From the NCBI GenBank assembly GCA_017410325.1, contig JAFQRA010000027.1, positions 39,032 to 103,031 of the forward strand: a DNA stretch of 64,000 nucleotides. The letters are read 5' to 3'. Under the pieces are notes generated by a model that had not been told where the DNA came from, searched no databases, and was given only the letters and a program-made list of their open reading frames with translations. Position 1 is the stretch's first letter; each line of letters starts with the position of its first letter. Both the position numbers and the translations under genes were made by a program. This document shows positions 1 through 64,000 of this stretch, piece by piece. This DNA is from Clostridia bacterium. GTDB lineage: Bacteria; Bacillota; Clostridia; Oscillospirales; Acutalibacteraceae.

Positions 1-1
1 C

Positions 2-706
2 AAAACCGAATCCTGGTACATACTGAACTCCCGTGTAATTGACGGCGAAGAGCCCTATATCCTGCTCGGCTTCAAAAGGCCCGTTACCGCCGAAAAGTGG
101 AAGGAGCTTTTCGACAGGCAGGATATAGCCGAAATGCAGGAATATATGCACAAAATCGTCGTAAAGCCCGGCGACGTTTTCCTCATCACGGGCGGTACAC
201 CGCACGCTATTGGCTCGGGCTGTATGCTGCTTGAGGTACAGGAGCCGACCGACTACACGATAAGCGTTGAAAAGTGCGATATGCGCGGCACGCTGATGCC
301 CGACCACCTGTGCCACATGGGTCTCGGCTTTGAGAAAATGTTTGAGTGCTTCACTTACGAGGCGCTGAGCATTGACGAGCTGATGAACCGCTATTACCTG
401 AAGGCAAGCGTGCTTGAAGAAAGCGGAAAGGCTAAAAAAGAAAGCCTTATCACTTATGATGACACAGCCTGCTTTGCACTTAACAGAATGACGGTTGAAG
501 CCGAGTACGAGCGCAAAACGAACGGCAGAGCCTGCTGTCTTGCAGTTGCAAGGGGCAGCGGTAAGCTCGTATGCGGCGAGAAGGAAATTGAAATCAAAGC
601 CGGTGACTGCCTGTTTGAGCCTGCAAAGGTTGACGCATACACGGTAAAAGCAAATGACGGCGATACACTCGAAATACTCGAATGTATGCCACCGAAGATA
701 AATTAA
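2..706 (+). CDS. manA: Mannose-6-phosphate isomerase, class I (5' end outside window)
   Basis: Interconverts mannose-6-phosphate and fructose-6-phosphate in the cytoplasm, using zinc. The reading frame is open from the first bases, beginning with KTESWYILNS, a conserved stretch of the type I cupin isomerases, so the true start lies upstream and about 234 codons are visible. The metal-site segment GTPHAIGSG followed by LLEVQEP (near base 190-245) is the family hallmark. The C-terminal third is the smaller second cupin-like domain. An internal ATG at 134 is not the start, because the protein similarity clearly extends before it. No terminator is obvious between this gene and the next one, 59 bases on. 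Confidence 0.9.
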   Translation, partial: KTESWYILNSRVIDGEEPYILLGFKRPVTAEKWKELFDRQDIAEMQEYMHKIVVKPGDVFLITGGTPHAIGSGCMLLEVQEPTDYTISVEKCDMRGTLMPDHLCHMGLGFEKMFECFTYEALSIDELMNRYYLKASVLEESGKAKKESLITYDDTACFALNRMTVEAEYERKTNGRACCLAVARGSGKLVCGEKEIEIKAGDCLFEPAKVDAYTVKANDGDTLEILECMPPKIN

Positions 707-765
707 GAATTCAGATTAGGAATAATGAATTATGAATTAAATTCGCAATTTAAGGAGGTTGGGTT

Positions 766-1413
766 ATGCTGAAAATATTTATAGGCTTTTTATTTGTATT
801 TATTGATTTCACAGTTAGCGGCTTTGATATAGCGGCAGATTTTATCGGGCATATTCTTGTCTATCTCGGGCTTAACGAATACCCCGACATTGCTTCGTTC
901 CAAAAAGCAAAGCCGTTTACAATTGTATTGCTTATAAAATCGCTTATTTTCACAATACTCGGAATATTTATTAAAGCAGATAACAGAGTTTTTATGATAG
1001 TTTCAACAGTACTGGCGATAGCCTTTGCCGTTGTTATACTCTGCCAGCTTTACCACTTTACTAAAGGTGTGGGTGAGCTTGAAGAAAAAACGGGACTTGA
1101 CCTGAATTACCAAAAGCTTTTCAGCCTTTGGAACAAGCGTAAATTTGTTGAGATATTGGATGCTGTTTTTATTGTAATAACTTCGGTATTCGCTATACTT
1201 AACCTAACACCCGACAAAATCAACTCGTATGATACAGCGCTTGTTACGCTCGTTTCGGCTGTGATTTCCGTTATATCTGCCGTGTTTGTTATAATGCTTC
1301 TTGTTATAGAAATTAAACAACTCATTTACATTTACAAGGCAAAACAAGCGCTTGACACATACCAACCCGAAGAAGCAGTTAGGCAGGACTACGAACAGCC
1401 GACAGAAGAATAA
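766..1413 (+). CDS. Polytopic membrane protein of unknown function
   Basis: A 215-residue protein with roughly five hydrophobic segments (about residues 1-20, 48-68, 76-96, 132-155 and 160-188) and a short acidic C-terminal tail rich in Glu, Gln and Pro. A perfect AGGAGG at 753-758 sits 7 bases before the ATG and fixes the start. I do not recognise the family. The first hydrophobic segment contains an Asp and a conserved-looking SGFDIAADFIG stretch. It follows manA on the same strand and ends at a strong hairpin shared with the convergent genes. Function unassigned. Confidence 0.75.
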   Translation: MLKIFIGFLFVFIDFTVSGFDIAADFIGHILVYLGLNEYPDIASFQKAKPFTIVLLIKSLIFTILGIFIKADNRVFMIVSTVLAIAFAVVILCQLYHFTKGVGELEEKTGLDLNYQKLFSLWNKRKFVEILDAVFIVITSVFAILNLTPDKINSYDTALVTLVSAVISVISAVFVIMLLVIEIKQLIYIYKAKQALDTYQPEEAVRQDYEQPTEE

Positions 1414-1426
1414 TTCATAAAAGTTT

Positions 1427-1470
1427 AAGAGGTAATGCAGTTTAGAATTGCATTACCTCTTTGTTTTTTT
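1427..1470 (+). terminator. Rho-independent terminator between convergent genes
   Basis: A perfect 13-bp stem (AAGAGGTAATGCA and its complement, 1427-1439 and 1449-1461) with a 9-base loop is followed by TGTTTTTTT. The T-tract overlaps the stop codon of the converging minus-strand gene. It ends the plus-strand membrane-protein transcript and may act weakly in the other direction. Confidence 0.85.
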
Positions 1471-1945
1471 AATCTATCAAGTCATAAAAATACAGGGCTT
1501 TTTCTTCCTTTGATAAGTACACCCATATTGACAAGTTTCCGACATAACCGTCGGATATGTAGTATTCATTATTTTGCAAAAACTCCGTAAGAATTTCCAC
1601 ATTCTCATAATCGGAATAATCCTTGTCGGAATTTTTAGCTTTTTTCCATTCGTACTCTTCGGTTATTTTTTCATAATACTCATCCGTCAGGTCTGCCCTG
1701 CCGCAGACTTGTGCTTCAAGAACACCGCCCATAAAAACGACAGTCCCTTTCCAAACAAATTTACAGCTTTCCATTTCAACATCATCAAAAAAGGGTGAAT
1801 AAAACTTAAGTTCTTCAACGCTTGTTGATACATACGGCTTTTGCAGTTCAACACCGCTGATAACGGTATAGTATGCAAACCAGCCGATGGTAAGAGGAAT
1901 AACCGTTGCAAGAACAATGATTATTATTTTAATTGCCCGTCTCAT
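1469..1945 (-). CDS. Membrane-anchored protein of unknown function
   Basis: About 158 residues: a basic N-terminus, one transmembrane segment (about residues 6-26) and a predicted extracytoplasmic domain rich in Tyr and acidic residues. I chose the ATG at 1945 over the in-frame GTG at 1954, because AGGTGA, which contains that GTG, is a good Shine-Dalgarno 5-6 bases before the ATG. It lies 5 bases after the stop of the membrane-protein gene upstream and is very likely co-transcribed with it and with the MerR gene. No family recognised. Confidence 0.7.
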   Translation of the reverse strand: MRRAIKIIIIVLATVIPLTIGWFAYYTVISGVELQKPYVSTSVEELKFYSPFFDDVEMESCKFVWKGTVVFMGGVLEAQVCGRADLTDEYYEKITEEYEWKKAKNSDKDYSDYENVEILTEFLQNNEYYISDGYVGNLSIWVYLSKEEKALYFYDLID

Positions 1946-1950
1946 AAATT

Positions 1951-2754
1951 TCACCTGTTGAGAAAAACTTTTTCTTTTGCGGCTTTGTCAATCAAGTCAA
2001 ACTGCTTGATAATCTCCTTTGCAAAATCCTCTGTTGTAAGCCCTTCGGGTGCGTTAATAAGCGAAGCATAAACCGAACGCCCGAAGGATTTAATCAGCAC
2101 GGCGCAGTTGTCGCCCTCCGCATAGACCGTGAGCTTTGTACCGTCAAGCTCCATATCCCTACCGGGTGCAACAACATCAATATCGTATACGCTGAAATTG
2201 GAAGCCAGCCATTTTTCAAAACGGAATTTCATATTCATAAACGGGCTTACACTTTTGAAATATTCAACCTTATACGCAAACGGTGTTCCGAATTCGGATG
2301 TACCGTAACAGTACAGAGAAATATAATCCGTACCCGGAATATGCGAAACTGTCAGTTCCGTGTTTTCACTGTAATCATCAAGTATATTTTGATAAGGCAA
2401 AAACTGCTGAACGAAAGCCTTATCGTTTTTCAAAAGGTTTTCGGGAGTATAGCAATTGTAACAAGTCAGCCAACCGCAGCCTGTTACAACAACACAAGCC
2501 GCAAGGCAAGCACAAACCAAAGCAATGATTATCTTTTTTATTTTTGAAAATGACAATAACTTCTTATGCACAGCCGCAAAGCCTATTGCAAAAACGGCAG
2601 CCAGAAGCAAAAACGCTTCGGCAAAAAACAAGAGGATTTGTGCATATTGAAACTCAATTATATCTATACTCTGAAATAATATTGCACCGTACAAAACTGC
2701 CGACACAACAGCAGACAAAACCGATAAGGCCATTAAGCACTTTTTGGGGGGCAT
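1951..2754 (-). CDS. Membrane protein with three N-terminal helices and an extracytoplasmic domain, unknown function
   Basis: 267 residues. Three hydrophobic segments (about residues 8-30, 38-62 and 76-98) are followed by a soluble domain of about 165 residues containing a CYNCYTP stretch. The family is not recognised. It lies 36 bases downstream of the membrane-bound MerR regulator and just upstream of another membrane protein, so the three genes form one unit. By position it may be a target or partner of that regulator, for instance in sensing an envelope signal. This is inference from synteny only. Confidence 0.7.
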   Translation of the reverse strand: MPPKKCLMALSVLSAVVSAVLYGAILFQSIDIIEFQYAQILLFFAEAFLLLAAVFAIGFAAVHKKLLSFSKIKKIIIALVCACLAACVVVTGCGWLTCYNCYTPENLLKNDKAFVQQFLPYQNILDDYSENTELTVSHIPGTDYISLYCYGTSEFGTPFAYKVEYFKSVSPFMNMKFRFEKWLASNFSVYDIDVVAPGRDMELDGTKLTVYAEGDNCAVLIKSFGRSVYASLINAPEGLTTEDFAKEIIKQFDLIDKAAKEKVFLNR

Positions 2755-2790
2755 ATTTAAACTCCTTCCGAATTATTCTGAAAAAAGACT

Positions 2791-3999
2791 TCACCAATTC
2801 AGACTGAGATAATAGGGCTCACATTCCCGATAACCTATGTTACCCGAGCACATATATCGGACAGTAAGCGTATCCTCGTTATAAGCAAAGGCAAGAATAT
2901 CGTAATAGCTTTCTTCTTTTTCCTCTTTCTCATTGCCGATATAATAACACACCGTCCACTCGCCTTTTTGCACCGTTTCAACGGCGTTGCTTTGCTTTAA
3001 TTCAACCTCTTCGTAAAACTCCTTGCGCGGCAGCTGCCATTGAGCAAAAACGTCCCAAACATCATCAAGAGACTGTAAATGATGATAGTAATAAACCGTT
3101 GACGGCTTATATTTATCCTTAAACAATCCGTCATACATAACTTCCGACTCGGGAATATTTTCGGGAAACACTTTCAGAATTTCGGCTTTATCTATATAAA
3201 GGTTGCTTTGCTCAAGATAATCGTTAGGGTCTGTAGTGTATTCCGCTACCGACACAGCCATAATCAAGCCCACAAAAGATGAGCTTAACGCAAAAAAGCA
3301 AACAACAGTATTAGCCGCAAACAAAAGCCTTGACAGATGCTTTCGGATTTCCCGCTTCTTTTCGGATACGAATTTCGGCTTGTTGATAAACAGCATTAAA
3401 ATCGACAAAGCAATAATAACAAACCAACCGCTGAACGTAATTAAATAAAGCTCAAAATCATACGCACCAAAGACCATATTATCATGGCCCCAAAAGTGCA
3501 TAAAAACAATAAACGCCATAACTATTACGGGAGCGATAATCCCTGTTACGGCAATTGCCATATAATCTTCCCTGCGGCGTTTCTCTGCTTTAGAAAGCTG
3601 CAAGTCCTCCTGCGGTACTTGCTTATTATCCGCGGCAGAAGAAAGCTGAATGCAAAGGCTGTCCATAGTTATTGGAGTATCTAAAGATAGACTCTTTAAT
3701 TTTTCGAGGACAAGGGTATCGTTTTCAACGCTTTCCTGCTTTTGCTGAATAAAGGCTTCTATTATTGGTTTGGTGTTTTCACCGCCCTGTGAAATTTCCT
3801 TTATATCGGGTATCGAAAAACCCACCTTGCGAAGCAGGGCTATGTTTTTAAGGCGGTTAACATCCTCCTCGGAAAACTCGATATTCTTTCTTCCGCTGTA
3901 GCTTTCTTCAATATTCGGTGCTACAAGTCCGCTGTCGATATAAAGACGCACGGCACGGTCGGTCAAGCCTGTCTGATTTAAAACTTCTTTCATTTTCAT
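2791..3999 (-). CDS. MerR-family transcriptional regulator with a membrane-embedded C-terminal half
   Basis: 402 residues. Residues 1-70 are a MerR winged helix: MKEVLNQTGLTDRAVRLYID, then a beta-wing and the FSEEDVNRLKNIALLRKVGF helix. A helical linker (about 75-145) follows. Three hydrophobic segments (about 150-172, 185-205 and 235-260) and an extracytoplasmic region of about 140 residues complete it. Soluble MerR proteins are usually 110-280 residues, so this is a one-component membrane regulator. AAGGAG lies 12 bases before the start. The promoter has the 19-bp spacer and central palindrome typical of MerR targets, implying autoregulation. Confidence 0.88.
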   Translation of the reverse strand: MKMKEVLNQTGLTDRAVRLYIDSGLVAPNIEESYSGRKNIEFSEEDVNRLKNIALLRKVGFSIPDIKEISQGGENTKPIIEAFIQQKQESVENDTLVLEKLKSLSLDTPITMDSLCIQLSSAADNKQVPQEDLQLSKAEKRRREDYMAIAVTGIIAPVIVMAFIVFMHFWGHDNMVFGAYDFELYLITFSGWFVIIALSILMLFINKPKFVSEKKREIRKHLSRLLFAANTVVCFFALSSSFVGLIMAVSVAEYTTDPNDYLEQSNLYIDKAEILKVFPENIPESEVMYDGLFKDKYKPSTVYYYHHLQSLDDVWDVFAQWQLPRKEFYEEVELKQSNAVETVQKGEWTVCYYIGNEKEEKEESYYDILAFAYNEDTLTVRYMCSGNIGYRECEPYYLSLNW

Positions 4000-4025
4000 A
4001 AGGCTTTCACGCTCCTTTCGTGCCG

Positions 4026-4056
4026 ATTATAACTATTTACCTAAGGTAAATGTCAA
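4026..4056 (-). promoter_or_regulatory. MerR-type promoter with 19-bp spacer and operator palindrome
   Basis: Read on the minus strand: TTGACA (4051-4056), a 19-base spacer, TATAAT (4026-4031). A 17-base near-perfect palindrome, ATTTACC-TWA-GGTAAAT, occupies 4035-4051 within the spacer. An overlong spacer with a central dyad is the classic architecture untwisted by MerR-family activators. It lies about 30 bases upstream of the MerR-family gene, so autoregulation is the simplest reading. Confidence 0.85.
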
Positions 4057-4113
4057 GAAGATTTTAAAATTAAATCATTTAGTAGTACATTGTAACATCT
4101 TAAAGTTGACTTT

Positions 4114-4183
4114 TGTAGGGGCGGATATTATCCGCCCGTGCTGATATTGCTCGGTTTGCTGGCGGCTGATAGCCGCCCCTACA
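4114..4183. repeat. Intergenic palindromic repeat (GTAGGGGCGG...CCGCCCCTAC type)
   Basis: Starts TGTAGGGGCGG, contains an internal GCGGATA/TATCCGC hairpin, and closes with GCCGCCCCTACA. Related elements recur at 4209-4288, 4341-4407, 36734-36810, 48965-49036 and the end of the window. No coding potential. Confidence 0.75.
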
Positions 4184-4208
4184 GTGAAGTTTTAGTTGTT
4201 ACAGCGTA

Positions 4209-4288
4209 GTAGGGGCATTTCACGAATTGCCAGTCATAAAAATGGATATGATGATAAGTTAATGGCGAGAAAGTGAATCGCCTCTACT
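4209..4288. repeat. Diverged GTAGGGGC...GCCTCTAC palindromic repeat
   Basis: Begins GTAGGGGCATTTCAC and ends GTGAATCGCCTCTAC, so the arms are imperfect complements. It is the second of three such elements clustered between the MerR promoter and the DUF6440-like gene. Apart from these elements I see nothing coding in 4060-4467. Confidence 0.55.
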
Positions 4289-4340
4289 GCTCGGTTAATC
4301 CTAAAACTTTATTCATATATCAATGTACGATAGAACTGCA

Positions 4341-4407
4341 GGGAACGCTCTTGAGCGTTCCGCAAGGTCTGATCCAACTTAATGGAACGGTCAAGACCGT
4401 TCCCTAC
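4341..4407. repeat. GGGAACG...CGTTCCC palindromic repeat
   Basis: Contains two internal hairpins (GGAACGCTC-TT-GAGCGTTCC and GGAACGGTC-AA-GACCGTTCC) and ends TTCCCTAC. Same general class as the neighbouring elements. Noncoding. Confidence 0.65.
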
Positions 4408-4467
4408 ACTGCCTCCAAGTGAAAGCGATATAAATTCGTTGTTGCGTAAAGTTTTAGTGTTAAACAA

Positions 4468-4650
4468 TCAACCGTTTTCAATCGGGGTAATTACGGGCTT
4501 GCCGTCACGGTCAAGCAGGACTGTCATACCGCCTGCGTTGCCGCAGGCGTGGAAAACGTAATTCACACCCGTTTGCTTATCCACCCATATTTCGGTGACG
4601 TTAAGCGAGCCCTGCGAATAGGTTTTTTCAAATCTTTTATCGTCAAACAT
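4468..4650 (-). CDS. Small DUF6440-like protein
   Basis: 60 residues, soluble. The pattern (D)KRFE near the N-terminus, then VDKQTGVNYVFHACGNAGGM and LLDRDGKPVI, is the one I associate with DUF6440 proteins: short, uncharacterised, common in Clostridia. It is the last gene of a probable three-gene unit with peptidase E and a membrane protein, 18 bases after the preceding stop. Function unknown. Confidence 0.75.
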   Translation of the reverse strand: MFDDKRFEKTYSQGSLNVTEIWVDKQTGVNYVFHACGNAGGMTVLLDRDGKPVITPIENG

Positions 4651-4668
4651 TTTTGCACCTCTGTAATA

Positions 4669-5040
4669 TCAGTCTAATACCGCCGCGATGTTACACAATT
4701 CACCAAGCAGCAAAACGATGACATTGAATACATTTGCTGTTACAACTATACCGCGTATGCGTTTTTTAATTGCAAAGCGTTTCATTCGTTCAGTAATCCA
4801 AGACCACGAAAGAAGGAATACTGCGGCAACTGAAACCCACAGCAGATAGCAGTATTTCACTGCCTTTTCCAAAAGCGAGATATCCGTACCCGGAAAATTG
4901 GAAGTCATAAATCCGTAGGCAAATGCAAGCAGAACGCAAATAAAGCAAACCGCAATATTGACAGCCGCCATTTTTTCATCAAAGAAAAGAAGCTTGAACT
5001 TTTTTGTGTTGTTGCCGGGCGACAGCTTCAGCCTTTTCAT
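4669..5040 (-). CDS. Small membrane protein, unknown function
   Basis: 123 residues with three hydrophobic segments (about 24-46, 62-82 and 96-118) between basic loops. Its start overlaps the stop of the peptidase E gene by 4 bases (ATGA), showing translational coupling. No family recognised. Confidence 0.7.
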   Translation of the reverse strand: MKRLKLSPGNNTKKFKLLFFDEKMAAVNIAVCFICVLLAFAYGFMTSNFPGTDISLLEKAVKYCYLLWVSVAAVFLLSWSWITERMKRFAIKKRIRGIVVTANVFNVIVLLLGELCNIAAVLD

Positions 5041-5711
5041 TTTAATTCTTCCTCTTTAAAACCGTTGGCTTTGGGCAGAAGCCAGGCTTTTTTGCCCTCT
5101 TCGACACAGAGTACGTTTGCTATTTTGCCGTCGATGAAGGTTACAGCAACGTCGTTATCAATTGCAAGACCGTCGTGTGAGCCTAAATTCTTGATTTCGT
5201 ATTTGAAATTCTGCCAGCTTGCGCTTTCGTAATGCGGACAGTTGCAGTAAGGCAAAAGTCCCACGCACTCGACAAAGACAAACCTGCCTTCAATACAGTC
5301 GTCCCAGCCCCAGTCAAACCAGCACATTGCGCCCGAAGACAAACCCGAGAGGATTATTCCCTTTTCATACGCCTCACGGAAGATTTGGGTTGCACCCGTT
5401 TTATTCCACGTATCCATAAGGAATTTGAGGTTGCCGCCGTCGACATAGACAATATCGCTGCCGAGGATTTTTCCCCTTATATCATCGTAGGTCAGGCTTT
5501 CGTCGGTGAGATAGAGCACATCGCCCTCACCGCCGACCTCTTTAAAGGCGGACATAAACTGCGGCGTATCGCCCGGGTCATCAAAAGAAGCGGTGGGCAG
5601 AAAGAGCCACTTCGGATTTTCTTTTTCGCACAATGAACGGATGTGGCGAAGCAACGGCCACATTTCGCCGTATTCAAAGCTGCCTCCGCCAAGCGCAACG
5701 ATTTTCCCCAT
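5037..5711 (-). CDS. Peptidase E-like protein (peptidase family S51)
   Basis: 224 residues, the usual size of family S51, whose characterised members are cytoplasmic serine dipeptidases (Asp-Xaa) with a glutamine-amidotransferase-like fold. Visible features are an N-terminal MGKIVALGGGSF strand-loop, VYVDGGNLKFLMDTW (about 88-102), and the nucleophile elbow LSGLSSGAM with Ser126. A candidate catalytic His160 lies in CPHYES. The sequence GLSSGA replaces the canonical GxSAGA by one residue. A good promoter (TTGCCG-17-TATAAT) lies just upstream. The exact substrate cannot be told. Confidence 0.85.
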   Translation of the reverse strand: MGKIVALGGGSFEYGEMWPLLRHIRSLCEKENPKWLFLPTASFDDPGDTPQFMSAFKEVGGEGDVLYLTDESLTYDDIRGKILGSDIVYVDGGNLKFLMDTWNKTGATQIFREAYEKGIILSGLSSGAMCWFDWGWDDCIEGRFVFVECVGLLPYCNCPHYESASWQNFKYEIKNLGSHDGLAIDNDVAVTFIDGKIANVLCVEEGKKAWLLPKANGFKEEELK

Positions 5712-5740
5712 AGTTAATTACCTCCAGACTTAATATTGAA

Positions 5741-5769
5741 ATTATAACACAAATTCAGAATAACGGCAA
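5741..5769 (-). promoter_or_regulatory. Putative housekeeping promoter for the peptidase E unit
   Basis: Minus strand: TTGCCG (5764-5769), 17-base spacer, TATAAT (5741-5746). The peptidase E start is about 30 bases downstream. The divergent rubrerythrin promoter must lie in the same 107-base gap but is not clear to me. Confidence 0.6.
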
Positions 5770-5818
5770 TAATTGCTGTCAATAATCCTTTCAAATAAAA
5801 GAAAGGATATTGTGATTT

Positions 5819-6358
5819 ATGGAACTTAAAGACAGCAAGACGCTGAACAATCTTTTTGCGGCTTTTGCAGGCGAAAGTCAGGCACACACGAAGTATTTAT
5901 ACTACGCTGAAAAGGCAAAGCAGGACGGATACGAACAGATTGGCGCTATATTTGAAGAAACGGCGAAGAACGAAAAGGAGCACGCAGAAATATGGTTTAA
6001 GCTGATTAACGATAACGCCATACCCGACACGGTGAGAAACCTTACAGATGCCGCTTCGGGCGAAAACTACGAATGGACAGATATGTACGCAGGGTTTGCG
6101 AAAACCGCGAGAGAGGAAGGGTTTGACCGCATTGCCTTCCTTTTTGAGCAGGTGGCTGAAATTGAAAAAGAACACGAAAACCGCTACAGAAAGCTCATTT
6201 CCAACATTGAGGGCGGTCTTGTGTTCAGCAGAGATAACGATATGATATGGCAATGCCGCAACTGCGGACACATTGTAATCGGCAAGGGTGCGCCGAATAT
6301 GTGCCCCGTGTGCTCGCACGAGCAGAGCTATTTCCAGCTTAAGGCACAGAACTATTAA
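5819..6358 (+). CDS. rbr: Rubrerythrin
   Basis: Non-haem iron peroxidase that reduces hydrogen peroxide in anaerobes, taking electrons via rubredoxin or NADH oxidoreductases. 179 residues, normal length. Residues 1-135 are the ferritin-like four-helix domain with di-iron ligands visible as Glu19 (GESQAH), Glu52-x-x-His55 (EKEH) and the second EKEH near 116-119. The C-terminal rubredoxin domain has Cys146-x2-Cys149 and Cys162-x2-Cys165. AAAGGAT precedes the ATG. Monocistronic, followed by a hairpin at 6370-6418. Consistent with a strict anaerobe. Confidence 0.95.
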
Positions 6359-6369
6359 AGACGAAAAAA

Positions 6370-6425
6370 CATCCTGAACGAAAAGAAGCTTTAAAGAGCC
6401 TTCACTTCGTTCAGGATGACATTTT
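6370..6425 (-). terminator. Bidirectional hairpin terminating the 33-kb surface locus
   Basis: A 13-bp stem (CATCCTGAACGAA, 6370-6382, with its complement at 6406-6418). On the minus strand it is followed by TTTTTTCG, a good terminator for the long minus-strand locus. On the plus strand it is followed by ACATTTTTATT and could also stop rubrerythrin. The arm GTCATCCTGAACGAAGTG resembles the widespread CATTCTGAACGAAG-type intergenic repeat of bacterial genomes. Confidence 0.8.
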
Positions 6426-6430
6426 TATTG

Positions 6431-6988
6431 TCAGTTGTCGAGAATATCAATATACACCGTGCAGGTGTTTCTGCCGCAGTACTCGCCTTTTTCGTTGTAT
6501 GCGCTAACAACGCAGATACAGGTGTAATCGCCTTTTTTAAGGCTGAGCTTATCCGTAAGCTTATCGTTGAGAATACACTCACCCGGCTTAAGTCTGGGCG
6601 ATTCGTAAATCGGGTCGGACTGATTTTTCGGCAGATAGAACTTGAACTCCAAATCATACTCCGAAACCTTGGGATTTTCAAGCATTATACTGCCGCGGCA
6701 ATACAGGTTATCAAAAACGATATCCGTATTCAGTCGGTAGCGGATTTCGCCCTCGGGGATTTCGGTAATCTGATTTTTTTCGTAAATTACGCCCTGCTTT
6801 ACCGCACCGCGCGGAATTGTAAAGCCGGCAAGCATATGAAAGAAACCGAGAGAATTAAGCGAAAAAACAGCAATAGCAAGCACAAGGCTGCTGACAGCAA
6901 GCATAATAGCCGCCTGCATTACCTTGGGCTCTTTAAGCATTTGTGCAAAGCTTTTTTTATTGAATTTTTCAGCTTTGTTTTTCTGCAT
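6431..6988 (-). CDS. Membrane-anchored exoplasmic protein, last gene of the surface locus
   Basis: 185 residues from the ATG at 6988, preceded by AGAGGAAACAGAGG. An upstream in-frame ATG at 7078 would place 90 bases inside the preceding gene and is less likely. A basic cytoplasmic N-terminus (about 1-25), one transmembrane segment (about 28-50), and an extracytoplasmic beta-rich domain with four Cys near the C-terminus (YCRGS, ECILND, CICVV, CGRNTC). It overlaps the preceding gene by 20 bases and resembles that protein in topology and domain style (an RLKPGE / GLEPGR turn). No known family. Perhaps an anchor or minor subunit of the fibre. Confidence 0.7.
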   Translation of the reverse strand: MQKNKAEKFNKKSFAQMLKEPKVMQAAIMLAVSSLVLAIAVFSLNSLGFFHMLAGFTIPRGAVKQGVIYEKNQITEIPEGEIRYRLNTDIVFDNLYCRGSIMLENPKVSEYDLEFKFYLPKNQSDPIYESPRLKPGECILNDKLTDKLSLKKGDYTCICVVSAYNEKGEYCGRNTCTVYIDILDN

Positions 6989-7868
6989 CCTCTGTTTCCT
7001 CTTCCAAACCGACCTGAACTGTAAGGTCGGAATACTGAACGCCGATAAGCTCATAGCTTTCGGGGTCGTAAGCGGCAATAACGAGCTTCATATCGTGCCT
7101 GCCGTATTTAAGGTCGCTGATAAAAATATCGGAAAGTGCTCTGCCCGGTTCAAGACCGAGTGAACGGTAAATTACCGTATCGGAAGAATTGACAATGCTT
7201 GCGATAAGCACACAGTTATTGTCAAAGACATTTACGAGATTGAGGTTAGCGCTTGAATACTTTTCGGGGAAAACAAGCTCGGTTGCCGCATAATAGCGGA
7301 AATCGTCCACATCTCCCTTGCGCTTCATATTATCCGCAAAGCTGTACTGGGTAACGAGGTCATCGGTTACGATATAGGTTGAGGTGTCGGGAATTGTACG
7401 GCCTCTGTACTCGATAATTGCTTCGTCCGGCACACCAAAGCGTGACGAAGTAACCCACGCAATAACGCACACGGCGGCAACAACCACACTGACAGCCAGA
7501 ACAATAGCCGCAACCTTATTGACACCGAAATCAAAAATCTTTTTCGCAATTATTTTACCGTAATTTTTCTTCGGTCTCTTAACCTTGACAGGCTTTTTCT
7601 TGGGAGCCGGCTTGGCTTTTTCTGTTTTAGGCTTTGCAGGTAAAGCAGGCTTATTCTCCTGCTTTACTTCGCTTTTGATTTCCTGCTTTACCTCAGGCTT
7701 CGCTTCGGGCTTAGGCTCAGGCTTAGCTTCAGGAACGGGTTCGGGCTTTGGTTCAGGCTTTTTGACGGGAGCGGCAGCCTTTACGGGAGCGTTTTTGCCC
7801 TTATATTGTGCCGCAGCCTGTCGAGCGGCTGCGGCACTTTTTTTCTTTTTCTGTCTTCTGTTTGCCAT
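6969..7868 (-). CDS. Membrane-anchored exoplasmic protein with Lys/Pro/Glu-rich cytoplasmic tail
   Basis: 299 residues. Residues 1-30 are basic and Ala-rich. About 30-100 is a low-complexity P-E-x-K-P-E / V-K-Q-E tract. A Lys-rich stretch leads into one transmembrane segment (about 118-140). The C-terminal 155 residues are a predicted extracytoplasmic domain with a SLGLEPGRALSD turn. There is no SipW-type cleavage motif, so it should stay anchored with the charged tail inside. It sits in the 3' block of the locus, before a paralogue-like anchored protein. The tail could contact the cytoplasmic coiled-coil proteins of the locus (inference). Confidence 0.72.
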   Translation of the reverse strand: MANRRQKKKKSAAAARQAAAQYKGKNAPVKAAAPVKKPEPKPEPVPEAKPEPKPEAKPEVKQEIKSEVKQENKPALPAKPKTEKAKPAPKKKPVKVKRPKKNYGKIIAKKIFDFGVNKVAAIVLAVSVVVAAVCVIAWVTSSRFGVPDEAIIEYRGRTIPDTSTYIVTDDLVTQYSFADNMKRKGDVDDFRYYAATELVFPEKYSSANLNLVNVFDNNCVLIASIVNSSDTVIYRSLGLEPGRALSDIFISDLKYGRHDMKLVIAAYDPESYELIGVQYSDLTVQVGLEEETEDAEKQS

Positions 7869-7894
7869 TTTAAGTTAATTCTCCTGTTTTACGG

Positions 7895-8509
7895 TTATCT
7901 CCACGGGAGAGCGTCAATACCCCAGAACTGCTGATATCTGTTGAACTGTACGGCATCGACAGTTACATCAATGCGCAGTGTCACACCGCTCGGAATAGCC
8001 GAGGTATCGAAATTAGCGAAATCAAAACCGCTGAAAATCTCAACGCCTTCATCACTTATCGGGAAAGCACCTTTATAATAAACGAAACCGTCGGTAAATC
8101 TGTTATCAAAGAGCTTGTCGTTTTCGGCAACGATAAAGGGAAGGTTGTATTCACCCTGAAGACGTTTACCGTCCGATGTTACCCACTCCTGCGAAATTCT
8201 GACTCTTGTAAAAGCAACACCGTTACCTGCCTGCTTTACTCTGAAGCAGACGTTGGCAAGATTGCCTATATCTTCCTTGGCAAATGTGAGCACCTCGCTT
8301 TTGGGCACCCATGTTTCACCGCCATTGGTTGAAACTTCAATGCTATAAACAAAATCCTGCAAACTTGTAAGACGGAGAGGATTGAGCGGAGTACCGCTTG
8401 TAAGCCAGGCAGTTGTACCGCAGTAAACCGCAATCAAGGCGCACAGCACCAGAGCGACAACCGCCAACGGATTGAGCTTATATTTTTTTGTGGATTTGGT
8501 TTTGCTCAT
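7895..8509 (-). CDS. TasA-like secreted protein with SipW-type signal
   Basis: 204 residues. A Lys-rich N-terminus, a hydrophobic segment (about 15-32), then GTTAWL, a variant of the [ST]-x-A-W-[FYL] motif that follows the signal helix in SipW-dependent proteins. The mature part is beta-rich, as expected of TasA/camelysin-type fibre proteins. It lies downstream of the secreted protein at 8534-9355 and a SipW peptidase gene. The C-terminus reads IDVTVDAVQ...R, reminiscent of the last residues of the 5731-residue protein (IDITVQAV...R). Confidence 0.75.
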   Translation of the reverse strand: MSKTKSTKKYKLNPLAVVALVLCALIAVYCGTTAWLTSGTPLNPLRLTSLQDFVYSIEVSTNGGETWVPKSEVLTFAKEDIGNLANVCFRVKQAGNGVAFTRVRISQEWVTSDGKRLQGEYNLPFIVAENDKLFDNRFTDGFVYYKGAFPISDEGVEIFSGFDFANFDTSAIPSGVTLRIDVTVDAVQFNRYQQFWGIDALPWR

Positions 8510-8533
8510 TATAATGCGCCCTTTCGGTTAAAA

Positions 8534-9355
8534 TTATTCTGCTGCGAGCACGGTTTTATCATACTGCTCTGCGGATATTTTGACGTCAACATCGAAAACA
8601 AGCTCACGCACGGCACTGTTCTCGATTGCCTGCGACTGGTCAACGAATGCATCATATTCGACCCAGAAGCAGACACAATACGTCTTTTCGTTACCGGGTT
8701 CAAGCTTATCTGTAGTTTCCTGGATATCATTTAAGAAGCTCAGCTTCTGCTCGGGAGTAAAGCTTTCAAAGCCCGTCTCCAAAGCAATTTTTTCTTCGAT
8801 TCTGTCTGCCAGCTTTGAATCGTAAAAAAGGTCATCGTTATTCTCGTAGGGCTTGATAAGGCAATTATCGTCTGCATCAACCCATACGCCGGGTACAAGC
8901 TCGGTATCCATTGTTCCGATATCACTGGCTGTATCGATTTCATAAATAAAATAACGAAGGCCCTTGTCAATCTCGGCTGCTGTCATAACGTCATCCTGCG
9001 TATTGGAGTAGCTGATATTAACAGAAACTGCCGCATCAAGGCCGCCGACAGGATTGTTGTTTTTAGCTGAAAAGACGTAATACTTGGCGGCGTGCTCAAA
9101 CATATTTGCACGCTCGTCAGCATCGTCAAATTTGGTTGCCGCATCAAATTTCAGTTCAAGCACCGTTTCGTTTTCGCCCATTCTGTCACCGGTAAAAGAA
9201 ACGTTGAGTTCTTCCATTTTATAGATTTCGGAATCCTCGCCCGAATCCGAAAACCATGCGGTTGTAGGCTCGGAAGAGGAGTAAACGCCTATGCAGAAAA
9301 CAAGCATTGCACAAAGCACGAAGCTGAAAACACTGCGCTTATTAAAACTTTTCAT
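8534..9355 (-). CDS. TasA-like secreted protein with SipW-type signal
   Basis: 273 residues. Signal helix about 9-27, then the TTAWFSD motif (about 31-37), typical of substrates of SipW-type peptidases such as Bacillus TasA. The mature chain is strongly acidic, with a helical insertion (about 165-215) and a C-terminal strand pair containing CVCFWVEYDAF. The start codon overlaps the stop of the SipW peptidase gene upstream by one base (TAATG), so enzyme and likely substrate are translationally coupled. Confidence 0.8.
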   Translation of the reverse strand: MKSFNKRSVFSFVLCAMLVFCIGVYSSSEPTTAWFSDSGEDSEIYKMEELNVSFTGDRMGENETVLELKFDAATKFDDADERANMFEHAAKYYVFSAKNNNPVGGLDAAVSVNISYSNTQDDVMTAAEIDKGLRYFIYEIDTASDIGTMDTELVPGVWVDADDNCLIKPYENNDDLFYDSKLADRIEEKIALETGFESFTPEQKLSFLNDIQETTDKLEPGNEKTYCVCFWVEYDAFVDQSQAIENSAVRELVFDVDVKISAEQYDKTVLAAE

Positions 9356-9834
9356 TAAGACCTTTCTCCTTTCTGCTTGAATTTATAAACAACAAAACGA
9401 ACAAGCATTATTGCAATTAAAACAGCCGCCAGCACCGTAATAACAGCGGTAGAATTGAAATTCAGCGAAATAAAACCTAAAGCCGGCACGCTGAAAACCA
9501 CCTTTCCGATAATATCGTCAAGCGCTGTCGGCAACGGGTCGGGCTGAGGATTGTTGTCACCCATTGTGTAAACGAGATTATTTTCATAATCGATATAATC
9601 GATACGGTGTGTAAACATACCGCCCGAGGGAAGCCTTGCGGTAATTATGTCACCCTCGGCATACTCCCCTGCCTTACGTACAAAGACCATATCGCCCTCG
9701 TGAAGCTCATCCTCCATACTCGGTGATGCTACGGCAAAGGTTTTGGTATCGGTTATTTTAAGACCGACGGTAAACGCAAAAACAAGAACTATTATAATTG
9801 CAACAATATTATAAAGTACGTTAAATATTTTCAT
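9355..9834 (-). CDS. Signal peptidase I, SipW (Ser-His) type
   Basis: Membrane endopeptidase that removes signal peptides from exported proteins. 159 residues. N-terminal transmembrane helix (about 8-28), extracytoplasmic catalytic domain, second helix (about 128-150), short basic C-terminus. Catalytic Ser39 lies in SPSMED, His76 in MFTHRI and Asp93 in TMGDNN. A His in place of the bacterial Lys marks the ER/archaeal-like SipW branch. It is flanked by two TasA-like genes. One of five such peptidases in this locus. Confidence 0.9.
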   Translation of the reverse strand: MKIFNVLYNIVAIIIVLVFAFTVGLKITDTKTFAVASPSMEDELHEGDMVFVRKAGEYAEGDIITARLPSGGMFTHRIDYIDYENNLVYTMGDNNPQPDPLPTALDDIIGKVVFSVPALGFISLNFNSTAVITVLAAVLIAIMLVRFVVYKFKQKGERS

Positions 9835-9854
9835 AAATTCAAACCAATCTCAAC

Positions 9855-10625
9855 TTATGACTGAGCCTGTGTTGATGACGGTTCTTCCGTCTGCTGAGTA
9901 CTGAAAGTAATTTCGCCTATATTTTCCCATGTGGCATAAGCTGCCTGCTTTGCCTGGAAAGCGATTTTTACGGTGAAACTGTTTTTATCCTTAAAAACCG
10001 AAGTGGGTATATCCGAATTTTCGCCGCTGTAGTACATAGCCGTAAACATCGGTATGGGGTCAACAGCTTCAAGACCGCCGACAATAATATCGCTGTTTGT
10101 TTCGGGATTTACATAGTTGAAATAGCCCGTTTCGGCATCATACTGCCAGTAAACTTTACCGTTGGTGTCGGTTGCAAGCTGAGCTACAAAGGGTCTGCTG
10201 TCGGTTGACTGGCCGACTACGCTGTAGCCGTCTGTCATATTACCGGCATCATCAATATAGGTATAAAAGACCTTCATTCTAAGCTGGGCGTCAACATATT
10301 TCTGTGTTTTTTCCTCGCCTTCGTGAAGATCAGCCTCCAATTTAATGGGCACAAGGTACAGCTTTGTGTTCTGTTCAAGGTTTTCGGGGATATTTTCAAG
10401 CTTTGTGAGAAGATTCACTTCGGGCTGTATTGTTCCCATCGTTTCACTGTCGATAAAACCGCCGACAAGAGTATAGCCTATATTACCTGAAAGGAAATTA
10501 TGAACAACACCTCTGCCCGAGCCGCCTGCGTAGGTTATAAACCACGCATAGGTGCCGCCGACACCGAATGCGCCGACAACGAAAACCAACGAAAGTATAA
10601 GACAGATTATCTTTGTTTTCATCAT
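9855..10625 (-). CDS. TasA-like secreted protein with SipW-type signal
   Basis: 256 residues. A signal helix (about 5-24) ends in GGTYAWFITY, the SipW-substrate motif. The mature part is a beta-rich domain of about 200 residues with an Ile-Gly-rich start, followed by a Ser/Thr/Gln/Glu-rich C-terminal tail without sorting signal. The start overlaps the stop of the preceding SipW peptidase by 4 bases (ATGA), and the next gene is again a SipW peptidase 20 bases on. Probably a fibre subunit or accessory (inference). Confidence 0.8.
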   Translation of the reverse strand: MMKTKIICLILSLVFVVGAFGVGGTYAWFITYAGGSGRGVVHNFLSGNIGYTLVGGFIDSETMGTIQPEVNLLTKLENIPENLEQNTKLYLVPIKLEADLHEGEEKTQKYVDAQLRMKVFYTYIDDAGNMTDGYSVVGQSTDSRPFVAQLATDTNGKVYWQYDAETGYFNYVNPETNSDIIVGGLEAVDPIPMFTAMYYSGENSDIPTSVFKDKNSFTVKIAFQAKQAAYATWENIGEITFSTQQTEEPSSTQAQS

Positions 10626-11125
10626 TTCACCGCTTTCTTTCTTGATTTGCAGCCTTCAATTTCTACGGCAAGCCACACGATATATATAAGTGCAATTATT
10701 ATTTTGCCGACGGCAGAGTTCATAGCCTGGACAGCATAGCCCCAATACGGAACGTAAAAGCTGACCCTTCCCCTGCACTGTTCAAAGGGAGTCGGTAACG
10801 GGTCGGGCCCGTTATTCGCATCGCCTTTCGTGTATAAAAGTTCGTTTTTATAATCTATGTACATTACGCGGTGGGTAAAGGACTTGTTTTGCGCATCGTT
10901 TGAGAAAAGCAAAACATCCACACCGGGAACGATATTTTCCAATTCAACAGCACGGGTATAAACCATACTTCCTTGCGGAATATTCGGCTCCATACTGCCC
11001 GTTTTGACATAGTGAGCTTCAAAGCCGAACACCTCAGGCAGCCACACAGCCGCACAAAGCAAAGCCATAACCGCAGCAAAAACAGCAAACGTTTTACTGC
11101 TTTTTCTTTTTTTCGTCATCTTCAT
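10622..11125 (-). CDS. Signal peptidase I, SipW (Ser-His) type
   Basis: 167 residues. Basic N-terminus, helix (about 12-35), catalytic Ser44 in KTGSMEPNIP, His85 in SFTHRV, Asp102 in TKGDANN, second helix (about 136-155), basic tail. The first 32 bases overlap the end of the previous peptidase gene. An ATG two codons in (11119) is an equally possible start. Two adjacent SipW genes in tandem suggest separate substrates. Confidence 0.88.
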   Translation of the reverse strand: MKMTKKRKSSKTFAVFAAVMALLCAAVWLPEVFGFEAHYVKTGSMEPNIPQGSMVYTRAVELENIVPGVDVLLFSNDAQNKSFTHRVMYIDYKNELLYTKGDANNGPDPLPTPFEQCRGRVSFYVPYWGYAVQAMNSAVGKIIIALIYIVWLAVEIEGCKSRKKAVK

Positions 11126-11666
11126 TAGTCTTTTCGTTCATTTTTTTGCTTATATTTACAAACTCAAGAGTGATAATAAAGCACATAGGAAGCACGACTA
11201 CCAGAAGGAAAATCGCAGGATTTTCTCTGACCTTCATCAGCTTTTCCATAAGGTTGCTTTTGGCGACAACCTTGCCGATTATCTTTTCACTCTGAGCAGG
11301 ATATTCGTCGGGAATTTCATTTGCATCACCCTGCGTAACGAAGGAATATGTACCGTCGCCGTCATCGGTGATTTCCATAATTCTGTGGGTGACTATCATA
11401 TTGTTGAGATTCGGGTGGCTTGAATAGAACGTAATTACGTCCTTAACTTCAAGCTCGCTCGGGTCGGTTTCCTTGATAATGATAACCGAGCCGATGGGAT
11501 ATTCGGGCGTCATACTGCCCGTTTGCACGGCCATAAAGCCGTAGCCTAAAACTGTTGTTGCCTTGCCGCTTTTAGCGTTTACGCCGACAAGGACAAGTAT
11601 GCCTGCGGCCAAAAAGATGACCGCCACAAGGATAGTATTTATAATTTTGCCGATAATCTTTTTCAT
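11094..11666 (-). CDS. Signal peptidase I, SipW (Ser-His) type
   Basis: 190 residues. N-terminal helix (about 10-32), catalytic Ser51 in VQTGSMTPEY, His94 in IVTHRI, Asp114 in TQGDANE, second helix (about 151-171), then a short charged tail that ends in a run of Lys. It lies 7 bases downstream of the TasA-like gene at 11674-12327, which is therefore the likely cognate substrate. Closest in layout to the classical SipW of Bacillus. Confidence 0.9.
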   Translation of the reverse strand: MKKIIGKIINTILVAVIFLAAGILVLVGVNAKSGKATTVLGYGFMAVQTGSMTPEYPIGSVIIIKETDPSELEVKDVITFYSSHPNLNNMIVTHRIMEITDDGDGTYSFVTQGDANEIPDEYPAQSEKIIGKVVAKSNLMEKLMKVRENPAIFLLVVVLPMCFIITLEFVNISKKMNEKTNEDDEKKKKQ

Positions 11667-11673
11667 TTATTAC

Positions 11674-12327
11674 TTATCCTTCCGCCTGGGTGTCGTCCCC
11701 TTCCGTACCGTCCGGAAGGCTGACAGCCAATACAAATGACAGCTTTTTGCCGGCATAGGTATTGTCGGCAGATTCAAGCATTTTAATCTGATATTCATAT
11801 ACGTACTGCGGTGAGTTTTTATCCTTACGGGACGGGTCAACCGTCTCGTTGTCAACGATTTTTCCGTCAGACGGTAAAGGCACAAAATCGCCGTCATTGA
11901 CTTTTATATACAGAACGTCGGAAAGCATATTTTCCTCTGTAACAACCTCAAACCTGGTTGTTTCTTCGACGTTTTCCTCGCCTTCCTCCGTTACAGTTTC
12001 CGGCTCACGAAGAGAGGCTGAAATATCGGTAAGCGACATTGTCAGCACATCATCCTCTCTTGCCGTAAACTTGACACGGAAAGTGTACGCCTGACCCGGC
12101 TGAATATCAAGATGGCCGCCGTTGTAGCCTACCCAGGTAGAACCGTCGTAATACTCGATTGAGTTTAGCTGTGAAGGGACATCAGGAGCCTTGAGTGTTG
12201 CCGTGATTCTGCTTACCAAAGCGTGATCGCCAACGGCATACCACGCAAAGGTAGCACAGACAAGCACAAGCACAAGCACGCCGCCTGCGATTGCAAGCTG
12301 AAAAGCATTTGTTTTCTGACTTTTCAT
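11674..12327 (-). CDS. TasA-like secreted protein with SipW-type signal
   Basis: 217 residues. Signal helix about 9-26 ending ATFAWYAVG, the Trp-aromatic motif of SipW substrates. The mature domain is predicted beta-sandwich with an acidic insertion (TVTEEGEENVEETT) near residue 115. It begins 23 bases after the stop of the 5731-residue adhesin and precedes a SipW gene, so it may be the subunit that anchors or caps the giant protein (inference from order only). AGGAA lies immediately before the start. Confidence 0.78.
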   Translation of the reverse strand: MKSQKTNAFQLAIAGGVLVLVLVCATFAWYAVGDHALVSRITATLKAPDVPSQLNSIEYYDGSTWVGYNGGHLDIQPGQAYTFRVKFTAREDDVLTMSLTDISASLREPETVTEEGEENVEETTRFEVVTEENMLSDVLYIKVNDGDFVPLPSDGKIVDNETVDPSRKDKNSPQYVYEYQIKMLESADNTYAGKKLSFVLAVSLPDGTEGDDTQAEG

Positions 12328-12350
12328 TTCCTGATGTCCCCACTTTCAAA

Positions 12351-15300
12351 TCATCTGAATAAACCGAAAAGGTTTCTGACACCCCAGGTGTCAACGCTTA
12401 CCGCCTGAACGGTAATATCAATTGTATCGAATACACCGATACTTGTCGGAACGGCAATGTATGCAATTCCGTTTTCGTTGGTATAACCGGTTACAGTTGT
12501 TGTCTGCAAATCGTTAAATACCACTGTGACCTCACCCTGAACATAACCGTCCGGCAACTGGGTTTCAACCCTGAAGAGCTGAGCGTAATCGCCGTCAATT
12601 TCGTAGGTAAAGACCATATTGTTACAAAGCACACCCTGCTGAGCGGAATCGAAGGCTGTTGCAGCTGTTGCACTGCCGCCGTTGCCGGTGATTGCCGAAA
12701 GGATTGAATGAGCACCGCCGGTAAGACCGTTTATCTTGTAGTTAACCGTATTTACCTTCTTGCCCACGGCAACATCGACATATCTGGTCATTGAGCCGAG
12801 CGTGTAAGTAAGCTCACCGTCATAGACCTGACCGAGTGCCATGTTGCTTGTTTCGGTTGTCCATCTGTCGGTTTCCGCCTTGAGGAACTGGTTGCTCTGG
12901 CTTGCGGCCAGACCGCTTACGCCGAGCTGAGCACCTGTAATTAAAGTAGGTGTAGCAGTTGTAAAGGTTGTTGATGTACCTGCACCGATACCGGTTGCAA
13001 AGACAACTGCGGCACTTGCAAGCTTGACTGCGTTTTCAAACGCATCGCCATACTCGCCCGTCATTTCGGTTCTTACCTCTTCGCCGGAAGCATCGGTTTC
13101 CAAAACAAAGAAGCTGAAAGTACCGTTTGCAAAATTCTTATGCACGGGATAACCTGCAAAGCCGTCAATCCACGCCATATCGTTGCCGAATGCACCGTCC
13201 GGGGCACCTGCGGTAAGGAAGTGTGTGGTAGAAGCCGTTTCACCGCCGTCAACGGTAGAAAGCTGTTTATCGTAATAGCTGTTTTCGACTTCTACGTCTG
13301 CACCGTTGCCTGCAAAATTGCCGGTTACGGCACCCTTGACGTTACCCGCAACAACCGTGTTGATAACCTCTGCTGTACCTTTGCCGAGGACACCGCCCGT
13401 TGCAGTACCTTCGGTGTTACTGCCCTTTACTAAAGCGGTTGACAGACAGTTGGTAATTACGGTACCTTCCATAGCCGTACCGACAAGACCGCCCACAGAA
13501 GCTGCCTGTGAATCAATCTTACCTGATACTACACAGCCGTCAATCGTTGTTGCGCCATCGGTTTCACCGAAGAGAGCACCGACATTTGAGCCGGTAGGAG
13601 CAACAAGCTCACCGATAACTACACAGTTTTTAACGCCGGCATTGTTAAGTGCCCTTGCTGCAAGCAGAGCAGAAGCATCCTTCGTATCCGTAGTAACCTT
13701 AATGCCGGTAAGACCGAGGTTGCTGATTGAGCCGCCCTCAAGGCTGCCGATAAAGGCATTTGCGCCTGTTTCGGGAATCTCAACATTGGAGATTACGAAG
13801 CCCTTACCATCGAGATTTGCCTTGAAGATATTGATGTATGAGTTGTTCCAATCGACATTTTTCATATCGATATCGTCGGTCATCTCAAAGAAGCTGGAAG
13901 CATTCTTACCATAGTAGGAAAGAGCAATTACGTGCTCGGGAGCTGAAATCTGATACTTGCTCTTCTCGCTGCCGTTACCGCTCGCAAAGTTCGGGTTAGC
14001 ACCGTCATCGTCTACTGTGAAATAGAGATTGATGGTATCCGAAAGTTTTGCATAATCATCGACATTGTAGAAATCTTCAATTGCAAGAGTTGCGGTCGCA
14101 ATTGCCGATTTATTTTCAAGCTCCTTGATCTCGTCCCAAGAGTTTGCGATAAGAACTCTGTGTCCGTCTATAATAGCCGAAGAAGCTACTGTACCGGATA
14201 TTACCCAAGACATCATACCGTGGGTAAGCTGTGTTGTGCTGCTTCCGGCTGCAATGTTGTCGATATAGTTATCGTTTGCGACAACTGCCGTTGTTGCACT
14301 GAGCTGTGAGTAAGAGCGGAGCGCTCTGTACATTCTGACGGTTACTTCGTCCTCACTGTTTGCCGTAGCAAGGATTACGGAAAGCTGCGGGTACTCGTCA
14401 TTCTTAGATGTTGTACCGTCCGCCTGTGTTGCACGGGTATAACCTTCCGCCGAACAAAGTGCGTTATGGTTAGACATTGTTATGATATCGCTCGTGCTTT
14501 CGGCATAGGTAAAGATATCCTTGAAGCAAGTGCCGCTGAGCTGCTTGTCAAACATAACATCTTTAAGAGAACCGCTGTTCTGTGCAACAAAGATACCGTT
14601 GAGTGTTGCAGGAGAAGCATCAGCCTTTCTTACGTCAAACAGGCCTGCCGCAAAGCTTGCGGTAATTGAGCCGCTGTTTGCGCCTGCAAAGCTACCGATT
14701 GTAAGACCGTCTGCAACATTCGTAACCTTGAAGTTACAGCGTGTGTAACAAGCGTCTATCGTACCGTTATTGGTACCGACAAAGCCCGAAACAACACCAA
14801 CGGGATTATCAAGAATGATATCGCCCATTGTAAAGCTGTTCTTTATTTCACCGCTGTTGGTACCGACAAGAGCACTTGCATTTGTGAGGTTCTTGCCGGA
14901 GATATCGCCGACAGAAGCACTCATATTGATTGTACCGTTGTTGGTAAGAGCAAGACCTGCAACATTGCTCTGAGCTACAGCATCTTCACCGCTGTTTGTA
15001 TAATCAACGGCGGAAATACAGCCTTCAACAAGACCTCTCTCGCCTACCGTACCGGCTATGCCTGCGACATTGCTGCCGGAGGCTTTACCGAACACGTTGA
15101 CGCCTACTGCCGAACCGTCAAGCGTGCCGACAAGGCTTTCGTTACTCTCAAACTCAACGTTTTCAAACGTGATGTTTGAAATTGAGCTGTTTGCATCAAG
15201 AGTTGCTGCAAGAGTAGTTGTAAGATTACGGATTGCATATCCGTTACCGTCAAGCGAATAGCCGTAATCAAGAGTGCTGAAACTTCTGTTGTACAGCTTA

Positions 15301-18300
15301 TCATCAGACTCATTAAGGTTTACATAACCCATCAGACGGTAGTGAACCTTATTGCCTGTAATCTCTGTACCGTTTGAATCAAGCTGCGTATTCCACTGGG
15401 CATACAAGCCTGTAGCGTCTCTTGACTCATCACCCGACATCGCCACATGCTCAAGGTCAGTCTGTGAAGCGACAAGATAAGGCTTCTCTTCTGTACCGAG
15501 CATTTCTGCGGTAACTCTGGAGAACGGACGGCTTGCAACCTCGCTGTAAACTACGTTTCCGTCGGTTGTTTCACCGTCGACTTTTGAGATTGTGATAACA
15601 AAGTTTGCCGGTTCCTTGGTATTGCTTGTTCTCTGGACAGAGAGCGTGTTTGTAGCGGTATCAACAATTGATGTTGCCGAATTGCCCAAACTGTTGTCTG
15701 CCTCAAAGCCGTAGGTGTAAACTACACCATCGTGAGGAACATCCGTGGGAACGGTCATAGCCATTGAAATACCGTCGCCGTTAATTGCGGAAGTATCTCT
15801 CTCATCAATTTCGACAGCAACAATACTCAGCAGAGCATTGAATCTGATAACAAGAGAAACAGTATCCTCAAAGAAGTTGGAAAGATACGGATACGCACCG
15901 GTTGTAAACTTGAAGTTACCGCCGAGGTAATTGTGTTCGGGTACCTGCGTAAATTCCTTGGTTGACTTGGAACCGATTGATTCAGGTGCATTAAGCACGC
16001 CTGCCGTAACCTTACCTACCGTGTCATCCGAAACAGCAGAAGCGTTGTGGTCAAAGTAAAGGTTTGAGGATTCAAGACCGTTACCGCTTACAAGACCGAT
16101 AACACCGCCGACGCCGTAGTTATAGTTGTAGTCTGCAATCTCCTGTGACGTTGTGGTTGTTTCACCGAGTGTTGAGCCGGAAGAATATGCCGACTGAAGG
16201 TGCGCATTTGAAACACCGATAACACCGCCGATACCTACAACAGAAGCCGCTGTGAGATTACCGACCTTTGCGGTAACAGATGCAGCCGAATAAACTTCAG
16301 TAGTCTCGCTGTTGAGAACACCGACAAGACCGCCGATGCCGAGAGCAGGTGTGTTCACGCAGTCAGGATGTGTTACATTTTCGTCATAGCAGAAGCGTAC
16401 ACTGCCGCTGGAGAAAACAGTAGCAATTGAAGTGCCCTGTGTAACGTTACCTACAAGACCGCCGACACCGTTACCCCTGGCGTTGTAGCCTGATACGCTG
16501 CTGACGTTGACCGCACTGCTGCTGAACGAGCTGTTGAGCAACGCAGGATCATTCTTGTCATCCTTTTCGTAAGCACCGTTTTCAGTTGAATCTGCGAGAA
16601 CACCTACAAGGCCGCCAATGCCTCTGGGCGTATCGCCGGATGCATTGATTGAAGCATTTACATCGCCTGTTGAGTAACAGTTGGTGATATACATTTCGCT
16701 GCAGCCTGCAAGACCGCCGACTACATTGGTACCTTCAACCGTAATGTCTGTACTGACATCAAATATACCTGCTGTGGGTTCGTTAGTATCGCCGCCTGCA
16801 ACAGCGTAGCCGACAAGACCGCCGACATACTCGTTACCCGTAACTTTACTGTTTTCGTTATAAGAAGAAACTGAGCAGTTACTGATTGTAAGCGTTGAAA
16901 GTCTGTTGCCTTCTGCGGCACCGATATAACCGACAAGACCGCCGACATAGTTGTTACCGACAACGGAATCCACCTCAAGGCGGAGATTCTTTACAGCGCC
17001 CTTTGAAAGCTCGGAGAAGAAACCTACCTTATCGGTACCCGTAATATTAACGTTGGAAACCGTATGCTCCTTACCGTTAAGAATACCCGTAAAGCCTGTG
17101 ATGGGTTTGAAGCTGTAATTACCGAGGGTGATGTTCTCGATAATTGCATAGTTAGCATTTAACGGGAATGATGTGAAGGTATTACCCTCATTATATTCAC
17201 CGTTCGATTCATAACGTGAGAGCGCATTCAGTTGTCTTTCTGTTGCAATCGGATAAACTCTGTTGCCGTCATCCTCATTCTTTACCTGTAAGGGGTAGGT
17301 TACCTTTCTGTAAAGGCTGTACTTATCAACAGTCTTTTCAACGGTAAAGTAAGGCAGAGAGCTGTTATATAGCAGTTCACCGTTATCGTGCGGTTCACCT
17401 TTATATTCGCCCTTTAATGGCAAAGCGGTGAACACGAATATATTGGTATAAACTGTTGTTCCGTTTTCAGTATCTTTGAAGAGGAAGTCTGTGTTCTTAC
17501 TGTCACCGTTACCGTAAAGGTCGATATCCATCTCTTCGGGATAGTCGGACTTGTCGGCATCGTCGATAACGGACGATTTGAGCGTAAGACCGTCACCGAT
17601 AACGGTTACGGGATAGAACAGACCACCGGGCTGATACTTAGATACTTTTTCGTCAGCCGTAGTGTACTCAACCAGTCTGTCGGTTTTTTCAACCTCTGCA
17701 ACCCTGATTTCAACGGAAGCGAAATCAACATAGGCTGCGGTATAGGAATCTTCATCCGCACCGACACCGATTGTAATACCGGAAAGGCTGAATTCAGCAG
17801 GCTGAGCATTGGCTTCTCTTCTGTTGGGAAGAGTACCGTTCAAGCCGCTGTCGAACCTTACGTTTTCGCCTATTGCAGCACCGTTAGTCGTACCGAGAAT
17901 CGGGTTGACAACACTCTTAACAGTATCGATAAGAACACTCTCGCCGGATGCACTTGTAGAGGAAACGAAAACGTTGCTTGCACTGACCTGAGCATTATTC
18001 GCTGCAGTACCGACCGTAAGGCCGTAATAAGATACACCTGAGCCGCTTCCGTAGCTGTCCGAAATGCCGGCACCGACAAAAGCGTTGTCAATTACAAGCT
18101 TTGCACTGTCCTGAACATAACCGACAAAGCCGCCGACTGCACCGTAGTTATTATCATAGGTGTCAAGTGCTGCGTATCCGAGAGTAAAGCAATTGTTTAT
18201 GTTCAGTGAGCCGCTTGCCGTACCGACAAGGCCGCCTACCGTTTTTGAACCCGGTGTGTTTGTGCCGAGGTCGCAGTAAGCAAACGCCGTTGTTGAGGTA

Positions 18301-21300
18301 AAGTCGGAAACGAATGTGCTTGCGGCAGCGTTACCGACAAGACCGCCGACAGCACTGCTGCCGACTACGTTGCCCTTGACAACCGAACAGTTGGTTATAA
18401 CTGCATTTACTGCACTGCCGACAAGACCGCCGACATTGTTACGACCGGTTACGTTGCCGTAAACAACGGTAGTATCACTGACATCCTTATCGTTAAAGCA
18501 GAGTGACATCTCACCCGCAATTTCAATGTGGACATTGCTGATGCTTGCCTGCTTTTCGGCAGTACCCTTTACATATCCGAAGAGACCTACATTATCGGTA
18601 TCTTTTCTGGAAATATAGAGGTTGGTAATAAGATTACCCTGACCATCGTAGCTGCCGATAAACGGAGCATTGGCTGTACCTATCGGATCAAAGCCTTCTG
18701 CTGTTGCCCACAGCGGACTGGAAACTTCCTCACTGTAGCTGTACTGAGAAATGAAATCAATATCCTTTGTCTGGATATAGCTCTTGTCGCGAAGCACACG
18801 AACTACCGCAAAGTGCTTGGGTTCGCTGACCTGGAAAGGCTTGATCTCAGAGCCGTTGCCCTTGATATCCATACCGATAAACTGAACGTTTATCTGCAGA
18901 CCGTAGGAGTAATCCATTACGATTTCGCCGATGATATCGGTCGTTACCTGATCAATATGAAGCGTGCCGTAATAGTAGTCGCCGTTTTCGACAAGTGTCT
19001 TCTCGGTAGTAATATCAATGGATGCGTTTTCGATATCCGTTTCGGCTACTATGCTTGCAGTACCTTCAAATTCAATACTGTTGGTACCGCCAAAGGTAAT
19101 AGCCTTGTGTTTTACTCTGAACGCCCTTGTAGCGTTACCGGCAACACCCTTTTCAATCGGAATAATTGCAAGCTCTGAATACTCATCTTCAGTATATTCC
19201 GGAGCCGGAGTTGCACTGAAATCCAGACCGCCGACAGCAAGAGCACCTGTGGTCTCCCCTGTTTCGGTATTAATCACCTTATTAATATCCGTATATGTCG
19301 TAAACGGTGAGAAATCCTGTGAAGCATACAAATCCTTCGAACCGTAAGCAACAATATCCTGCGGATAAGATGAGACGTAGATTCTGTCGAAGTAGTTAGA
19401 GATTTCCTCTTCCTGCGTTATTTCAAGAGCAAAGTTGGAAGAAGTTGTCTCGCCATCGGTAACTGCGCTTACAAGTGCACCTAAAATTTTACCGACGTTT
19501 GTGCTTGCGGAATGTGCAGGGTCTGCAAGTTTGGCATTGACAGACGTACCGCTGACGTTGTTATAAAGGTTAACCTCTGCGCCCATAACACAGTCGGAAA
19601 CCATTTTGTCGGCTGTGCTCTTTACTACAGTAGTATTGATTTTACCGATAATACCGCCTGCCGCGCCGAGATACGTTGCCATATTTCCGGTTTTGTTTGC
19701 GCGATAACCCGAAACCTCGCCGCTGACGGTGGAATTGTAAATTCTGATTGCATCAAGCGTGGTAAGCCTATCGGTTACAAAGCCGATGATACCGCCCGCC
19801 GTACAATTCTTATTAAGGTTATCGTAAGAATATGTACCGACATAGCCATCAAAGCTGAACGAATCGATATTCAGCAGCTTGAGATTATCAATACTGCCGA
19901 CAGCACCGCCTGCAACATTGGTATACCGACGAAGTGCAGAACCCGAAGCTGCATTGGACGAGCCGTAAACTCTGATATCGCTGGGAATATCATCGCCCTG
20001 AGCAACCTTTATCGGGCCGACAGAGCTGTTTGTTACCGATACTTCGGCATTGGCATTATCTGTTACTTCTGCAATAATACCGCCTGCAATATCAAAAGCT
20101 CTTACTGTAATACCTGTTACAGCTGCATCGGAAACGGTAAGAGAGCCGCCGGTGAATGCGGCAATACCGCCGATACGGTCTGCAACAAGTGCAGTATCCT
20201 CACAAGAATACGTGCTGTAAGGATTCTCATGTTCATCATCCTGTGCAATTACCGCACAAGTACAGTCGCGCATTACCGTATTGCTTACGGTTGCACCGCT
20301 GACAGTGCCCGTTGCGCTTGCTGCGATACCGCCTGCATAAGACAGGTAATAGCTGCGGTATCTGTCGTTTCTCTCTATAAGAATTCTGCTGTCCGTTACG
20401 CAAGGATCGGTAACGGTTGCATCGCTTACGCCTGCAATACCGCCTGCCATAACAGTTGTGATAACATTGGAATTGCTGCTTGCAATGCTTGCGCCGACAA
20501 CGTCAAGACCGCTGACTTTAGCATTGTCGATTGTTGTTGCGGAATCAGCCTTACCGACTATACCGCCGACATTTGTTGAAGCTGCAGTCATCCAGCGGAT
20601 GCTTGAAATATATGCCTTATCGCCTTGAGCATATCTTTCTACGCTGACATCTTTAATCGTCGCACCGCTTGCAGTACCGGCAAGAACACCTGCAAAGTTT
20701 TCATCAGCCTTTGCTCCGACAACCTCGATTCTGGGGTTGACAAAGGTAAGACCCGTAATTCTTGCACCTGAAACGAGAGACTTGAACAGACCGGTATAGG
20801 TATCATCCGATTCCTTGGCACTGACGTTTACAGCGTGAAGCTCAAGGCCGTAAACCGAATAATACTCTCCTTCATCGGTCAGACCGGTGCTCTTGCCCGA
20901 AGTTACAGACCGGAGAACAACGTAATTACCTGCAAAATCCTTCTCGTAGAGTGTTGAGGCAGCCTTGTCGCCGTATGTACCGAAGGAAATCAGATTGATT
21001 TCCTTAACGAGACGGCGGAGTGTAACATCGCCAAGGCTTTCGTTATTTGCAAGGCCGAGATATTCTCTGATAGAAAGGTTTTCGGCATTGCCGAGAGCTT
21101 GATCATACTCGGGGTTCGGATGCTGTACACTTTCAAGAAGTGTAACAATATCAGTACCGTTGAACTCAACACCTGCAAAAGCCTGTGCAAGAGTCGTATC
21201 GTTTGTATAATCATTTACTGCATTTTTAATGTCTGCGTTATCCAACGTCCAGAATACATCGAAGCACTGAATTACGTTATCATTCTCGCCAAGTGTAAGC

Positions 21301-24300
21301 TGCATTGTTGAATTAAGGTTAGCGGCATTGAAAATGTAATAGTTTTTACTGCCGTCACCGTTATCGGTGAAATAATAATCGCCATCAGAAACTTCAATTC
21401 TGAACGGAGCTACCAGCTCAAGACCGTTTGAATAAACAAAGACAAGATCAAAAACCAAAGTCTTGGTAAGCGTATTAACGGCAGAGAGAATGTACTCACC
21501 GCTTACACCGCCCTCTTCAACCTTGATGGAAGAAGATGTTGCCGTAACTTTTTCAAGAACGGCCTCAGAGCTCTGTGTTGAGCCTGCAGATGCGCTGAGA
21601 GTAAACTCAGAAAGCGAAGCACCTGTTTCAAAACGGTACGTTACCTCAGACTCTTCATCACCCAAGGGTGAAGTATTAAAGATAAAGTCGCTGAGATTGA
21701 AAATCAGACCGGAGCCAAGCGTACGGGAATCAATAACCCAGATTCCGTCTTCCTCAGACTCCTTCTGCTGCACGCGGTAAACATCGGAGAACAGAACATT
21801 ATGATATGTTGAATCTATACCGGTGCCGATAACAACGCTCTTATCAGTTGAAACTTTTCTGGAGTATACATAGTCCATATCGTATGCATAATCCGTGTAG
21901 CAAGCATAGGCATTATTCGTACCACTAGCACAATAGTTCAACGAAATCTTAGTTGAAGCAGACATATTGGCTATACCAAAGAGATATGTGCCATATTGCG
22001 GATACTTATGTCCCGAATAATAAATGTTATAGAACGGCTGATTGCTGAAATCAGATTCGAAACCGCTGTCTGCCGCTGGCCTGAACAATGTGTTGCTTTC
22101 GCCTGTGGAAGCATTGAGAATATGGCCAACTATTATTCCGGTAGCAGGGGTTGAGTTTACAAATGAATCCTCTCCTGCTGTATTTTTAAATTCTGCTGAA
22201 ACAATACAGTTTTCAACAAAGTGAGAATCCATATTGTCCAGGCGGAAGGTTGCCGGAGCATTTTCTGAATAGTTAGTCCATATAGCACCGATAATTCCGC
22301 CGACTGCCGAAGCACCTGAAATAACACCTGTAACCTTACAGTTGGAAATATTCGTTTCTGTCAGGTTAGAGAATGCTGAAAAAGCACCAATAACGCCGCC
22401 GGCACCCATATTGTAAAACTGATAAGTATTACTTGAGCCTTTAATAATTTTTCCGATTGTCATCTTGATTGTTGCTTCAACATCACAATCGGTTATTGTT
22501 ATACCGAAAACTCGGTTATCATACTCACCTTGAACTGTTTCTTCAAAGCAACCGAGAATACCGCCTACTCCGTAAGGCGCCATAACGGTTGTAGCCGCAT
22601 CAAGTGTACAATCACTGATACTATGCTCAACATACGATGAATCAACTCTGGCAAGTATACCGCCCGAGGCAATTAACTGATTGGTCGAGGTTGTCGGCGC
22701 AAGGGTGTGATTACCTTCAATCGTTGTCGACTTAATATCAACACTCGATATACTTAACGGAACGTTTGAATACACCTGCGCATTTATTCCTGCTGAAGAA
22801 AAAGCATTTGCGGCAGAAGATGTATAAGTTCTCATTACTGCACCGGCAGCAATCTCACCAACAACATAACTGTTTTCAACTGTATTACGGCTTTGAGCAG
22901 AGCTTGAAGAAATCTCGCCCGAAAATGCCAGTGAAATGCCGGCGGCACCGTTATCATAAGTTGAATCTACTGTTTCCGAATATTGAGAAATAAAGCAACC
23001 GGAAACCTTGACATCACTGAAGGATGCTGCACTCCTGTCAGTATGAACCGCGATACCTGCGGCACCGTTAATACCGCTGATGTTTGAAGAATAGGTATAT
23101 CCCGTTGCATCTTCCGTACGGGTACCTTTAACCTGACAGTTGCTGACGCTCCACGGAACATCAACATCCGCCGCGTTAAACATACCGCCGAAAAGACCGC
23201 CCGAGTACTTTGCACCGCTGATATTAACGTTTTCTGCCGTAATATTTTCTGCGGTAAGCGAGCCGTTGATAACAGCCGCTACAGACGCCGCATAATCGGC
23301 AGAGCCTGTTGAAGAAACATCAACAAGATTAAAGTTTTTGAACGTTGCACCGTCGGCCTGAGCAAACAAAGCCGAAGCGGTATATGAGCCGATTGTTACG
23401 GGTTTAAACTTAATACCGGTAATCGTCCTGGGATTACCGTCAGCATAGAAGGTATTGTCTGAATTTCCGTTAATCTTGTATGTACCCTTGGGCGGAGAAG
23501 CAAACTCACCGGTAAATACATTTGAATTTGAATATCCACCGTCAAAGTCATGGTTTGCTTCAAACGACTCGGCATCAAAGACTATATCATTTTTCAGCCA
23601 ATAACTCTCACCCGATTTAATCTCATAAAAATCCAAAGGTTCGGTAATAAGATAATATCTTCCGGAGTCTGTATCTACAAAATCCAATCCTTTGCTGGCA
23701 GTGGAATATATCTTAAAGCCAACGGGAAGTCTTACCGGAACAGACCACGAGGAATCCGAAGAACTTGTAAGTGTACCCTGATAATCTATGCTTATTGTAA
23801 TAGGATTAGGGTTTTCCCTCTTGGGAGTAACAAGAACATTGTTATAGGGAGCAGTATCTGAAACAGCGACTATACTTGAATTGCTGCTCTTCCAATAAGA
23901 AGGTGTAGCTGTATTTTCAAAGCTGAACAAGTCACCTCTGCTAACAACGGGAGCAGCATATGTAGAGTCTGCACTTGAGCCGACAGTAAATTCTGTTGAA
24001 GTGCTCTCAAAAGTATTGTCGGGAGCCGCTATCTGATATGTAGCATTGTCAGATTGGGTATTAACATCAATATAGCATTCAATCAATTTTTTCTTGGTAT
24101 TAGGTAAGAAAGGTGTATTGGCTGCTGCTGTTGTTGATTTTGCACCAACACAGGAAAACACCGGAAATACCGAAGTATCTATTGTTAAAGAGGAAAAATA
24201 TATTCCGCTAAAAGTTTGGGTCATATCTTTTCCGTTATAACAACCTATTGATGTCGTTCCGATTGCAGGTGTCGCATACGCTACCAGTATATTTCCTATC

Positions 24301-27300
24301 GCCACGCCGCCGCGACAAAATGTATTGTTTAATTCGGACCTCAACTGACCCGAAATAACAATGTCCTTCAGTAAATCAGTCGGGCGGTTATTCGTTGCCG
24401 TAGCATTCGCAATTTCCCAACCGCAAGCAAGTACTATGCTGCCGATAGCACCTCCGATACAATCTGTACCGACTATGCTTCCGCCAAAAACACTTTCCTT
24501 TAAAGAAGTAGTCATTAAATAAGTTGCAGTAGTAAGCGCCGCTCCGAAACCGGAAAGCATACCTATGAATCCGCCGGTACCGACTCGTACTTGTTGCTGA
24601 CCGCTCTGAGTACTTGAAAGTGCAGTAATAGCCATATCTGCCTTTTTTGACTCAATAGATGCGTAAACCGTGTTGTTAGCTAACGATAATTGTATAGCTG
24701 TACCTTTAAGCTGGAAGCCATAACCTAATATACCGCCTGTTGCAGCTTGGAAATTTGTAGTATTATTTTTAGCAGGAATGGTATTCAATATTTTTGATGC
24801 TTCATCAACATTACAAAAATCGATCACAAGGTCAATAACATAGCTTTTCGTGCTAGTAACATTTGTGCCAAGAATACCACCAACGCCGGCATAACGACTG
24901 GTAACTAAAATATTGGAATTAGCGTATGCGGCCGGGAAACAATCATCCAATGTTTTTACGGTAGTTGCAATAACATCGCAATGTGTTATATGAAGAATGT
25001 TGCCGGCATCCACCGTTCTTTCAATATTGGAACCGACAATACCGCCGACAACAACACCTTCGACAAGACTGTTCTTTACGATACAGTTCTCAACTGTTTC
25101 GCCTGTTGCAGGACCGTTGAGGGCACCGACGATACCGCCCACAGCAACATTTCGAGAGAGTGTGGTATTCGGGTCTTCAATAGCCTTATCTTCAGCCTTG
25201 ATTTCAGTGTTTTCTACAAGACAGTCCTTTACTGTACCGAATATATTGGCAACTGCAAACGCATTTGTTTCATCATCATCATTGTATGATCCGATATAGC
25301 CGGCAATACCGCCGATAAAATACTGTGTAGTGCTGAGAATCTGTGATTTGTTGACGCCGGTTGCCGAAACCTTTGCCTTATTCACGCTTGCCTGTGCGTT
25401 GGTTGAGCCGATAAGACCGCCTGCCATACCAGCAGACATAATCTTAAGGTTATTAATAACAATATCGTACTCATTGCCCGACGAAGCATTACCGACTGTA
25501 AGCTTGGGCACGCTGTAGCCCTGCCACAAATAATACTTCTGGTATGTACCCAGAATTGCACCGGCATTTACGGGTGCGTAAGTATCCGCTCCCTCAAAAA
25601 CGCCGGTCAATGACAGGCCGTCAACGGTAACATCGGTAACACTTACCTGATGAGAAGCCGACGGCTTTTCAACCGTATCATCAACCGTACCGATTATACC
25701 GCCCAAACCGCCGATTGCGGAAACCTCTGAATCATTGAAATACTTTGAGCCTGTAGAATAGCTTGTAGTAACATTAACATTTGTAAGAACTATACCGCTA
25801 ATATCGATATCGGTATTAACTGAATTTGCCAGAACTGCTGCTGTATTCTTACCCTGGGAATTAACGGAAGAATCCACAATTTCTATGTTTTTGATTGTAA
25901 CCTTTCCGTAAGAAGAAGAGCCCGTCTTGGCAACAGCAACCAGAACCGCCGCATTAGCACTTTCGCCCGTGGCAGTTACGTTCGCACCTTCAATTTTTAA
26001 ATTATGTATACCGCCATCAATTAACTGATGGGTTTTGTTGGGATTGACTATGGCTTTTGAATCCGAGGAAACAAAGGCAAACATCGCTGCATTACTGCTG
26101 CCGGAAATTTCAAGATCCTTGATTTTATGAACAGTTCCGTCCTCACCCATACCGTCGAAATAACCGGTAAACGGTTGATCACTTGTTCCGATTGGTGTAA
26201 AAGTATACTCAGTCAGATCGGACATATAAATGTCATTTTCCAGCTTATATGCATAAGAACGGTAAACCGGCTGTTCCGCACACAGCTCTGAGAACATTAT
26301 CAAATCCTGTGCGGACGATATATGATAATATCCGTCTTCGCCGCATTCAAATTTCTCAATAATGACATTGTACTTTACATAGGTCAGGAAACCTGTTTCA
26401 TAATGATAAACCTTTATCCAGATATTATCGCCCTCATTTGCGGAGGAAGAAACAGAAATATTAAGAACAATCTCATTATTTACGATTTCATAATTGTCAA
26501 TTGCAAATATTTCCGTATCTGCTGCAGACTCTGAATTGTTTGAATCAATATTGACAAAAGAAATTGAGAAATTATCAATCGTTGCGTTTTTGAAAGCGTA
26601 AACATTCTGAGGCAAAGCAATACTGTAAACGGATTTGCCGCTTGCGGTAACGTTCTTTACATTGTCGGCATACGATTTGTCGGCACTGCCCCAAAGCTTG
26701 ATGCCCGAAGAATTCATATCGGAGTCAGTATCGGACGAGCCGTATTCCAGCTTTGACCACGTAATGTTCTGATAGCCGCTGAAAAGATAGCCTTTATTAT
26801 CGCCCATTACAAGGTGACAGACACCGCTGCCTACAACCCTTGCGGCAACGATACTGTTAAGTATATAACCGTCGCTGTTGTCCGAAACGTGGCCGAGGAA
26901 AACAGCTCTGTTCTTTGAGCTTTGCTGGATATATGCGCTGACCGAGGAAACCTCGCAGTTATCAATTACAACACGGTTGCCGACATAGGCAATAAAGCCG
27001 GCTACATTTCTGACATCAGCCATTGTAACGGAAACATCGGTTGAACAGCCGTAAATATATGTATAGCCGACAGCACAGTTGATGAAAGCCGCTGTATACT
27101 CTTCATCAAGCTGAGCAACATATCCCTCGTAAGAAGCGGCGTTACCGTCATCGGGCATAAGGTCACCATCGGTAAGGCTTACATCAACAAATGTTGCATT
27201 GTAAACTGTACCGAATATTGCAGACTGTATATTTGCCGAAAGGTCAACCTGAAGATCGGTAACAAAGCCGCAGCTTCTGTCTGCACCGTCCTGCTCAGGA

Positions 27301-29546
27301 TAGCTTACATAATCAGTTATCAGCGGAGCCCTGTCTCTGGAACCGATAACACTGAGGAACAGCGGAACTTCAGTAGAAAGTATATTGCCGTTACCGTCAA
27401 TTGTGCCGGTGAAATGAACGGCGTTCCACGCATCGGACATAACCGTAAGCGTGTCGGCAGTAATCGAATAATGACCGTAGGGCATACGGTAAATAAACTT
27501 AGCCATTACTGATGAACTGATTACCATAGGATTATCCTGACTGTCGGGGTCACCGCTTGCAGAAGTAACGGCAACATCAAGATTAAACTCAATGGTCATA
27601 TTCTGCTTGTCATCAGAACCTATAAGAGGCATACCGCTTGCGTTGGCGGGGAAGTTTACTGTTGCTGAATACGACTTTGTGAACAGGCTGTTGTTTGCAC
27701 CGCTGCCGGTAACCGACAGGGCTGAACCGACTGATATATTTGCAACATCAAAGCTTGAGCCGCTGATTCTCGTGAAAGAGTGGTTCAGTTCAGAGGCCGG
27801 AATATTCACGGGAAGGCCGCGCTCAACCACAACGGCACGGTTATAGGAAATCAGCTTACCGAGAGATGACTCAATAGCATAGGGTCTGTTTGCATCTGTC
27901 TGATCAGGAACAACATAAGAAGTAACACAACCGCTGATAGCATCGGACCAATAGCTGTTATAAGCTGTCTGGGCATTGCCGCCGTATCCGACAATAGCAC
28001 CGACAAGGTCAACAGAAGGTACGCTGAGCTTGAACAGTGCGTAACAGTCGTTAACAATCTTCGTATCGTCAGTCTGTGCCAAGCCGATAATACCGCCCGC
28101 GTGGCAAACCGCACTGTTCTGTGCAACAAAGGAGCCGGACGCAACGCTGGTGTTGATTACGCCGCCTGTAGAAACGGCAGCGATACCGCCAAAGCAGCCG
28201 GTGTATGAAACCGAACTGAAGCCCATATAAAAGCCGAGGTCGGAAACAGTTGTTTTTTCAACAGTACCTTTATTGATACCTGCAATACCGCCGAAGTAAG
28301 CAACGGAGCTGTTTGCGCTCTCTGCCGTACAGTACATATTATATCTGCCGGAGGTGGTTGACTGGGCAGATGTAACAGAGCCGGTCACCGAGCTGTTTGA
28401 AATTACGGCATCTGTTTCGTTATAGCCGACAAGACCGCCGACATAACCGCCGCCGTAAATATTGTTTACTGTATTATTATCCCCTACCATATCGACAGCA
28501 CAGCCGGTCACCGTTTCGGCATTGTAGCCGACAAGACCGCCGACATAATGGTTAATGCCGCTGACAGTCATTTTGATGCCCGATACAGAAGACGATTCAA
28601 CCATACCTCTGTTCTGACCTACGAGACCGCCGATGTAGTCGTTCGATGATGTGGACGAAAGTGAGAGTGTAAAGTTCTTTACATTTACATTTCTGATTGC
28701 TGCTCGGTTATCCGCAACAGCACCGGCAATACCGTAGTAAGCATCATTTGTGCCCGCGCCGTCAGTCTGGGACTTAGAGGGAAGAGTGACGGAAGAGTTA
28801 ATAATTTCACAGTCGGTAATTGTACCGTCGTTTCTGTAGGCAATTACCGATATACGCTGAGGCTGGAGAGCCGTAACATTTACATCAATGTTTTCAAATA
28901 TAACGTTGGAAATAACGGAATTAATGCTCAGGTATCCGAAAAGACCAAAATTTTCGTAGTTTTTAACATCAACCGTTACAGGGTCGCTGACATAAATCTT
29001 ATGCTTATAAGTTGCACCGTCAACCTTATACGAACCGTCAAGCTTGATATATTTCATTGTGGAAGAAGGATCTGACGGATCTGCCGAAACAAGATATGCA
29101 CTTTCGGCAGTAGAAATATAAGGAACTCCGCCGTTGGCAAACAGAGGTGTAAGGTCAATATCTGCTGTGAGGATAAAGTGTTTTTGATTCACATCTGCAA
29201 TGCCGGTTTCAGCATTGGCAACGGTTGCATTAACCATCTTATTGACCTGCATAAGGTGAGCGGCAGAAGAAATCTGATACGGATTCTGCTCAGAACCGTT
29301 ACCTATCCAAGTCACGGTTGAAGGTTCTGTCGTACCTTCTTCGGCATTAAGCTCAAGTGTACCGCCCTGAACGGCTATTGTGGGTTCGGTTACAGCATCT
29401 TCGGAGAGAGAACCAATGGCAGAAAGAGAGTTGGCAACGCTATCCTGATTTGCGTAAACCAGGATGTTGTATGCGCTTGTAGACGTCAGTAACATTACTG
29501 CCGCCAACAGTATTACAAATGAGCGAAATGCAACTCTTCTTTTCAT
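12351..29546 (-). CDS. Giant secreted GLUG-repeat surface protein (5731 residues)
   Basis: A signal peptide (about 1-33: basic MKRRVAFRSF, hydrophobic core) is followed by almost 5700 residues of repeated beta-strand modules. At least nine module starts of the form G-x-G-x-x-x-x-P-[YF]-x-[IV] occur near residues 85, 670, 1070, 1965, 2735, 3570, 4100, 4690 and 5195. Each is followed by turns like FxGxFDGxGxxI and then tandem GLUG-type motifs (YVGGLVGYN, IGGIVG, VGGLVGT). GLUG repeats form beta-solenoids in adhesins and peptidase-type surface proteins. I see no LPXTG, S-layer homology, dockerin or C-terminal transmembrane segment; the end is a Thr-rich region and an Ig-like strand set. GGAGGT precedes the ATG. 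Probable adhesin or matrix scaffold. Confidence 0.92.
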   Translation of the reverse strand: MKRRVAFRSFVILLAAVMLLTSTSAYNILVYANQDSVANSLSAIGSLSEDAVTEPTIAVQGGTLELNAEEGTTEPSTVTWIGNGSEQNPYQISSAAHLMQVNKMVNATVANAETGIADVNQKHFILTADIDLTPLFANGGVPYISTAESAYLVSADPSDPSSTMKYIKLDGSYKVDGATYKHKIYVSDPVTVDVKNYENFGLFGYLSINSVISNVIFENIDVNVTALQPQRISVIAYRNDGTITDCEIINSSVTLPSKSQTDGAGTNDAYYGIAGAVADNRAAIRNVNVKNFTLSLSSTSSNDYIGGLVGQNRGMVESSSVSGIKMTVSGINHYVGGLVGYNAETVTGCAVDMVGDNNTVNNIYGGGYVGGLVGYNETDAVISNSSVTGSVTSAQSTTSGRYNMYCTAESANSSVAYFGGIAGINKGTVEKTTVSDLGFYMGFSSVSYTGCFGGIAAVSTGGVINTSVASGSFVAQNSAVCHAGGIIGLAQTDDTKIVNDCYALFKLSVPSVDLVGAIVGYGGNAQTAYNSYWSDAISGCVTSYVVPDQTDANRPYAIESSLGKLISYNRAVVVERGLPVNIPASELNHSFTRISGSSFDVANISVGSALSVTGSGANNSLFTKSYSATVNFPANASGMPLIGSDDKQNMTIEFNLDVAVTSASGDPDSQDNPMVISSSVMAKFIYRMPYGHYSITADTLTVMSDAWNAVHFTGTIDGNGNILSTEVPLFLSVIGSRDRAPLITDYVSYPEQDGADRSCGFVTDLQVDLSANIQSAIFGTVYNATFVDVSLTDGDLMPDDGNAASYEGYVAQLDEEYTAAFINCAVGYTYIYGCSTDVSVTMADVRNVAGFIAYVGNRVVIDNCEVSSVSAYIQQSSKNRAVFLGHVSDNSDGYILNSIVAARVVGSGVCHLVMGDNKGYLFSGYQNITWSKLEYGSSDTDSDMNSSGIKLWGSADKSYADNVKNVTASGKSVYSIALPQNVYAFKNATIDNFSISFVNIDSNNSESAADTEIFAIDNYEIVNNEIVLNISVSSSANEGDNIWIKVYHYETGFLTYVKYNVIIEKFECGEDGYYHISSAQDLIMFSELCAEQPVYRSYAYKLENDIYMSDLTEYTFTPIGTSDQPFTGYFDGMGEDGTVHKIKDLEISGSSNAAMFAFVSSDSKAIVNPNKTHQLIDGGIHNLKIEGANVTATGESANAAVLVAVAKTGSSSYGKVTIKNIEIVDSSVNSQGKNTAAVLANSVNTDIDISGIVLTNVNVTTSYSTGSKYFNDSEVSAIGGLGGIIGTVDDTVEKPSASHQVSVTDVTVDGLSLTGVFEGADTYAPVNAGAILGTYQKYYLWQGYSVPKLTVGNASSGNEYDIVINNLKIMSAGMAGGLIGSTNAQASVNKAKVSATGVNKSQILSTTQYFIGGIAGYIGSYNDDDETNAFAVANIFGTVKDCLVENTEIKAEDKAIEDPNTTLSRNVAVGGIVGALNGPATGETVENCIVKNSLVEGVVVGGIVGSNIERTVDAGNILHITHCDVIATTVKTLDDCFPAAYANSNILVTSRYAGVGGILGTNVTSTKSYVIDLVIDFCNVDEASKILNTIPAKNNTTNFQAATGGILGYGFQLKGTAIQLSLANNTVYASIESKKADMAITALSSTQSGQQQVRVGTGGFIGMLSGFGAALTTATYLMTTSLKESVFGGSIVGTDCIGGAIGSIVLACGWEIANATATNNRPTDLLKDIVISGQLRSELNNTFCRGGVAIGNILVAYATPAIGTTSIGCYNGKDMTQTFSGIYFSSLTIDTSVFPVFSCVGAKSTTAAANTPFLPNTKKKLIECYIDVNTQSDNATYQIAAPDNTFESTSTEFTVGSSADSTYAAPVVSRGDLFSFENTATPSYWKSSNSSIVAVSDTAPYNNVLVTPKRENPNPITISIDYQGTLTSSSDSSWSVPVRLPVGFKIYSTASKGLDFVDTDSGRYYLITEPLDFYEIKSGESYWLKNDIVFDAESFEANHDFDGGYSNSNVFTGEFASPPKGTYKINGNSDNTFYADGNPRTITGIKFKPVTIGSYTASALFAQADGATFKNFNLVDVSSTGSADYAASVAAVINGSLTAENITAENVNISGAKYSGGLFGGMFNAADVDVPWSVSNCQVKGTRTEDATGYTYSSNISGINGAAGIAVHTDRSAASFSDVKVSGCFISQYSETVDSTYDNGAAGISLAFSGEISSSSAQSRNTVENSYVVGEIAAGAVMRTYTSSAANAFSSAGINAQVYSNVPLSISSVDIKSTTIEGNHTLAPTTSTNQLIASGGILARVDSSYVEHSISDCTLDAATTVMAPYGVGGILGCFEETVQGEYDNRVFGITITDCDVEATIKMTIGKIIKGSSNTYQFYNMGAGGVIGAFSAFSNLTETNISNCKVTGVISGASAVGGIIGAIWTNYSENAPATFRLDNMDSHFVENCIVSAEFKNTAGEDSFVNSTPATGIIVGHILNASTGESNTLFRPAADSGFESDFSNQPFYNIYYSGHKYPQYGTYLFGIANMSASTKISLNYCASGTNNAYACYTDYAYDMDYVYSRKVSTDKSVVIGTGIDSTYHNVLFSDVYRVQQKESEEDGIWVIDSRTLGSGLIFNLSDFIFNTSPLGDEESEVTYRFETGASLSEFTLSASAGSTQSSEAVLEKVTATSSSIKVEEGGVSGEYILSAVNTLTKTLVFDLVFVYSNGLELVAPFRIEVSDGDYYFTDNGDGSKNYYIFNAANLNSTMQLTLGENDNVIQCFDVFWTLDNADIKNAVNDYTNDTTLAQAFAGVEFNGTDIVTLLESVQHPNPEYDQALGNAENLSIREYLGLANNESLGDVTLRRLVKEINLISFGTYGDKAASTLYEKDFAGNYVVLRSVTSGKSTGLTDEGEYYSVYGLELHAVNVSAKESDDTYTGLFKSLVSGARITGLTFVNPRIEVVGAKADENFAGVLAGTASGATIKDVSVERYAQGDKAYISSIRWMTAASTNVGGIVGKADSATTIDNAKVSGLDVVGASIASSNSNVITTVMAGGIAGVSDATVTDPCVTDSRILIERNDRYRSYYLSYAGGIAASATGTVSGATVSNTVMRDCTCAVIAQDDEHENPYSTYSCEDTALVADRIGGIAAFTGGSLTVSDAAVTGITVRAFDIAGGIIAEVTDNANAEVSVTNSSVGPIKVAQGDDIPSDIRVYGSSNAASGSALRRYTNVAGGAVGSIDNLKLLNIDSFSFDGYVGTYSYDNLNKNCTAGGIIGFVTDRLTTLDAIRIYNSTVSGEVSGYRANKTGNMATYLGAAGGIIGKINTTVVKSTADKMVSDCVMGAEVNLYNNVSGTSVNAKLADPAHSASTNVGKILGALVSAVTDGETTSSNFALEITQEEEISNYFDRIYVSSYPQDIVAYGSKDLYASQDFSPFTTYTDINKVINTETGETTGALAVGGLDFSATPAPEYTEDEYSELAIIPIEKGVAGNATRAFRVKHKAITFGGTNSIEFEGTASIVAETDIENASIDITTEKTLVENGDYYYGTLHIDQVTTDIIGEIVMDYSYGLQINVQFIGMDIKGNGSEIKPFQVSEPKHFAVVRVLRDKSYIQTKDIDFISQYSYSEEVSSPLWATAEGFDPIGTANAPFIGSYDGQGNLITNLYISRKDTDNVGLFGYVKGTAEKQASISNVHIEIAGEMSLCFNDKDVSDTTVVYGNVTGRNNVGGLVGSAVNAVITNCSVVKGNVVGSSAVGGLVGNAAASTFVSDFTSTTAFAYCDLGTNTPGSKTVGGLVGTASGSLNINNCFTLGYAALDTYDNNYGAVGGFVGYVQDSAKLVIDNAFVGAGISDSYGSGSGVSYYGLTVGTAANNAQVSASNVFVSSTSASGESVLIDTVKSVVNPILGTTNGAAIGENVRFDSGLNGTLPNRREANAQPAEFSLSGITIGVGADEDSYTAAYVDFASVEIRVAEVEKTDRLVEYTTADEKVSKYQPGGLFYPVTVIGDGLTLKSSVIDDADKSDYPEEMDIDLYGNGDSKNTDFLFKDTENGTTVYTNIFVFTALPLKGEYKGEPHDNGELLYNSSLPYFTVEKTVDKYSLYRKVTYPLQVKNEDDGNRVYPIATERQLNALSRYESNGEYNEGNTFTSFPLNANYAIIENITLGNYSFKPITGFTGILNGKEHTVSNVNITGTDKVGFFSELSKGAVKNLRLEVDSVVGNNYVGGLVGYIGAAEGNRLSTLTISNCSVSSYNENSKVTGNEYVGGLVGYAVAGGDTNEPTAGIFDVSTDITVEGTNVVGGLAGCSEMYITNCYSTGDVNASINASGDTPRGIGGLVGVLADSTENGAYEKDDKNDPALLNSSFSSSAVNVSSVSGYNARGNGVGGLVGNVTQGTSIATVFSSGSVRFCYDENVTHPDCVNTPALGIGGLVGVLNSETTEVYSAASVTAKVGNLTAASVVGIGGVIGVSNAHLQSAYSSGSTLGETTTTSQEIADYNYNYGVGGVIGLVSGNGLESSNLYFDHNASAVSDDTVGKVTAGVLNAPESIGSKSTKEFTQVPEHNYLGGNFKFTTGAYPYLSNFFEDTVSLVIRFNALLSIVAVEIDERDTSAINGDGISMAMTVPTDVPHDGVVYTYGFEADNSLGNSATSIVDTATNTLSVQRTSNTKEPANFVITISKVDGETTDGNVVYSEVASRPFSRVTAEMLGTEEKPYLVASQTDLEHVAMSGDESRDATGLYAQWNTQLDSNGTEITGNKVHYRLMGYVNLNESDDKLYNRSFSTLDYGYSLDGNGYAIRNLTTTLAATLDANSSISNITFENVEFESNESLVGTLDGSAVGVNVFGKASGSNVAGIAGTVGERGLVEGCISAVDYTNSGEDAVAQSNVAGLALTNNGTINMSASVGDISGKNLTNASALVGTNSGEIKNSFTMGDIILDNPVGVVSGFVGTNNGTIDACYTRCNFKVTNVADGLTIGSFAGANSGSITASFAAGLFDVRKADASPATLNGIFVAQNSGSLKDVMFDKQLSGTCFKDIFTYAESTSDIITMSNHNALCSAEGYTRATQADGTTSKNDEYPQLSVILATANSEDEVTVRMYRALRSYSQLSATTAVVANDNYIDNIAAGSSTTQLTHGMMSWVISGTVASSAIIDGHRVLIANSWDEIKELENKSAIATATLAIEDFYNVDDYAKLSDTINLYFTVDDDGANPNFASGNGSEKSKYQISAPEHVIALSYYGKNASSFFEMTDDIDMKNVDWNNSYINIFKANLDGKGFVISNVEIPETGANAFIGSLEGGSISNLGLTGIKVTTDTKDASALLAARALNNAGVKNCVVIGELVAPTGSNVGALFGETDGATTIDGCVVSGKIDSQAASVGGLVGTAMEGTVITNCLSTALVKGSNTEGTATGGVLGKGTAEVINTVVAGNVKGAVTGNFAGNGADVEVENSYYDKQLSTVDGGETASTTHFLTAGAPDGAFGNDMAWIDGFAGYPVHKNFANGTFSFFVLETDASGEEVRTEMTGEYGDAFENAVKLASAAVVFATGIGAGTSTTFTTATPTLITGAQLGVSGLAASQSNQFLKAETDRWTTETSNMALGQVYDGELTYTLGSMTRYVDVAVGKKVNTVNYKINGLTGGAHSILSAITGNGGSATAATAFDSAQQGVLCNNMVFTYEIDGDYAQLFRVETQLPDGYVQGEVTVVFNDLQTTTVTGYTNENGIAYIAVPTSIGVFDTIDITVQAVSVDTWGVRNLFGLFR

Positions 29547-29666
29547 TATTGAGTGACCTCCGAAGTAATTTAGATATTCATCTCAAAACGGTTTCTTACG
29601 GTGTCTTTCTGCCGTTGCACCGCCCGTATTCAAGATGATTGGATGTGACTAAATGCTGTACTGAGC

Positions 29667-31754
29667 TTACTTTGCTGATTTTTCTTTTTCTTTAGCTTTC
29701 TTAGCAGCTGCCTTGGCTTTTTCAGCTTGTAAAGCTTTTTCCCTTGCAGCCTTTTCCTTAGCCTTCTGCTTTGCTTTAGCTGCCTTTGCCTTCTCAGCTT
29801 CTAAAGCACGCTGTTTAGCCAATTTTTCTTTTTCCTTAGCTTTCTTTGCAGCAGCCTTTTCTTTTTCAGCCTGTAAAGCCTTTTCCTTTGCAGCCTTTTC
29901 TTTTTCCTTTAATTTGGCAGCTGCAGCCTTAGCTTTCTGCTCTTCAAGGGCTTTTGCCTTGGCTACCTTCTCTTTTTCTTTCAATTTGGCTTTAGCGGCC
30001 TTTTCTTTTTCAAGCTGAGCCGCTTTTTCCTTGGCGGCTTTTTCTTTTGCCTTCTGTTTTGCAGCCGCTTCCTTAGCCTTCTGCTCTTCAAGAGCCTTCT
30101 GCTTTGCTAAGCGCTCTTTTTCCTTTGACTTGAGTTTTGCTTTATGCTCCTTCTCAGCCTGTAAAGCTTTTTCCCTTGCCAGCTTTTCTTTTGCCTTTTG
30201 TTTAGCAGCAAGCTGTTTTTCTTTTTCAGCCTGCTTTGCGGCGAGCTCTTTTTGCTTTTGACGCTCGGCACGCAGTGCTGCTTTTCTTGCTTTTTCCTCT
30301 TCAAGAGCTCTGAGCTTTTCTTCTCTTGCCTTTTCTTTTGCAAGTCTGGCTTTTTCTTTTTCTTTAGCCAGTCTTTCAAGCTCCTGCTCACGCAGCTTTG
30401 CCTTTCTGGCACGTTCTTTTTCTTTTGCTTTGCGTTCTTTTTCAAGCGCAAGCTCTTTTTCCTTCTTGGCTTTGAGTCTTGCCTTTTCTTTTGCCTTTCT
30501 CTCCTTTTCGAGAGCAAGCTCCCTGGCAAGCTTTGCCTTTTCTCTTTCCTTACGGCGTTTTTCAATTTCCTTCTTGCGCTGAATTTCAGCCTGAATTCTG
30601 GCCTCAATTTCAGCCTTACGCTCGTTTTCGGACTTCAATGCACGGTCGATAGCCTCATTAATCTTGGTTTCGCCGGCAGTCTTCTTCTTGTTAGCTCGTT
30701 TGAGCTCTTCGATAAATACTTTTCTTATCTCAACCTCTTCCATATCGTAGTTGAGAACGAGCTCTTCGGCAAGACGCTTGAGAAGCTTCGGCTTAACCTT
30801 ACGCTTCTTGAACTTGCCTTCTTCAAATTCCTGCTCACCGATATTTTTCTTGAGCAGCATATAGTTAACCGATGCAAGCTGGAACAACTCGTTTTTGTAA
30901 TCATCGGGTACCATTTCGTTGGTTTCTTTTGCTGTGATTTCGTAACCGACCTCATCGTAAGATGAGATAAACTGCCAGAGATTAAGGCAAGCACGGAAGT
31001 TGGGGTCCTTCTGAATAACGTTCGTACGCATAATGGGAGGACGAACGGGCGTACAGTGAACAAGATCACGCATAAATGAGGATGAGCAGAAGCCGTTAAC
31101 AACACGCTTGATACGCTCAATTCTTGCGAGAGCGCTGACATTTTGATCGCCGGGCTTCATATCCTCTGCGCTCATAGTGGCAGTTGTCTGTGTTGCGACC
31201 TCAAGCTTATAGGTAATGGTCTCGTGACCCTTCTTGATTTCGCTGTTCATTGTGAGCGAGGAACGCTGTTCGTCCTGCTCCATATTGAAAAGCACGTTAT
31301 ATCTTGTGTCGATAAAGTGCTGGAGATTTCTAAGTAAGGTGAAAATGAAACGGTTTTCGTAAATTTCAAAGCTTTCTTCACGGAAAACGTTAAGAATCTG
31401 GCTGGGAGTAACCTTATCGCCGTCAACACGGGCAATCATATTGGTGTGCTGTGCAAGGTGGCGTACCGATTCAGCGGTAATCTTTCTTGCACGCTCGATG
31501 GGAACGATTTCTTCTTCCTGAACGATAAACTTACGGGGGTTACGCACGATTGTATCAAGTGCAACCGTACAGGCTTCTATAGCCTCAACCCACTTTAAAT
31601 CAATCTTCTTTTCAAAGAAACGATTGAACATAGATATTTCATGCTTGCCGCTTTCCATAGCTTCAAGCATATTGCTGTAGTAATCGTCACTGTCGAAAAG
31701 TGACAATGTACCTGCTTTGTATTCATTATAGAGGTCTTCGTATGAAGTTCCCAT
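29667..31754 (-). CDS. DUF2357/McrC-like N-terminal domain fused to a long charged coiled coil
   Basis: 695 residues, no signal or transmembrane segment. Residues 1-360 are globular; the stretch ESFEIYENRFIFTLL (about 127-141) resembles the E-x-x-x-N-R-F core of DUF2357 proteins, partners of McrB-like ATPases. Residues about 366-695 are an uninterrupted Lys/Glu/Ala coiled coil with repeats of the type A-K-E-K-A/E-K-A-x-x-x. DUF2357 proteins normally end in a PD-(D/E)XK nuclease; none is visible, so the coiled coil seems to replace it. The gene follows the membrane AAA+ ATPase by 92 bases. Likely a cytoplasmic scaffold or effector of that ATPase (inference). Domain assignment moderate. Confidence 0.65.
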   Translation of the reverse strand: MGTSYEDLYNEYKAGTLSLFDSDDYYSNMLEAMESGKHEISMFNRFFEKKIDLKWVEAIEACTVALDTIVRNPRKFIVQEEEIVPIERARKITAESVRHLAQHTNMIARVDGDKVTPSQILNVFREESFEIYENRFIFTLLRNLQHFIDTRYNVLFNMEQDEQRSSLTMNSEIKKGHETITYKLEVATQTTATMSAEDMKPGDQNVSALARIERIKRVVNGFCSSSFMRDLVHCTPVRPPIMRTNVIQKDPNFRACLNLWQFISSYDEVGYEITAKETNEMVPDDYKNELFQLASVNYMLLKKNIGEQEFEEGKFKKRKVKPKLLKRLAEELVLNYDMEEVEIRKVFIEELKRANKKKTAGETKINEAIDRALKSENERKAEIEARIQAEIQRKKEIEKRRKEREKAKLARELALEKERKAKEKARLKAKKEKELALEKERKAKEKERARKAKLREQELERLAKEKEKARLAKEKAREEKLRALEEEKARKAALRAERQKQKELAAKQAEKEKQLAAKQKAKEKLAREKALQAEKEHKAKLKSKEKERLAKQKALEEQKAKEAAAKQKAKEKAAKEKAAQLEKEKAAKAKLKEKEKVAKAKALEEQKAKAAAAKLKEKEKAAKEKALQAEKEKAAAKKAKEKEKLAKQRALEAEKAKAAKAKQKAKEKAAREKALQAEKAKAAAKKAKEKEKSAK

Positions 31755-31846
31755 AACTAATCAATCGCTCCTTAAAATAGACTTTCGTTTTACGCGGTTT
31801 GGCTTCCGCCCCGAAACCGAGGCGGAAAGCCGAAAGGTTAATATAA

Positions 31847-33436
31847 TTACATCATCTTCTGGAGTCTCTCAAGGTATTCCTTGGACTCGTTCATATTGGA
31901 CTTACCGAAGTGCTTGTTGAGGTAAGTGATAAGGCCGGAGATTTCATCACGGATGAAGGAAAGGTTCAAGGATTCAAACTTACGGAGAATCTTGTGACAG
32001 AGAACGAAGTCCAGACCGTCGATTTCTGTGCCGCCGCAGCCGACATAAGCAGGAACGAATTCCTGAAGCTGCTTAACAATACGGTTACCGAAAGCAAGAC
32101 GGAAGTGTTCGATAACATAGTCGTCAAGTTCGGCAAGCTTGCGAAGGCTTTCTTCTGAAACCTTATACTTTTCTTTACATTCGTTGAACATTGATTCAAG
32201 GTGCTTGTAGCTGAGGGTGAGGTTATCCGTCCAGGGTGCTTCAAAGAACTTACCCTTTGTGTTAATGTCAATCGGGATAGCACGGTCATAAACCTTATCG
32301 GTAACGGCGAAGGTCGAGTCGTCGTTATTGATTGTGCCGATGTACCACATATTATCGGGGAGCTTGAGCTTACCGTCGAAGAGGTGCTTGGGGTCAGTGG
32401 GCCAAACCGACGGAACAAGGGAAACAATCCATTCGTCACGGCTGGGCATTTCGAGAATTGAAAGCATTTCTGCGAAATAGTACTCAACACGGGCGATGTT
32501 CATTTCGTCGAGGATGGTGAGATAGATATCTTCTTTGTATGTAGCCTCGTACATCTTCTTGAGAACTTCTGTTTCGTTGAAGCGCTTGGTAAATTCGTTA
32601 AAGTAGCCGAAAAGCTCGGTACGGTCACGCCATGAGGGCTGAACGGAAGCAATTGTGGCGTCATTCTGAAGGAACTTACCAAAGGAGTAAGGAAGTGATG
32701 TTTTACCTGTACCGGAAATACCCTGTAAGATAATCAGACGGGTTGAAGCAAATGCAGCAAGGAAGAGGCGGAGCGTTCTGTGCTCATAATAAAGGCCCAT
32801 TCTTGAAGCAGCAAAGTTACGGTACATATCAATGATTTCGGGAAGAGTGATTTCATTATTGTAAACGGGGGGCTCATAGCCTTCCATTTCAATATCAACC
32901 TGGGTGAGCTTGTAGAAACGGCTGTAGTCATCGGCTGTTCTGTCGTCTGTGCCCTCAGGTGATACTTCGCCTTCCGCACCTTCTGCGGCAACAGCGGCGG
33001 CACCCGACGTACCGTCTACAGCGGATTCAAGGTAGGGATTTTCACCCGGACGAAGGCCGAGCTGTGAAACCTTCATTGCAAGAATCTTATCTTTTTCAAT
33101 GGAGAGCTTCATAACCTCACGGTTAAGCGTGGCAACCTCGTTGAGAAGCTCTTCCTGGTTGACAACCGTCTTGCGGAAACGAAGATACTTCTTAAGAAGC
33201 ATTACTATAAGCAGGATAATACCTGCAAGCAGAGCCAACACGAGCAGACAGCAGAGTGCGCCGAGGATAATACCGCCGACACCGAGAGTGCCTGCGTACT
33301 CTCTGAAAATATTTACATACTTGGGAACATTGAAAATGTTTGCAACACCAAGGCCGAAGCCCTTGATTATTCCCCAGAAGCCTTTAACGAAAAGCTGGTC
33401 GAGAAAGTCACCTAAAAACTGGAAAATACCGCTCAT
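31847..33436 (-). CDS. Membrane-anchored McrB-like AAA+ ATPase
   Basis: 529 residues. An amphipathic N-terminus, a long hydrophobic segment (about 53-82), a short coiled coil (about 90-125), an acidic Ala/Gly/Glu linker (about 138-170), then an AAA_5/McrB-type ATPase domain. Walker A is GISGTGKTS (239-247), Walker B LTILDEMN (306-313) with the McrB-like DEMNIARVE, sensor 1 is GTINND (367-372) and the probable arginine finger Arg385 lies in VYDRAIPI. McrB proteins are soluble GTPases of methyl-DNA restriction; a membrane anchor argues against that role. It lies between a SipW peptidase gene and the DUF2357-like partner in a surface locus, so a motor or remodelling role at the membrane is inferred. 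Confidence 0.85.
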   Translation of the reverse strand: MSGIFQFLGDFLDQLFVKGFWGIIKGFGLGVANIFNVPKYVNIFREYAGTLGVGGIILGALCCLLVLALLAGIILLIVMLLKKYLRFRKTVVNQEELLNEVATLNREVMKLSIEKDKILAMKVSQLGLRPGENPYLESAVDGTSGAAAVAAEGAEGEVSPEGTDDRTADDYSRFYKLTQVDIEMEGYEPPVYNNEITLPEIIDMYRNFAASRMGLYYEHRTLRLFLAAFASTRLIILQGISGTGKTSLPYSFGKFLQNDATIASVQPSWRDRTELFGYFNEFTKRFNETEVLKKMYEATYKEDIYLTILDEMNIARVEYYFAEMLSILEMPSRDEWIVSLVPSVWPTDPKHLFDGKLKLPDNMWYIGTINNDDSTFAVTDKVYDRAIPIDINTKGKFFEAPWTDNLTLSYKHLESMFNECKEKYKVSEESLRKLAELDDYVIEHFRLAFGNRIVKQLQEFVPAYVGCGGTEIDGLDFVLCHKILRKFESLNLSFIRDEISGLITYLNKHFGKSNMNESKEYLERLQKMM

Positions 33437-33463
33437 TTTATAGCCACCTCTATGCTGTATTTT

Positions 33464-34324
33464 TTAAACTTGGTCGTTATTGTCATTGCCCTGCTGCTCT
33501 TTTTCTTCTTCGGCAGCCTTTTGCTGGGCAAGAAATTCGGCAATGATTGCCTTGATTTTGGCTTCTTCCGCCTTTTCTTTTTCCGCCTGCTCAAGCTCTT
33601 TTTGCTTTTGCAGATATTCTTCGATAATCTGTTGCTTTCTTGCTTCCTCTTCCTGCTGCTGTCTGAGGTATTCCCTTATGATAGCATCCCTGTCGCTCTG
33701 AGCCGCAGGAGGGTAAGACCGCGGCTGAACGCTTTGATAAACAGGTTGAGGAGATTTTTTTTCGAGCGCAAGTGAGCGAAGATAACCGAAGAGCTGCCAG
33801 ATTACAATAAGGGCAGCGGGCAGAACAATCAACAGCAGTACACCCTGTGAGGTTTCGGCAAAATCGAAGAACTTGCCGAGATTACTGACACGCTTACCGG
33901 TGTATGTGCCGAGAATTCGCGAGGACGGAACCTCTTTTCTGTCGGGCTCGTCAGCATTGTCACCTTTAGTGACGTAGCTTATATAGCCGTTGGTGTTTTT
34001 TACCTTAATAACTCTGTGTGTATTTATGTACATAGAGCCGGTGTTATCGTAGGCAATGAAGGAAATTATATCATCTTCCTTGTACTGATGCGTTTTGTTA
34101 TAACGCTTTATCATAATCAAATCGCCGGGGAAGAAGATATCCTCCATTGAATCACTCTGAACGGAGAGGAACGAATAACCGCCGAGGTTTGCAACACCCG
34201 TAGAGGATTTTGTTGAGATGATAACCATTGCACAGACAACAATTGAGAAAATGAGAATGATTGAAGAGAGAACATTCATTGCGATATGAAATATTCTGTT
34301 GTCCAGTATGTTCTTTTTCTTCAT
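33464..34324 (-). CDS. Signal peptidase I, SipW type, with cytoplasmic coiled-coil tail
   Basis: 286 residues. Helix 1 (about 13-37), catalytic Ser59 in VQSDSMED, His103 in INTHRV, Asp122 in TKGDNAD, helix 2 (about 160-183). A tail of about 100 residues follows that should lie in the cytoplasm. The tail has three copies of a motif like I-I-x-E-[YF]-L-x-x-Q in a Gln/Glu/Lys-rich coiled coil. Classical SipW enzymes lack such tails. A sister peptidase at 35432-36469 has the same kind of tail, which suggests a shared docking partner. Confidence 0.88.
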   Translation of the reverse strand: MKKKNILDNRIFHIAMNVLSSIILIFSIVVCAMVIISTKSSTGVANLGGYSFLSVQSDSMEDIFFPGDLIMIKRYNKTHQYKEDDIISFIAYDNTGSMYINTHRVIKVKNTNGYISYVTKGDNADEPDRKEVPSSRILGTYTGKRVSNLGKFFDFAETSQGVLLLIVLPAALIVIWQLFGYLRSLALEKKSPQPVYQSVQPRSYPPAAQSDRDAIIREYLRQQQEEEARKQQIIEEYLQKQKELEQAEKEKAEEAKIKAIIAEFLAQQKAAEEEKEQQGNDNNDQV

Positions 34325-34382
34325 ATCGGTTTACCCTTTTGTGTTGTGTAGGTTAATTTATGTATTCAAGCTGCGTTAAAAA

Positions 34383-35249
34383 TTATGCAGCGGGCGTTTC
34401 GTCTTCACTTACTGAGCCGAAGGAGATAGAAGCTGCAAGGTGCTTAGCGGAAAGCTTTTCACCCGTACAGTCTGTATCGTTGCCCTCAATCCAGATGCGT
34501 ACAACGATTGTTTCGGAGCCTGTGTTGCCGGGAATTTCAGCAAGCTCAAGAGAGCCTTCATACTTATTCTGGTCTGCGGCAGACTGACTAAGCTCGGTTA
34601 TTGTCTGTGTTGAAAGAGAAACAACACCGTTTGTTTCCGATGAATCGATAATGCTGTTGTTGTTTGCGTCAATAACAGTTTCGGCAGGAATATCGTTTGA
34701 AGTAACAGCCTGTGTGCTGTCGCCTGCCATTGCAAAAATAGTTGTCTGTCCCTTATATGTTACAGAGATACGTGCTGCGCTGACAGCCTCGTGACCGGCA
34801 TCGTTACCGGTAAGAGCAACATGCATTGTGCCAGTAACAGCCTCGGAGGTTGTTGAACGGATTTTAATTGTCATTTCGTTGTAGTCTTTGCCCTTTTCGG
34901 GAGTAAGGGATGCAAAGTAGCCGCCCTGAAGGCCTACCTTTGTGAAAGCTGCACCGTCAGCACTGGAAACGGGTGCGTACTTGCCGTCTGCGGCGATAAG
35001 CTCACCTTCAGCGAAACAGTCTCTGTCGAGGAATGCGCCCCAATCAGCAGACTCACCGCCTTCTACAACGTAAGCTTTACCTGCGGAGCCCTGAATTTCA
35101 ATGCCGCCGCCTGCTTCAATTACATCGAAGCCAAGGTCGAACAGCTCTGCGAAGCCACCTACGAGGAACCAGGCGTATGTACCCGATACCATTGTTGTTG
35201 CGGCAACGATAAGAACGATGATGGAAAGTCCTATTTTGCGTTTTGCCAT
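34383..35249 (-). CDS. TasA-like secreted protein with EF-hand-like loop and WxEGxDxxC motif
   Basis: 288 residues. Signal helix (about 7-22) ending SGTYAWFLVGG, the SipW-substrate motif. The mature protein is acidic and beta-rich. Residues 194-205 read D-A-N-N-N-S-I-I-D-S-S-E, spaced like a calcium-binding loop. The C-terminal strand has IWIEGNDTDC (Trp253, Cys261), a motif shared with the proteins at 37093 and 38028. Flanked on both sides by SipW peptidases with coiled-coil tails. A good candidate for a fibre subunit. Confidence 0.82.
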   Translation of the reverse strand: MAKRKIGLSIIVLIVAATTMVSGTYAWFLVGGFAELFDLGFDVIEAGGGIEIQGSAGKAYVVEGGESADWGAFLDRDCFAEGELIAADGKYAPVSSADGAAFTKVGLQGGYFASLTPEKGKDYNEMTIKIRSTTSEAVTGTMHVALTGNDAGHEAVSAARISVTYKGQTTIFAMAGDSTQAVTSNDIPAETVIDANNNSIIDSSETNGVVSLSTQTITELSQSAADQNKYEGSLELAEIPGNTGSETIVVRIWIEGNDTDCTGEKLSAKHLAASISFGSVSEDETPAA

Positions 35250-35431
35250 TTTGTTTACCCTCTTTACTTAAAATTTTTTATTTTAAGAGCACCGTGCTCT
35301 TTGAATATGAATTGTTCGTGCGGATGATATACGCCCCTACGGGGAAGATAAATAATGTATATAATAATATAAATATTTAAGGGAGATTATTCGGAAGATA
35401 CGGGACTTCGAGGACGCCGTCCCCTACGGTT

Positions 35432-36469
35432 TTACTCCTCTGTTGTTTCTTCCGCATTTTTTTCGGCTTCCTGCTGTGCGAGGTATTCAGCAATTGCCTG
35501 CTTTTTGAGTTCTTCCTCTTTAGCTGCCTGTTCAGCGGCGGCCTTTTCAGCCTCCTGCTGTTTGATGTACTCTTCGACAGCCTTGCGCTTGATTTCTTCT
35601 TCCTCGGCTGCCTTGGCAGCAGCGGCCTTTTCGGCTTCCTGCTTGGCGATGTATTCTTCAACCGCCTTTTTCTTTATATCCTCTTCGGATTCTTCAGACT
35701 TTTTGGTTTCTTCAACGGGCTTCGGCTTTTCTTCCGCCGCCTTTACGGCTTCGGCAGGAGCGGGATTAGCGGCTGCCTGTGCGGCGAGCATTTCAGCCAT
35801 AACGCGCTGTTTGATTTCTTCCTCTGCATCCTTAACGGCGGCAACAGCCTTTTCCTTCTTTGCATCCATAAGAGCGGAGATGAACTTAAACAGCTCAAAG
35901 AAGAAGAAGATTGCGGTCGGGATAACTACGCAGAGCATAAAGCCGAGCTGTGACTGAAGGAAGGAAAGGATTGAGCCGAGGTGAGGTATTGCAGTACCCG
36001 TCCACTTTGCAACGATACGCTGATTGGAAAGATAGTCGATGCTCAGATCCTGATTCATATCGATGTCGGGTGTATTATCGCCTCGTGTGACATAATAAGC
36101 TTCGCCACCGTGTATCCAAACACCGTCAACCACTTCGTTCTGATTCTGTGTATATGTATCAGCAACAATTCTATGGGTTTCGAGGTAGGGTTGGTCTTCA
36201 TAGTAACGCCAGAATGTTACTACATCGCCGACCTTATAGGGCTCATCCTGTTCCGGGTCGGTGAGTTCAACAATAATAAGCGAGCCCTCGGGGAAACCCT
36301 CTTCGCTCATCATTGAGTCGGTGAGGACGTTGAACACAGCCTTGCCGAAGAGATTCGGCAGACCCGAATCATGCTTCGTTGAGGATAGAACCATAACCGT
36401 CATTAAAATCGAGAAGACAAGAATAACGGTCACAAGGACGTTGCCCACGATTTTACCAATCTTTTTCAT
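35432..36469 (-). CDS. Signal peptidase I, SipW type, with three 28-residue coiled-coil repeats
   Basis: 345 residues from the ATG at 36469; the longer frame to 36589 runs into an intergenic repeat and has no basis. Helix 1 (about 8-28), catalytic Ser52 in LTDSMMSEEG, His99 in LETHRI, Asp131 in TRGDNTP, helix 2 (about 175-200). The cytoplasmic tail (about 200-345) ends in three tandem units of about 28 residues, each with K-A-[VI]-x-E-Y-[IL]-x-x-Q-E-A-E-K. This IxEY[IL]xxQ core also occurs in the tail of the peptidase at 33464. The tail is almost as long as the enzyme. Confidence 0.88.
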   Translation of the reverse strand: MKKIGKIVGNVLVTVILVFSILMTVMVLSSTKHDSGLPNLFGKAVFNVLTDSMMSEEGFPEGSLIIVELTDPEQDEPYKVGDVVTFWRYYEDQPYLETHRIVADTYTQNQNEVVDGVWIHGGEAYYVTRGDNTPDIDMNQDLSIDYLSNQRIVAKWTGTAIPHLGSILSFLQSQLGFMLCVVIPTAIFFFFELFKFISALMDAKKEKAVAAVKDAEEEIKQRVMAEMLAAQAAANPAPAEAVKAAEEKPKPVEETKKSEESEEDIKKKAVEEYIAKQEAEKAAAAKAAEEEEIKRKAVEEYIKQQEAEKAAAEQAAKEEELKKQAIAEYLAQQEAEKNAEETTEE

Positions 36470-36532
36470 TAAAAATACCTCGCATTTTCTTGATTTATGG
36501 GAACTTGATATTTTTACCGGATTTATATTTTG

Positions 36533-36647
36533 CAATCCTCCGTCACGGCTAACGCCGTGCCACCTCCTTTTCAAAGGAGGTTTTGACAAAGCAATTTACA
36601 TCGCTGTAATTGAGGGCTTTCCTCCTTTTGAAAGGAGGGGAGGATTG
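36533..36647. repeat. Dispersed inverted-repeat element CAATCCTCC...GGAGGATTG
   Basis: 115 bases bounded by CAATCCTC and GAGGATTG. It contains GTCACGGCTAACGCCGTG and CTCCTTTTCAAAGGAG hairpins plus a second CCTCCTTTTGAAAGGAGG. A close relative lies at 38935-39068 and a diverged one at 59959-60120. The terminal inverted repeats and lack of genes suggest a small non-autonomous mobile or structured element. Confidence 0.8.
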
Positions 36648-36733
36648 TTGAGGGATGAAAACACCTCATTCATATATTTACTTTTAAATATATGAATCAA
36701 CTGTTTTCGTAACCTTTGATATTAAAGGAATAC

Positions 36734-36810
36734 TGTAGGGAAGGCGTTTCGCCTCCCGTAATTTAACGCCATATCCCTTATACTTCGGGAGGGGTGACCC
36801 CTCCCCTACA
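36734..36810. repeat. GTAGGG...CCCTAC palindromic repeat
   Basis: Begins TGTAGGGAAGGCG and ends GACCCCTCCCCTACA, with internal GGCG-TTTC-GCCT and GGGAGGGG/CCCCTCCC pairings. Same family as the elements at 4114 and 63803. Confidence 0.7.
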
Positions 36811-36863
36811 CGTTAAACGGGGAGTGCGTTAAACACGAATTGCAAACTTAACTTTCACATACC

Positions 36864-36924
36864 CCTTGCGGTGCGGCGATGCACCGCAAGGAATAGGCTT
36901 GTTAGCTGTTAGCTGACAGCTAAC
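36864..36924. repeat. Two hairpins in the gap downstream of the tasA-like gene
   Basis: CCTTGCGGTGC-ggcgat-GCACCGCAAGG (36864-36891, 11-bp stem) and GTTAGCTGT-tagctg-ACAGCTAAC (36901-36924, 9-bp stem). No T-tract follows on either strand. They sit in the about 620-base gap between the TasA-like gene and the tailed SipW gene. Apart from repeats I see no gene in this gap. Confidence 0.6.
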
Positions 36925-37023
36925 AAAGAAAGTTGTGTTTTAGCTAAATCACAAATTTTTGTTTTGCAAGAAGCGGATTGTTTGCCGCCCCCTGCCTTGG
37001 GGGAGAAATTAATGAGGGGGAAT

Positions 37024-37050
37024 ACCGGGTCGGGTCACACCCGACCCGGT
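37024..37050 (-). terminator. Very strong hairpin 3' of the tasA-like gene (attenuator or stabiliser)
   Basis: A perfect 12-bp GC-rich stem (ACCGGGTCGGGT and complement) with a 3-base loop, 43 bases after the stop of the TasA-like gene at 37093. On the minus strand it is followed by ATTCCCCC, not a T-tract. It may therefore be a partial terminator or 3'-end stabiliser that raises the level of the upstream subunit mRNA relative to downstream genes. Confidence 0.55.
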
Positions 37051-37092
37051 AATAATTCAGTTAATCTGATTTAAGTATAGTTAAAACCTAAA

Positions 37093-37893
37093 TTAGACCT
37101 TTTCGAAGTCAAGAACAACGCCGCAAGCCTTCTCAGGAACTGCACCGGAGCAAGCGATATCGTTACCCTCTGCCCAAACATAAAGGGTAACTGTCTTAGC
37201 CTGGTTAGCTGTGAGTGCAATTGTCAGAGGGTCCGCTGTACAGCTTACAGCGTCTCCGGCAAGACCTGTGTACGGTGTTTCTGTACCATCGGCAATGAAA
37301 TCGCTTGCATCCATGATTGCATTACCATTTTGGTCAACACCCTTGGTAGCCGAAACAACCGGTACGTAAGAGCTGGTAGATGTCTTGTTGTAAACTTTGT
37401 AGTTACCCTCTGTATCAAAAAGAGCTGAGTAAATGAAGCTGTATGTTGAGCCTGTCATGTTGGGAGTGATCTTAACATTGCAGTCAACGTCGGACTTAAC
37501 ATAGATATTGATCATGATGTAGTAGCTGGAGCCGTCAGAAACAGTTGTGGGATTGAAAACGAACTTGCCTTCTGTTGCACTGCCAACTGTTGCATCCTGC
37601 TCGATGGAGCCTGCGATGAAGCTCATACCACCAGGGTTAAAAGATACGGGTGTAAAACTATTGGGCATAAAGTTGCCGCCAACACTTGCGAATTCTGTAT
37701 AGTCAAGAGATGTACTGTAATCTGTTCCATCAGCAGAAATCTGAATGTTACCGGCTGTGTTAGCAACTGTAGCAGAGATGTTGGAAACCTTAGCTGTTGT
37801 ACCGGTTGCGAACCATGCGTAGGTGGATGATGTGAGAACAATTGCGGATACCATGAGCATCGCAAGTGCTGCCACGAGTGAACGTTTTTTCAT
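37093..37893 (-). CDS. TasA-like secreted protein, probable major fibre subunit
   Basis: 266 residues from the ATG at 37893, chosen because GGAGGA lies 7 bases before it; an ATG five codons earlier overlaps this site. Signal helix (about 6-22) ending SSTYAWFATG. The mature protein is rich in Ser, Thr, Ala and Val and beta-stranded. Residues 187-198 read D-Q-N-G-N-A-I-M-D-A-S-D, an EF-hand-like loop, and the C-terminus has YVWAEGNDIAC (Trp240, Cys248). It has the best ribosome site of the locus and a strong 3' hairpin, so it may be the most abundant product (inference). Confidence 0.85.
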   Translation of the reverse strand: MKKRSLVAALAMLMVSAIVLTSSTYAWFATGTTAKVSNISATVANTAGNIQISADGTDYSTSLDYTEFASVGGNFMPNSFTPVSFNPGGMSFIAGSIEQDATVGSATEGKFVFNPTTVSDGSSYYIMINIYVKSDVDCNVKITPNMTGSTYSFIYSALFDTEGNYKVYNKTSTSSYVPVVSATKGVDQNGNAIMDASDFIADGTETPYTGLAGDAVSCTADPLTIALTANQAKTVTLYVWAEGNDIACSGAVPEKACGVVLDFEKV

Positions 37894-38027
37894 AGTTTTT
37901 TCCTCCATTTAAGAGTAGTGTTTTATAGGGATTAGAAACACTTTTTATCCAAAATGTCTTTGACTGTTACGGGTAATAAAATCAAACCCTGTGACTTGAA
38001 AAACGGCTTTAATAAGTCTCCCCCAAC

Positions 38028-38909
38028 TTAATCGGCCTTTTCCTTGTCAAGAACCTCAAGGGTCATCTTGAGTTTGACTTCACCTCCCATAATGTCGTTG
38101 ACACATTCAGGATCTTCACCCTCAAGCCAGACGACGACAGTATATCTGTCACTTTGGTCTACCTTGAAGTTCTTGCGGGTGTACTGCATAACCATCGTGT
38201 CGGATATGAAGTTTTTGTCCGCTTCGAATGTTTCCTTTTTGCCGTCGGAAACCCTGGGCTTTGCGTATGTAGTGGGTTTACCGTTTATGAAAACCATAAC
38301 ACGAATTGCTTCGTCAGCGCCCTTGTAGGCTGTGACTACTTCAAGACTTGCCAGGTAATCAACCGTTGCGTCCTCGCCGCCCGGAACGGCTTCGCCGCCG
38401 TTGCGCACCGAGAAGGTGTAGGCGAGGTAGTTTGTACCGTTGTGGTCGCCGTAGACCTTATCAATATCTGCGTAGCTGTCGTAAACGGGGTCGTCGCCAA
38501 GCTCGCCGTTTTTGTTGAGCAGCCAGTGCTTCGTGATATTGTCCATATTTTCAACCGCTGAGCCGTAAAGAGTCAGCGTGGGGTTTTCAAACTTCTCGTT
38601 ATCTACAAGCTGGATACCGTAGAGGTTACCCGTCATACTAACGGTGAAGCGGCCTGCGCTGTTGATAACCGAGGTACAGGCATAGCCGATACCGAGAAGA
38701 AGTATGAGCACGCCGATGATGATAGCCAGAATTCTGATTAACCAGTTTCTTTTATATACGGTTTCGGCGGTTGTGTTTACATCGTACTTATCCATATCGT
38801 CCGGTGTAAGAGCCGGGATATACGGGCCGCTTGCACCCTCTACAAAGCCGTTGCTAACGGGCTGCTCGGGCTGAGCCGTTTCTTTTTTCTTTCTTGCCAA
38901 TGCTTTCAT
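38028..38909 (-). CDS. Membrane-anchored TasA-related protein
   Basis: 293 residues. A cytoplasmic N-terminus of about 55 residues, one transmembrane segment (about 57-80) without the TYAWF cleavage motif, and an extracytoplasmic domain of about 210 residues. The C-terminal strand VVWLEGEDPEC matches the WxEGxDxxC motif of the secreted subunits at 37093 and 34383. It therefore looks like a version of the subunit that stays in the membrane, perhaps the fibre base (inference). Second gene of the locus, upstream of the subunit. Confidence 0.75.
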   Translation of the reverse strand: MKALARKKKETAQPEQPVSNGFVEGASGPYIPALTPDDMDKYDVNTTAETVYKRNWLIRILAIIIGVLILLLGIGYACTSVINSAGRFTVSMTGNLYGIQLVDNEKFENPTLTLYGSAVENMDNITKHWLLNKNGELGDDPVYDSYADIDKVYGDHNGTNYLAYTFSVRNGGEAVPGGEDATVDYLASLEVVTAYKGADEAIRVMVFINGKPTTYAKPRVSDGKKETFEADKNFISDTMVMQYTRKNFKVDQSDRYTVVVWLEGEDPECVNDIMGGEVKLKMTLEVLDKEKAD

Positions 38910-38934
38910 CTCCCAATCGAGAAATTATGTATGT

Positions 38935-39068
38935 CAATCCTCAGTCTCGCTACGCTCGACAGCTCCTTTTCAAAGGAGCCATTGGCAAAGCAGTTTATAT
39001 CGCTGTACCTTGGGGCTTTACCTCCTTTTGAAAGGAGGTGGCACGGCGTAAGCCGTGACGGAGGATTG
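38935..39068. repeat. Dispersed inverted-repeat element CAATCCTC...GAGGATTG
   Basis: 134 bases, second copy of the element at 36533-36647. Ends are CAATCCTCAG and GGAGGATTG. The right arm (CCTCCTTTTGAAAGGAGGTGGCACGGCGTAAGCCGTGACGGAGGATTG-like) is the inverse complement of the left part of the other copy. It separates the EAL-domain gene from the next gene without an obvious terminator. Confidence 0.8.
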
Positions 39069-39083
39069 CTGAGTATCGAATGG

Positions 39084-39881
39084 TTATTTAATTTTCTTTT
39101 CATCCCAGAGGTCTGTGCAGTAGTTTTTGCCCTTGAGCCTGCGCACGCCCATTTTTGTGAGGAGGGCTGCAAGCTCGGGTGTATCAACACCGTCGGCAAT
39201 TGTTTTGACGCCGAGCTTCTTTGCAAAATCCACAAGGCCCTGGACGACTATTCTCGGTCTGTCCTCATCCTCATAAAGCTCGGGATTGATGGGCTCTATC
39301 ATCTTGCGGTTGATTCCTATGTAATCTACCTCGTACTGTGAAAGGTTGGACATTGAGGTGTATTCAACGCCGAGGTCGTCAATCGAGAAGAAGGAGCCGT
39401 GCTCGCGCATTTCGGCGATATTCTTTTTAACCTGCTCGCTTTCGGTAGCGTAGATGTTTTCCGAAATGTTGAAGCAGAACTTGTCAGCCTCGACTTCCTT
39501 CTTTTCGAGGATTTTCATAATCTGTGTGCAGAAGTAGGGCTTTGCAAGATACTTGACCGAAAGGTCGAGAATAAAGCTGTTGATGCTTGCGTCTCTTGCA
39601 TCGGCTCTTTTGAGAACGTCGCAGCACTCTTCGACAGCCCAGCGGTTAATCTCGCAGATGCGGTTGCTCTTTTCTGCAACGGGGGTGTAATACTCCGGAA
39701 GCATAACGCCCATCTTGCTGTCGTTGATTACTACCGTTGCGGCATAATCGAGAGCCATATTGAGGTTGTTGTCAAACACAGGCTCAAACATAAGCACCAT
39801 GGGACGTATGCGTCTGCCGCCCGTGGACTTTTTAGCCTGAGTTTCGCCCTGCTGAGCGGAAAGAGTTTTGTTTTCTTCCAT
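39084..39881 (-). CDS. Degenerate EAL-domain protein, first gene of the surface locus
   Basis: 265 residues, soluble, no other domain. The fold of c-di-GMP phosphodiesterases is recognisable: EPV at 33-35 for EAL, LDLSV (about 105-109) for VNLS, SEN (140-142), DDLG (168-171) for DDFG, and IADGVDT (228-234) for AEGVET. Key residues are changed: the metal-binding Asn is Asp106, the LKID Lys is Gly189 and the AEGVET Glu is Asp230. So hydrolysis of c-di-GMP is doubtful, and a ligand-binding or protein-interaction role is more likely. As the promoter-proximal gene it may link fibre production to second-messenger signalling. Confidence 0.82.
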   Translation of the reverse strand: MEENKTLSAQQGETQAKKSTGGRRIRPMVLMFEPVFDNNLNMALDYAATVVINDSKMGVMLPEYYTPVAEKSNRICEINRWAVEECCDVLKRADARDASINSFILDLSVKYLAKPYFCTQIMKILEKKEVEADKFCFNISENIYATESEQVKKNIAEMREHGSFFSIDDLGVEYTSMSNLSQYEVDYIGINRKMIEPINPELYEDEDRPRIVVQGLVDFAKKLGVKTIADGVDTPELAALLTKMGVRRLKGKNYCTDLWDEKKIK

Positions 39882-39958
39882 TTGTAGCCCGACCCCTTAA
39901 TAAAGAATTTATCTATATATAATTATTATATATAAAGAAATAATAATACACACTAAAG

Positions 39959-39987
39959 ATTGTATCACTGCAGAGTGTATTTGTCAA
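39959..39987 (-). promoter_or_regulatory. Housekeeping promoter of the 33-kb surface locus
   Basis: Minus strand: TTGACA (39982-39987), exactly 17 bases, TACAAT (39959-39964). It lies about 70 bases upstream of the EAL-domain gene; the leader is very AT-rich (39905-39950). No other gene lies in 39882-40119. Confidence 0.8.
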
Positions 39988-40119
39988 CGGGAAAACAGTG
40001 TATTTATTTACTTTTTTGTAACTTTATGCAATTGGCAGAAATTAACCGCTTTACTCTGTTAAATTTGCACAAAACGAAAAATCACGCGCCGTCATAATTG
40101 ACAATATTTCCGCTTGAAC

Positions 40120-40153
40120 AAAAAAGCCGTGTCCGACCCAAGCCGAACACAGC
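40120..40153 (-). terminator. Terminator of the glycerophosphodiesterase-like gene
   Basis: Minus strand: a 10-bp stem with two G-U type pairs (40144-40153 with 40126-40135), an 8-base loop, then TTTTTTG. It lies 20 bases after the stop of the upstream gene and insulates the surface-locus promoter. Confidence 0.75.
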
Positions 40154-40172
40154 ATAAACTGACCAAAAAGTA

Positions 40173-41009
40173 TTATTCTTTTGAATTCTTTACAGCTTCC
40201 TCAAAAGCATCCTTTTCCCACCACATACGCATAGTGGAAATAAACTCGGGTCTGTCCGAAACGATACCGTCCGCACCGAATTTCATTGCTTTAACGGTTG
40301 CGTAAACATCACTGCCGCAATCCACCCAGACGAGTAAGCCTTCCTCCCTTGCTTTTTCGGCAAGAGAGCTGTTGAACGCCTCACCCGTGCAAAGTATTCC
40401 GTCCGCACCCGAAGCACGGATTTCGGCCAGGCTCAGGCTGTTTTCGCCGTCATAATCGCAGAGCACTTTAGTCTGCGGAAAGAAGCCCTTGATGTAAGAA
40501 ACGGCATTTTCGTGCACGCCCGTTATAACAGTCCTCGTCACCATGCCGCGGCTTACAAGCACGGCATTGAGATAGCTTAAGCGGCTGTATTCGCTCAGCT
40601 CGACAACAATGCCGCAGTCATCGTATTCCTCGTTAAGTTGGTCTATGACACGGCTCAGGCGTACGGATTCTCCCTCGTTGTAGGAGGTAAAGCCTTCGGC
40701 GAGAATAACCTCGTTTTCAGGCGTTACGGCAGCCTTCACCTCAATATAACCGGTTGCATAGTCAATCTGGTTGCGTGCACCGAGGAAGGTGTCGCAGGGA
40801 TACTCATCCGTACCCGAAGCAACGGCAACGGGCATAATTATATTGTTGCCGCCCGCATCCTGCTCAAAGGGGACAGACGACAGATACTGGTTAATATTCT
40901 GCCGTTGGAAAAAGGTAACCTCATCGCCGCCCTTGTAAACAAAAAGAAGCAGACAAAGCACAAGCAGACCCACGGCACTGCCAAAACAAATCAACGCTTT
41001 TTTCAGCAA
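40173..41009 (-). CDS. Membrane-anchored glycerophosphodiesterase-like protein, probably inactive
   Basis: 278 residues: an N-terminal signal anchor (about 5-24) and a TIM-barrel-like domain resembling GDPD. The C-terminal FGADGIVSDRPEF is the family's usual last strand and loop. YIEVKAAVTPENEVILAEG stands where active enzymes have IELDVxxTxDGxxVxxHD. The early His-Arg of the canonical HRG motif and the Asp and His of this segment are missing, so phosphodiesterase activity is doubtful. It lies 18 bases after the kinase-like gene and ends at a terminator. Function open. Confidence 0.65.
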   Translation of the reverse strand: MLKKALICFGSAVGLLVLCLLLFVYKGGDEVTFFQRQNINQYLSSVPFEQDAGGNNIIMPVAVASGTDEYPCDTFLGARNQIDYATGYIEVKAAVTPENEVILAEGFTSYNEGESVRLSRVIDQLNEEYDDCGIVVELSEYSRLSYLNAVLVSRGMVTRTVITGVHENAVSYIKGFFPQTKVLCDYDGENSLSLAEIRASGADGILCTGEAFNSSLAEKAREEGLLVWVDCGSDVYATVKAMKFGADGIVSDRPEFISTMRMWWEKDAFEEAVKNSKE

Positions 41010-41027
41010 GACCTTTGCCTCCGATTA

Positions 41028-42146
41028 TTACTTGAGCTGTTCGGATATAAGCTGAGTTATGCCCATAAGCTCCATATATTTTTCTTCAATTTCCTCAACG
41101 AGCTTGAACTGCGTTCTGCAGCGGTCAAGGTTGTGTTCCGGACGGCTGATTCTGAAATAAACATCGCCGTTGAGGTAGTCTGTAAGGAAACGTATTCCGC
41201 ATTCAAGCGTCATAAGCTTCACGGAAAAAGGAAGATAATAAATCTCTGCAGGTGTAAGGCTGTCGCCCGCAGCCGAAAGATATCCGTCGGTATAGCTGCG
41301 GTAAATTTCGGTGTTGAACCTGACCTTTGAAAGATCCTTTTCGTCCTCGTCTGCAGTATTGCCCGCAAAACGAAGACTGTCGCCGAAATCGTAGAGAGAA
41401 AGGCCGGGCATAACCGTATCAAGGTCGATAACGCAGATTCCTTCGCCCGACTTTTTGTCAAACAGAACGTTATTTAGCTTTGTGTCATTGTGTGTTACGC
41501 GAAGCGGAAGCTCGCCCTTTTCGAGCAAATCGAGAAGCACGGAGCAATCCTTTCGGCGCGCATTGACAAACTCAATTTCCTTTGTTACTTCACCGACTCT
41601 ACCTGCCCTATCCTCTTCAACAGCCTTTAAAAAGTCGTTGTAGCGGGACACTGTGTTGTGAAAATTGGGTATGGTTTCGCAAAGCTCCTCTGCAGGATAA
41701 TCCGCAAGCAGCTTCTGGAAATTGCCGAAGGTTTTACCCGCCTTGCGGCAGATTTCGGTATTGTCGGGGAAATTATAGCTGACGGTGTTTATGACATAGT
41801 TAATAACACGCCAGTATCTTCCCTCTTTGTCGAGATAATAGGGCTTGCCGTCCTTGGTATAGTAAACCTTGAGCGACTCGCGAAGCGGATTTCCGCCTGC
41901 CTCAATAACCTTTTTGCGCACAAAATCCGTAACGCCGACATAGTTGCGCATAAGCTCCTCGGGATTTTTGAAAACAGCGGTATTTATCTGCTGGAGAACG
42001 TATGATTTCTCGCAGCCGTTGTAATCAAAATTCAAGAGATACGTGTTGTTGATGTGGCCGTTATTGAGAATATCAAAATCATAGTATTCCCCTTTGAAAT
42101 TATACTGTAACTTAATTTCTTCAATGTCAAAAAGATTGGAGACCAT
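41028..42146 (-). CDS. N-acetylhexosamine 1-kinase-like (aminoglycoside phosphotransferase family)
   Basis: 372 residues, close to the bifidobacterial NahK enzymes, which phosphorylate GlcNAc/GalNAc at C1 for the lacto-N-biose pathway. Brenner motif VTHNDTKLNNV with His219-Asn220-Asp221, a metal-site Asp241 in VIDLDTVMPG, and YDFGDSLRFAGNTA (about 252-265) closely match NahK. The N-terminal lobe has the glycine-turn GHINNTYLL. It sits between a lipoprotein gene (27 bases upstream) and the GDPD-like gene. Related choline/homoserine kinases are the alternative. Confidence 0.8.
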   Translation of the reverse strand: MVSNLFDIEEIKLQYNFKGEYYDFDILNNGHINNTYLLNFDYNGCEKSYVLQQINTAVFKNPEELMRNYVGVTDFVRKKVIEAGGNPLRESLKVYYTKDGKPYYLDKEGRYWRVINYVINTVSYNFPDNTEICRKAGKTFGNFQKLLADYPAEELCETIPNFHNTVSRYNDFLKAVEEDRAGRVGEVTKEIEFVNARRKDCSVLLDLLEKGELPLRVTHNDTKLNNVLFDKKSGEGICVIDLDTVMPGLSLYDFGDSLRFAGNTADEDEKDLSKVRFNTEIYRSYTDGYLSAAGDSLTPAEIYYLPFSVKLMTLECGIRFLTDYLNGDVYFRISRPEHNLDRCRTQFKLVEEIEEKYMELMGITQLISEQLK

Positions 42147-42173
42147 TGCAATTTTCCTTTCAAATGTAAAATA

Positions 42174-42944
42174 TCAGCTGTTTTTTTGGAAGCTGGCCCA
42201 AAGCTGACCCAAAGTAAGACCGGTTTCATCCTTCCAGAATTCTTCCTTGTAAGACCCGTCCATCAGCGCTCTGTTAAGGCGGTAAACAAAGTCAGTATCC
42301 GTTGTGGAATTTATCCACTTGAGGAAAGCGGCACCGTGAACATCACCCTCTTCGTAAGAAACACCTTCGTAAGAGGCTGTGACGTACCAGTTCTTGTCCG
42401 CGTAAGAACTGCGAAACTGGTCACGCACATAGGCACCGATTGAGCTTTTAAGCCAACCGGGTGCAGAAGAGCTATAGTTCTGAATAGTAGCCATAAGTGC
42501 AGGAATTATACTGTCGTAATCATCGGGATTATCAACAAACCAGTTGGGATTGATATAAATCTTTTTACCCGAGGTATAGTTTGCACCCTTGCCCGAATAC
42601 GCGGCATCTATGTAGATTGTTATTTTCGGAGGATTATTTTCTATACCGTACTTATTGAAAAGCCTGCTGTAGGTTTTGTATACGATGTCTTCAAGCTTAT
42701 CATAAACGCCGGGAGGAAGAAGGTTTTCATCTCCCTCAAAGGTATAATATTGGCTTCTGGACTCGGTTGTAGCAACCTCCTGCTTGATTTCGCCCTTTGC
42801 CAATTCATCGTAATATGAACGAAGCTCCTCAAAGCTCGTTGTTTTTACAGGCTCCTGCTGCTGATTGCTATTGCCGCCGCAACCGGCAAGCGTACACGAC
42901 ACCGCCAAAGCGAGAGCGCACACGGCAAAAATAGGTTTTTTCAT
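42174..42944 (-). CDS. Lipoprotein related to basic secretory proteins, without the metalloprotease motif
   Basis: 256 residues from the ATG at 42944 (GAGGTG 9 bases upstream). Lipoprotein signal with lipobox LAGC (Cys about 22). The C-terminal 150 residues show the layout of the basic secretory protein family: PGWLKSSIGAYVRDQF, then DVHGAAFLKWINS, FVYRLNRALMDGSYKEEFW and a final LTLGQLWASF. Active family members carry HExxH shortly before the PGWL segment; here that place reads PALMATIQNY, so the zinc site is gone. Likely a surface binding protein. Confidence 0.65.
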   Translation of the reverse strand: MKKPIFAVCALALAVSCTLAGCGGNSNQQQEPVKTTSFEELRSYYDELAKGEIKQEVATTESRSQYYTFEGDENLLPPGVYDKLEDIVYKTYSRLFNKYGIENNPPKITIYIDAAYSGKGANYTSGKKIYINPNWFVDNPDDYDSIIPALMATIQNYSSSAPGWLKSSIGAYVRDQFRSSYADKNWYVTASYEGVSYEEGDVHGAAFLKWINSTTDTDFVYRLNRALMDGSYKEEFWKDETGLTLGQLWASFQKNS

Positions 42945-43018
42945 AAAGTGACACCTCAAGTAAAATGCTTTATATCCCGCATCACATCTGAAGGTGACGC
43001 AGGACTTTATTTTATGTA

Positions 43019-43735
43019 TCAGAGATTTTCTTCGGGAGAGGGAGTGTGCGGACACTCGATTTCGGGCAGCCTGTAAAGGGGCTTTGCCCAACGGACAGCG
43101 TTGGTAATAATGCGCTGAACCTCCGGAATAAAGAAGGTGGGGTTGCTTTCATGGCCTGGCTGGAAATAGAAAACTCTGCCGAGGCCCTTATTCCAGCAGC
43201 AGCCGGAACGGAAAACCTCTCCGCCCTTGAACCAACCGAGGAATATAAGCTCATCGGGAGTGGGAATGTCGAAACGCTCGCCGTACATTTCCTCTTCGGG
43301 AATTTCAAAATAATGGCCTATGCCCTGTGCAATGGGGTGTGAGGGCATAATATTCCAGACCCGCTCTCTGTCCCCTTCACGCCAGCAGAGTGAGCAGGTT
43401 GTGCCCATAAGACGTGTGAAGGGCTTTGAAAAGTGAGCTGAATGAAGGGCAACAAAGCCCATACCGCGCATAACGTGGTTATATACTCTTTCGGCAATTT
43501 CATCGGGCACACGGTGATGAGCCATGTGACCCCACCAGATGAGCACATCGGTATCAAAAAGAAGCTCATCGGTAATTTCTCCGACCGTTTCAAGCGTTAC
43601 CGTTTTAACCGTGATATCTTCGTTTGCACCGAGGAAATCCGCAATGCAGCCGTGGATACCTTTAGGATATACTGCGGCAACTGCTTCATCTTCTGTTTCG
43701 TGGACATACTCGTTATAAACCGTAACCTTAATCAT
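43019..43735 (-). CDS. ThuA-domain protein (trehalose-utilisation family)
   Basis: 238 residues from the ATG at 43735, preceded by GGAGAGGG; the ATG 16 codons earlier lacks a site. Glutamine-amidotransferase-like fold typical of ThuA: MIKVTVYNEYVHE at the start, VLIWWGHMAHH in the middle, MGFVALHSAHFSKPF, and GRVFYFQPGHESNPTFF near the end. These proteins appear in sugar-utilisation regions; the reaction is not established. The lipoprotein gene follows 74 bases on, so co-transcription is possible. Confidence 0.88.
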   Translation of the reverse strand: MIKVTVYNEYVHETEDEAVAAVYPKGIHGCIADFLGANEDITVKTVTLETVGEITDELLFDTDVLIWWGHMAHHRVPDEIAERVYNHVMRGMGFVALHSAHFSKPFTRLMGTTCSLCWREGDRERVWNIMPSHPIAQGIGHYFEIPEEEMYGERFDIPTPDELIFLGWFKGGEVFRSGCCWNKGLGRVFYFQPGHESNPTFFIPEVQRIITNAVRWAKPLYRLPEIECPHTPSPEENL

Positions 43736-43835
43736 TGACAAACCCTCTCCGTTGCTGAAACTTAACTTTACAGTTACTTTCATTTTACTTTAAAAAAGCG
43801 GACTCGTCAACCAAAATTTTATTTTAAGCGTATAT

Positions 43836-44897
43836 TTATGCAGGCAGAGCCGTCAGAGGCTTGAAAACATAGCCCTGCGAAAGAGCATAATCAATGATGT
43901 CCCCGAGTGCTTCGGCATTATCCTTCGATACGGAATGCAGAAGAATTATTGCACCCGGGTGCAAGCGTGCCGTAACGGTATTGAAGGCATAGTCCTTACC
44001 CTTTTGAGCGGAGGTGTCCCAGTCGGAATAGGCAAGCGACCAGAAAACACTCTTGTAGCCGAGTGAGCCGACAAGGTCGAGCGCACTTTCGTTGTAAGCG
44101 CCCTCGGGAAAGCGGAAATACGGCGAAGTATAGCCGAAATTCCTGCGAAGATAATTGTCACATTCCTCTATTTCCTCCGCCATTTTCGTACGGCTGATTT
44201 TGCTGAAATTCGGGTGATTTGTTGAATGATTGCCGACTATGTGTCCCTCTTTAATCATTCGTGAAATAAGTTCCGGTTCGGCCTCGATATGGTCAAGCGT
44301 GCAGAAAAAAGCCGCACTGACGTTTTTCTCCTTAAGCGTATCAAGCACATTGAACGTGTAGCCGTTTTCGTAGCCGCAGTCAAAGGTAAGATAAAGCACC
44401 TTATCGGCGGATTTTGTGTCATAAGTTACGGCGTTATAGCCCTTTGCTTCAAAGAAATTCTGCGAATCAACGCTTATCTGATGGGGCTTGCCGTCTTTTG
44501 CGACACCGAAGCTGTGGTTGATTGTGCTTGTAGGCAGGCCCCTTGAATTGTCGGGGTCATTTACCGAAAAGGCAGCTGAGGTCAAAGGCGTATATCCCGT
44601 AAAAGTACCTGCGTTTGCAGACGGTGCACCCGTAATGTTTTCCGCAACGAAGGCGGGATTGGTAAACCTCGGGCGTGTTGTGGTCGGCTTTGAGGTTGTA
44701 ACACGGGTTGTGGTTTCCTCCGTAGTCGGCAGTGTTGTGGGCGCAATCGTTGCCGTTTCCTCCTTGCCCGCGTGCCGGACGGTCTGCCCCGTGGTAGTTT
44801 CATCCTCACCCAGAAGCAAGTCTTTATTCGTAACAAAAAGTCCTGCGGCAAGCACGAGCAAGCCGACACAGACACAGATTAAAGCAGATTTGTTCAT
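43836..44897 (-). CDS. Polysaccharide deacetylase, PdaA-like (delta-lactam / muramic acid de-N-acetylase)
   Basis: 353 residues. Signal anchor (about 5-22), a Thr/Pro-rich linker (about 33-78), then a NodB-fold domain. Motif 1 is LTFDCGYENGYT (Asp173; the second Asp is Cys, as PdaA enzymes also differ here from TFDDG), motif 2 is GNHSTNHPN and motif 3 is RFPEGAYNE. The N-terminal INHSFG segment and the C-terminal HPGAIILLHSVSKDNAEAL closely follow sporulation PdaA, which makes muramic-delta-lactam in spore cortex. Suggests a spore former or cell-wall editor. Confidence 0.88.
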   Translation of the reverse strand: MNKSALICVCVGLLVLAAGLFVTNKDLLLGEDETTTGQTVRHAGKEETATIAPTTLPTTEETTTRVTTSKPTTTRPRFTNPAFVAENITGAPSANAGTFTGYTPLTSAAFSVNDPDNSRGLPTSTINHSFGVAKDGKPHQISVDSQNFFEAKGYNAVTYDTKSADKVLYLTFDCGYENGYTFNVLDTLKEKNVSAAFFCTLDHIEAEPELISRMIKEGHIVGNHSTNHPNFSKISRTKMAEEIEECDNYLRRNFGYTSPYFRFPEGAYNESALDLVGSLGYKSVFWSLAYSDWDTSAQKGKDYAFNTVTARLHPGAIILLHSVSKDNAEALGDIIDYALSQGYVFKPLTALPA

Positions 44898-44915
44898 TTT
44901 TCTTTCTCCTTCTAT

Positions 44916-44949
44916 GTTAAACGGCCTTAGTACCGTTTAACTCATTATA
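44916..44949 (-). promoter_or_regulatory. Putative -10 and operator-like inverted repeat upstream of the deacetylase
   Basis: Minus strand: a TATAAT at 44944-44949 is followed at once by a perfect 9-bp inverted repeat, GTTAAACGG-8-CCGTTTAAC (44916-44941), which would cover the transcription start. No convincing -35 is seen at 17 bases, so another sigma factor or an activator is possible. Alternatively it is a 5' leader hairpin. Confidence 0.4.
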
Positions 44950-45015
44950 CAACATTATTGAACAGAATGAAAGAGGGCAGCTCTAAAAACTCAGAGTGCA
45001 AAGAATGCGCAGTTA

Positions 45016-45095
45016 TTTTTCCGTCAGAAAAGTTTCAAAAGCACAGGTAATACTTTGTGTATTACCGAGCATTTTGGAATGATATGACGGAAAAA
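45016..45095. other. Nested inverted repeat, 80 bases
   Basis: An outer perfect 11-bp pair (TTTTTCCGTCA 45016-45026, TGACGGAAAAA 45085-45095) encloses an inner perfect 8-bp pair (GGTAATAC 45046-45053, GTATTACC 45059-45066). It lies between a deacetylase promoter and a small gene. It could be a structured RNA, a terminator region for the small gene or a miniature element. Confidence 0.5.
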
Positions 45096-45143
45096 GAGCA
45101 CGCGGGATTTGTGCAATAAGTTTTAAGAGGTGCCCTGATAGTG

Positions 45144-45329
45144 TTATTTCATAATGGAATTAACGCTGTCCATCATATTTTCGACGGTTTTCATTGCCTT
45201 CATAGCATTTTTACGGGTCTGCTTTTTAAGGCTCGGGCTCATCATAGCTGCGCCGAGTGCTGCCGCCGCACCGCCTGCAACGAGACCCAGGCCGAGACCC
45301 GTTACCATTTTTGTCGTTGTCGTTTTCAC
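45144..45329 (-). CDS. Small YtxH-like membrane-associated protein
   Basis: 61 residues from a GTG at 45329 with AGGTGA 5 bases before it. A Gly/Ala-rich hydrophobic segment (about 9-30: TGLGLGLVAGGAAAALGAAM) is followed by an amphipathic basic helix with KKQTRKNAMKAMKTVENMM. The layout is that of short YtxH-type proteins. Function unknown. Confidence 0.65.
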   Translation of the reverse strand: MKTTTTKMVTGLGLGLVAGGAAAALGAAMMSPSLKKQTRKNAMKAMKTVENMMDSVNSIMK

Positions 45330-45422
45330 TGTATCACCTCACAAAATTCAAGTTGATATTATTTTGAGCAGAATACAAGAGAATAACGGCAGAAGATTTC
45401 ACCACCGCAAAACAAATTTTTC

Positions 45423-45451
45423 TTGAAATTATCCGCGGTTTAAGCTATGAT
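45423..45451 (+). promoter_or_regulatory. Housekeeping promoter for pdxK-trmL
   Basis: TTGAAA (45423-45428), 17-base spacer, TATGAT (45446-45451). Transcription would start near 45458, about 38 bases before the chosen start codon. Confidence 0.65.
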
Positions 45452-45495
45452 AATAAAGTTAAGATATTTTTTCAAAAATGACGGTGAAGGAATTT

Positions 45496-46350
45496 ATGAA
45501 AACGGCAAAACGTGCCCTTGCAATTCACGATATTTCGGGCTTCGGCAAATGCTCTCTTACGGTTGCGCTGCCGATTATTTCCGCCTGCGGCGTTGAAACG
45601 ACCGTTATGCCTACGGCCGTGCTTTCAACCCACACGGGCGGCTTTACGGGCTACACGCACCGCGACCTGACAAGCGATATGCGCCCGATGGCAGATCACT
45701 GGAAAAGCCTTGATTTGAAATTTGACGCAATTTATTCGGGCTACCTCGGCTCATTTGAGCAGATTGAAATAGTAAAGAGTATTGTAAGTGATTTCAAAAC
45801 GGAAAACAATTTCTTTCTCTGCGACCCCGCAATGGCTGACCACGGCAGAATGTATGCGCTTTTTGATATGGAATTTGCAAAGAAAATGGCTGAGCTTTGC
45901 TCACTTGCCGATATTATTGTGCCCAATTTTACGGAAGCGGCATTTATGACGGGCGAAGAATATAAGGAAGGCCCGTACACTAAGGAATACGTTGAAAGAA
46001 TTATAAAAAAGCTCAGTGACCTCGGCCCGAAAAAAATCGTTCTGACGGGCGTTTATTTTGACGATAAGCAGCTGGGCTGTGCCTGCTGTGACACGGCTGC
46101 GGGCGAGATTGAATACTGCCTGCGCGACAGACTTACGGGCGTTTACCACGGCACGGGCGACGTTTTTGCAAGCACGCTTTGCGGCGCCCTGCTCAACGAT
46201 ATGAGCCTTAAAGCAGCCACACAAACGGCGGCAAAATTCACCTGCGGCAGTATTGAAAGAACGCTTGAAATAACACCCGACGTGCGCTACGGAGTGGCGT
46301 TTGAGGGCGAATTGCCAAGGCTTATCAAGGAGCTTAAAAGAGATGAGTAA
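45496..46350 (+). CDS. pdxK: Pyridoxamine/pyridoxal kinase
   Basis: Phosphorylates pyridoxal-type vitamers in the B6 salvage pathway. 284 residues from the ATG at 45496, chosen over the ATG at 45478 because AAGGAA sits 5 bases before it. Ribokinase fold with the N-terminal AIHDISGFGKCSLT, the PTAVLSTHTGG substrate loop, VPNFTEAAFMTG, and the C-terminal anion hole and catalytic Asp in YHGTGDVFAS. The gene overlaps trmL by 8 bases. Confidence 0.92.
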   Translation: MKTAKRALAIHDISGFGKCSLTVALPIISACGVETTVMPTAVLSTHTGGFTGYTHRDLTSDMRPMADHWKSLDLKFDAIYSGYLGSFEQIEIVKSIVSDFKTENNFFLCDPAMADHGRMYALFDMEFAKKMAELCSLADIIVPNFTEAAFMTGEEYKEGPYTKEYVERIIKKLSDLGPKKIVLTGVYFDDKQLGCACCDTAAGEIEYCLRDRLTGVYHGTGDVFASTLCGALLNDMSLKAATQTAAKFTCGSIERTLEITPDVRYGVAFEGELPRLIKELKRDE

Positions 46351-46849
46351 AACGCTGAACATAGTGCTTATAGAGCCCGAAATTCCGCAGAACACGGGCA
46401 ACATTGCACGCACCTGCGCCGCAACGGGTGCAAGGCTTCACCTCGTTGAGCCGATGGGCTTTAAGGTGGACGATAAGAAGCTTAAAAGAGCAGGGCTTGA
46501 CTACTGGCACCTGCTTGACATTACGTATTACAAGGATACAGCGGATTTCTTTGAAAAGAACAAAGACGGCAATTTTTTCTATTTTTCAACCAAGGCAACA
46601 CACCGCCACACGGACGTTGAGTACCCCGACAACACCTACCTTGTTTTCGGCAAGGAAACGAAGGGACTGCCCGAGGAACTCCTCAAAGCCAACCCCGAAA
46701 AATGCGTGAGAATACCAATGATAAACGATTCCGCCGCACGAAGCCTCAACCTTTCAAATTCCGCCGCAATAGGCGTTTACGAGGTGTTAAGGCAATGGGA
46801 TTACCCCGAATTATTATGCGAGGGTAAGCTGACAAAATATGAGTGGTAA
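46343..46849 (+). CDS. trmL: tRNA (cytidine/uridine-34-2'-O)-methyltransferase
   Basis: SPOUT-family enzyme that 2'-O-methylates the wobble base of leucine tRNAs. 168 residues from the ATG at 46343, which lies inside the end of pdxK; AAGGAG is 10-12 bases before it. Trefoil-knot motifs are visible: IEPEIPQNTGNIARTC at the start, VFGKETKGLPEE and IPMINDSAARSLNLSNS near the end. Normal length for TrmL. Translationally coupled to pdxK. Confidence 0.93.
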   Translation: MSKTLNIVLIEPEIPQNTGNIARTCAATGARLHLVEPMGFKVDDKKLKRAGLDYWHLLDITYYKDTADFFEKNKDGNFFYFSTKATHRHTDVEYPDNTYLVFGKETKGLPEELLKANPEKCVRIPMINDSAARSLNLSNSAAIGVYEVLRQWDYPELLCEGKLTKYEW

Positions 46850-46861
46850 CCGATTAGGGCA

Positions 46862-46890
46862 TTGACCACAAGCAATGTATTTGATATAAT
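46862..46890 (+). promoter_or_regulatory. Housekeeping promoter for the DUF4160-DUF2442 pair
   Basis: TTGACC (46862-46867), 17-base spacer, TATAAT (46885-46890). Transcription from about 46897 would exclude an in-frame ATG at 46895 and supports the start at 46925. Confidence 0.8.
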
Positions 46891-46924
46891 ATAAATGAAA
46901 GATATCGTAGGGAGGTATAATAAA

Positions 46925-47185
46925 ATGCCTACAATATGCTCATTCAGAGGATTAAAAATCTATATAAATTGGAACGAACACAGACCACCTCATTTTCACG
47001 CAACATACGGAGGCGAAGAGGTTGTTGTTTTAATCAATGAGCTTGAGGTTTATGAAGGAAGCATACCGAGCAAGCAATTAAAAATGTTACTTGGCTGGGC
47101 TGCGCTTCATCAGGATGAACTCATTGAAAATTGGCAGCTTGCCGAGAAAAAACAACAGCTTTTTGAAATCGCCCCGCTACAGTAA
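46925..47185 (+). CDS. DUF4160 protein
   Basis: 86 residues. AGGGAGG lies 9 bases before the ATG. Typical DUF4160 features: MPTICSFRGLKIYINWNEH, then PPHFHATYGG and a terminal segment rich in Leu, Trp and Glu. DUF4160 genes are usually followed by DUF2442 genes, as here 13 bases on. The pair has been suggested to behave like a toxin-antitoxin or small regulatory module, but this is not established. Confidence 0.9.
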   Translation: MPTICSFRGLKIYINWNEHRPPHFHATYGGEEVVVLINELEVYEGSIPSKQLKMLLGWAALHQDELIENWQLAEKKQQLFEIAPLQ

Positions 47186-47198
47186 AGGAGGCTTTGAT

Positions 47199-47543
47199 AT
47201 GCACGATATAGCATATTATCTTGCAAGAGGCTTTGATAAGGAAGTTGCCGAATATTATGTTTCAGGCAGAAAACGTATTGTTTCAGTTGTTCCCAACCAC
47301 GATTTCACATTAACACTTCATTTTGATAACGGCGAAGAAAGAATATACGATATGAAACCGTTCATTTCTGACGATACCGTGTTTAAGCCATTAAAAGATT
47401 ATGAGGTTTTTTCAAGAGTTTATCTTGATGATTCCGCCTGTGTATCATGGGATATAAATCCGGAAATTGATAGCAATATTGTCTGGAGCAACAAACTTGA
47501 TTTGTGTCCGGATTCTTGTTATATCTACAGCATACCTGCATAA
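47199..47543 (+). CDS. DUF2442 protein
   Basis: 114 residues from the ATG at 47199 with a strong AAAGGAGG 7 bases before it. The core is VVPNHDFTLTLHFDNGEERIY followed by FKPLKDYEVFSRVYLDD and SWDINPEID, the DUF2442 pattern, here with an N-terminal extension of about 28 residues. Partner of the DUF4160 gene. Ends at a strong terminator. Confidence 0.9.
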   Translation: MHDIAYYLARGFDKEVAEYYVSGRKRIVSVVPNHDFTLTLHFDNGEERIYDMKPFISDDTVFKPLKDYEVFSRVYLDDSACVSWDINPEIDSNIVWSNKLDLCPDSCYIYSIPA

Positions 47544-47550
47544 AAATTTT

Positions 47551-47595
47551 AAAAATGCTGTCTCACCTTTTTCAGTGAGACAGCATTTTTTATAC
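47551..47595. terminator. Bidirectional terminator between convergent genes
   Basis: A 16-bp perfect stem (AAAAATGCTGTCTCAC 47551-47566, complement 47575-47590) with an 8-base loop, followed by T-rich sequence on both strands. It serves the DUF4160/DUF2442 pair and the AraC gene. Confidence 0.88.
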
Positions 47596-48771
47596 TATAT
47601 CGTATCTTCTGTTCACAACCGTATATCCCAAATCCTCTGATGTAAAATTGCCGTGAGTTTTTGCATATTCACCGTGCTGAATATCATCAAAAGGAAGTAC
47701 ACCTTTTGACAGGATATCGTTTGTAACGAACTTAAAAACCGTTTCGTACAATTCATTGTTTTCTCTGCCGTTTTTAAAGCGGATTGCACAGCAGTTGTTG
47801 AGCCGAAAGCCGTGCACTTCGTCAATTCCGCAGCCTGCAACGGCAGTCAATTCGTCACCTGCAAAAACGCCGTATTCAAGGTTGTTTTCATCAAGATAAT
47901 CACGGTCGTTAAGCAGGTGTTTAACATAGCCGTCGTTCCGTCCGCCTGCCCATTTTCGAATTGCCTTTTTGTCCTTTGGGGTAAGCAGTCGGATTGTAAT
48001 TTTTTCGGGCAAAGCACAGTCAAAGGGCTCACCGAAATACAGCGCCTGCGGTGTAATTTTAAGCTTTTCCGCGATACCGTAAGAGCTTAAAATACTCTTG
48101 ATTTTATCTTTGCTTTCGGCAGAATAAAAGGCTTTTCTTTGTTCAAAACGCTTTATCCAATCGGCTAAAAGCCCATAATTCTCGGTCAGCATTTCAAGGT
48201 AAAATCCGCCGTTCAAATCATCGCCTATGCCGATAAAGCCTTTTTTATAATTCCCGCCGGGTGCGGCAATTTCAAGGCCGCAGCACCCGATTGCCGTGCA
48301 GAAATAGCCGTATTTTTTCGCATCCTTTTCAAGCAGAAAATCAATCACTTCGCTTGAATCAGCCAATATAAAATCAGGGTTATTATGAACGAAACGGTGT
48401 GCAACGGTTTTGTCGGTTATTTCAGCCAGACACATCATTTTTGCCTTGTTGGCGGTGCGGTATTCGCTAGGGCTCACGCCGTATTTTTTTCTGAACGCTT
48501 TAGTAAATCCCTCGTGAGAATCGTAACCGATTTCAAGGGCAATATCCAGCACGGATTTATCCGTCGTGCGAAGCAGGAAAGCGGCATGTTTCAAGCGGAT
48601 ATAGCTGATATAGCCCGTAACGGTAAAGCCCGTGTGAGACAGAAAAATACGGTTGAAATAATCAATTGAAAAGCCTGCGTTTTTGGCAACGGCTTCAACT
48701 GATATTCCGTTATCCGTTGCGTTTTCTTTTGCGAAATTTACAGCGTTTAAAATAAGCTGAGTGTTTTCCAT
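47590..48771 (-). CDS. AraC-family regulator with additional C-terminal domain
   Basis: 393 residues from the ATG at 48771 (AAAGGAG 9 bases upstream; a longer frame lacks a site). Residues about 1-105 are the two helix-turn-helix motifs of AraC/XylS: ISVEAVAKNAGFSIDYFNRIF, then VLDIALEIGYDSHEGFTKAFRKKYGVSPSEYR. The DNA-binding domain is N-terminal, the reverse of most AraC proteins. The C-terminal 290 residues look like a sensing domain followed by a possible GNAT-like segment (EKITIRLLTPKDKKAIRKW, then YGVFAGDELTAVAG). Signal unknown. Confidence 0.82.
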   Translation of the reverse strand: MENTQLILNAVNFAKENATDNGISVEAVAKNAGFSIDYFNRIFLSHTGFTVTGYISYIRLKHAAFLLRTTDKSVLDIALEIGYDSHEGFTKAFRKKYGVSPSEYRTANKAKMMCLAEITDKTVAHRFVHNNPDFILADSSEVIDFLLEKDAKKYGYFCTAIGCCGLEIAAPGGNYKKGFIGIGDDLNGGFYLEMLTENYGLLADWIKRFEQRKAFYSAESKDKIKSILSSYGIAEKLKITPQALYFGEPFDCALPEKITIRLLTPKDKKAIRKWAGGRNDGYVKHLLNDRDYLDENNLEYGVFAGDELTAVAGCGIDEVHGFRLNNCCAIRFKNGRENNELYETVFKFVTNDILSKGVLPFDDIQHGEYAKTHGNFTSEDLGYTVVNRRYDIV

Positions 48772-48897
48772 TGTAACATCTCCTTTGTGCAGAAATAAAT
48801 GTAAAAATCGACCTTTACAAGGGCAATTATATCTGCAAACGAAAATGTTTTCTTGAACAAAAACGGCGTATTTCAACTAAGTTTGTCCTTAGGACAA

Positions 48898-48941
48898 GTG
48901 AAGTTGTCTGCGACAGTGAAGTTGCTTCGCAGTGAAGTTTG
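48898..48941. repeat. Short direct repeats GTGAAGTTG...
   Basis: Three imperfect units beginning GTGAAGTT (48898, 48916 and 48932) with TCTGCGACA and GCTTCGCA between them. Noncoding. Confidence 0.55.
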
Positions 48942-48964
48942 GCTATATCAATTTTTCGGCGTGC

Positions 48965-49036
48965 TGTAGGGGTCGGCATTTTATGACGAACCGTTATAAA
49001 ACGTTCACGGAATGTCGCAAGCGCCATTCCCTACAG
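48965..49036. repeat. GTAGGGG...CCCTAC palindromic repeat
   Basis: Starts TGTAGGGGTCGGCATT and ends GCGCCATTCCCTACA, with an inner ACGTT-type pairing. Same class as the elements near 4.1 kb. It lies just beyond the end of lysA. Confidence 0.6.
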
Positions 49037-49088
49037 TATCGGTATACAAAGAGTCTGCTCTGATTTTCACAGAACAGACCCTTGGTTT

Positions 49089-50387
49089 TTACATATCGTT
49101 TCTGATTACGTCGGCATAGGTTTCACGCTTGACGATAACCTTGCTTTCGCCGCCGCTGACCATTACAACGGGAGGCTTGGGGATGCGGTTATAATTTGAT
49201 GACATTGAATAATTATACGCACCCGTTGAAAGCACCGCCATAATATCGCCGGGCTCTACCCTTTGCACAGGGGCGTCCTCCTGGATAAGGTCGCCGCTTT
49301 CACAGCATCTTCCCGCGAGGGTTATTGTGAAATCCCTGGGCTTATCCGCCTTGTTTGCACAAATGAGCTCATAGGTTGACTGGTAGAGAATATAACGGGG
49401 GTTGTCGCCCATACCGCCGTCAATTGAAACATAGGTGCGTATATCGGGAATTGTTTTTACAGCACCGACCGTGTAAAGCGTAATACCTGCTGAGCCTGCG
49501 ATGCTTCTGCCGGGCTCAATTACGATAAAGGGCAGTTTTACATCCTGCTTTTCACATTCCGCCTTGATAACCGTTGCAACCTTTGCCATATACGCGGAAT
49601 ATTCAAGCGGATTATCCTCGAACGAATACTTGATGCCGAAGCCGCCGCCAAGGTCAAGCTCGGCACATTCAACGCCCGTTTCCGCCTTGATTTGTGCCAT
49701 AAAGTCTATCATAACCTCTGCCGCTTTTTCAAAGGGTGTTACCTCGAAAATCTGCGAGCCGATATGGCAATGAACGCCTCTGAAATCAATATTTTCAGCG
49801 GCGATTGCCCTCTTTATGCCGTCCATAGCCTCGCCCGTTTCAAGGGCAAAGCCGAACTTGCTGTCAATCTGACCCGTCATAATAAACGAGTGGGTGTGAG
49901 CGTCAATACCCGGCTTGATGCGAAGCAGCACGCTTGCCGTTTTACCGCACTCACCCGCTATTCTGCTAAGGTTTTCAAGCTCGTAGATATTATCGACAAC
50001 TATTCTGCCGACACCGTTTTCAACGGCAAATTTCAGCTCATCCAGGGTTTTGTTGTTGCCGTGGAAATATATTTTTTCGGTCGGGAAGCCGGCCTGAATT
50101 GCGGTGTAAAGCTCGCCGCCCGAAACAACGTCAAGGCCCATCCCCTCTTCGTTGATGAGCCTGCACATATATTTGCAGTTGAACGCTTTAGAAGCGTAAA
50201 TTGCAAGACCGTTGCCGCCGTAGTTATCTTCGATTGATTTTACGTAGGCACGGCAATTCTTTCTTATTCTGTCCTCGTCCATAACGTAGCACGGCGTGCC
50301 GTATTCGTGTGCTATATCAACAGTATCAACACCGCCTATGGCGAGGTGACCCTTTTCATTTACCGATAAACAATCCGAAACAAACAT
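49089..50387 (-). CDS. lysA: Diaminopimelate decarboxylase
   Basis: Last step of lysine synthesis: decarboxylates meso-diaminopimelate with PLP. 432 residues, normal. The PLP Lys67 lies in YASKAFNC, the HCHIGSQIF strand binds phosphate, then LDLGGGFGI and EPGRSIAG. The active-site Cys is in GRCCESGD near residue 355. The start is 2 bases after the stop of engB, so lysA is translated from a lon-engB-lysA transcript; no separate promoter is visible. A weak hairpin (49050-49080) may end the transcript. Confidence 0.95.
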   Translation of the reverse strand: MFVSDCLSVNEKGHLAIGGVDTVDIAHEYGTPCYVMDEDRIRKNCRAYVKSIEDNYGGNGLAIYASKAFNCKYMCRLINEEGMGLDVVSGGELYTAIQAGFPTEKIYFHGNNKTLDELKFAVENGVGRIVVDNIYELENLSRIAGECGKTASVLLRIKPGIDAHTHSFIMTGQIDSKFGFALETGEAMDGIKRAIAAENIDFRGVHCHIGSQIFEVTPFEKAAEVMIDFMAQIKAETGVECAELDLGGGFGIKYSFEDNPLEYSAYMAKVATVIKAECEKQDVKLPFIVIEPGRSIAGSAGITLYTVGAVKTIPDIRTYVSIDGGMGDNPRYILYQSTYELICANKADKPRDFTITLAGRCCESGDLIQEDAPVQRVEPGDIMAVLSTGAYNYSMSSNYNRIPKPPVVMVSGGESKVIVKRETYADVIRNDM

Positions 50388-50389
50388 TT

Positions 50390-50971
50390 TTAAGAAACCG
50401 CCTTTTCTATTTCAGCCTTTACAGCTTCAACACCGTCTCCCTTTACCGAGGAAACGGGAATTTTTACTATATCCGCATAGTCCGCAAGCTCCGTTTCAAG
50501 AGCCGCAAGCCTTGCGTTGAACTCAGTTTTGTTAAGCTTGTCACACTTTGTGAGCGCAATTACAAACGGGTAGCCCATTTCACGCAGGAAGGAGAGCATA
50601 GTCATATCGTCTGCGGTGGGCTTGTGGCGCATATCAATAAGCTGGATAACCAGACGGATATCACGCTCGGTTTTAAAGTAACCTTCCATAAGCTCTGCCC
50701 AACGGCGCTTTTCACCGGGTGCTGCCTTTGCGTAGCCGTAGCCCGGCAAATCAACAAGGCGGACTTTATCCACCGAGTAGAAATTGACCGTAATGGTCTT
50801 ACCCGGCACGGAGCTGACACGGGCAAGGGACTTACGGTTGAATATTTTATTGAGAAGCGAGCTTTTGCCGACGTTTGAACGCCCTGCAAAAGCAACCTCT
50901 GCCCTGTCGGATTTCGGCAACTGCTTCAAGGTACCGAAAGCCGCTTCAAATTTAACGGTTTGATAATTCAT
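50390..50971 (-). CDS. engB: Ribosome biogenesis GTPase YsxC/EngB
   Basis: Essential GTPase for 50S subunit maturation. 193 residues from the ATG at 50971 (AAGGA 7 bases upstream). G1 is AGRSNVGKSS, G3 DLPGYGYAK, G4 TKCDKL and G5 SSVKGDG. The start is 13 bases after the lon stop, the classical lon-ysxC order of Firmicutes. Confidence 0.95.
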   Translation of the reverse strand: MNYQTVKFEAAFGTLKQLPKSDRAEVAFAGRSNVGKSSLLNKIFNRKSLARVSSVPGKTITVNFYSVDKVRLVDLPGYGYAKAAPGEKRRWAELMEGYFKTERDIRLVIQLIDMRHKPTADDMTMLSFLREMGYPFVIALTKCDKLNKTEFNARLAALETELADYADIVKIPVSSVKGDGVEAVKAEIEKAVS

Positions 50972-50984
50972 TTTAAATTCCTTC

Positions 50985-53390
50985 TTACTGGGCGTAGTCA
51001 CGCACCGAAACGCTTTTATCCTCTACGGGTGCTTTGGCTTTTTTCTGCTTTTTCTCCGTTCTCGGTGCGGAGCAAAGCGCAACCTCAAGCACCTGCGAAA
51101 CATCGGAAACAGGCACAAACTCAACGTTTTCCTTTACGATTGCCTCAACCTCGTCAAGCGCGGAAATATTGCGCTGCGGAATGATTACCGTTTTAACTCC
51201 CGCGAGGTACGCCGCCATTGTTTTTTCCTTAAGACCGCCTATGGGAAGCACTCTGCCGCGCAGAGTAACCTCGCCCGTCATTGCAACGCTTGATTTTACG
51301 GGAATATCCGTAAGCGCGGAAACGAGTGCAGTTGTTATCGTGATACCTGCGGAGGGACCGTCCTTTGGCACAGCGCCCTCGGGAAAATGCAGGTGAATAT
51401 CCTTTGTCTTATAAAAATCGGGTGCAATGCCGAGTTCGTCTGCCTTACTGCGGATAAAGCTGATTGCGGCGTGTGCGGATTCCTTCATAACGTCGCCGAG
51501 TGAGCCGGTAAGCTCAAGCTTACCCGTGCCGTCAAGTATTGCCGCTTCAACGTCGAGCATCTCACCGCCGACGGCAGTCCACGCAAGGCCGCGTGCAACG
51601 CCGATTTCATCTTTCAAAGCAAAATCCTCACGCTCAAATTTGCGTGTGCCGAGTATAGCTCTGAGAGTCTCGGGCTTAACGCTGAAGCTCTTTGCACCGT
51701 CTGCAACGGCAACAGCCGCTTTACGGCAGACTGAGGCTATCTCCCTTTCAAGCTGACGCACGCCTGCCTCACGGGTATAGCCGTCAATAATTTCACGCAG
51801 TGCCGCATCGCTCACACGAAGCGTTCTGCCGTTGAGGCCGTGACGCTTTGCCTGCTTGGGAAGCAGATGCTTTTTTGCAATATTGAACTTTTCCTCCGCC
51901 GTGTAGCTGCCAAGCTCGATAAGCTCCATACGGTCAAGCAAGGGCTGAGGAATCTGGTCACGGTTATTGGCCGTTGTAATAAAAAGAACGCGGCTCAAAT
52001 CAAACGGAAGCTCAATATAGTGGTCACGGAACGTGTCGTTCTGCTCACCGTCAAGCACTTCGAGAAGTGCGGAGGACGGGTCGCCTTTATAGTCGGAGCT
52101 GAGCTTGTCCACCTCATCAAGAAGAATAAGCGGATTACAGCTGCCCGCCTGCTGGATTGCGTTTATTATTCTGCCCGGCATTGAGCCGATATAAGTCTTT
52201 CTGTGACCCCTGATTTCCGCCTCGTCCTTAACACCGCCGAGAGAAACACGGGCGTATTTTCTGCCCATTGCGGCGGCAACGCTCTTTGCAATTGAGGTTT
52301 TACCCACACCGGGAGGACCGACAAGGCAGATAATCTGACCCTTGATATCGGGGGCCAGCTTGCGCACGGCAAGCATTTCTATCATTCTCTTTTTAACCTT
52401 TTCAAGTCCGTAATGGTCGTCATCAAGCTTCTTCAGTGCCTTTTTCAGGTCAAGATCGTCCGTTGTGTAAACGTTCCACGGAAGTGAAAGGCAGGTTTCG
52501 AGATAGGTGCGGATAACCATAGCCTCGGGCGAGGATTTGCCCGTTTTGTCAAAGCGGGAGCACTCCTGCAGAAGCTTCCTTCTGCCCGCTTCGTCTATGT
52601 CGAGAGCCTCAATCTTCTCGCGGAAAACTGCCGCCTCGTCTGCCTCTTCGCCGTCAAGCTCAATTGAAATTGCACGCATCTGCTCACGAAGGTAGTATTC
52701 GCGCTGGTTCTGATCCATCTGATCCTGAACCTTGTTCTGAATGCCCTCTTCAAGCTCTAAAAGCTGTGTTTCGCTTCTTAACAGAGCACAGAGCTTTTCC
52801 ATACGCGCAAGCGGATTGAGCTCAGCGAGGATAATCTGCTTTTTGTCGGGAGATATTGCGGTATTTGAAGCAATAAAATCCGCAAGCTCACCCGGCTCTT
52901 CTCTTGAGAGAACATCAAGAATAAACTCGGTGGGCATATTCGGAACAAAGCAGGCGTACTCCTGAAAATCGTCCTTACAGACACGGACAAGCGCCTTTGC
53001 ATAGTCCTTGTCCTCGGACTTTATGCGGGCAGTCGTACGCTGCTGAACAAGCGTTATAATATAGGGCGAGGTGCGCTGGATTTCAACAACGCTTCCCCTG
53101 CTGACACCCTCAACCGCAACGCGCAGGTTTTCGCTGTTGGGTGAAGACAGAATCTGCTCAACGGTGCAGATAACACCCATCGGATAAAACTCCTTCGGGT
53201 CGACAGGCTCCTCCTGGCGCAGATCCTTCTGCATCACGAGGAAGATTTCTCTGTTACCTGCCATTGCGGCTTTTAGTGCCGCTATTGACTGCTTGCGGCT
53301 GACCTCAAAGTGCAGCTGCATATTCGGGAACACCGCCATGCCGCGGATTGCAACCGTAGGCATTGAACGGATAATAATTTCTCTTGCCAT
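50985..53390 (-). CDS. lon: ATP-dependent protease Lon (LonA)
   Basis: Cytoplasmic hexameric protease that degrades misfolded and regulatory proteins. 801 residues: an N-terminal substrate domain (about 1-300), an AAA+ module with Walker A GPPGVGKTS (about 356-364) and Walker B LILLDEVDKL, and a C-terminal Ser-Lys protease domain with Ser680 in KDGPSAG and a Lys near 723 in LKEKTMAAYLAG. Ends with a short Lys/Ala-rich tail. First gene of a three-gene operon. Confidence 0.97.
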   Translation of the reverse strand: MAREIIIRSMPTVAIRGMAVFPNMQLHFEVSRKQSIAALKAAMAGNREIFLVMQKDLRQEEPVDPKEFYPMGVICTVEQILSSPNSENLRVAVEGVSRGSVVEIQRTSPYIITLVQQRTTARIKSEDKDYAKALVRVCKDDFQEYACFVPNMPTEFILDVLSREEPGELADFIASNTAISPDKKQIILAELNPLARMEKLCALLRSETQLLELEEGIQNKVQDQMDQNQREYYLREQMRAISIELDGEEADEAAVFREKIEALDIDEAGRRKLLQECSRFDKTGKSSPEAMVIRTYLETCLSLPWNVYTTDDLDLKKALKKLDDDHYGLEKVKKRMIEMLAVRKLAPDIKGQIICLVGPPGVGKTSIAKSVAAAMGRKYARVSLGGVKDEAEIRGHRKTYIGSMPGRIINAIQQAGSCNPLILLDEVDKLSSDYKGDPSSALLEVLDGEQNDTFRDHYIELPFDLSRVLFITTANNRDQIPQPLLDRMELIELGSYTAEEKFNIAKKHLLPKQAKRHGLNGRTLRVSDAALREIIDGYTREAGVRQLEREIASVCRKAAVAVADGAKSFSVKPETLRAILGTRKFEREDFALKDEIGVARGLAWTAVGGEMLDVEAAILDGTGKLELTGSLGDVMKESAHAAISFIRSKADELGIAPDFYKTKDIHLHFPEGAVPKDGPSAGITITTALVSALTDIPVKSSVAMTGEVTLRGRVLPIGGLKEKTMAAYLAGVKTVIIPQRNISALDEVEAIVKENVEFVPVSDVSQVLEVALCSAPRTEKKQKKAKAPVEDKSVSVRDYAQ

Positions 53391-53472
53391 AAGCGTTTAA
53401 GTTTCCTTTCGCTTTCATACGGACTAAAGCTTTTCTGCCCGTATGTATATATAAAGCCAATTATAGTACAGT

Positions 53473-53501
53473 ATTTTAACATAAACGAAAATTTAAGTCA
53501 A
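53473..53501 (-). promoter_or_regulatory. Housekeeping promoter for lon-engB-lysA
   Basis: Minus strand: TTGACT (53496-53501), 17 bases, TAAAAT (53473-53478). A second TATAAT lies 11 bases further downstream and could be used instead. Leader about 75 bases. From 53502 to 53750 I see no gene or recognisable signal. Confidence 0.6.
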
Positions 53502-53750
53502 CCGCATTGTTGCAAGCAATGTTTTCCGTGGGCATCAAACGCGGTGTAAAGGAGTTGTTCTTTACAAATCAACGGTTTTGCGATTTTCATTTTCATCTGT
53601 TGTATTTTCTTTCACAAAACGGAAACAAATGGCTTTATATCAAGGTTTTTACATATTTTCAGTTATTGTTTTTTTGGGGGCTCAATCATCATATTCGTTG
53701 CGTTTTTGTATAAAAGTAAAGTCATATAGCTTTACAACTAAAAAGATAAC

Positions 53751-53786
53751 AAAAAATCCGTCGGAAGTTTTCCAGCTTCCGACGGA
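53751..53786 (-). terminator. Terminator of the serC-serA operon
   Basis: Minus strand: a perfect 11-bp stem (TCCGTCGGAAG 53757-53767 and complement 53776-53786), an 8-base loop, then TTTTTTG. About 20 bases after the serA stop. Confidence 0.88.
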
Positions 53787-53804
53787 CAGTAAAAGTAAAG
53801 CTTA

Positions 53805-54944
53805 TCAGCCGATAACTCTTACTCTGTAAACGCCCTCAACGGCACCGAGCTTTTCTGCAACGCAGTCGCAGGTAACATCTGCTACCGTGTAGCAGACACC
53901 CTTGCGTGAAGCTGTGTTTACATTTGCGGTACAGCCGTCCATTGCGGCAACAACGGCATTGAGAGCACCTTCGGTGTGGATAACGCATACACGCTTGCCC
54001 TCGGGGGCTGCAAGGCGCATTGCAGGCACGTTGACGGAATTCACAATCTCACCCTTTTCAAGGTAAGCCTTGATTTCGTCAGCAGCCATAACTGCACAGT
54101 TATCTTCCGATTCGGGAGTAGAAGCACCGAGGTGAGGCAGAGCAACAACGCCGTCAACACCAATCTGCTCGTCTGTCGGGAAGTCTGTAACATAAGCGGC
54201 ACACTTACCGCTTGCAAGTGCTTCAAGAACAGAAGCATTGTCAACAAGCTCGCCTCTTGCGAAGTTGAGGATGCGTACGCCGTCCTTCATCTTTGCAAAG
54301 GTATCGGTGTTAATCATACCCTTTGTGCTGTCGTTACAGGGAAGGTGGAGAGAAATATAATCGGATGCGGCATAAACCTCATCAAGGCTGCCGACAACCT
54401 TAACCTCGGGAAGAAGTGCTGCTGCGGCGGCATCGGTGAGGAATGCGTCAAAGCCGACAACGTCCATACCGAGTGCAACAGCGGCATTTGCAACCTTTGC
54501 GCCGATAGCGCCAAGGCCGATAACGCCGAGAGTTTTACCCATAATTTCGGGGCCTACAAACTGTGACTTGCCTTTTTCGACAAGCTTGGAAACGTTTGCG
54601 CCCTCGCCCTTGAGAGTCTTGCACCAGTCAAGTGCGGCGGGAATTCTTCTGGAGGAGAGGAAAAGACCGCAGAGAACAAGCTCCTTAACGGCGTTTGCGT
54701 TTGCACCGGGTGTGTTGAATACAACGATACCCTTTTCGGTGCACTTGTCAAGCGGAATGTTGTTGACGCCTGCGCCTGCACGGGCAACGGCAAGCGTAGC
54801 GGCATCAAATTCCATATCGTGCATTGCTGCGGAACGAACCATTATTGCATCGGGTGACTGAACGTTATCGGAAACAGCGTAGTCAGCACCGAGTCTGTCT
54901 GTGCCGCAGGCAGCAATTTTGTTGAGAGTAAGAATATTGTACAT
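53805..54944 (-). CDS. serA: D-3-phosphoglycerate dehydrogenase
   Basis: First committed step of serine synthesis; oxidises 3-phosphoglycerate with NAD. 379 residues, the short form. NAD site GVIGLGAIG (about 140-148), catalytic Arg in NFARGELVD and His in LPHLGAST. A C-terminal part of about 70 residues (VCVIHTEGALNAVV) is ACT-like and could sense serine. It follows serC by 29 bases with AAGGTGA before the start. Confidence 0.95.
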   Translation of the reverse strand: MYNILTLNKIAACGTDRLGADYAVSDNVQSPDAIMVRSAAMHDMEFDAATLAVARAGAGVNNIPLDKCTEKGIVVFNTPGANANAVKELVLCGLFLSSRRIPAALDWCKTLKGEGANVSKLVEKGKSQFVGPEIMGKTLGVIGLGAIGAKVANAAVALGMDVVGFDAFLTDAAAAALLPEVKVVGSLDEVYAASDYISLHLPCNDSTKGMINTDTFAKMKDGVRILNFARGELVDNASVLEALASGKCAAYVTDFPTDEQIGVDGVVALPHLGASTPESEDNCAVMAADEIKAYLEKGEIVNSVNVPAMRLAAPEGKRVCVIHTEGALNAVVAAMDGCTANVNTASRKGVCYTVADVTCDCVAEKLGAVEGVYRVRVIG

Positions 54945-54973
54945 TTAAATCACCTTAAATCTAAAAAGAATAA

Positions 54974-56056
54974 TCAGGAATTTGCCTTTTCGAATTCAGC
55001 CATAAACTCAACGAGCTTTTCAACGCCCTCGTAAGGCATTGCGTTGTAGATGGAGGCACGCATACCTCCGACTGAACGGTGGCCCTTGAGGTTAACGAGA
55101 CCTGCGGCTGTTGCTTCCTTGACAAACTTCGCATCTAGCTCCTCGTTACCTGTAACAAAAGTAACGTTCATCATTGAACGGTCCTCTTTGTTTACGCCGT
55201 TCTTGAAAAGCTTGCTACCGTCGAGGAAGTCGTAGAGAAGCTTTGCCTTGACCTCGTTGCGCTCCTTCATTGCCTCAAGACCGCCGATGCTCTTGATCCA
55301 CTCAAGAACGAGCTTGCAGATATAGATTGAGTAGCAGGGAGGAGTGTTGTACATTGAGTCGTTATCTGCCATCTCTTTGTAGTTGAGCATTGAGGGTGTG
55401 ATATCCCTTGCATTGCCCAGAAGGTCTTCACGAACGATTACTACAGTAAGACCTGCGGGACCGATATTCTTCTGTGCACCGCCGTAGATAAGGCCGAACT
55501 TTGTTACGTCCATAGGCTCGGAAAGGAAGCAGGAGGAAACGTCGGCAAACAGCGGAACGTCGCCCGTGTCGGGAACGTAGTTGAAGGTTGTGCCGTAGAT
55601 TGTGTTGTTGTAGCAGATATAAGCGTAATCAGCCTCGGGGTCGAAATCCTTTTTTTCAAGCTTGGGGATATATGAGAAGGTATCCTCCTTGGAGCTTGCA
55701 ACGACACGGCACTCGCCGTACTTGCAGGCTTCCTTGTAAGCCTTTGTTGAGAACTGGCCCGTGAGAACATAGTCTGCCTTGTTTTTGCCGTTCATAAAGT
55801 TGAGCGGAATAGCTGCAAACTGTGTTGATGCACCGCCCTGAAGGAAAAGAACCTTATAGTTTTCGGGAATGCCGAGAACCTCACGGAAAAGTGCTTGAGT
55901 TTCTGCGGCAATTTCCATAAACACCTTGGAACGGTGAGACATTTCCATTACGGACTGGCCGCTGCCCTTGTAATCGAGCATTTCTGCCGCCGCTCTGTTT
56001 AGAACAGACTCGGGCAGCATGGAAGGACCTGCTGAAAAATTATAAACTCTTGACAT
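54974..56056 (-). CDS. serC: Phosphoserine aminotransferase
   Basis: PLP enzyme converting 3-phosphohydroxypyruvate and glutamate to phosphoserine. 360 residues, normal. VYNFSAGPSMLP at the N-terminus, LFLQGGAST for phosphate binding and the PLP Lys in YGGAQKNIGPAG. GGAGGT lies before the start. First gene of serC-serA, behind a strong promoter. The third enzyme, serB, is not in the window. Confidence 0.96.
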   Translation of the reverse strand: MSRVYNFSAGPSMLPESVLNRAAAEMLDYKGSGQSVMEMSHRSKVFMEIAAETQALFREVLGIPENYKVLFLQGGASTQFAAIPLNFMNGKNKADYVLTGQFSTKAYKEACKYGECRVVASSKEDTFSYIPKLEKKDFDPEADYAYICYNNTIYGTTFNYVPDTGDVPLFADVSSCFLSEPMDVTKFGLIYGGAQKNIGPAGLTVVIVREDLLGNARDITPSMLNYKEMADNDSMYNTPPCYSIYICKLVLEWIKSIGGLEAMKERNEVKAKLLYDFLDGSKLFKNGVNKEDRSMMNVTFVTGNEELDAKFVKEATAAGLVNLKGHRSVGGMRASIYNAMPYEGVEKLVEFMAEFEKANS

Positions 56057-56099
56057 TGTATATACCTCCGAATTTTAAGGTAAAATAATATATGAAACT

Positions 56100-56129
56100 A
56101 TTATATGCACGCAGATTTCTTAATGTCAA
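56100..56129 (-). promoter_or_regulatory. Housekeeping promoter for serC-serA
   Basis: Minus strand: TTGACA (56124-56129), 18 bases, TATAAT (56100-56105), both perfect. Start of transcription near 56093, about 37 bases before the serC ATG. No leader structure such as a riboswitch is seen. Confidence 0.85.
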
Positions 56130-56202
56130 GAAATTATTTAAGAAATAGCAAAATCAACAAAAATCGTTGCCGATACCTGCAAAAAGTGCAAACAAATTAA
56201 TG

Positions 56203-56231
56203 TTGAAAATATTATTCGTTTAGTATAAAAT
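56203..56231 (+). promoter_or_regulatory. Housekeeping promoter for pgk-tpiA-gpmI
   Basis: TTGAAA (56203-56208), 17-base spacer, TAAAAT (56226-56231; TATAAA is also present two bases earlier). About 65 bases of leader before pgk. Confidence 0.65.
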
Positions 56232-56304
56232 ATATCAGAAAGATTTATGACCTTAATTTGTCAGAAATTTCAGTAATATATATTTTGAAAGGATGTACAG
56301 TAAA

Positions 56305-57498
56305 ATGAGCAGTGCACTTAACAAAAAGACCGTTGAAGATATTCAGGTCAGCGGCAAGCGCGTACTTGTTCGTTGCGATTTCAACGTTCCGCTCAAGGAC
56401 GGCGTTATCACAAGCGACAAAAGAATCGTATCCTCTCTCCCCACAATCAAGTATCTTCTTGACAACAACGCAAAGGTTATCCTTTGCTCTCACCTTGGCA
56501 GACCCAAGGGTGAGGTTGTTCCCGAATTCTCCCTTGCTCCCGTAGCAGCACGCCTTTCCGAGCTTCTCGGCAAGGAAGTCAAGATGGCAAAAGACGTTGT
56601 CGGAGAAAGCGCAAAGGCTCTTGCAGCTTCCCTTAACGACGGTGAAGTTATGCTCCTTGAAAACGTTCGTTACGAAAAGGGCGAAACAAAGAACGACCCC
56701 GAGCTCAGCAAGGCTTTTGCTGACCTTGCCGACATCTTCGTAAACGATGCGTTCGGTTCAGCTCACAGAGCTCACTCCTCCACAACAGGCGTAGCAGACT
56801 ACATCCCTGCTGTCTGCGGCTACCTTATCCAGAAGGAAATCGCCTTCATCGGCGGTGCTCTTGAGAATCCCCAGCGTCCCTTCGTTGCTATCCTCGGCGG
56901 CGCAAAGGTTTCCGACAAAATCGGCGTTATCACAAACCTTCTTGACAAGGTTGACACACTTATCGTCGGCGGCGGTATGGCTTATACATTTATGAAGTAC
57001 CTCGGCCATAACATCGGCACGTCTCTCCTCGAAGCTGACAAGGTTGAGCTTGCAGGCGAAATGATGGCAAAGGCAAAGGAAAAGGGCGTTAACTTCCTTA
57101 TCCCCGTAGACAACAAGGTCGGTAAGGAATATGACCCCAACACAGAGGCTATGATTGTTGATTCCGACGACATTCCCGATGGCTGGATGGGTCTTGATAT
57201 CGGCCCCAAGACGCAGGAAATGTTCGCAAATGCCATCAAGGGCGCAGGCACTGTTATCTGGAACGGCCCGATGGGTGTTTCCGAATGGGAAAACTTTGCA
57301 GCAGGTACAGTTGCAGTTGCTAACGCAGTAGCAGAAAGCGGCTCCATCTCCATCATCGGCGGCGGCGACAGCGCAGCAGCTGTCCAGAAGCTCGGCTTTG
57401 CAGACAAAATGAGCCACATCTCCACAGGCGGCGGTGCTTCCCTCGAATATATGGAGGGTAAGGTTCTTCCCGGTATAGCAGCACTTAATGAGAAGTAA
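56305..57498 (+). CDS. pgk: Phosphoglycerate kinase
   Basis: Glycolytic kinase forming ATP and 3-phosphoglycerate. 397 residues from the ATG at 56305; the in-frame ATG at 56293 overlaps the AAAGGAT ribosome site. [19 protein letters not shown] and [14 protein letters not shown] in the N-domain, [11 protein letters not shown] at the hinge and GGGDSAAAV near the end. Codon use is highly biased to C-ending codons, as in strongly expressed genes. First of three glycolytic genes. Confidence 0.97.
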
Positions 57499-57518
57499 TT
57501 AACCCGTACAATTTATCC

Positions 57519-57544
57519 GCCCGTGTATTTTGCAATACACGGGC
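57519..57544 (+). other. Intercistronic hairpin between pgk and tpiA
   Basis: A perfect 11-bp stem (GCCCGTGTATT and complement) with a TTGC loop and no T-tract. Likely an mRNA stabilising or processing site, or a leaky attenuator, that keeps pgk mRNA higher than downstream genes. Confidence 0.6.
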
Positions 57545-57582
57545 AAAGTTATAGTGAATAAATCTGAAAGGATGTTTATAAA

Positions 57583-58350
57583 ATGGACAAGACTCTCCGT
57601 AAAGTAGTTATCGCAGGTAACTGGAAAATGAACAAGACTCCCGATGAGGCTGTTGCTCTCATCAACGAAATCAAGCCCCTCGTAGCAGATGCTGACTGCG
57701 ATGTAGTTGCTTGCGTTCCCTATATCGACCTTTTTGCCGCTATGGAAGCAGCAAAGGGCTCCAACATTAAAATCGGCGCAGAAAACTGCCACTGGGCAGA
57801 GAGCGGTGCTTTCACAGGCGAGGTTTCCGCAAAGATGCTCAAGACAATCGGCGTAGAATACGTAGTTATCGGCCACAGCGAGCGCAGACAGTTCTTCGGC
57901 GAAACAGACGTAACCGTTCAGAAGAGAGTAAGAGCTGCTCTTGACAACGGCCTTAAGGTTATCCTTTGCGTAGGCGAGCTTCTTGAAGAGCGCGAGCAGA
58001 ACATCACAATGGAAATCGTACGTATGCAGACAAAGATTGCTCTCCTCGGTGTTTCCGAAGCAGAGCTTGAGAATATCATCATCGCTTACGAGCCTGTATG
58101 GGCTATCGGCACCGGCAAGACAGCCACTGCACAGCAGGCCAACGAGGTTAACTGCGCTATCCGCGCTCTTATAGGCGAGCTTTACGGCAAGGCAGCAGCT
58201 GACAAGATTGTTGTTCAGTACGGCGGCAGCATGAACGCAGGTAACGCAGACGAGCTTCTTGCTCAGTACGATGTTGACGGCGGACTTATCGGCGGTGCAT
58301 CACTCAAAGCTCCCGACTTTGCAGCTATTGTTAAGGCAGCAAGCAAATAA
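57583..58350 (+). CDS. tpiA: Triosephosphate isomerase
   Basis: TIM-barrel enzyme interconverting dihydroxyacetone phosphate and glyceraldehyde-3-phosphate. 255 residues. [13 protein letters not shown] (Asn, Lys), catalytic His in VIGHSERRQ, catalytic Glu in [14 protein letters not shown] and the phosphate loop [18 protein letters not shown] precedes the ATG. Second gene of the glycolysis operon. Confidence 0.97.
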
Positions 58351-58375
58351 TTTTGATTTACGAAAGGTTAACAAA

Positions 58376-59887
58376 ATGAAAAAGCCTATTCTTCTTTGCA
58401 TTATGGACGGCTTCGGCAAGAATCCGAGCGATTACGGCAACGCAATTGTTGCTGCAAAAACTCCCAACCTTGACAGCCTTTTTGCAAACTATCCCCTCAC
58501 GTACATCGGTGCTTCGGGTCTTGACGTTGGTCTTCCCGACGGTCAGATGGGCAACAGCGAGGTAGGCCACACAAACATCGGTGCAGGCCGCGTTGTTTAC
58601 CAGGAGCTGACCCGAATTTCAAAATCCATTTCCGACGGCGATTTCTTTGAGAACGAAGCATTTGTAAAAGCAGTTGAAAACTGTAAAAAGAACGGCTCTG
58701 CGCTTCACCTTATGGGTCTCGTATCCGACGGCGGCGTTCACAGCCACAACACACACCTCTACGCTCTTCTTGAGCTTGCAAAGCGTAACGGCCTTGAAAA
58801 GGTTTTCGTTCACTGCTTTATGGACGGCCGTGACGTCCCCCCCACAAGCGGCAAGGACTTCCTTGTTGAGCTTTACAGAAAGTGCGCTGAAATCGGTGTC
58901 GGCACAATCGCCAGCGTAATGGGCAGATACTACGTTATGGACCGCGAAAAGAAGTGGGACAGAGTTGAAAAGGCATACCGTGCAATGACGGCGCTTGATG
59001 CTCCCACCTTCACCTGCGCCAAGGAAATGATGGAAAAGTCCTACGCTGACGGCGTAACAGACGAATTCATCGTACCCTGCGTAAACGAGAAGGCAGAGGC
59101 AGTCAAGAGCGGCGACAGTGTTGTATTCTTCAACTTCCGCCCTGACAGAGCAAGAGAAATCACACGTGCTTTTGTTGACAGCGAGTTTGACGGCTTCAAG
59201 CGTGACGAAATGCTCGACCTTTACTATGTCTGTATGACACAGTACGATGAGACTATGCCCAACGTTGATGTTGCCTATAAGCCCGAAAGAATTACAATGC
59301 CTCTGGGTGAGGTTATCAGCAACGCAGGTATGAAGCAGCTCAGAATTGCCGAGTACACAAAGTACGCTCACGTTACCTTCTTCCTCAACGGCGGTGAAGA
59401 AACCGTTTATGAGGGCGAGGACAGAAGCCTTACAGATTCTCCCAACGTTGCAACCTACGATATGCAGCCCGAAATGAGCGCATACATCGTTGCTGACAAG
59501 GTTGTAAAGGCAGTTGAAGAAGACAAGTACGATGCTATTATGCTCAACTTTGCCAACTGCGATATGGTCGGCCACACAGGCATTTTCGATGCAGCAGTTG
59601 CCGCAGTTGAAGCTGTTGACGAGTGCGTAGGCAAGGTTGTTGACGCAGTTATGGCTAAGGGCGGCGTTGTGCTTATCACCGCTGACCACGGTAACGCAGA
59701 CAAGATGTGTGAGGAGGACGGCTCACCCTTCACCGCTCACACCACATTCCCCGTTCCCTTCTGCGTAGTCGGCTACGACTGTGAGCTTAAAGAAGGCGGC
59801 AAGCTCTGCGATATCGCACCCACAATGCTTCAGATTATGGGTCTCGAACAGCCCAAACAGATGACAGGCTCATCACTTATTAAGTAA
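58376..59887 (+). CDS. gpmI: Phosphoglycerate mutase, 2,3-bisphosphoglycerate-independent
   Basis: Manganese-dependent interconversion of 3- and 2-phosphoglycerate. 503 residues from the ATG at 58376 (CGAAAGG upstream); the longer frame overlaps tpiA. CIMDGFG binds metal, the nucleophile Ser is in GQMGNSEVGH, substrate residues are in HCFMDGRD and FFNFRPDRARE, and the late metal site is in ITADHGNADKM. No enolase gene follows; the operon ends at a terminator. Confidence 0.97.
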   Translation: MKKPILLCIMDGFGKNPSDYGNAIVAAKTPNLDSLFANYPLTYIGASGLDVGLPDGQMGNSEVGHTNIGAGRVVYQELTRISKSISDGDFFENEAFVKAVENCKKNGSALHLMGLVSDGGVHSHNTHLYALLELAKRNGLEKVFVHCFMDGRDVPPTSGKDFLVELYRKCAEIGVGTIASVMGRYYVMDREKKWDRVEKAYRAMTALDAPTFTCAKEMMEKSYADGVTDEFIVPCVNEKAEAVKSGDSVVFFNFRPDRAREITRAFVDSEFDGFKRDEMLDLYYVCMTQYDETMPNVDVAYKPERITMPLGEVISNAGMKQLRIAEYTKYAHVTFFLNGGEETVYEGEDRSLTDSPNVATYDMQPEMSAYIVADKVVKAVEEDKYDAIMLNFANCDMVGHTGIFDAAVAAVEAVDECVGKVVDAVMAKGGVVLITADHGNADKMCEEDGSPFTAHTTFPVPFCVVGYDCELKEGGKLCDIAPTMLQIMGLEQPKQMTGSSLIK

Positions 59888-59907
59888 GATTTTATAATCA
59901 ATAAATT

Positions 59908-59955
59908 AATCCTCTGTATCCGATTAGCTTCTGATACAGAGGATTTTTTCTCTTT
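59908..59955 (+). terminator. Terminator of the glycolysis operon
   Basis: A 13-bp stem (AATCCTCTGTATC 59908-59920 and complement 59933-59945), then TTTTTCTCTTTT. Confidence 0.88.
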
Positions 59956-59958
59956 TAG

Positions 59959-60120
59959 CAACCCTCAGTCGCCTTCGGCGACAGCTCTGACGGAGCCGTC
60001 CCCCTTTGTATGCTTTGCAGACATTTCCCCCACACTGTGTGGGAATCTTCCCTTCGAAGGGAGCTTTTTACCTCCTTTTTAAAATAGGCGGATTTTGCGA
60101 AGCAAAAAGACGCAGGATTG
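59959..60120. repeat. Diverged CAATCCTC...GAGGATTG-type element
   Basis: Starts CAACCCTCAGTCGCCTTCGGCGACAG and ends ACGCAGGATTG. Internal hairpins include CCACACTGTGTGG and CCCTTCGAAGGG. Third member of the family seen at 36533 and 38935, longer and less regular. It fills the space between gpmI and the XRE gene. Confidence 0.65.
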
Positions 60121-60127
60121 ATTATAT

Positions 60128-61219
60128 TTAGCTTAAACTGTTTATTATTTGCTTGAATTCATCGGTTTCACGCACGGGGTCAAGCTCATCGTGAACAAGC
60201 CAATCGTCACGCAGGATTTCGCAAAGAGGACGGGTGTCGGAGGTTTCAAAATCGAGCTTTCTTTCCGTTATTTCGCCGACAAGAACGGCGCTGTATTTCT
60301 GCTCATCGGGAAAAACGTCAAAGGCTTTTGCCTCATCAACCGCCAAACGCAGATGCTTGAACGTATTACCGTAATCACCCATAAGCGCATATCTTTTGGC
60401 TATATCAAAATCAAGCCACACGTCGCCCCAGCTGTTTTTCGGACGGTTGCCGTCGAGAATAAGCTTTTCCAATTCAAATATTTTGTTTATGGCAATAAAC
60501 TCGGTTTCAACGTCAACAACGTCGGCATCAGCCAAAGACCAGATAAAAGACTTCAAAAACTCATAGCTTTGCTTTATTGCATCTCTCAAGAACGGCAGCT
60601 TTTCGTGCTTTTCAAGCGCCCACCATATCTGTCTTTCCTTGGAAAGCTCCATAGGCGGAAAGGTTTCGTAAATCTTTTTGCCCAGCTCCTTCCTGCCGTG
60701 CAGAATGTGGTTAAAGGCAAGTCTTGACGCCGCTTCAAGCCGAAGATTCTGGTCGGGACAGTATTTCATAATCCTTTCGCCCAAGGCTATTATTTCGGCA
60801 TCGTACTTCTCCATATTTTCTTTCCATTCGGGAATGTTACTGCCGTCATCACCCGAAGCAAAAAGAGCATACATCAGCTTATCAAGAAGAACGTAGCTGT
60901 TGGGGTATTCCTTGACGCCTTCACGGGCAATTGCTATGCAATCGTTAACCCTGCCCTTGCTGATGGCCTGCTGAAAACGGTCAAGATATTTTTTCACGTT
61001 TTCCTTTTCTGTTACATCGTCAATCCCCATTAGCTTATCGGTTGATATTCCGAAAAACGCCGCTATGGTAGGTATCATCTCAATATCCGGATAGCAGGCA
61101 TCCGTTTCCCAACGGGACACGGACTGACACGACACACCAAGCACTTCCGCAAACTCTTCCTGCGTAATCTCTCTTTCTTTTCTTAACCGCTTTATGGTTT
61201 CACCTATATTCAGTTTCAT
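60128..61219 (-). CDS. XRE-family transcriptional regulator with helical repeat C-terminal domain
   Basis: 363 residues. Residues 5-62 are a Cro/CI-type helix-turn-helix (GETIKRLRKEREITQEEFAE, then VSRWETDACYPDIEMIP). The other 300 residues are helical, TPR-like and rich in Trp and Tyr, with no recognised enzyme domain. Such proteins are common in Clostridia as sensors of peptides or stress. Upstream, a perfect 9-bp inverted repeat ATATTGAAA...TTTCAATAT (61244-61252 and 61295-61303) may be an operator. Confidence 0.85.
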   Translation of the reverse strand: MKLNIGETIKRLRKEREITQEEFAEVLGVSCQSVSRWETDACYPDIEMIPTIAAFFGISTDKLMGIDDVTEKENVKKYLDRFQQAISKGRVNDCIAIAREGVKEYPNSYVLLDKLMYALFASGDDGSNIPEWKENMEKYDAEIIALGERIMKYCPDQNLRLEAASRLAFNHILHGRKELGKKIYETFPPMELSKERQIWWALEKHEKLPFLRDAIKQSYEFLKSFIWSLADADVVDVETEFIAINKIFELEKLILDGNRPKNSWGDVWLDFDIAKRYALMGDYGNTFKHLRLAVDEAKAFDVFPDEQKYSAVLVGEITERKLDFETSDTRPLCEILRDDWLVHDELDPVRETDEFKQIINSLS

Positions 61220-61360
61220 AAGTGTTCATTAACCTTTCATTAAATATTGAAAGTGCGCTCTTTCTGAATATATTGTGACATATCGCAGGAAAAGTTTCAA
61301 TATCACGTTGAGAGAGTTTTTTTCAACACGGGCGTGATTGTTAACTTTCTGTTACATTTA

Positions 61361-61388
61361 TTGACACACCTGTATATTTTATTGTAAA
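61361..61388 (+). promoter_or_regulatory. Putative promoter for the secreted-protein gene
   Basis: TTGACA (61361-61366), 16-base spacer, TGTAAA (61383-61388). The -10 is weak. Confidence 0.4.
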
Positions 61389-61425
61389 GTTTATGTAAAC
61401 ACTTTGTAAGGGGGAACAAAGTTAC

Positions 61426-61971
61426 ATGAAAAGAATTATTACCGTTTTACTTTCGGTCATTATCTGCTTCTCACTTTCCGTACCTGCTTTTGCGGCAGAC
61501 AGCGTAACCGAAGAAAAGAAAACTCCTAACGGGTGCCTTTACAGCTTTTACACCAAGGAAGAAGCCGAAATCATATCCGACAGAATTGCTGACAGTGCGG
61601 AATACTGGCCCAACATAACCGTAGACGGTTACGAAACGGTCTGTGCAGGAGTCAGAATCAGCGAAAATCCGGAGCTTGCCAACCCCAAGGTTTTCAGAAA
61701 AACCGTTGTCAAGATGGTTGACCGCACACAAACCGTAATCGAAAACCCGACCGAAAACACCGTGTTGATGAACTATCAGCGTTTCGCGGGTGAGCTTGCG
61801 TTTCATATTCTGGCAATACTTTTTTTGGATATTTTCAAGGACGCAAATATACCCGACTACAATGAAACTTACGAAATGTTCGACCGTGCGGATATGAACA
61901 TTGACGAGCACAGACTTCCGCAGGCCGTAATGAACCTTACGGGTTTTATAGTTATGGGAATCCTCCCGTAA
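61426..61971 (+). CDS. Secreted protein of unknown function
   Basis: 181 residues. A clear signal peptide (about 1-23, cleavage after AFA in PAFAADS). The mature part has FYTKEEAEIISDRIADSAEYW and NYQRFAGELAFHILAILFL, a hydrophobic stretch (about 118-138) that may be buried or membrane-associated. GGGGGA lies before the start. Its own terminator follows. Family not recognised. Confidence 0.78.
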   Translation: MKRIITVLLSVIICFSLSVPAFAADSVTEEKKTPNGCLYSFYTKEEAEIISDRIADSAEYWPNITVDGYETVCAGVRISENPELANPKVFRKTVVKMVDRTQTVIENPTENTVLMNYQRFAGELAFHILAILFLDIFKDANIPDYNETYEMFDRADMNIDEHRLPQAVMNLTGFIVMGILP

Positions 61972-62005
61972 ACCTCAATATGATTAGTCCTTTGCAAGCA
62001 TTATT

Positions 62006-62036
62006 AAAGTCTGCATACAACGCAGACTTTTTTCTT
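62006..62036 (+). terminator. Terminator of the secreted-protein gene
   Basis: AAAGTCTGC-atacaac-GCAGACTTT followed by TTTCTTCTTC; a 9-bp perfect stem. Confidence 0.8.
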
Positions 62037-62052
62037 CTTCATAAATTATTTA

Positions 62053-62081
62053 TTGATAAAATAAATGATATACGTTATAAT
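62053..62081 (+). promoter_or_regulatory. Housekeeping promoter of the TAG-interrupted gene
   Basis: TTGATA (62053-62058), 17-base spacer, TATAAT (62076-62081). Transcription would begin near 62088, which rules out the in-frame ATG at 62065 and supports the start at 62119. Confidence 0.78.
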
Positions 62082-62118
62082 GCATAATGACAAAACTAAA
62101 AGAAAGGAAATACAACTT

Positions 62119-63705
62119 ATGCTTGAAGCAATTTTTGCATCCCCGGTATTCATCAAGATTCTTTCTGCACTCTCAGCTTTTCTGATGCTCTTTCTCAGCC
62201 CCGGCGGTGCTATCAGACAGCCCGCAGCCGCTGACAAATGCCCGGATTTTATGGGCGAAACCGCAACAGTCAACGAGCTTGCAGACATCGTAGTTCCTCA
62301 GAACCCCTACCTTGCTCCCGAGGGCAGAAACGGTATGCACGGCAACTCCTACAACACAGGCTCCTATAACAATATGGGTCCTCTCGGTATCAACCCCGTT
62401 GTCAAGAGCCGTTCAATGAACGTATTCGGCGGTCTTGTTGCCACCTGTATGTTCGACAGCAAGGGAAGAATTATGTGCATCAGCGGTAATGTAGTCGGTT
62501 TCCGCCTTCTTCTTATCGACCCTGTTTCACTTGAAATTCTTGCCGAAACACGTCTTCCCCAGCGACCCTCAACAATTGAGGCTATCAAGAAGTTTGACTT
62601 CGGCTCAATTTCCAGCGATACCTCCGGCGGCGCTTACTGCCACCTTCTTGCAGGCGACAGACCGATTATCGGCAACTCCGAAAACGTTATTCAGATTTAC
62701 TACATAGACGAGACCGACGGCACACCCGAATGGAAGGTAGAAAAGGAATACAACATCAATTCCTATCTTCCTGAAGGCTCTTACATCACTGACGCTGTAC
62801 CGGACTACGAAGGCAACATCTGGTTCGTAACACGCCCCGGTGAAGTCGGCTACATCAAGAACGGTACAGACGAGGTTCACCTTACAAAGCTCACCTTTGA
62901 AGGCAAGGGTGAAGAAATCCAGAACACCTTCGGTATGGCTGAAGACGGTGTTTACATCGTTTCCGACCACGCTATGTACCGCTTTGATATCAACGAAAAC
63001 GGTGAGCCTTACTACACCTGGAGAACATCCTACGACCGCGGCACAACGCTCAAGCCCGGCGCAATCAACCAGGGCAGCGGCACAACACCCACATTGCTTG
63101 ACGTTCCCTGTTCAGACGGCAGCATCAAGTAGGTTGTTGCAATCACAGACAACGCCGATGAACAGGTTCACGTATGTATATACGACCGTGAAAACGGCGA
63201 TATCATAGCAGAGGTTCCCGTATTCACCAAAGGCAAGAGTGTCAGCGAAAACAGCCTTATTGCTCACGGCCGTTCTTTCATTGTTGAAAACAACTACTCC
63301 GAAAGCGGCTCGGGCTTCCTTGTAACAGACCCGACCAGCGAGCCCGGAGTTGTAAGAATAGACCTCAACGCTGATTGCACAGACGCCTTCATCGCATGGG
63401 AAAGCGACGAAGCCTCCTGCACGGTTGTTCCCAAGCTCTCCACAGAGAACGGTCTCGTTTACCTCTACACAAGAGAGTATGACGATGCCGAGGACAGCGA
63501 TGACGACGGTATCCCCGAAGGCAAGGTTGCATGGTACCTGACCGCTGTTGACTTTGAGACGGGCGAAACCGTATTTAAGGTATTCACAGGCATCGGCAGG
63601 AACTGGAACAACAGCTACGGCCCGATTACAATCGGCCCCAACGGCATACTCTACGTCGGCGTATTCAACGGTCTTATCTCTGTAACCGATACAGCAGCAA
63701 ACTAA
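62119..63705 (+). pseudogene. Secreted beta-propeller-like protein gene with an in-frame TAG at 63130
   Basis: One reading frame of 528 codons broken only by TAG (63130-63132, codon 338). On both sides the frame, codon bias and protein style are the same. AAAGGAAA precedes the ATG, a good promoter lies upstream and a terminator follows the TAA at 63703. The protein has an N-terminal hydrophobic segment (about 9-27) and repeated strand units such as VFGGLVATCMFDSKGRIMCI, YEGNIWFVTRPGEVGYIKNG and GPNGILYVGVFNGLISV, suggesting a beta-propeller of the PQQ/SMP-30 kind. Either a recent nonsense mutation, a sequencing error, or a recoded or read-through amber codon. If the stop is real, the product is 337 residues. 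Confidence 0.75.
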
Positions 63706-63721
63706 ACACCAGATGTATTTT

Positions 63722-63753
63722 AAGCCCGACCGTACGGCCGGGCTTGATTTTTT
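63722..63753 (+). terminator. Terminator of the TAG-interrupted gene
   Basis: AAGCCCG (63722-63728) pairs with CGGGCTT (63739-63745), with an inner CCG/CGG pair, followed by GATTTTTTG. Confidence 0.8.
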
Positions 63754-63802
63754 GATTGTACAAATTGCAGTTTGTCGGGGTGTCGTAAGCGTTAAATTGT
63801 AT

Positions 63803-64000
63803 ATCAAAATTGTAGGGGACGGCGTCCTCGACGTCCCGAAAGGTTTGCGGAAATATCAATGTAAAAATGATATTGTAGGGGAGGGCTTCCACGCCCTCCC
63901 GACAGTGATATATCGGTCGCGTAACGGGAGGGGACAGAGCCCCTCCCCTACAGCTCACCGTAAAATTGATATTACATTTTACAAAGGGACGTCGAGGACG
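63803..64000. repeat. Complex of GTAGGGG...CCCCTAC inverted repeats running off the window
   Basis: TGTAGGGGACGGCGTCCTCGACGTCCC at 63811 onward is matched in inverse by GGGACGTCGAGGACG at the last bases, enclosing a second pair TGTAGGGGAGGGC...CCCCTCCCCTACA (about 63875-63951). The pairs are nested and the outer arm continues beyond the window. Noncoding. Confidence 0.75.

Follow-up and report, generated by a model that had tools for sequence, protein, structure and literature searches.

A membrane McrB-like AAA+/DUF2357 pair recurs beside SipW-type signal peptidases and pilin-like proteins in a candidate surface-fibre locus of Clostridia

TasA carries an AWF-type signal, and to our knowledge no cytoplasmic motor features in descriptions of how SipW/TasA-type fibres assemble. 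The tapA-sipW-tasA locus of B. subtilis resembles the locus studied here in combining a SipW-type peptidase with secreted fibre-like proteins that bear an AWF-type signal, but the review text, in its passages on that locus, names no AAA, DUF2357 or EAL gene there. The McrBC Type IV restriction system of E. coli shares with our locus an AAA domain and a DUF2357 domain; in contrast, the AAA protein of our locus has a TM-bearing N-terminus, its DUF2357 protein is without a detected nuclease domain, and both lie in a surface-gene context. The closest described loci were named CoCoPALM in an eLife 2024 paper (PMC11090510), whose brief account defers the full treatment. According to that account, CoCoPALM has a McrB-family NTPase in which NxD replaces NxxD, with a fused TM segment and FtsB-like coiled coil, a McrC homologue that usually carries a coiled coil, and signal-peptidase genes alongside. 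A McrB-family NTPase, a DUF2357/McrC homologue and signal-peptidase genes are thus common to both, and hydropathy predicts a TM segment in our AAA protein, whereas the G17 anchor, the EAL gene, the SipW tail motif, the several SipWs and the giant GLUG protein are absent from the CoCoPALM passages of that text. An earlier note on this DNA, which knew of no described system with this set, was therefore only partly right, since the core had already been named, if briefly. Among the papers listed in our literature searches, no other described an AAA/DUF2357 pair beside SipW.

The window, that is, the whole stretch of 64,000 nucleotides from a gut bacterium that was analysed, contains the following features of the locus.

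39959..39987, minus strand, predicted promoter-like site TTGACA-17-TACAAT with TG (11/12 consensus match only)
39084..39881, minus strand, degenerate EAL-domain protein, 265 aa (Pfam EAL, 7.8e-39)
38028..38909, minus strand, G17, predicted membrane-anchored pilin relative with a cytoplasmic tail, one TM (57-75 by hydropathy) and an exoplasmic beta domain (model pLDDT 85.5)
37093..37908, minus strand, G16, secreted pilin-like protein with an AWF signal (AWF conserved in all 44 aligned rows; model pLDDT 85.7)
36470..37092, no strand, 623-bp gap
35432..36469, minus strand, SipW-type peptidase, long cytoplasmic tail with EYLAxQ-type motif repeats (NCBIfam SipW 5e-27, under the model cut-off)
34383..35249, minus strand, AWF-signal secreted pilin-like protein (pilin profile, 5.2e-24)
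33464..34324, minus strand, SipW-type peptidase adjoining AAA, tail with three motif sites (NCBIfam SipW 1.1e-35, under the model cut-off)
31847..33436, minus strand, membrane-anchored McrB-like AAA+ protein
29667..31754, minus strand, DUF2357 protein (McrC N-terminal-like) that bears an extension rich in Lys, Glu and Ala
12351..29546, minus strand, GLUG-type repeat surface protein, 5731 aa, with a signal peptide
11674..12327, minus strand, AWF-signal secreted protein (TFAWYA)
11094..11666, minus strand, SipW-type peptidase, tail without motif (NCBIfam sigpep_I_arch 1.5e-26)
10622..11125, minus strand, SipW-type peptidase, tail without motif (Pfam Peptidase_S26 19.8 bits against a cut-off of 22.9; aligns with the other four)
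9855..10625, minus strand, AWF-signal secreted protein (TYAWFI)
9355..9834, minus strand, SipW-type peptidase, tail without motif (Pfam Peptidase_S26 1.8e-8, 35 bits, passes)
8534..9355, minus strand, AWF-signal secreted protein (TTAWFS)
7895..8509, minus strand, AWF-type signal secreted protein (TTAWLT)
6969..7868, minus strand, single-TM exoplasmic protein (TM 119-137 by hydropathy) with a Lys/Pro/Glu-rich cytoplasmic tail
6431..7021, minus strand, single-TM exoplasmic protein by hydropathy, start uncertain
6364..6418, minus strand, terminator-like 13-bp stem followed by TTTTTT, read by eye

The earlier note had described an 18-gene minus-strand run with many overlapping or nearly abutting genes, which encodes five SipW-type peptidases, at least five SipW-type secreted proteins, a membrane McrB-like ATPase, a coiled-coil DUF2357-like protein, a 5731-residue GLUG protein and a degenerate EAL protein. 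The ORF list of the window confirmed the run at the coordinates given (18 ORFs at 6431-39881). The intergenic distance is below 60 bp at 11 of the 17 junctions, four of which are overlaps, one of them contingent on where gene 1 is taken to start. The widest gaps are 623, 182, 174, 120 and 119 bp.

Of 568 confirmed relatives, the best 80 served to assess the recurrence of the core; their counts lean to close relatives and are inflated by kinship. Among these best 80 of 568 loci, SipW was found in 79, the DUF2357 gene in 76 and the EAL gene in 37, while best assignment placed G17 in 66 and a pilin-like gene in 67 (raw profile matches gave 71 and 73; the two profiles cross-match). All five SipW or DUF2357 misses in this set lay at contig ends, and at the single locus without SipW the contig reaches 40 bases beyond AAA on the upstream side. 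The order G17-SipW-AAA-DUF2357 was kept in 55 of the best 80 of 568, with a pilin gene between G17 and SipW in 49. In 300 genomes of the same family, SipW was present in all 36 with this AAA type versus 95 of the 264 others; 22 further same-family contigs had SipW in 22, DUF2357 in 21 and G17 in 20. Outside the family, nine loci were fetched of 21 order-level matches, and six of the nine had the same core. This AAA type occurred in 24 of 245 genomes sampled from the order, and at E 1e-40 a phylum sample of 398 genomes gave AAA matches only in the window's own genome. Ruminococcus albus KH2T6 has a small version of the locus (L144). Crude ORF calling masked AAA and G17 in G087, and AAA and DUF2357 in G232. 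These data define a conserved genetic unit consisting of G17, an AWF pilin-like protein, SipW, a membrane McrB-like AAA+ protein, a DUF2357 protein without a detectable nuclease and, often, a degenerate EAL protein. Thus, of the synteny expected by the earlier note, the association of AAA with SipW and pilin-like genes and the order held across families, whereas the giant protein did not extend beyond its clade.

Among the relatives examined, the AAA/DUF2357 pair was not found mainly beside unrelated genes. In one diverged branch (L152-L154), membrane AAA genes were present with a DUF2357 gene in two of three loci and no adjoining SipW match; therefore, the AAA/DUF2357 engine is not tied to SipW in every case. 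Of four same-family contigs with divergent McrB-like matches, G167, G048 and G106 had no SipW beside AAA, and G218 had both SipW and a DUF2357 gene.

A PDB search with the AAA protein matched three sequences, all McrB (best 1.7e-8), and hydropathy places a TM segment at residues 63-81. The NCBIfam McrB model matched at 8.3e-7 with 28.1 bits, far under its cut-off of 637. The motifs GISGTGKT, DEMN and NNDD were invariant in 13 rows. Residues 370-373 (N-N-D-D) fit "NxD then D or E", and NxxD is readable too, since this stretch aligns without gaps to E. coli McrB. A match to FtsL_Actino at 0.013 only hints at FtsB kinship. The partner matched Pfam DUF2357 with 44.6 bits (cut-off 23.3), and the domain was found in 20 of 21 aligned rows. 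The Pfam search found DUF2357 and no nuclease domain, a degenerate nuclease fold being possible, and a PDB search with the alignment gave no McrC match. The long charged extension is shared by the window protein and most relatives and absent in six loci; it is judged a coiled coil by composition only.

NCBIfam was searched with three of the five SipWs, and all three matched both the SipW model, whose cut-off of 190 bits none reached, and the archaeal-type signal peptidase model, whose cut-off of 51.85 all reached. SM, THR and GD, which hold the catalytic residues of ER/SipW-type Ser-His catalysis, are invariant in the alignment of all five. A search of the 2.67-Mb genome found no SipW-type gene beyond these five.

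New here is a helix motif, approximately KxxAIEEYLAxQ, that appears from tail sequences to set AAA-linked SipWs apart from others. Of the 69 loci that have an upstream SipW (the best 80 of 568 minus 11 without one within 4 kb), 60 showed it on the cytoplasmic tail of the AAA-adjacent SipW, with a matrix built from the same loci and a threshold at the 1% point of shuffled tails; 58 of the 60 positive tails score above every shuffle and two do not. Five more loci have the motif on a SipW between AAA and DUF2357. None of 41 SipW tails drawn from 40 genomes that lack this AAA type carried it. These controls, kept out of the matrix, came from 40 of the 95 such SipW genomes, in the upper part of the matches listed, mostly with one SipW per genome; one tail stops at a contig end and L197 is probably mis-cut. 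Within the window, the motif is confined to the two AAA-side SipWs (33464-34324 and 35432-36469). Away from the AAA side, the strict pattern occurred in 6 of 52 downstream SipW tails, one of three other SipW tails and one of 37 EAL proteins. The motif is absent in the diverged loci L155, L156, L160, G232 and G297, which have another helix, e.g. EKLRAELLESM, and L157 scored barely over the threshold. The motif may be where the AAA/DUF2357 unit docks on SipW. Two further ideas were dropped. In six loci the DUF2357 protein is short and the SipW motif missing, but these loci form one clade and hence a single event, so that the link has no statistical weight. Pairing of a basic DUF2357 extension with acidic SipW tails was abandoned as a general mechanism because a strongly positive extension is confined to about a third of rows, near the window's clade, the others being neutral or acidic.

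Six window proteins have an AWF-type signal end, assigned by eye. An alignment of G17 (58 of 62 candidates) compared with one of the pilins (43 of 49 candidates) gave 99.2% and 1.4e-19 in hhalign, indicating homologous profiles; by this profile comparison and its predicted TM segment, G17 is related to the AWF pilins and anchored in the membrane, a finding that is also new here. Its basic juxtamembrane tail is weakly conserved. Compared with TasA, the six AWF proteins and G17 gave no Pfam match reaching a cut-off, and a PDB sequence search with the G16 and G17 alignments gave none; the two modelled proteins are weakly TasA-like in fold. The best Foldseek row for the G16 model was 7ueg, with the TasA fibre 8aur at rank 7, and the matches of both models to TasA and archaeal bundling pili were weak and not above unrelated beta-sandwich rows.

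We favour, as somewhat the better bet, a CoCoPALM-type surface-fibre locus in which the AAA/DUF2357 unit engages the SipW tail motif and organises cleavage and predicted fibre growth. Pilins would be exported by Sec, cleaved by SipW enzymes at the AWF-type signal and joined, like the subunits of TasA-like fibres, through strand exchange, and the unreleased G17 may be the base subunit that anchors the fibre in the membrane. An AAA+ ring beneath the membrane, with the DUF2357 protein as activator, would bind the tail helix of the neighbouring SipW. NTP hydrolysis would gather or switch the SipW-G17 platform, and cleavage and fibre growth would thereby be confined to one site and time. With a McrBC-like motor beside SipW and fibre genes, and with this core present across many gut Clostridia, an engine of DNA defence seems to have been recruited for building surface fibres. 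More tentatively, a restriction-type McrBC motor could have become an NTP-driven base for a fibre that depends on SipW, gripping the SipW tail helix, with the unreleased pilin relative as its anchor. If so, signal-peptide cleavage and fibre growth would be powered and switchable, an assembly principle unlike those of sortases, chaperone-usher systems and type IV pili. The motif, which distinguishes motor-linked SipWs from the rest, offers a handle on whether a defence-type NTPase drives fibre building.

It is unlikely, though the likeliest of the alternatives, that AAA/DUF2357 is a quality-control extractor, which would rid the membrane of stuck pilin precursors, G17 or SipW and build nothing. 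The AAA protein is a membrane protein by hydropathy, and the conserved SipW tail motif and the basic G17 tail could serve as grips; however, that G17 tail is poorly conserved, and the profiles applied to the core set showed no protease besides the signal peptidases, ORFs beyond these profiles being unclassified. A purely regulatory linkage, in which AAA/DUF2357 sets the level or place of SipW as a scaffold and has no part in fibre growth, is less probable still: it would suit the degenerate EAL partner and the second role reported for B. subtilis SipW by Terra et al. 2012, but the Walker A, Walker B and NNDD region does not vary, which speaks for hydrolysis. The least probable reading is a McrBC-derived defence system in a surface-gene island, or an envelope guard, e.g. 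sensing phage on the fibre, for although McrB is the closest solved relative of AAA and the PADLOC candidate-defence model PDC-M26A matches at 1.1e-39, neither Pfam nor aligned relatives revealed a nuclease domain, every genome with this AAA type in the family sample has SipW, the place of the pair within the pilin-SipW order is fixed across families, and the tail motif segregates with this AAA.

For the favoured fibre-locus reading, the remaining parts proposed by the earlier note fared less well. Compared with 2r6o, the EAL protein has five of seven usual catalytic residues replaced, and a complete set was found in none of 38 EAL rows; we take the scored residues to be the catalytic ones of c-di-GMP phosphodiesterases. 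Second-messenger input is therefore doubtful, and the protein may act as a non-catalytic regulator or adaptor. The giant protein is a single open frame of 5731 codons with 29 GLUG-like matches against 0.5 in shuffles, although Pfam GLUG matches are weak (25.7 and 19.0 bits, cut-off 20.5). An ORF of at least 1500 aa directly follows the DUF2357 gene in at least 11 of the best 80 of 568 loci, a minimum since contigs and flanks end; in other loci different proteins take that place. A giant adhesin as the organising centre is thus not borne out. Both the giant protein and the additional SipWs are particular to a clade, and in the window's clade the platform may have gained extra SipWs with their own substrates together with the giant adhesin.

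The locus encodes three single-TM exoplasmic proteins, and the two at its downstream end have homologues in G253 and G177. Of the boundaries claimed for the run, the promoter has an 11/12 consensus site, but such sites are not in excess around it (8 found versus 14.2 expected), and the strong terminator was seen as a stem by eye but was not among the matches of a pattern scan. A c-di-GMP riboswitch was dropped, since an Rfam scan of the window gave neither this nor another element at gathering score. The 623-bp gap, which contains a GC-rich hairpin (37023-37051) and a dispersed-repeat copy (36544-36564), could hold further signals.

The ORFs between 6431 and 39881 on the minus strand confirmed the surface locus of 18 genes described in the earlier note. 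In the order of transcription, they encode a degenerate EAL protein, G17 (a membrane-anchored pilin relative with a tail, a transmembrane (TM) segment and an exoplasmic domain; 38028-38909), G16 (a secreted pilin-like protein with the AWF-type signal end; 37093-37908), a long-tailed SipW-type signal peptidase (SipW), a second AWF protein, another long-tailed SipW, a membrane McrB-like AAA+ protein (AAA; 31847-33436), its McrC-like partner (DUF2357 protein; 29667-31754), a 5731-residue GLUG protein, an AWF protein, two SipWs, an AWF protein, a SipW, two AWF proteins and two single-TM exoplasmic proteins. The run is accompanied by three features:

39987-39959, minus strand: promoter-like site ahead of the run
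37023-37051: perfect 13-bp GC-rich hairpin without a T run, directly behind the pilin gene 37093-37908
after the last gene of the run: terminator-like stem and T run

The hairpin could stabilise the pilin mRNA. Eleven of the 17 gene junctions are shorter than 60 bp, and one is 623 bp. This gap and a 174-bp gap before the end of the EAL gene each hold one copy (36544-36564 and 39037-39057) of a dispersed repeat with the core CACGGCTAACGCCGTGCCACC, seen with at most two mismatches. This repeat, possibly a REP-like or small mobile element, occurs eight times in the genome, whereas its reversed control does not occur. Because of the copies in the two gaps, a single transcript across the run is only plausible.

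This genome carries one such system. A search of the 2.67-Mb assembly with a profile of the window's five SipWs, which match it by construction, gave no sixth SipW-type gene at an E-value of 0.01 or lower; two ordinary type I signal peptidases (PF10502) lie on another contig. With an E-value limit of 0.1, the pilin profile matched four proteins genome-wide, and all four belong to this locus: G16, the 34383-35249 protein, G17 and, weakly, 11674-12327. The remaining AWF proteins of the window had no match to this profile at E 0.1.

Searched against solved structures, an alignment of 13 AAA rows matched McrB only. Walker A (GISGTGKT), Walker B (DEMN) and NNDD are invariant in these rows; hydropathy predicted one TM segment at 63-81. 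The DUF2357 domain of McrC was present in 20 of 21 partner rows, and Pfam detected no nuclease domain in the DUF2357 protein. Since the PADLOC model PDC-M26A matched AAA (31847-33436) at 1.1e-39, defence-annotation pipelines may report such loci as anti-phage candidates.

AAA matched at 1e-10 or better in 42 of 300 same-family genomes, of which 36 carried the same type (best identity at least 48%, partial genes included) and six a divergent one (at most 35%). SipW (1e-15 or better) was found in all 36 same-type genomes versus 95 of the 264 others (Fisher 5e-15, kinship ignored). A wider contig scan confirmed 568 AAA relatives, and the best 80 were analysed as loci. Their records name Clostridia, Oscillospiraceae, Ruminococcus (including R. 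albus KH2T6), Christensenellaceae and some Bacilli MAGs, and many come from guts of ruminant, deer, horse and rabbit. By best assignment, SipW occurred in 79 of these 80 loci, DUF2357 in 76, pilin-like genes in 67, G17 in 66 and EAL in 37; the one SipW miss and the four DUF2357 misses all fell at contig ends. The complete order G17-SipW-AAA-DUF2357 was kept in 55 of the 80, and in 49 a pilin gene separates G17 from SipW; the EAL gene lay upstream of G17 in all 37 loci that bear it. Five of the 80 place SipW between AAA and DUF2357 (four Christensenella or Christensenellaceae, one Candidatus Ornithoclostridium). SipW was present in all of 22 further same-family contigs, DUF2357 in 21 and G17 in 20. 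Nine loci were retrieved from outside the family but within the order, and six of them (L155-L160) keep the core. The proposed machine is supported in its core, an export and assembly gene unit with a cytoplasmic motor. The giant adhesin is not supported as organising centre: a giant ORF (1500 aa or more) comes immediately after DUF2357 in at least 11 of the best 80 loci.

Nor was the proposed second-messenger input borne out. Compared with the EAL structure 2r6o, the EAL protein has replacements at five of the seven usual catalytic residues, and the full set occurred in none of 38 EAL rows, although columns of distant rows are possibly misaligned. The protein is therefore a binding module at most. 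Among the loci scanned, the gene upstream of G17 joins an HD domain to a weak or degenerate EAL in L157 (14891-16357, weak EAL) and L097 (2104-3507, HD-EAL fusion), which suggests a former c-di-GMP regulator.

The cytoplasmic C-terminal tail of the AAA-adjacent SipW carries at least one copy of a helix-like motif, approximately KxxAIEEYLAxQ. By the strict pattern, 53 of the 73 tails of upstream SipWs are positive (0.05 expected from shuffled tails), and so are 6 of 52 downstream tails; the pattern also hit one of 37 EAL proteins, none of 77 DUF2357 proteins and one of the 550 other ORFs. With a motif matrix, 60 of the 69 loci that have an upstream SipW scored as positive, 58 of them higher than any shuffle. 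Of the 42 loci with a downstream SipW, seven were positive; five of these seven have SipW between AAA and DUF2357, and the other two were barely above threshold. The motif was absent from all 41 SipW tails taken from 40 genomes of the family that lack this AAA, although many of these tails are similarly long. In the window, both AAA-side SipWs carry it and the other three lack it; 20 of the 22 same-family contigs have a SipW above threshold, two of them weakly. The motif is most naturally read as a candidate docking site for the AAA/DUF2357 unit. Its generality is limited by L155, L156, L160, G232 and G297, whose AAA-side SipW tails bear other helices. In L155, L156 and L160, an EKLRAELLESM-like helix recurs on this tail, and the tail of the downstream SipW bears a related one; the docking motif may have been exchanged there.

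As far as PMC11090510 outlines it, deferring details to a later paper, CoCoPALM systems combine a McrB-like GTPase, whose TM and coiled-coil part resembles FtsB, with a McrC homologue that is usually coiled-coil and with adjacent signal peptidases. The window locus fits this kind, with possible NxD, FtsB-like and coiled-coil features. To that outline it adds the membrane anchor G17, the SipW tail motif and an EAL or HD-EAL gene, and its clade adds five SipWs and the giant protein. Among the papers listed by our searches, the name belonged to that paper and its preprint, and no other description of the AAA/DUF2357 pair beside SipW appeared.

Membrane McrB-like AAA genes also occur in L152, L153 (G764, G814) and L154 (G847), with no SipW match beside them. 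The arrangement is AAA-DUF2357-AAA in two of the three (L152, L153), and large neighbours scanned in L152 and L154 contain a transglutaminase-like domain. In these loci, the motor may serve a second type of surface machine.
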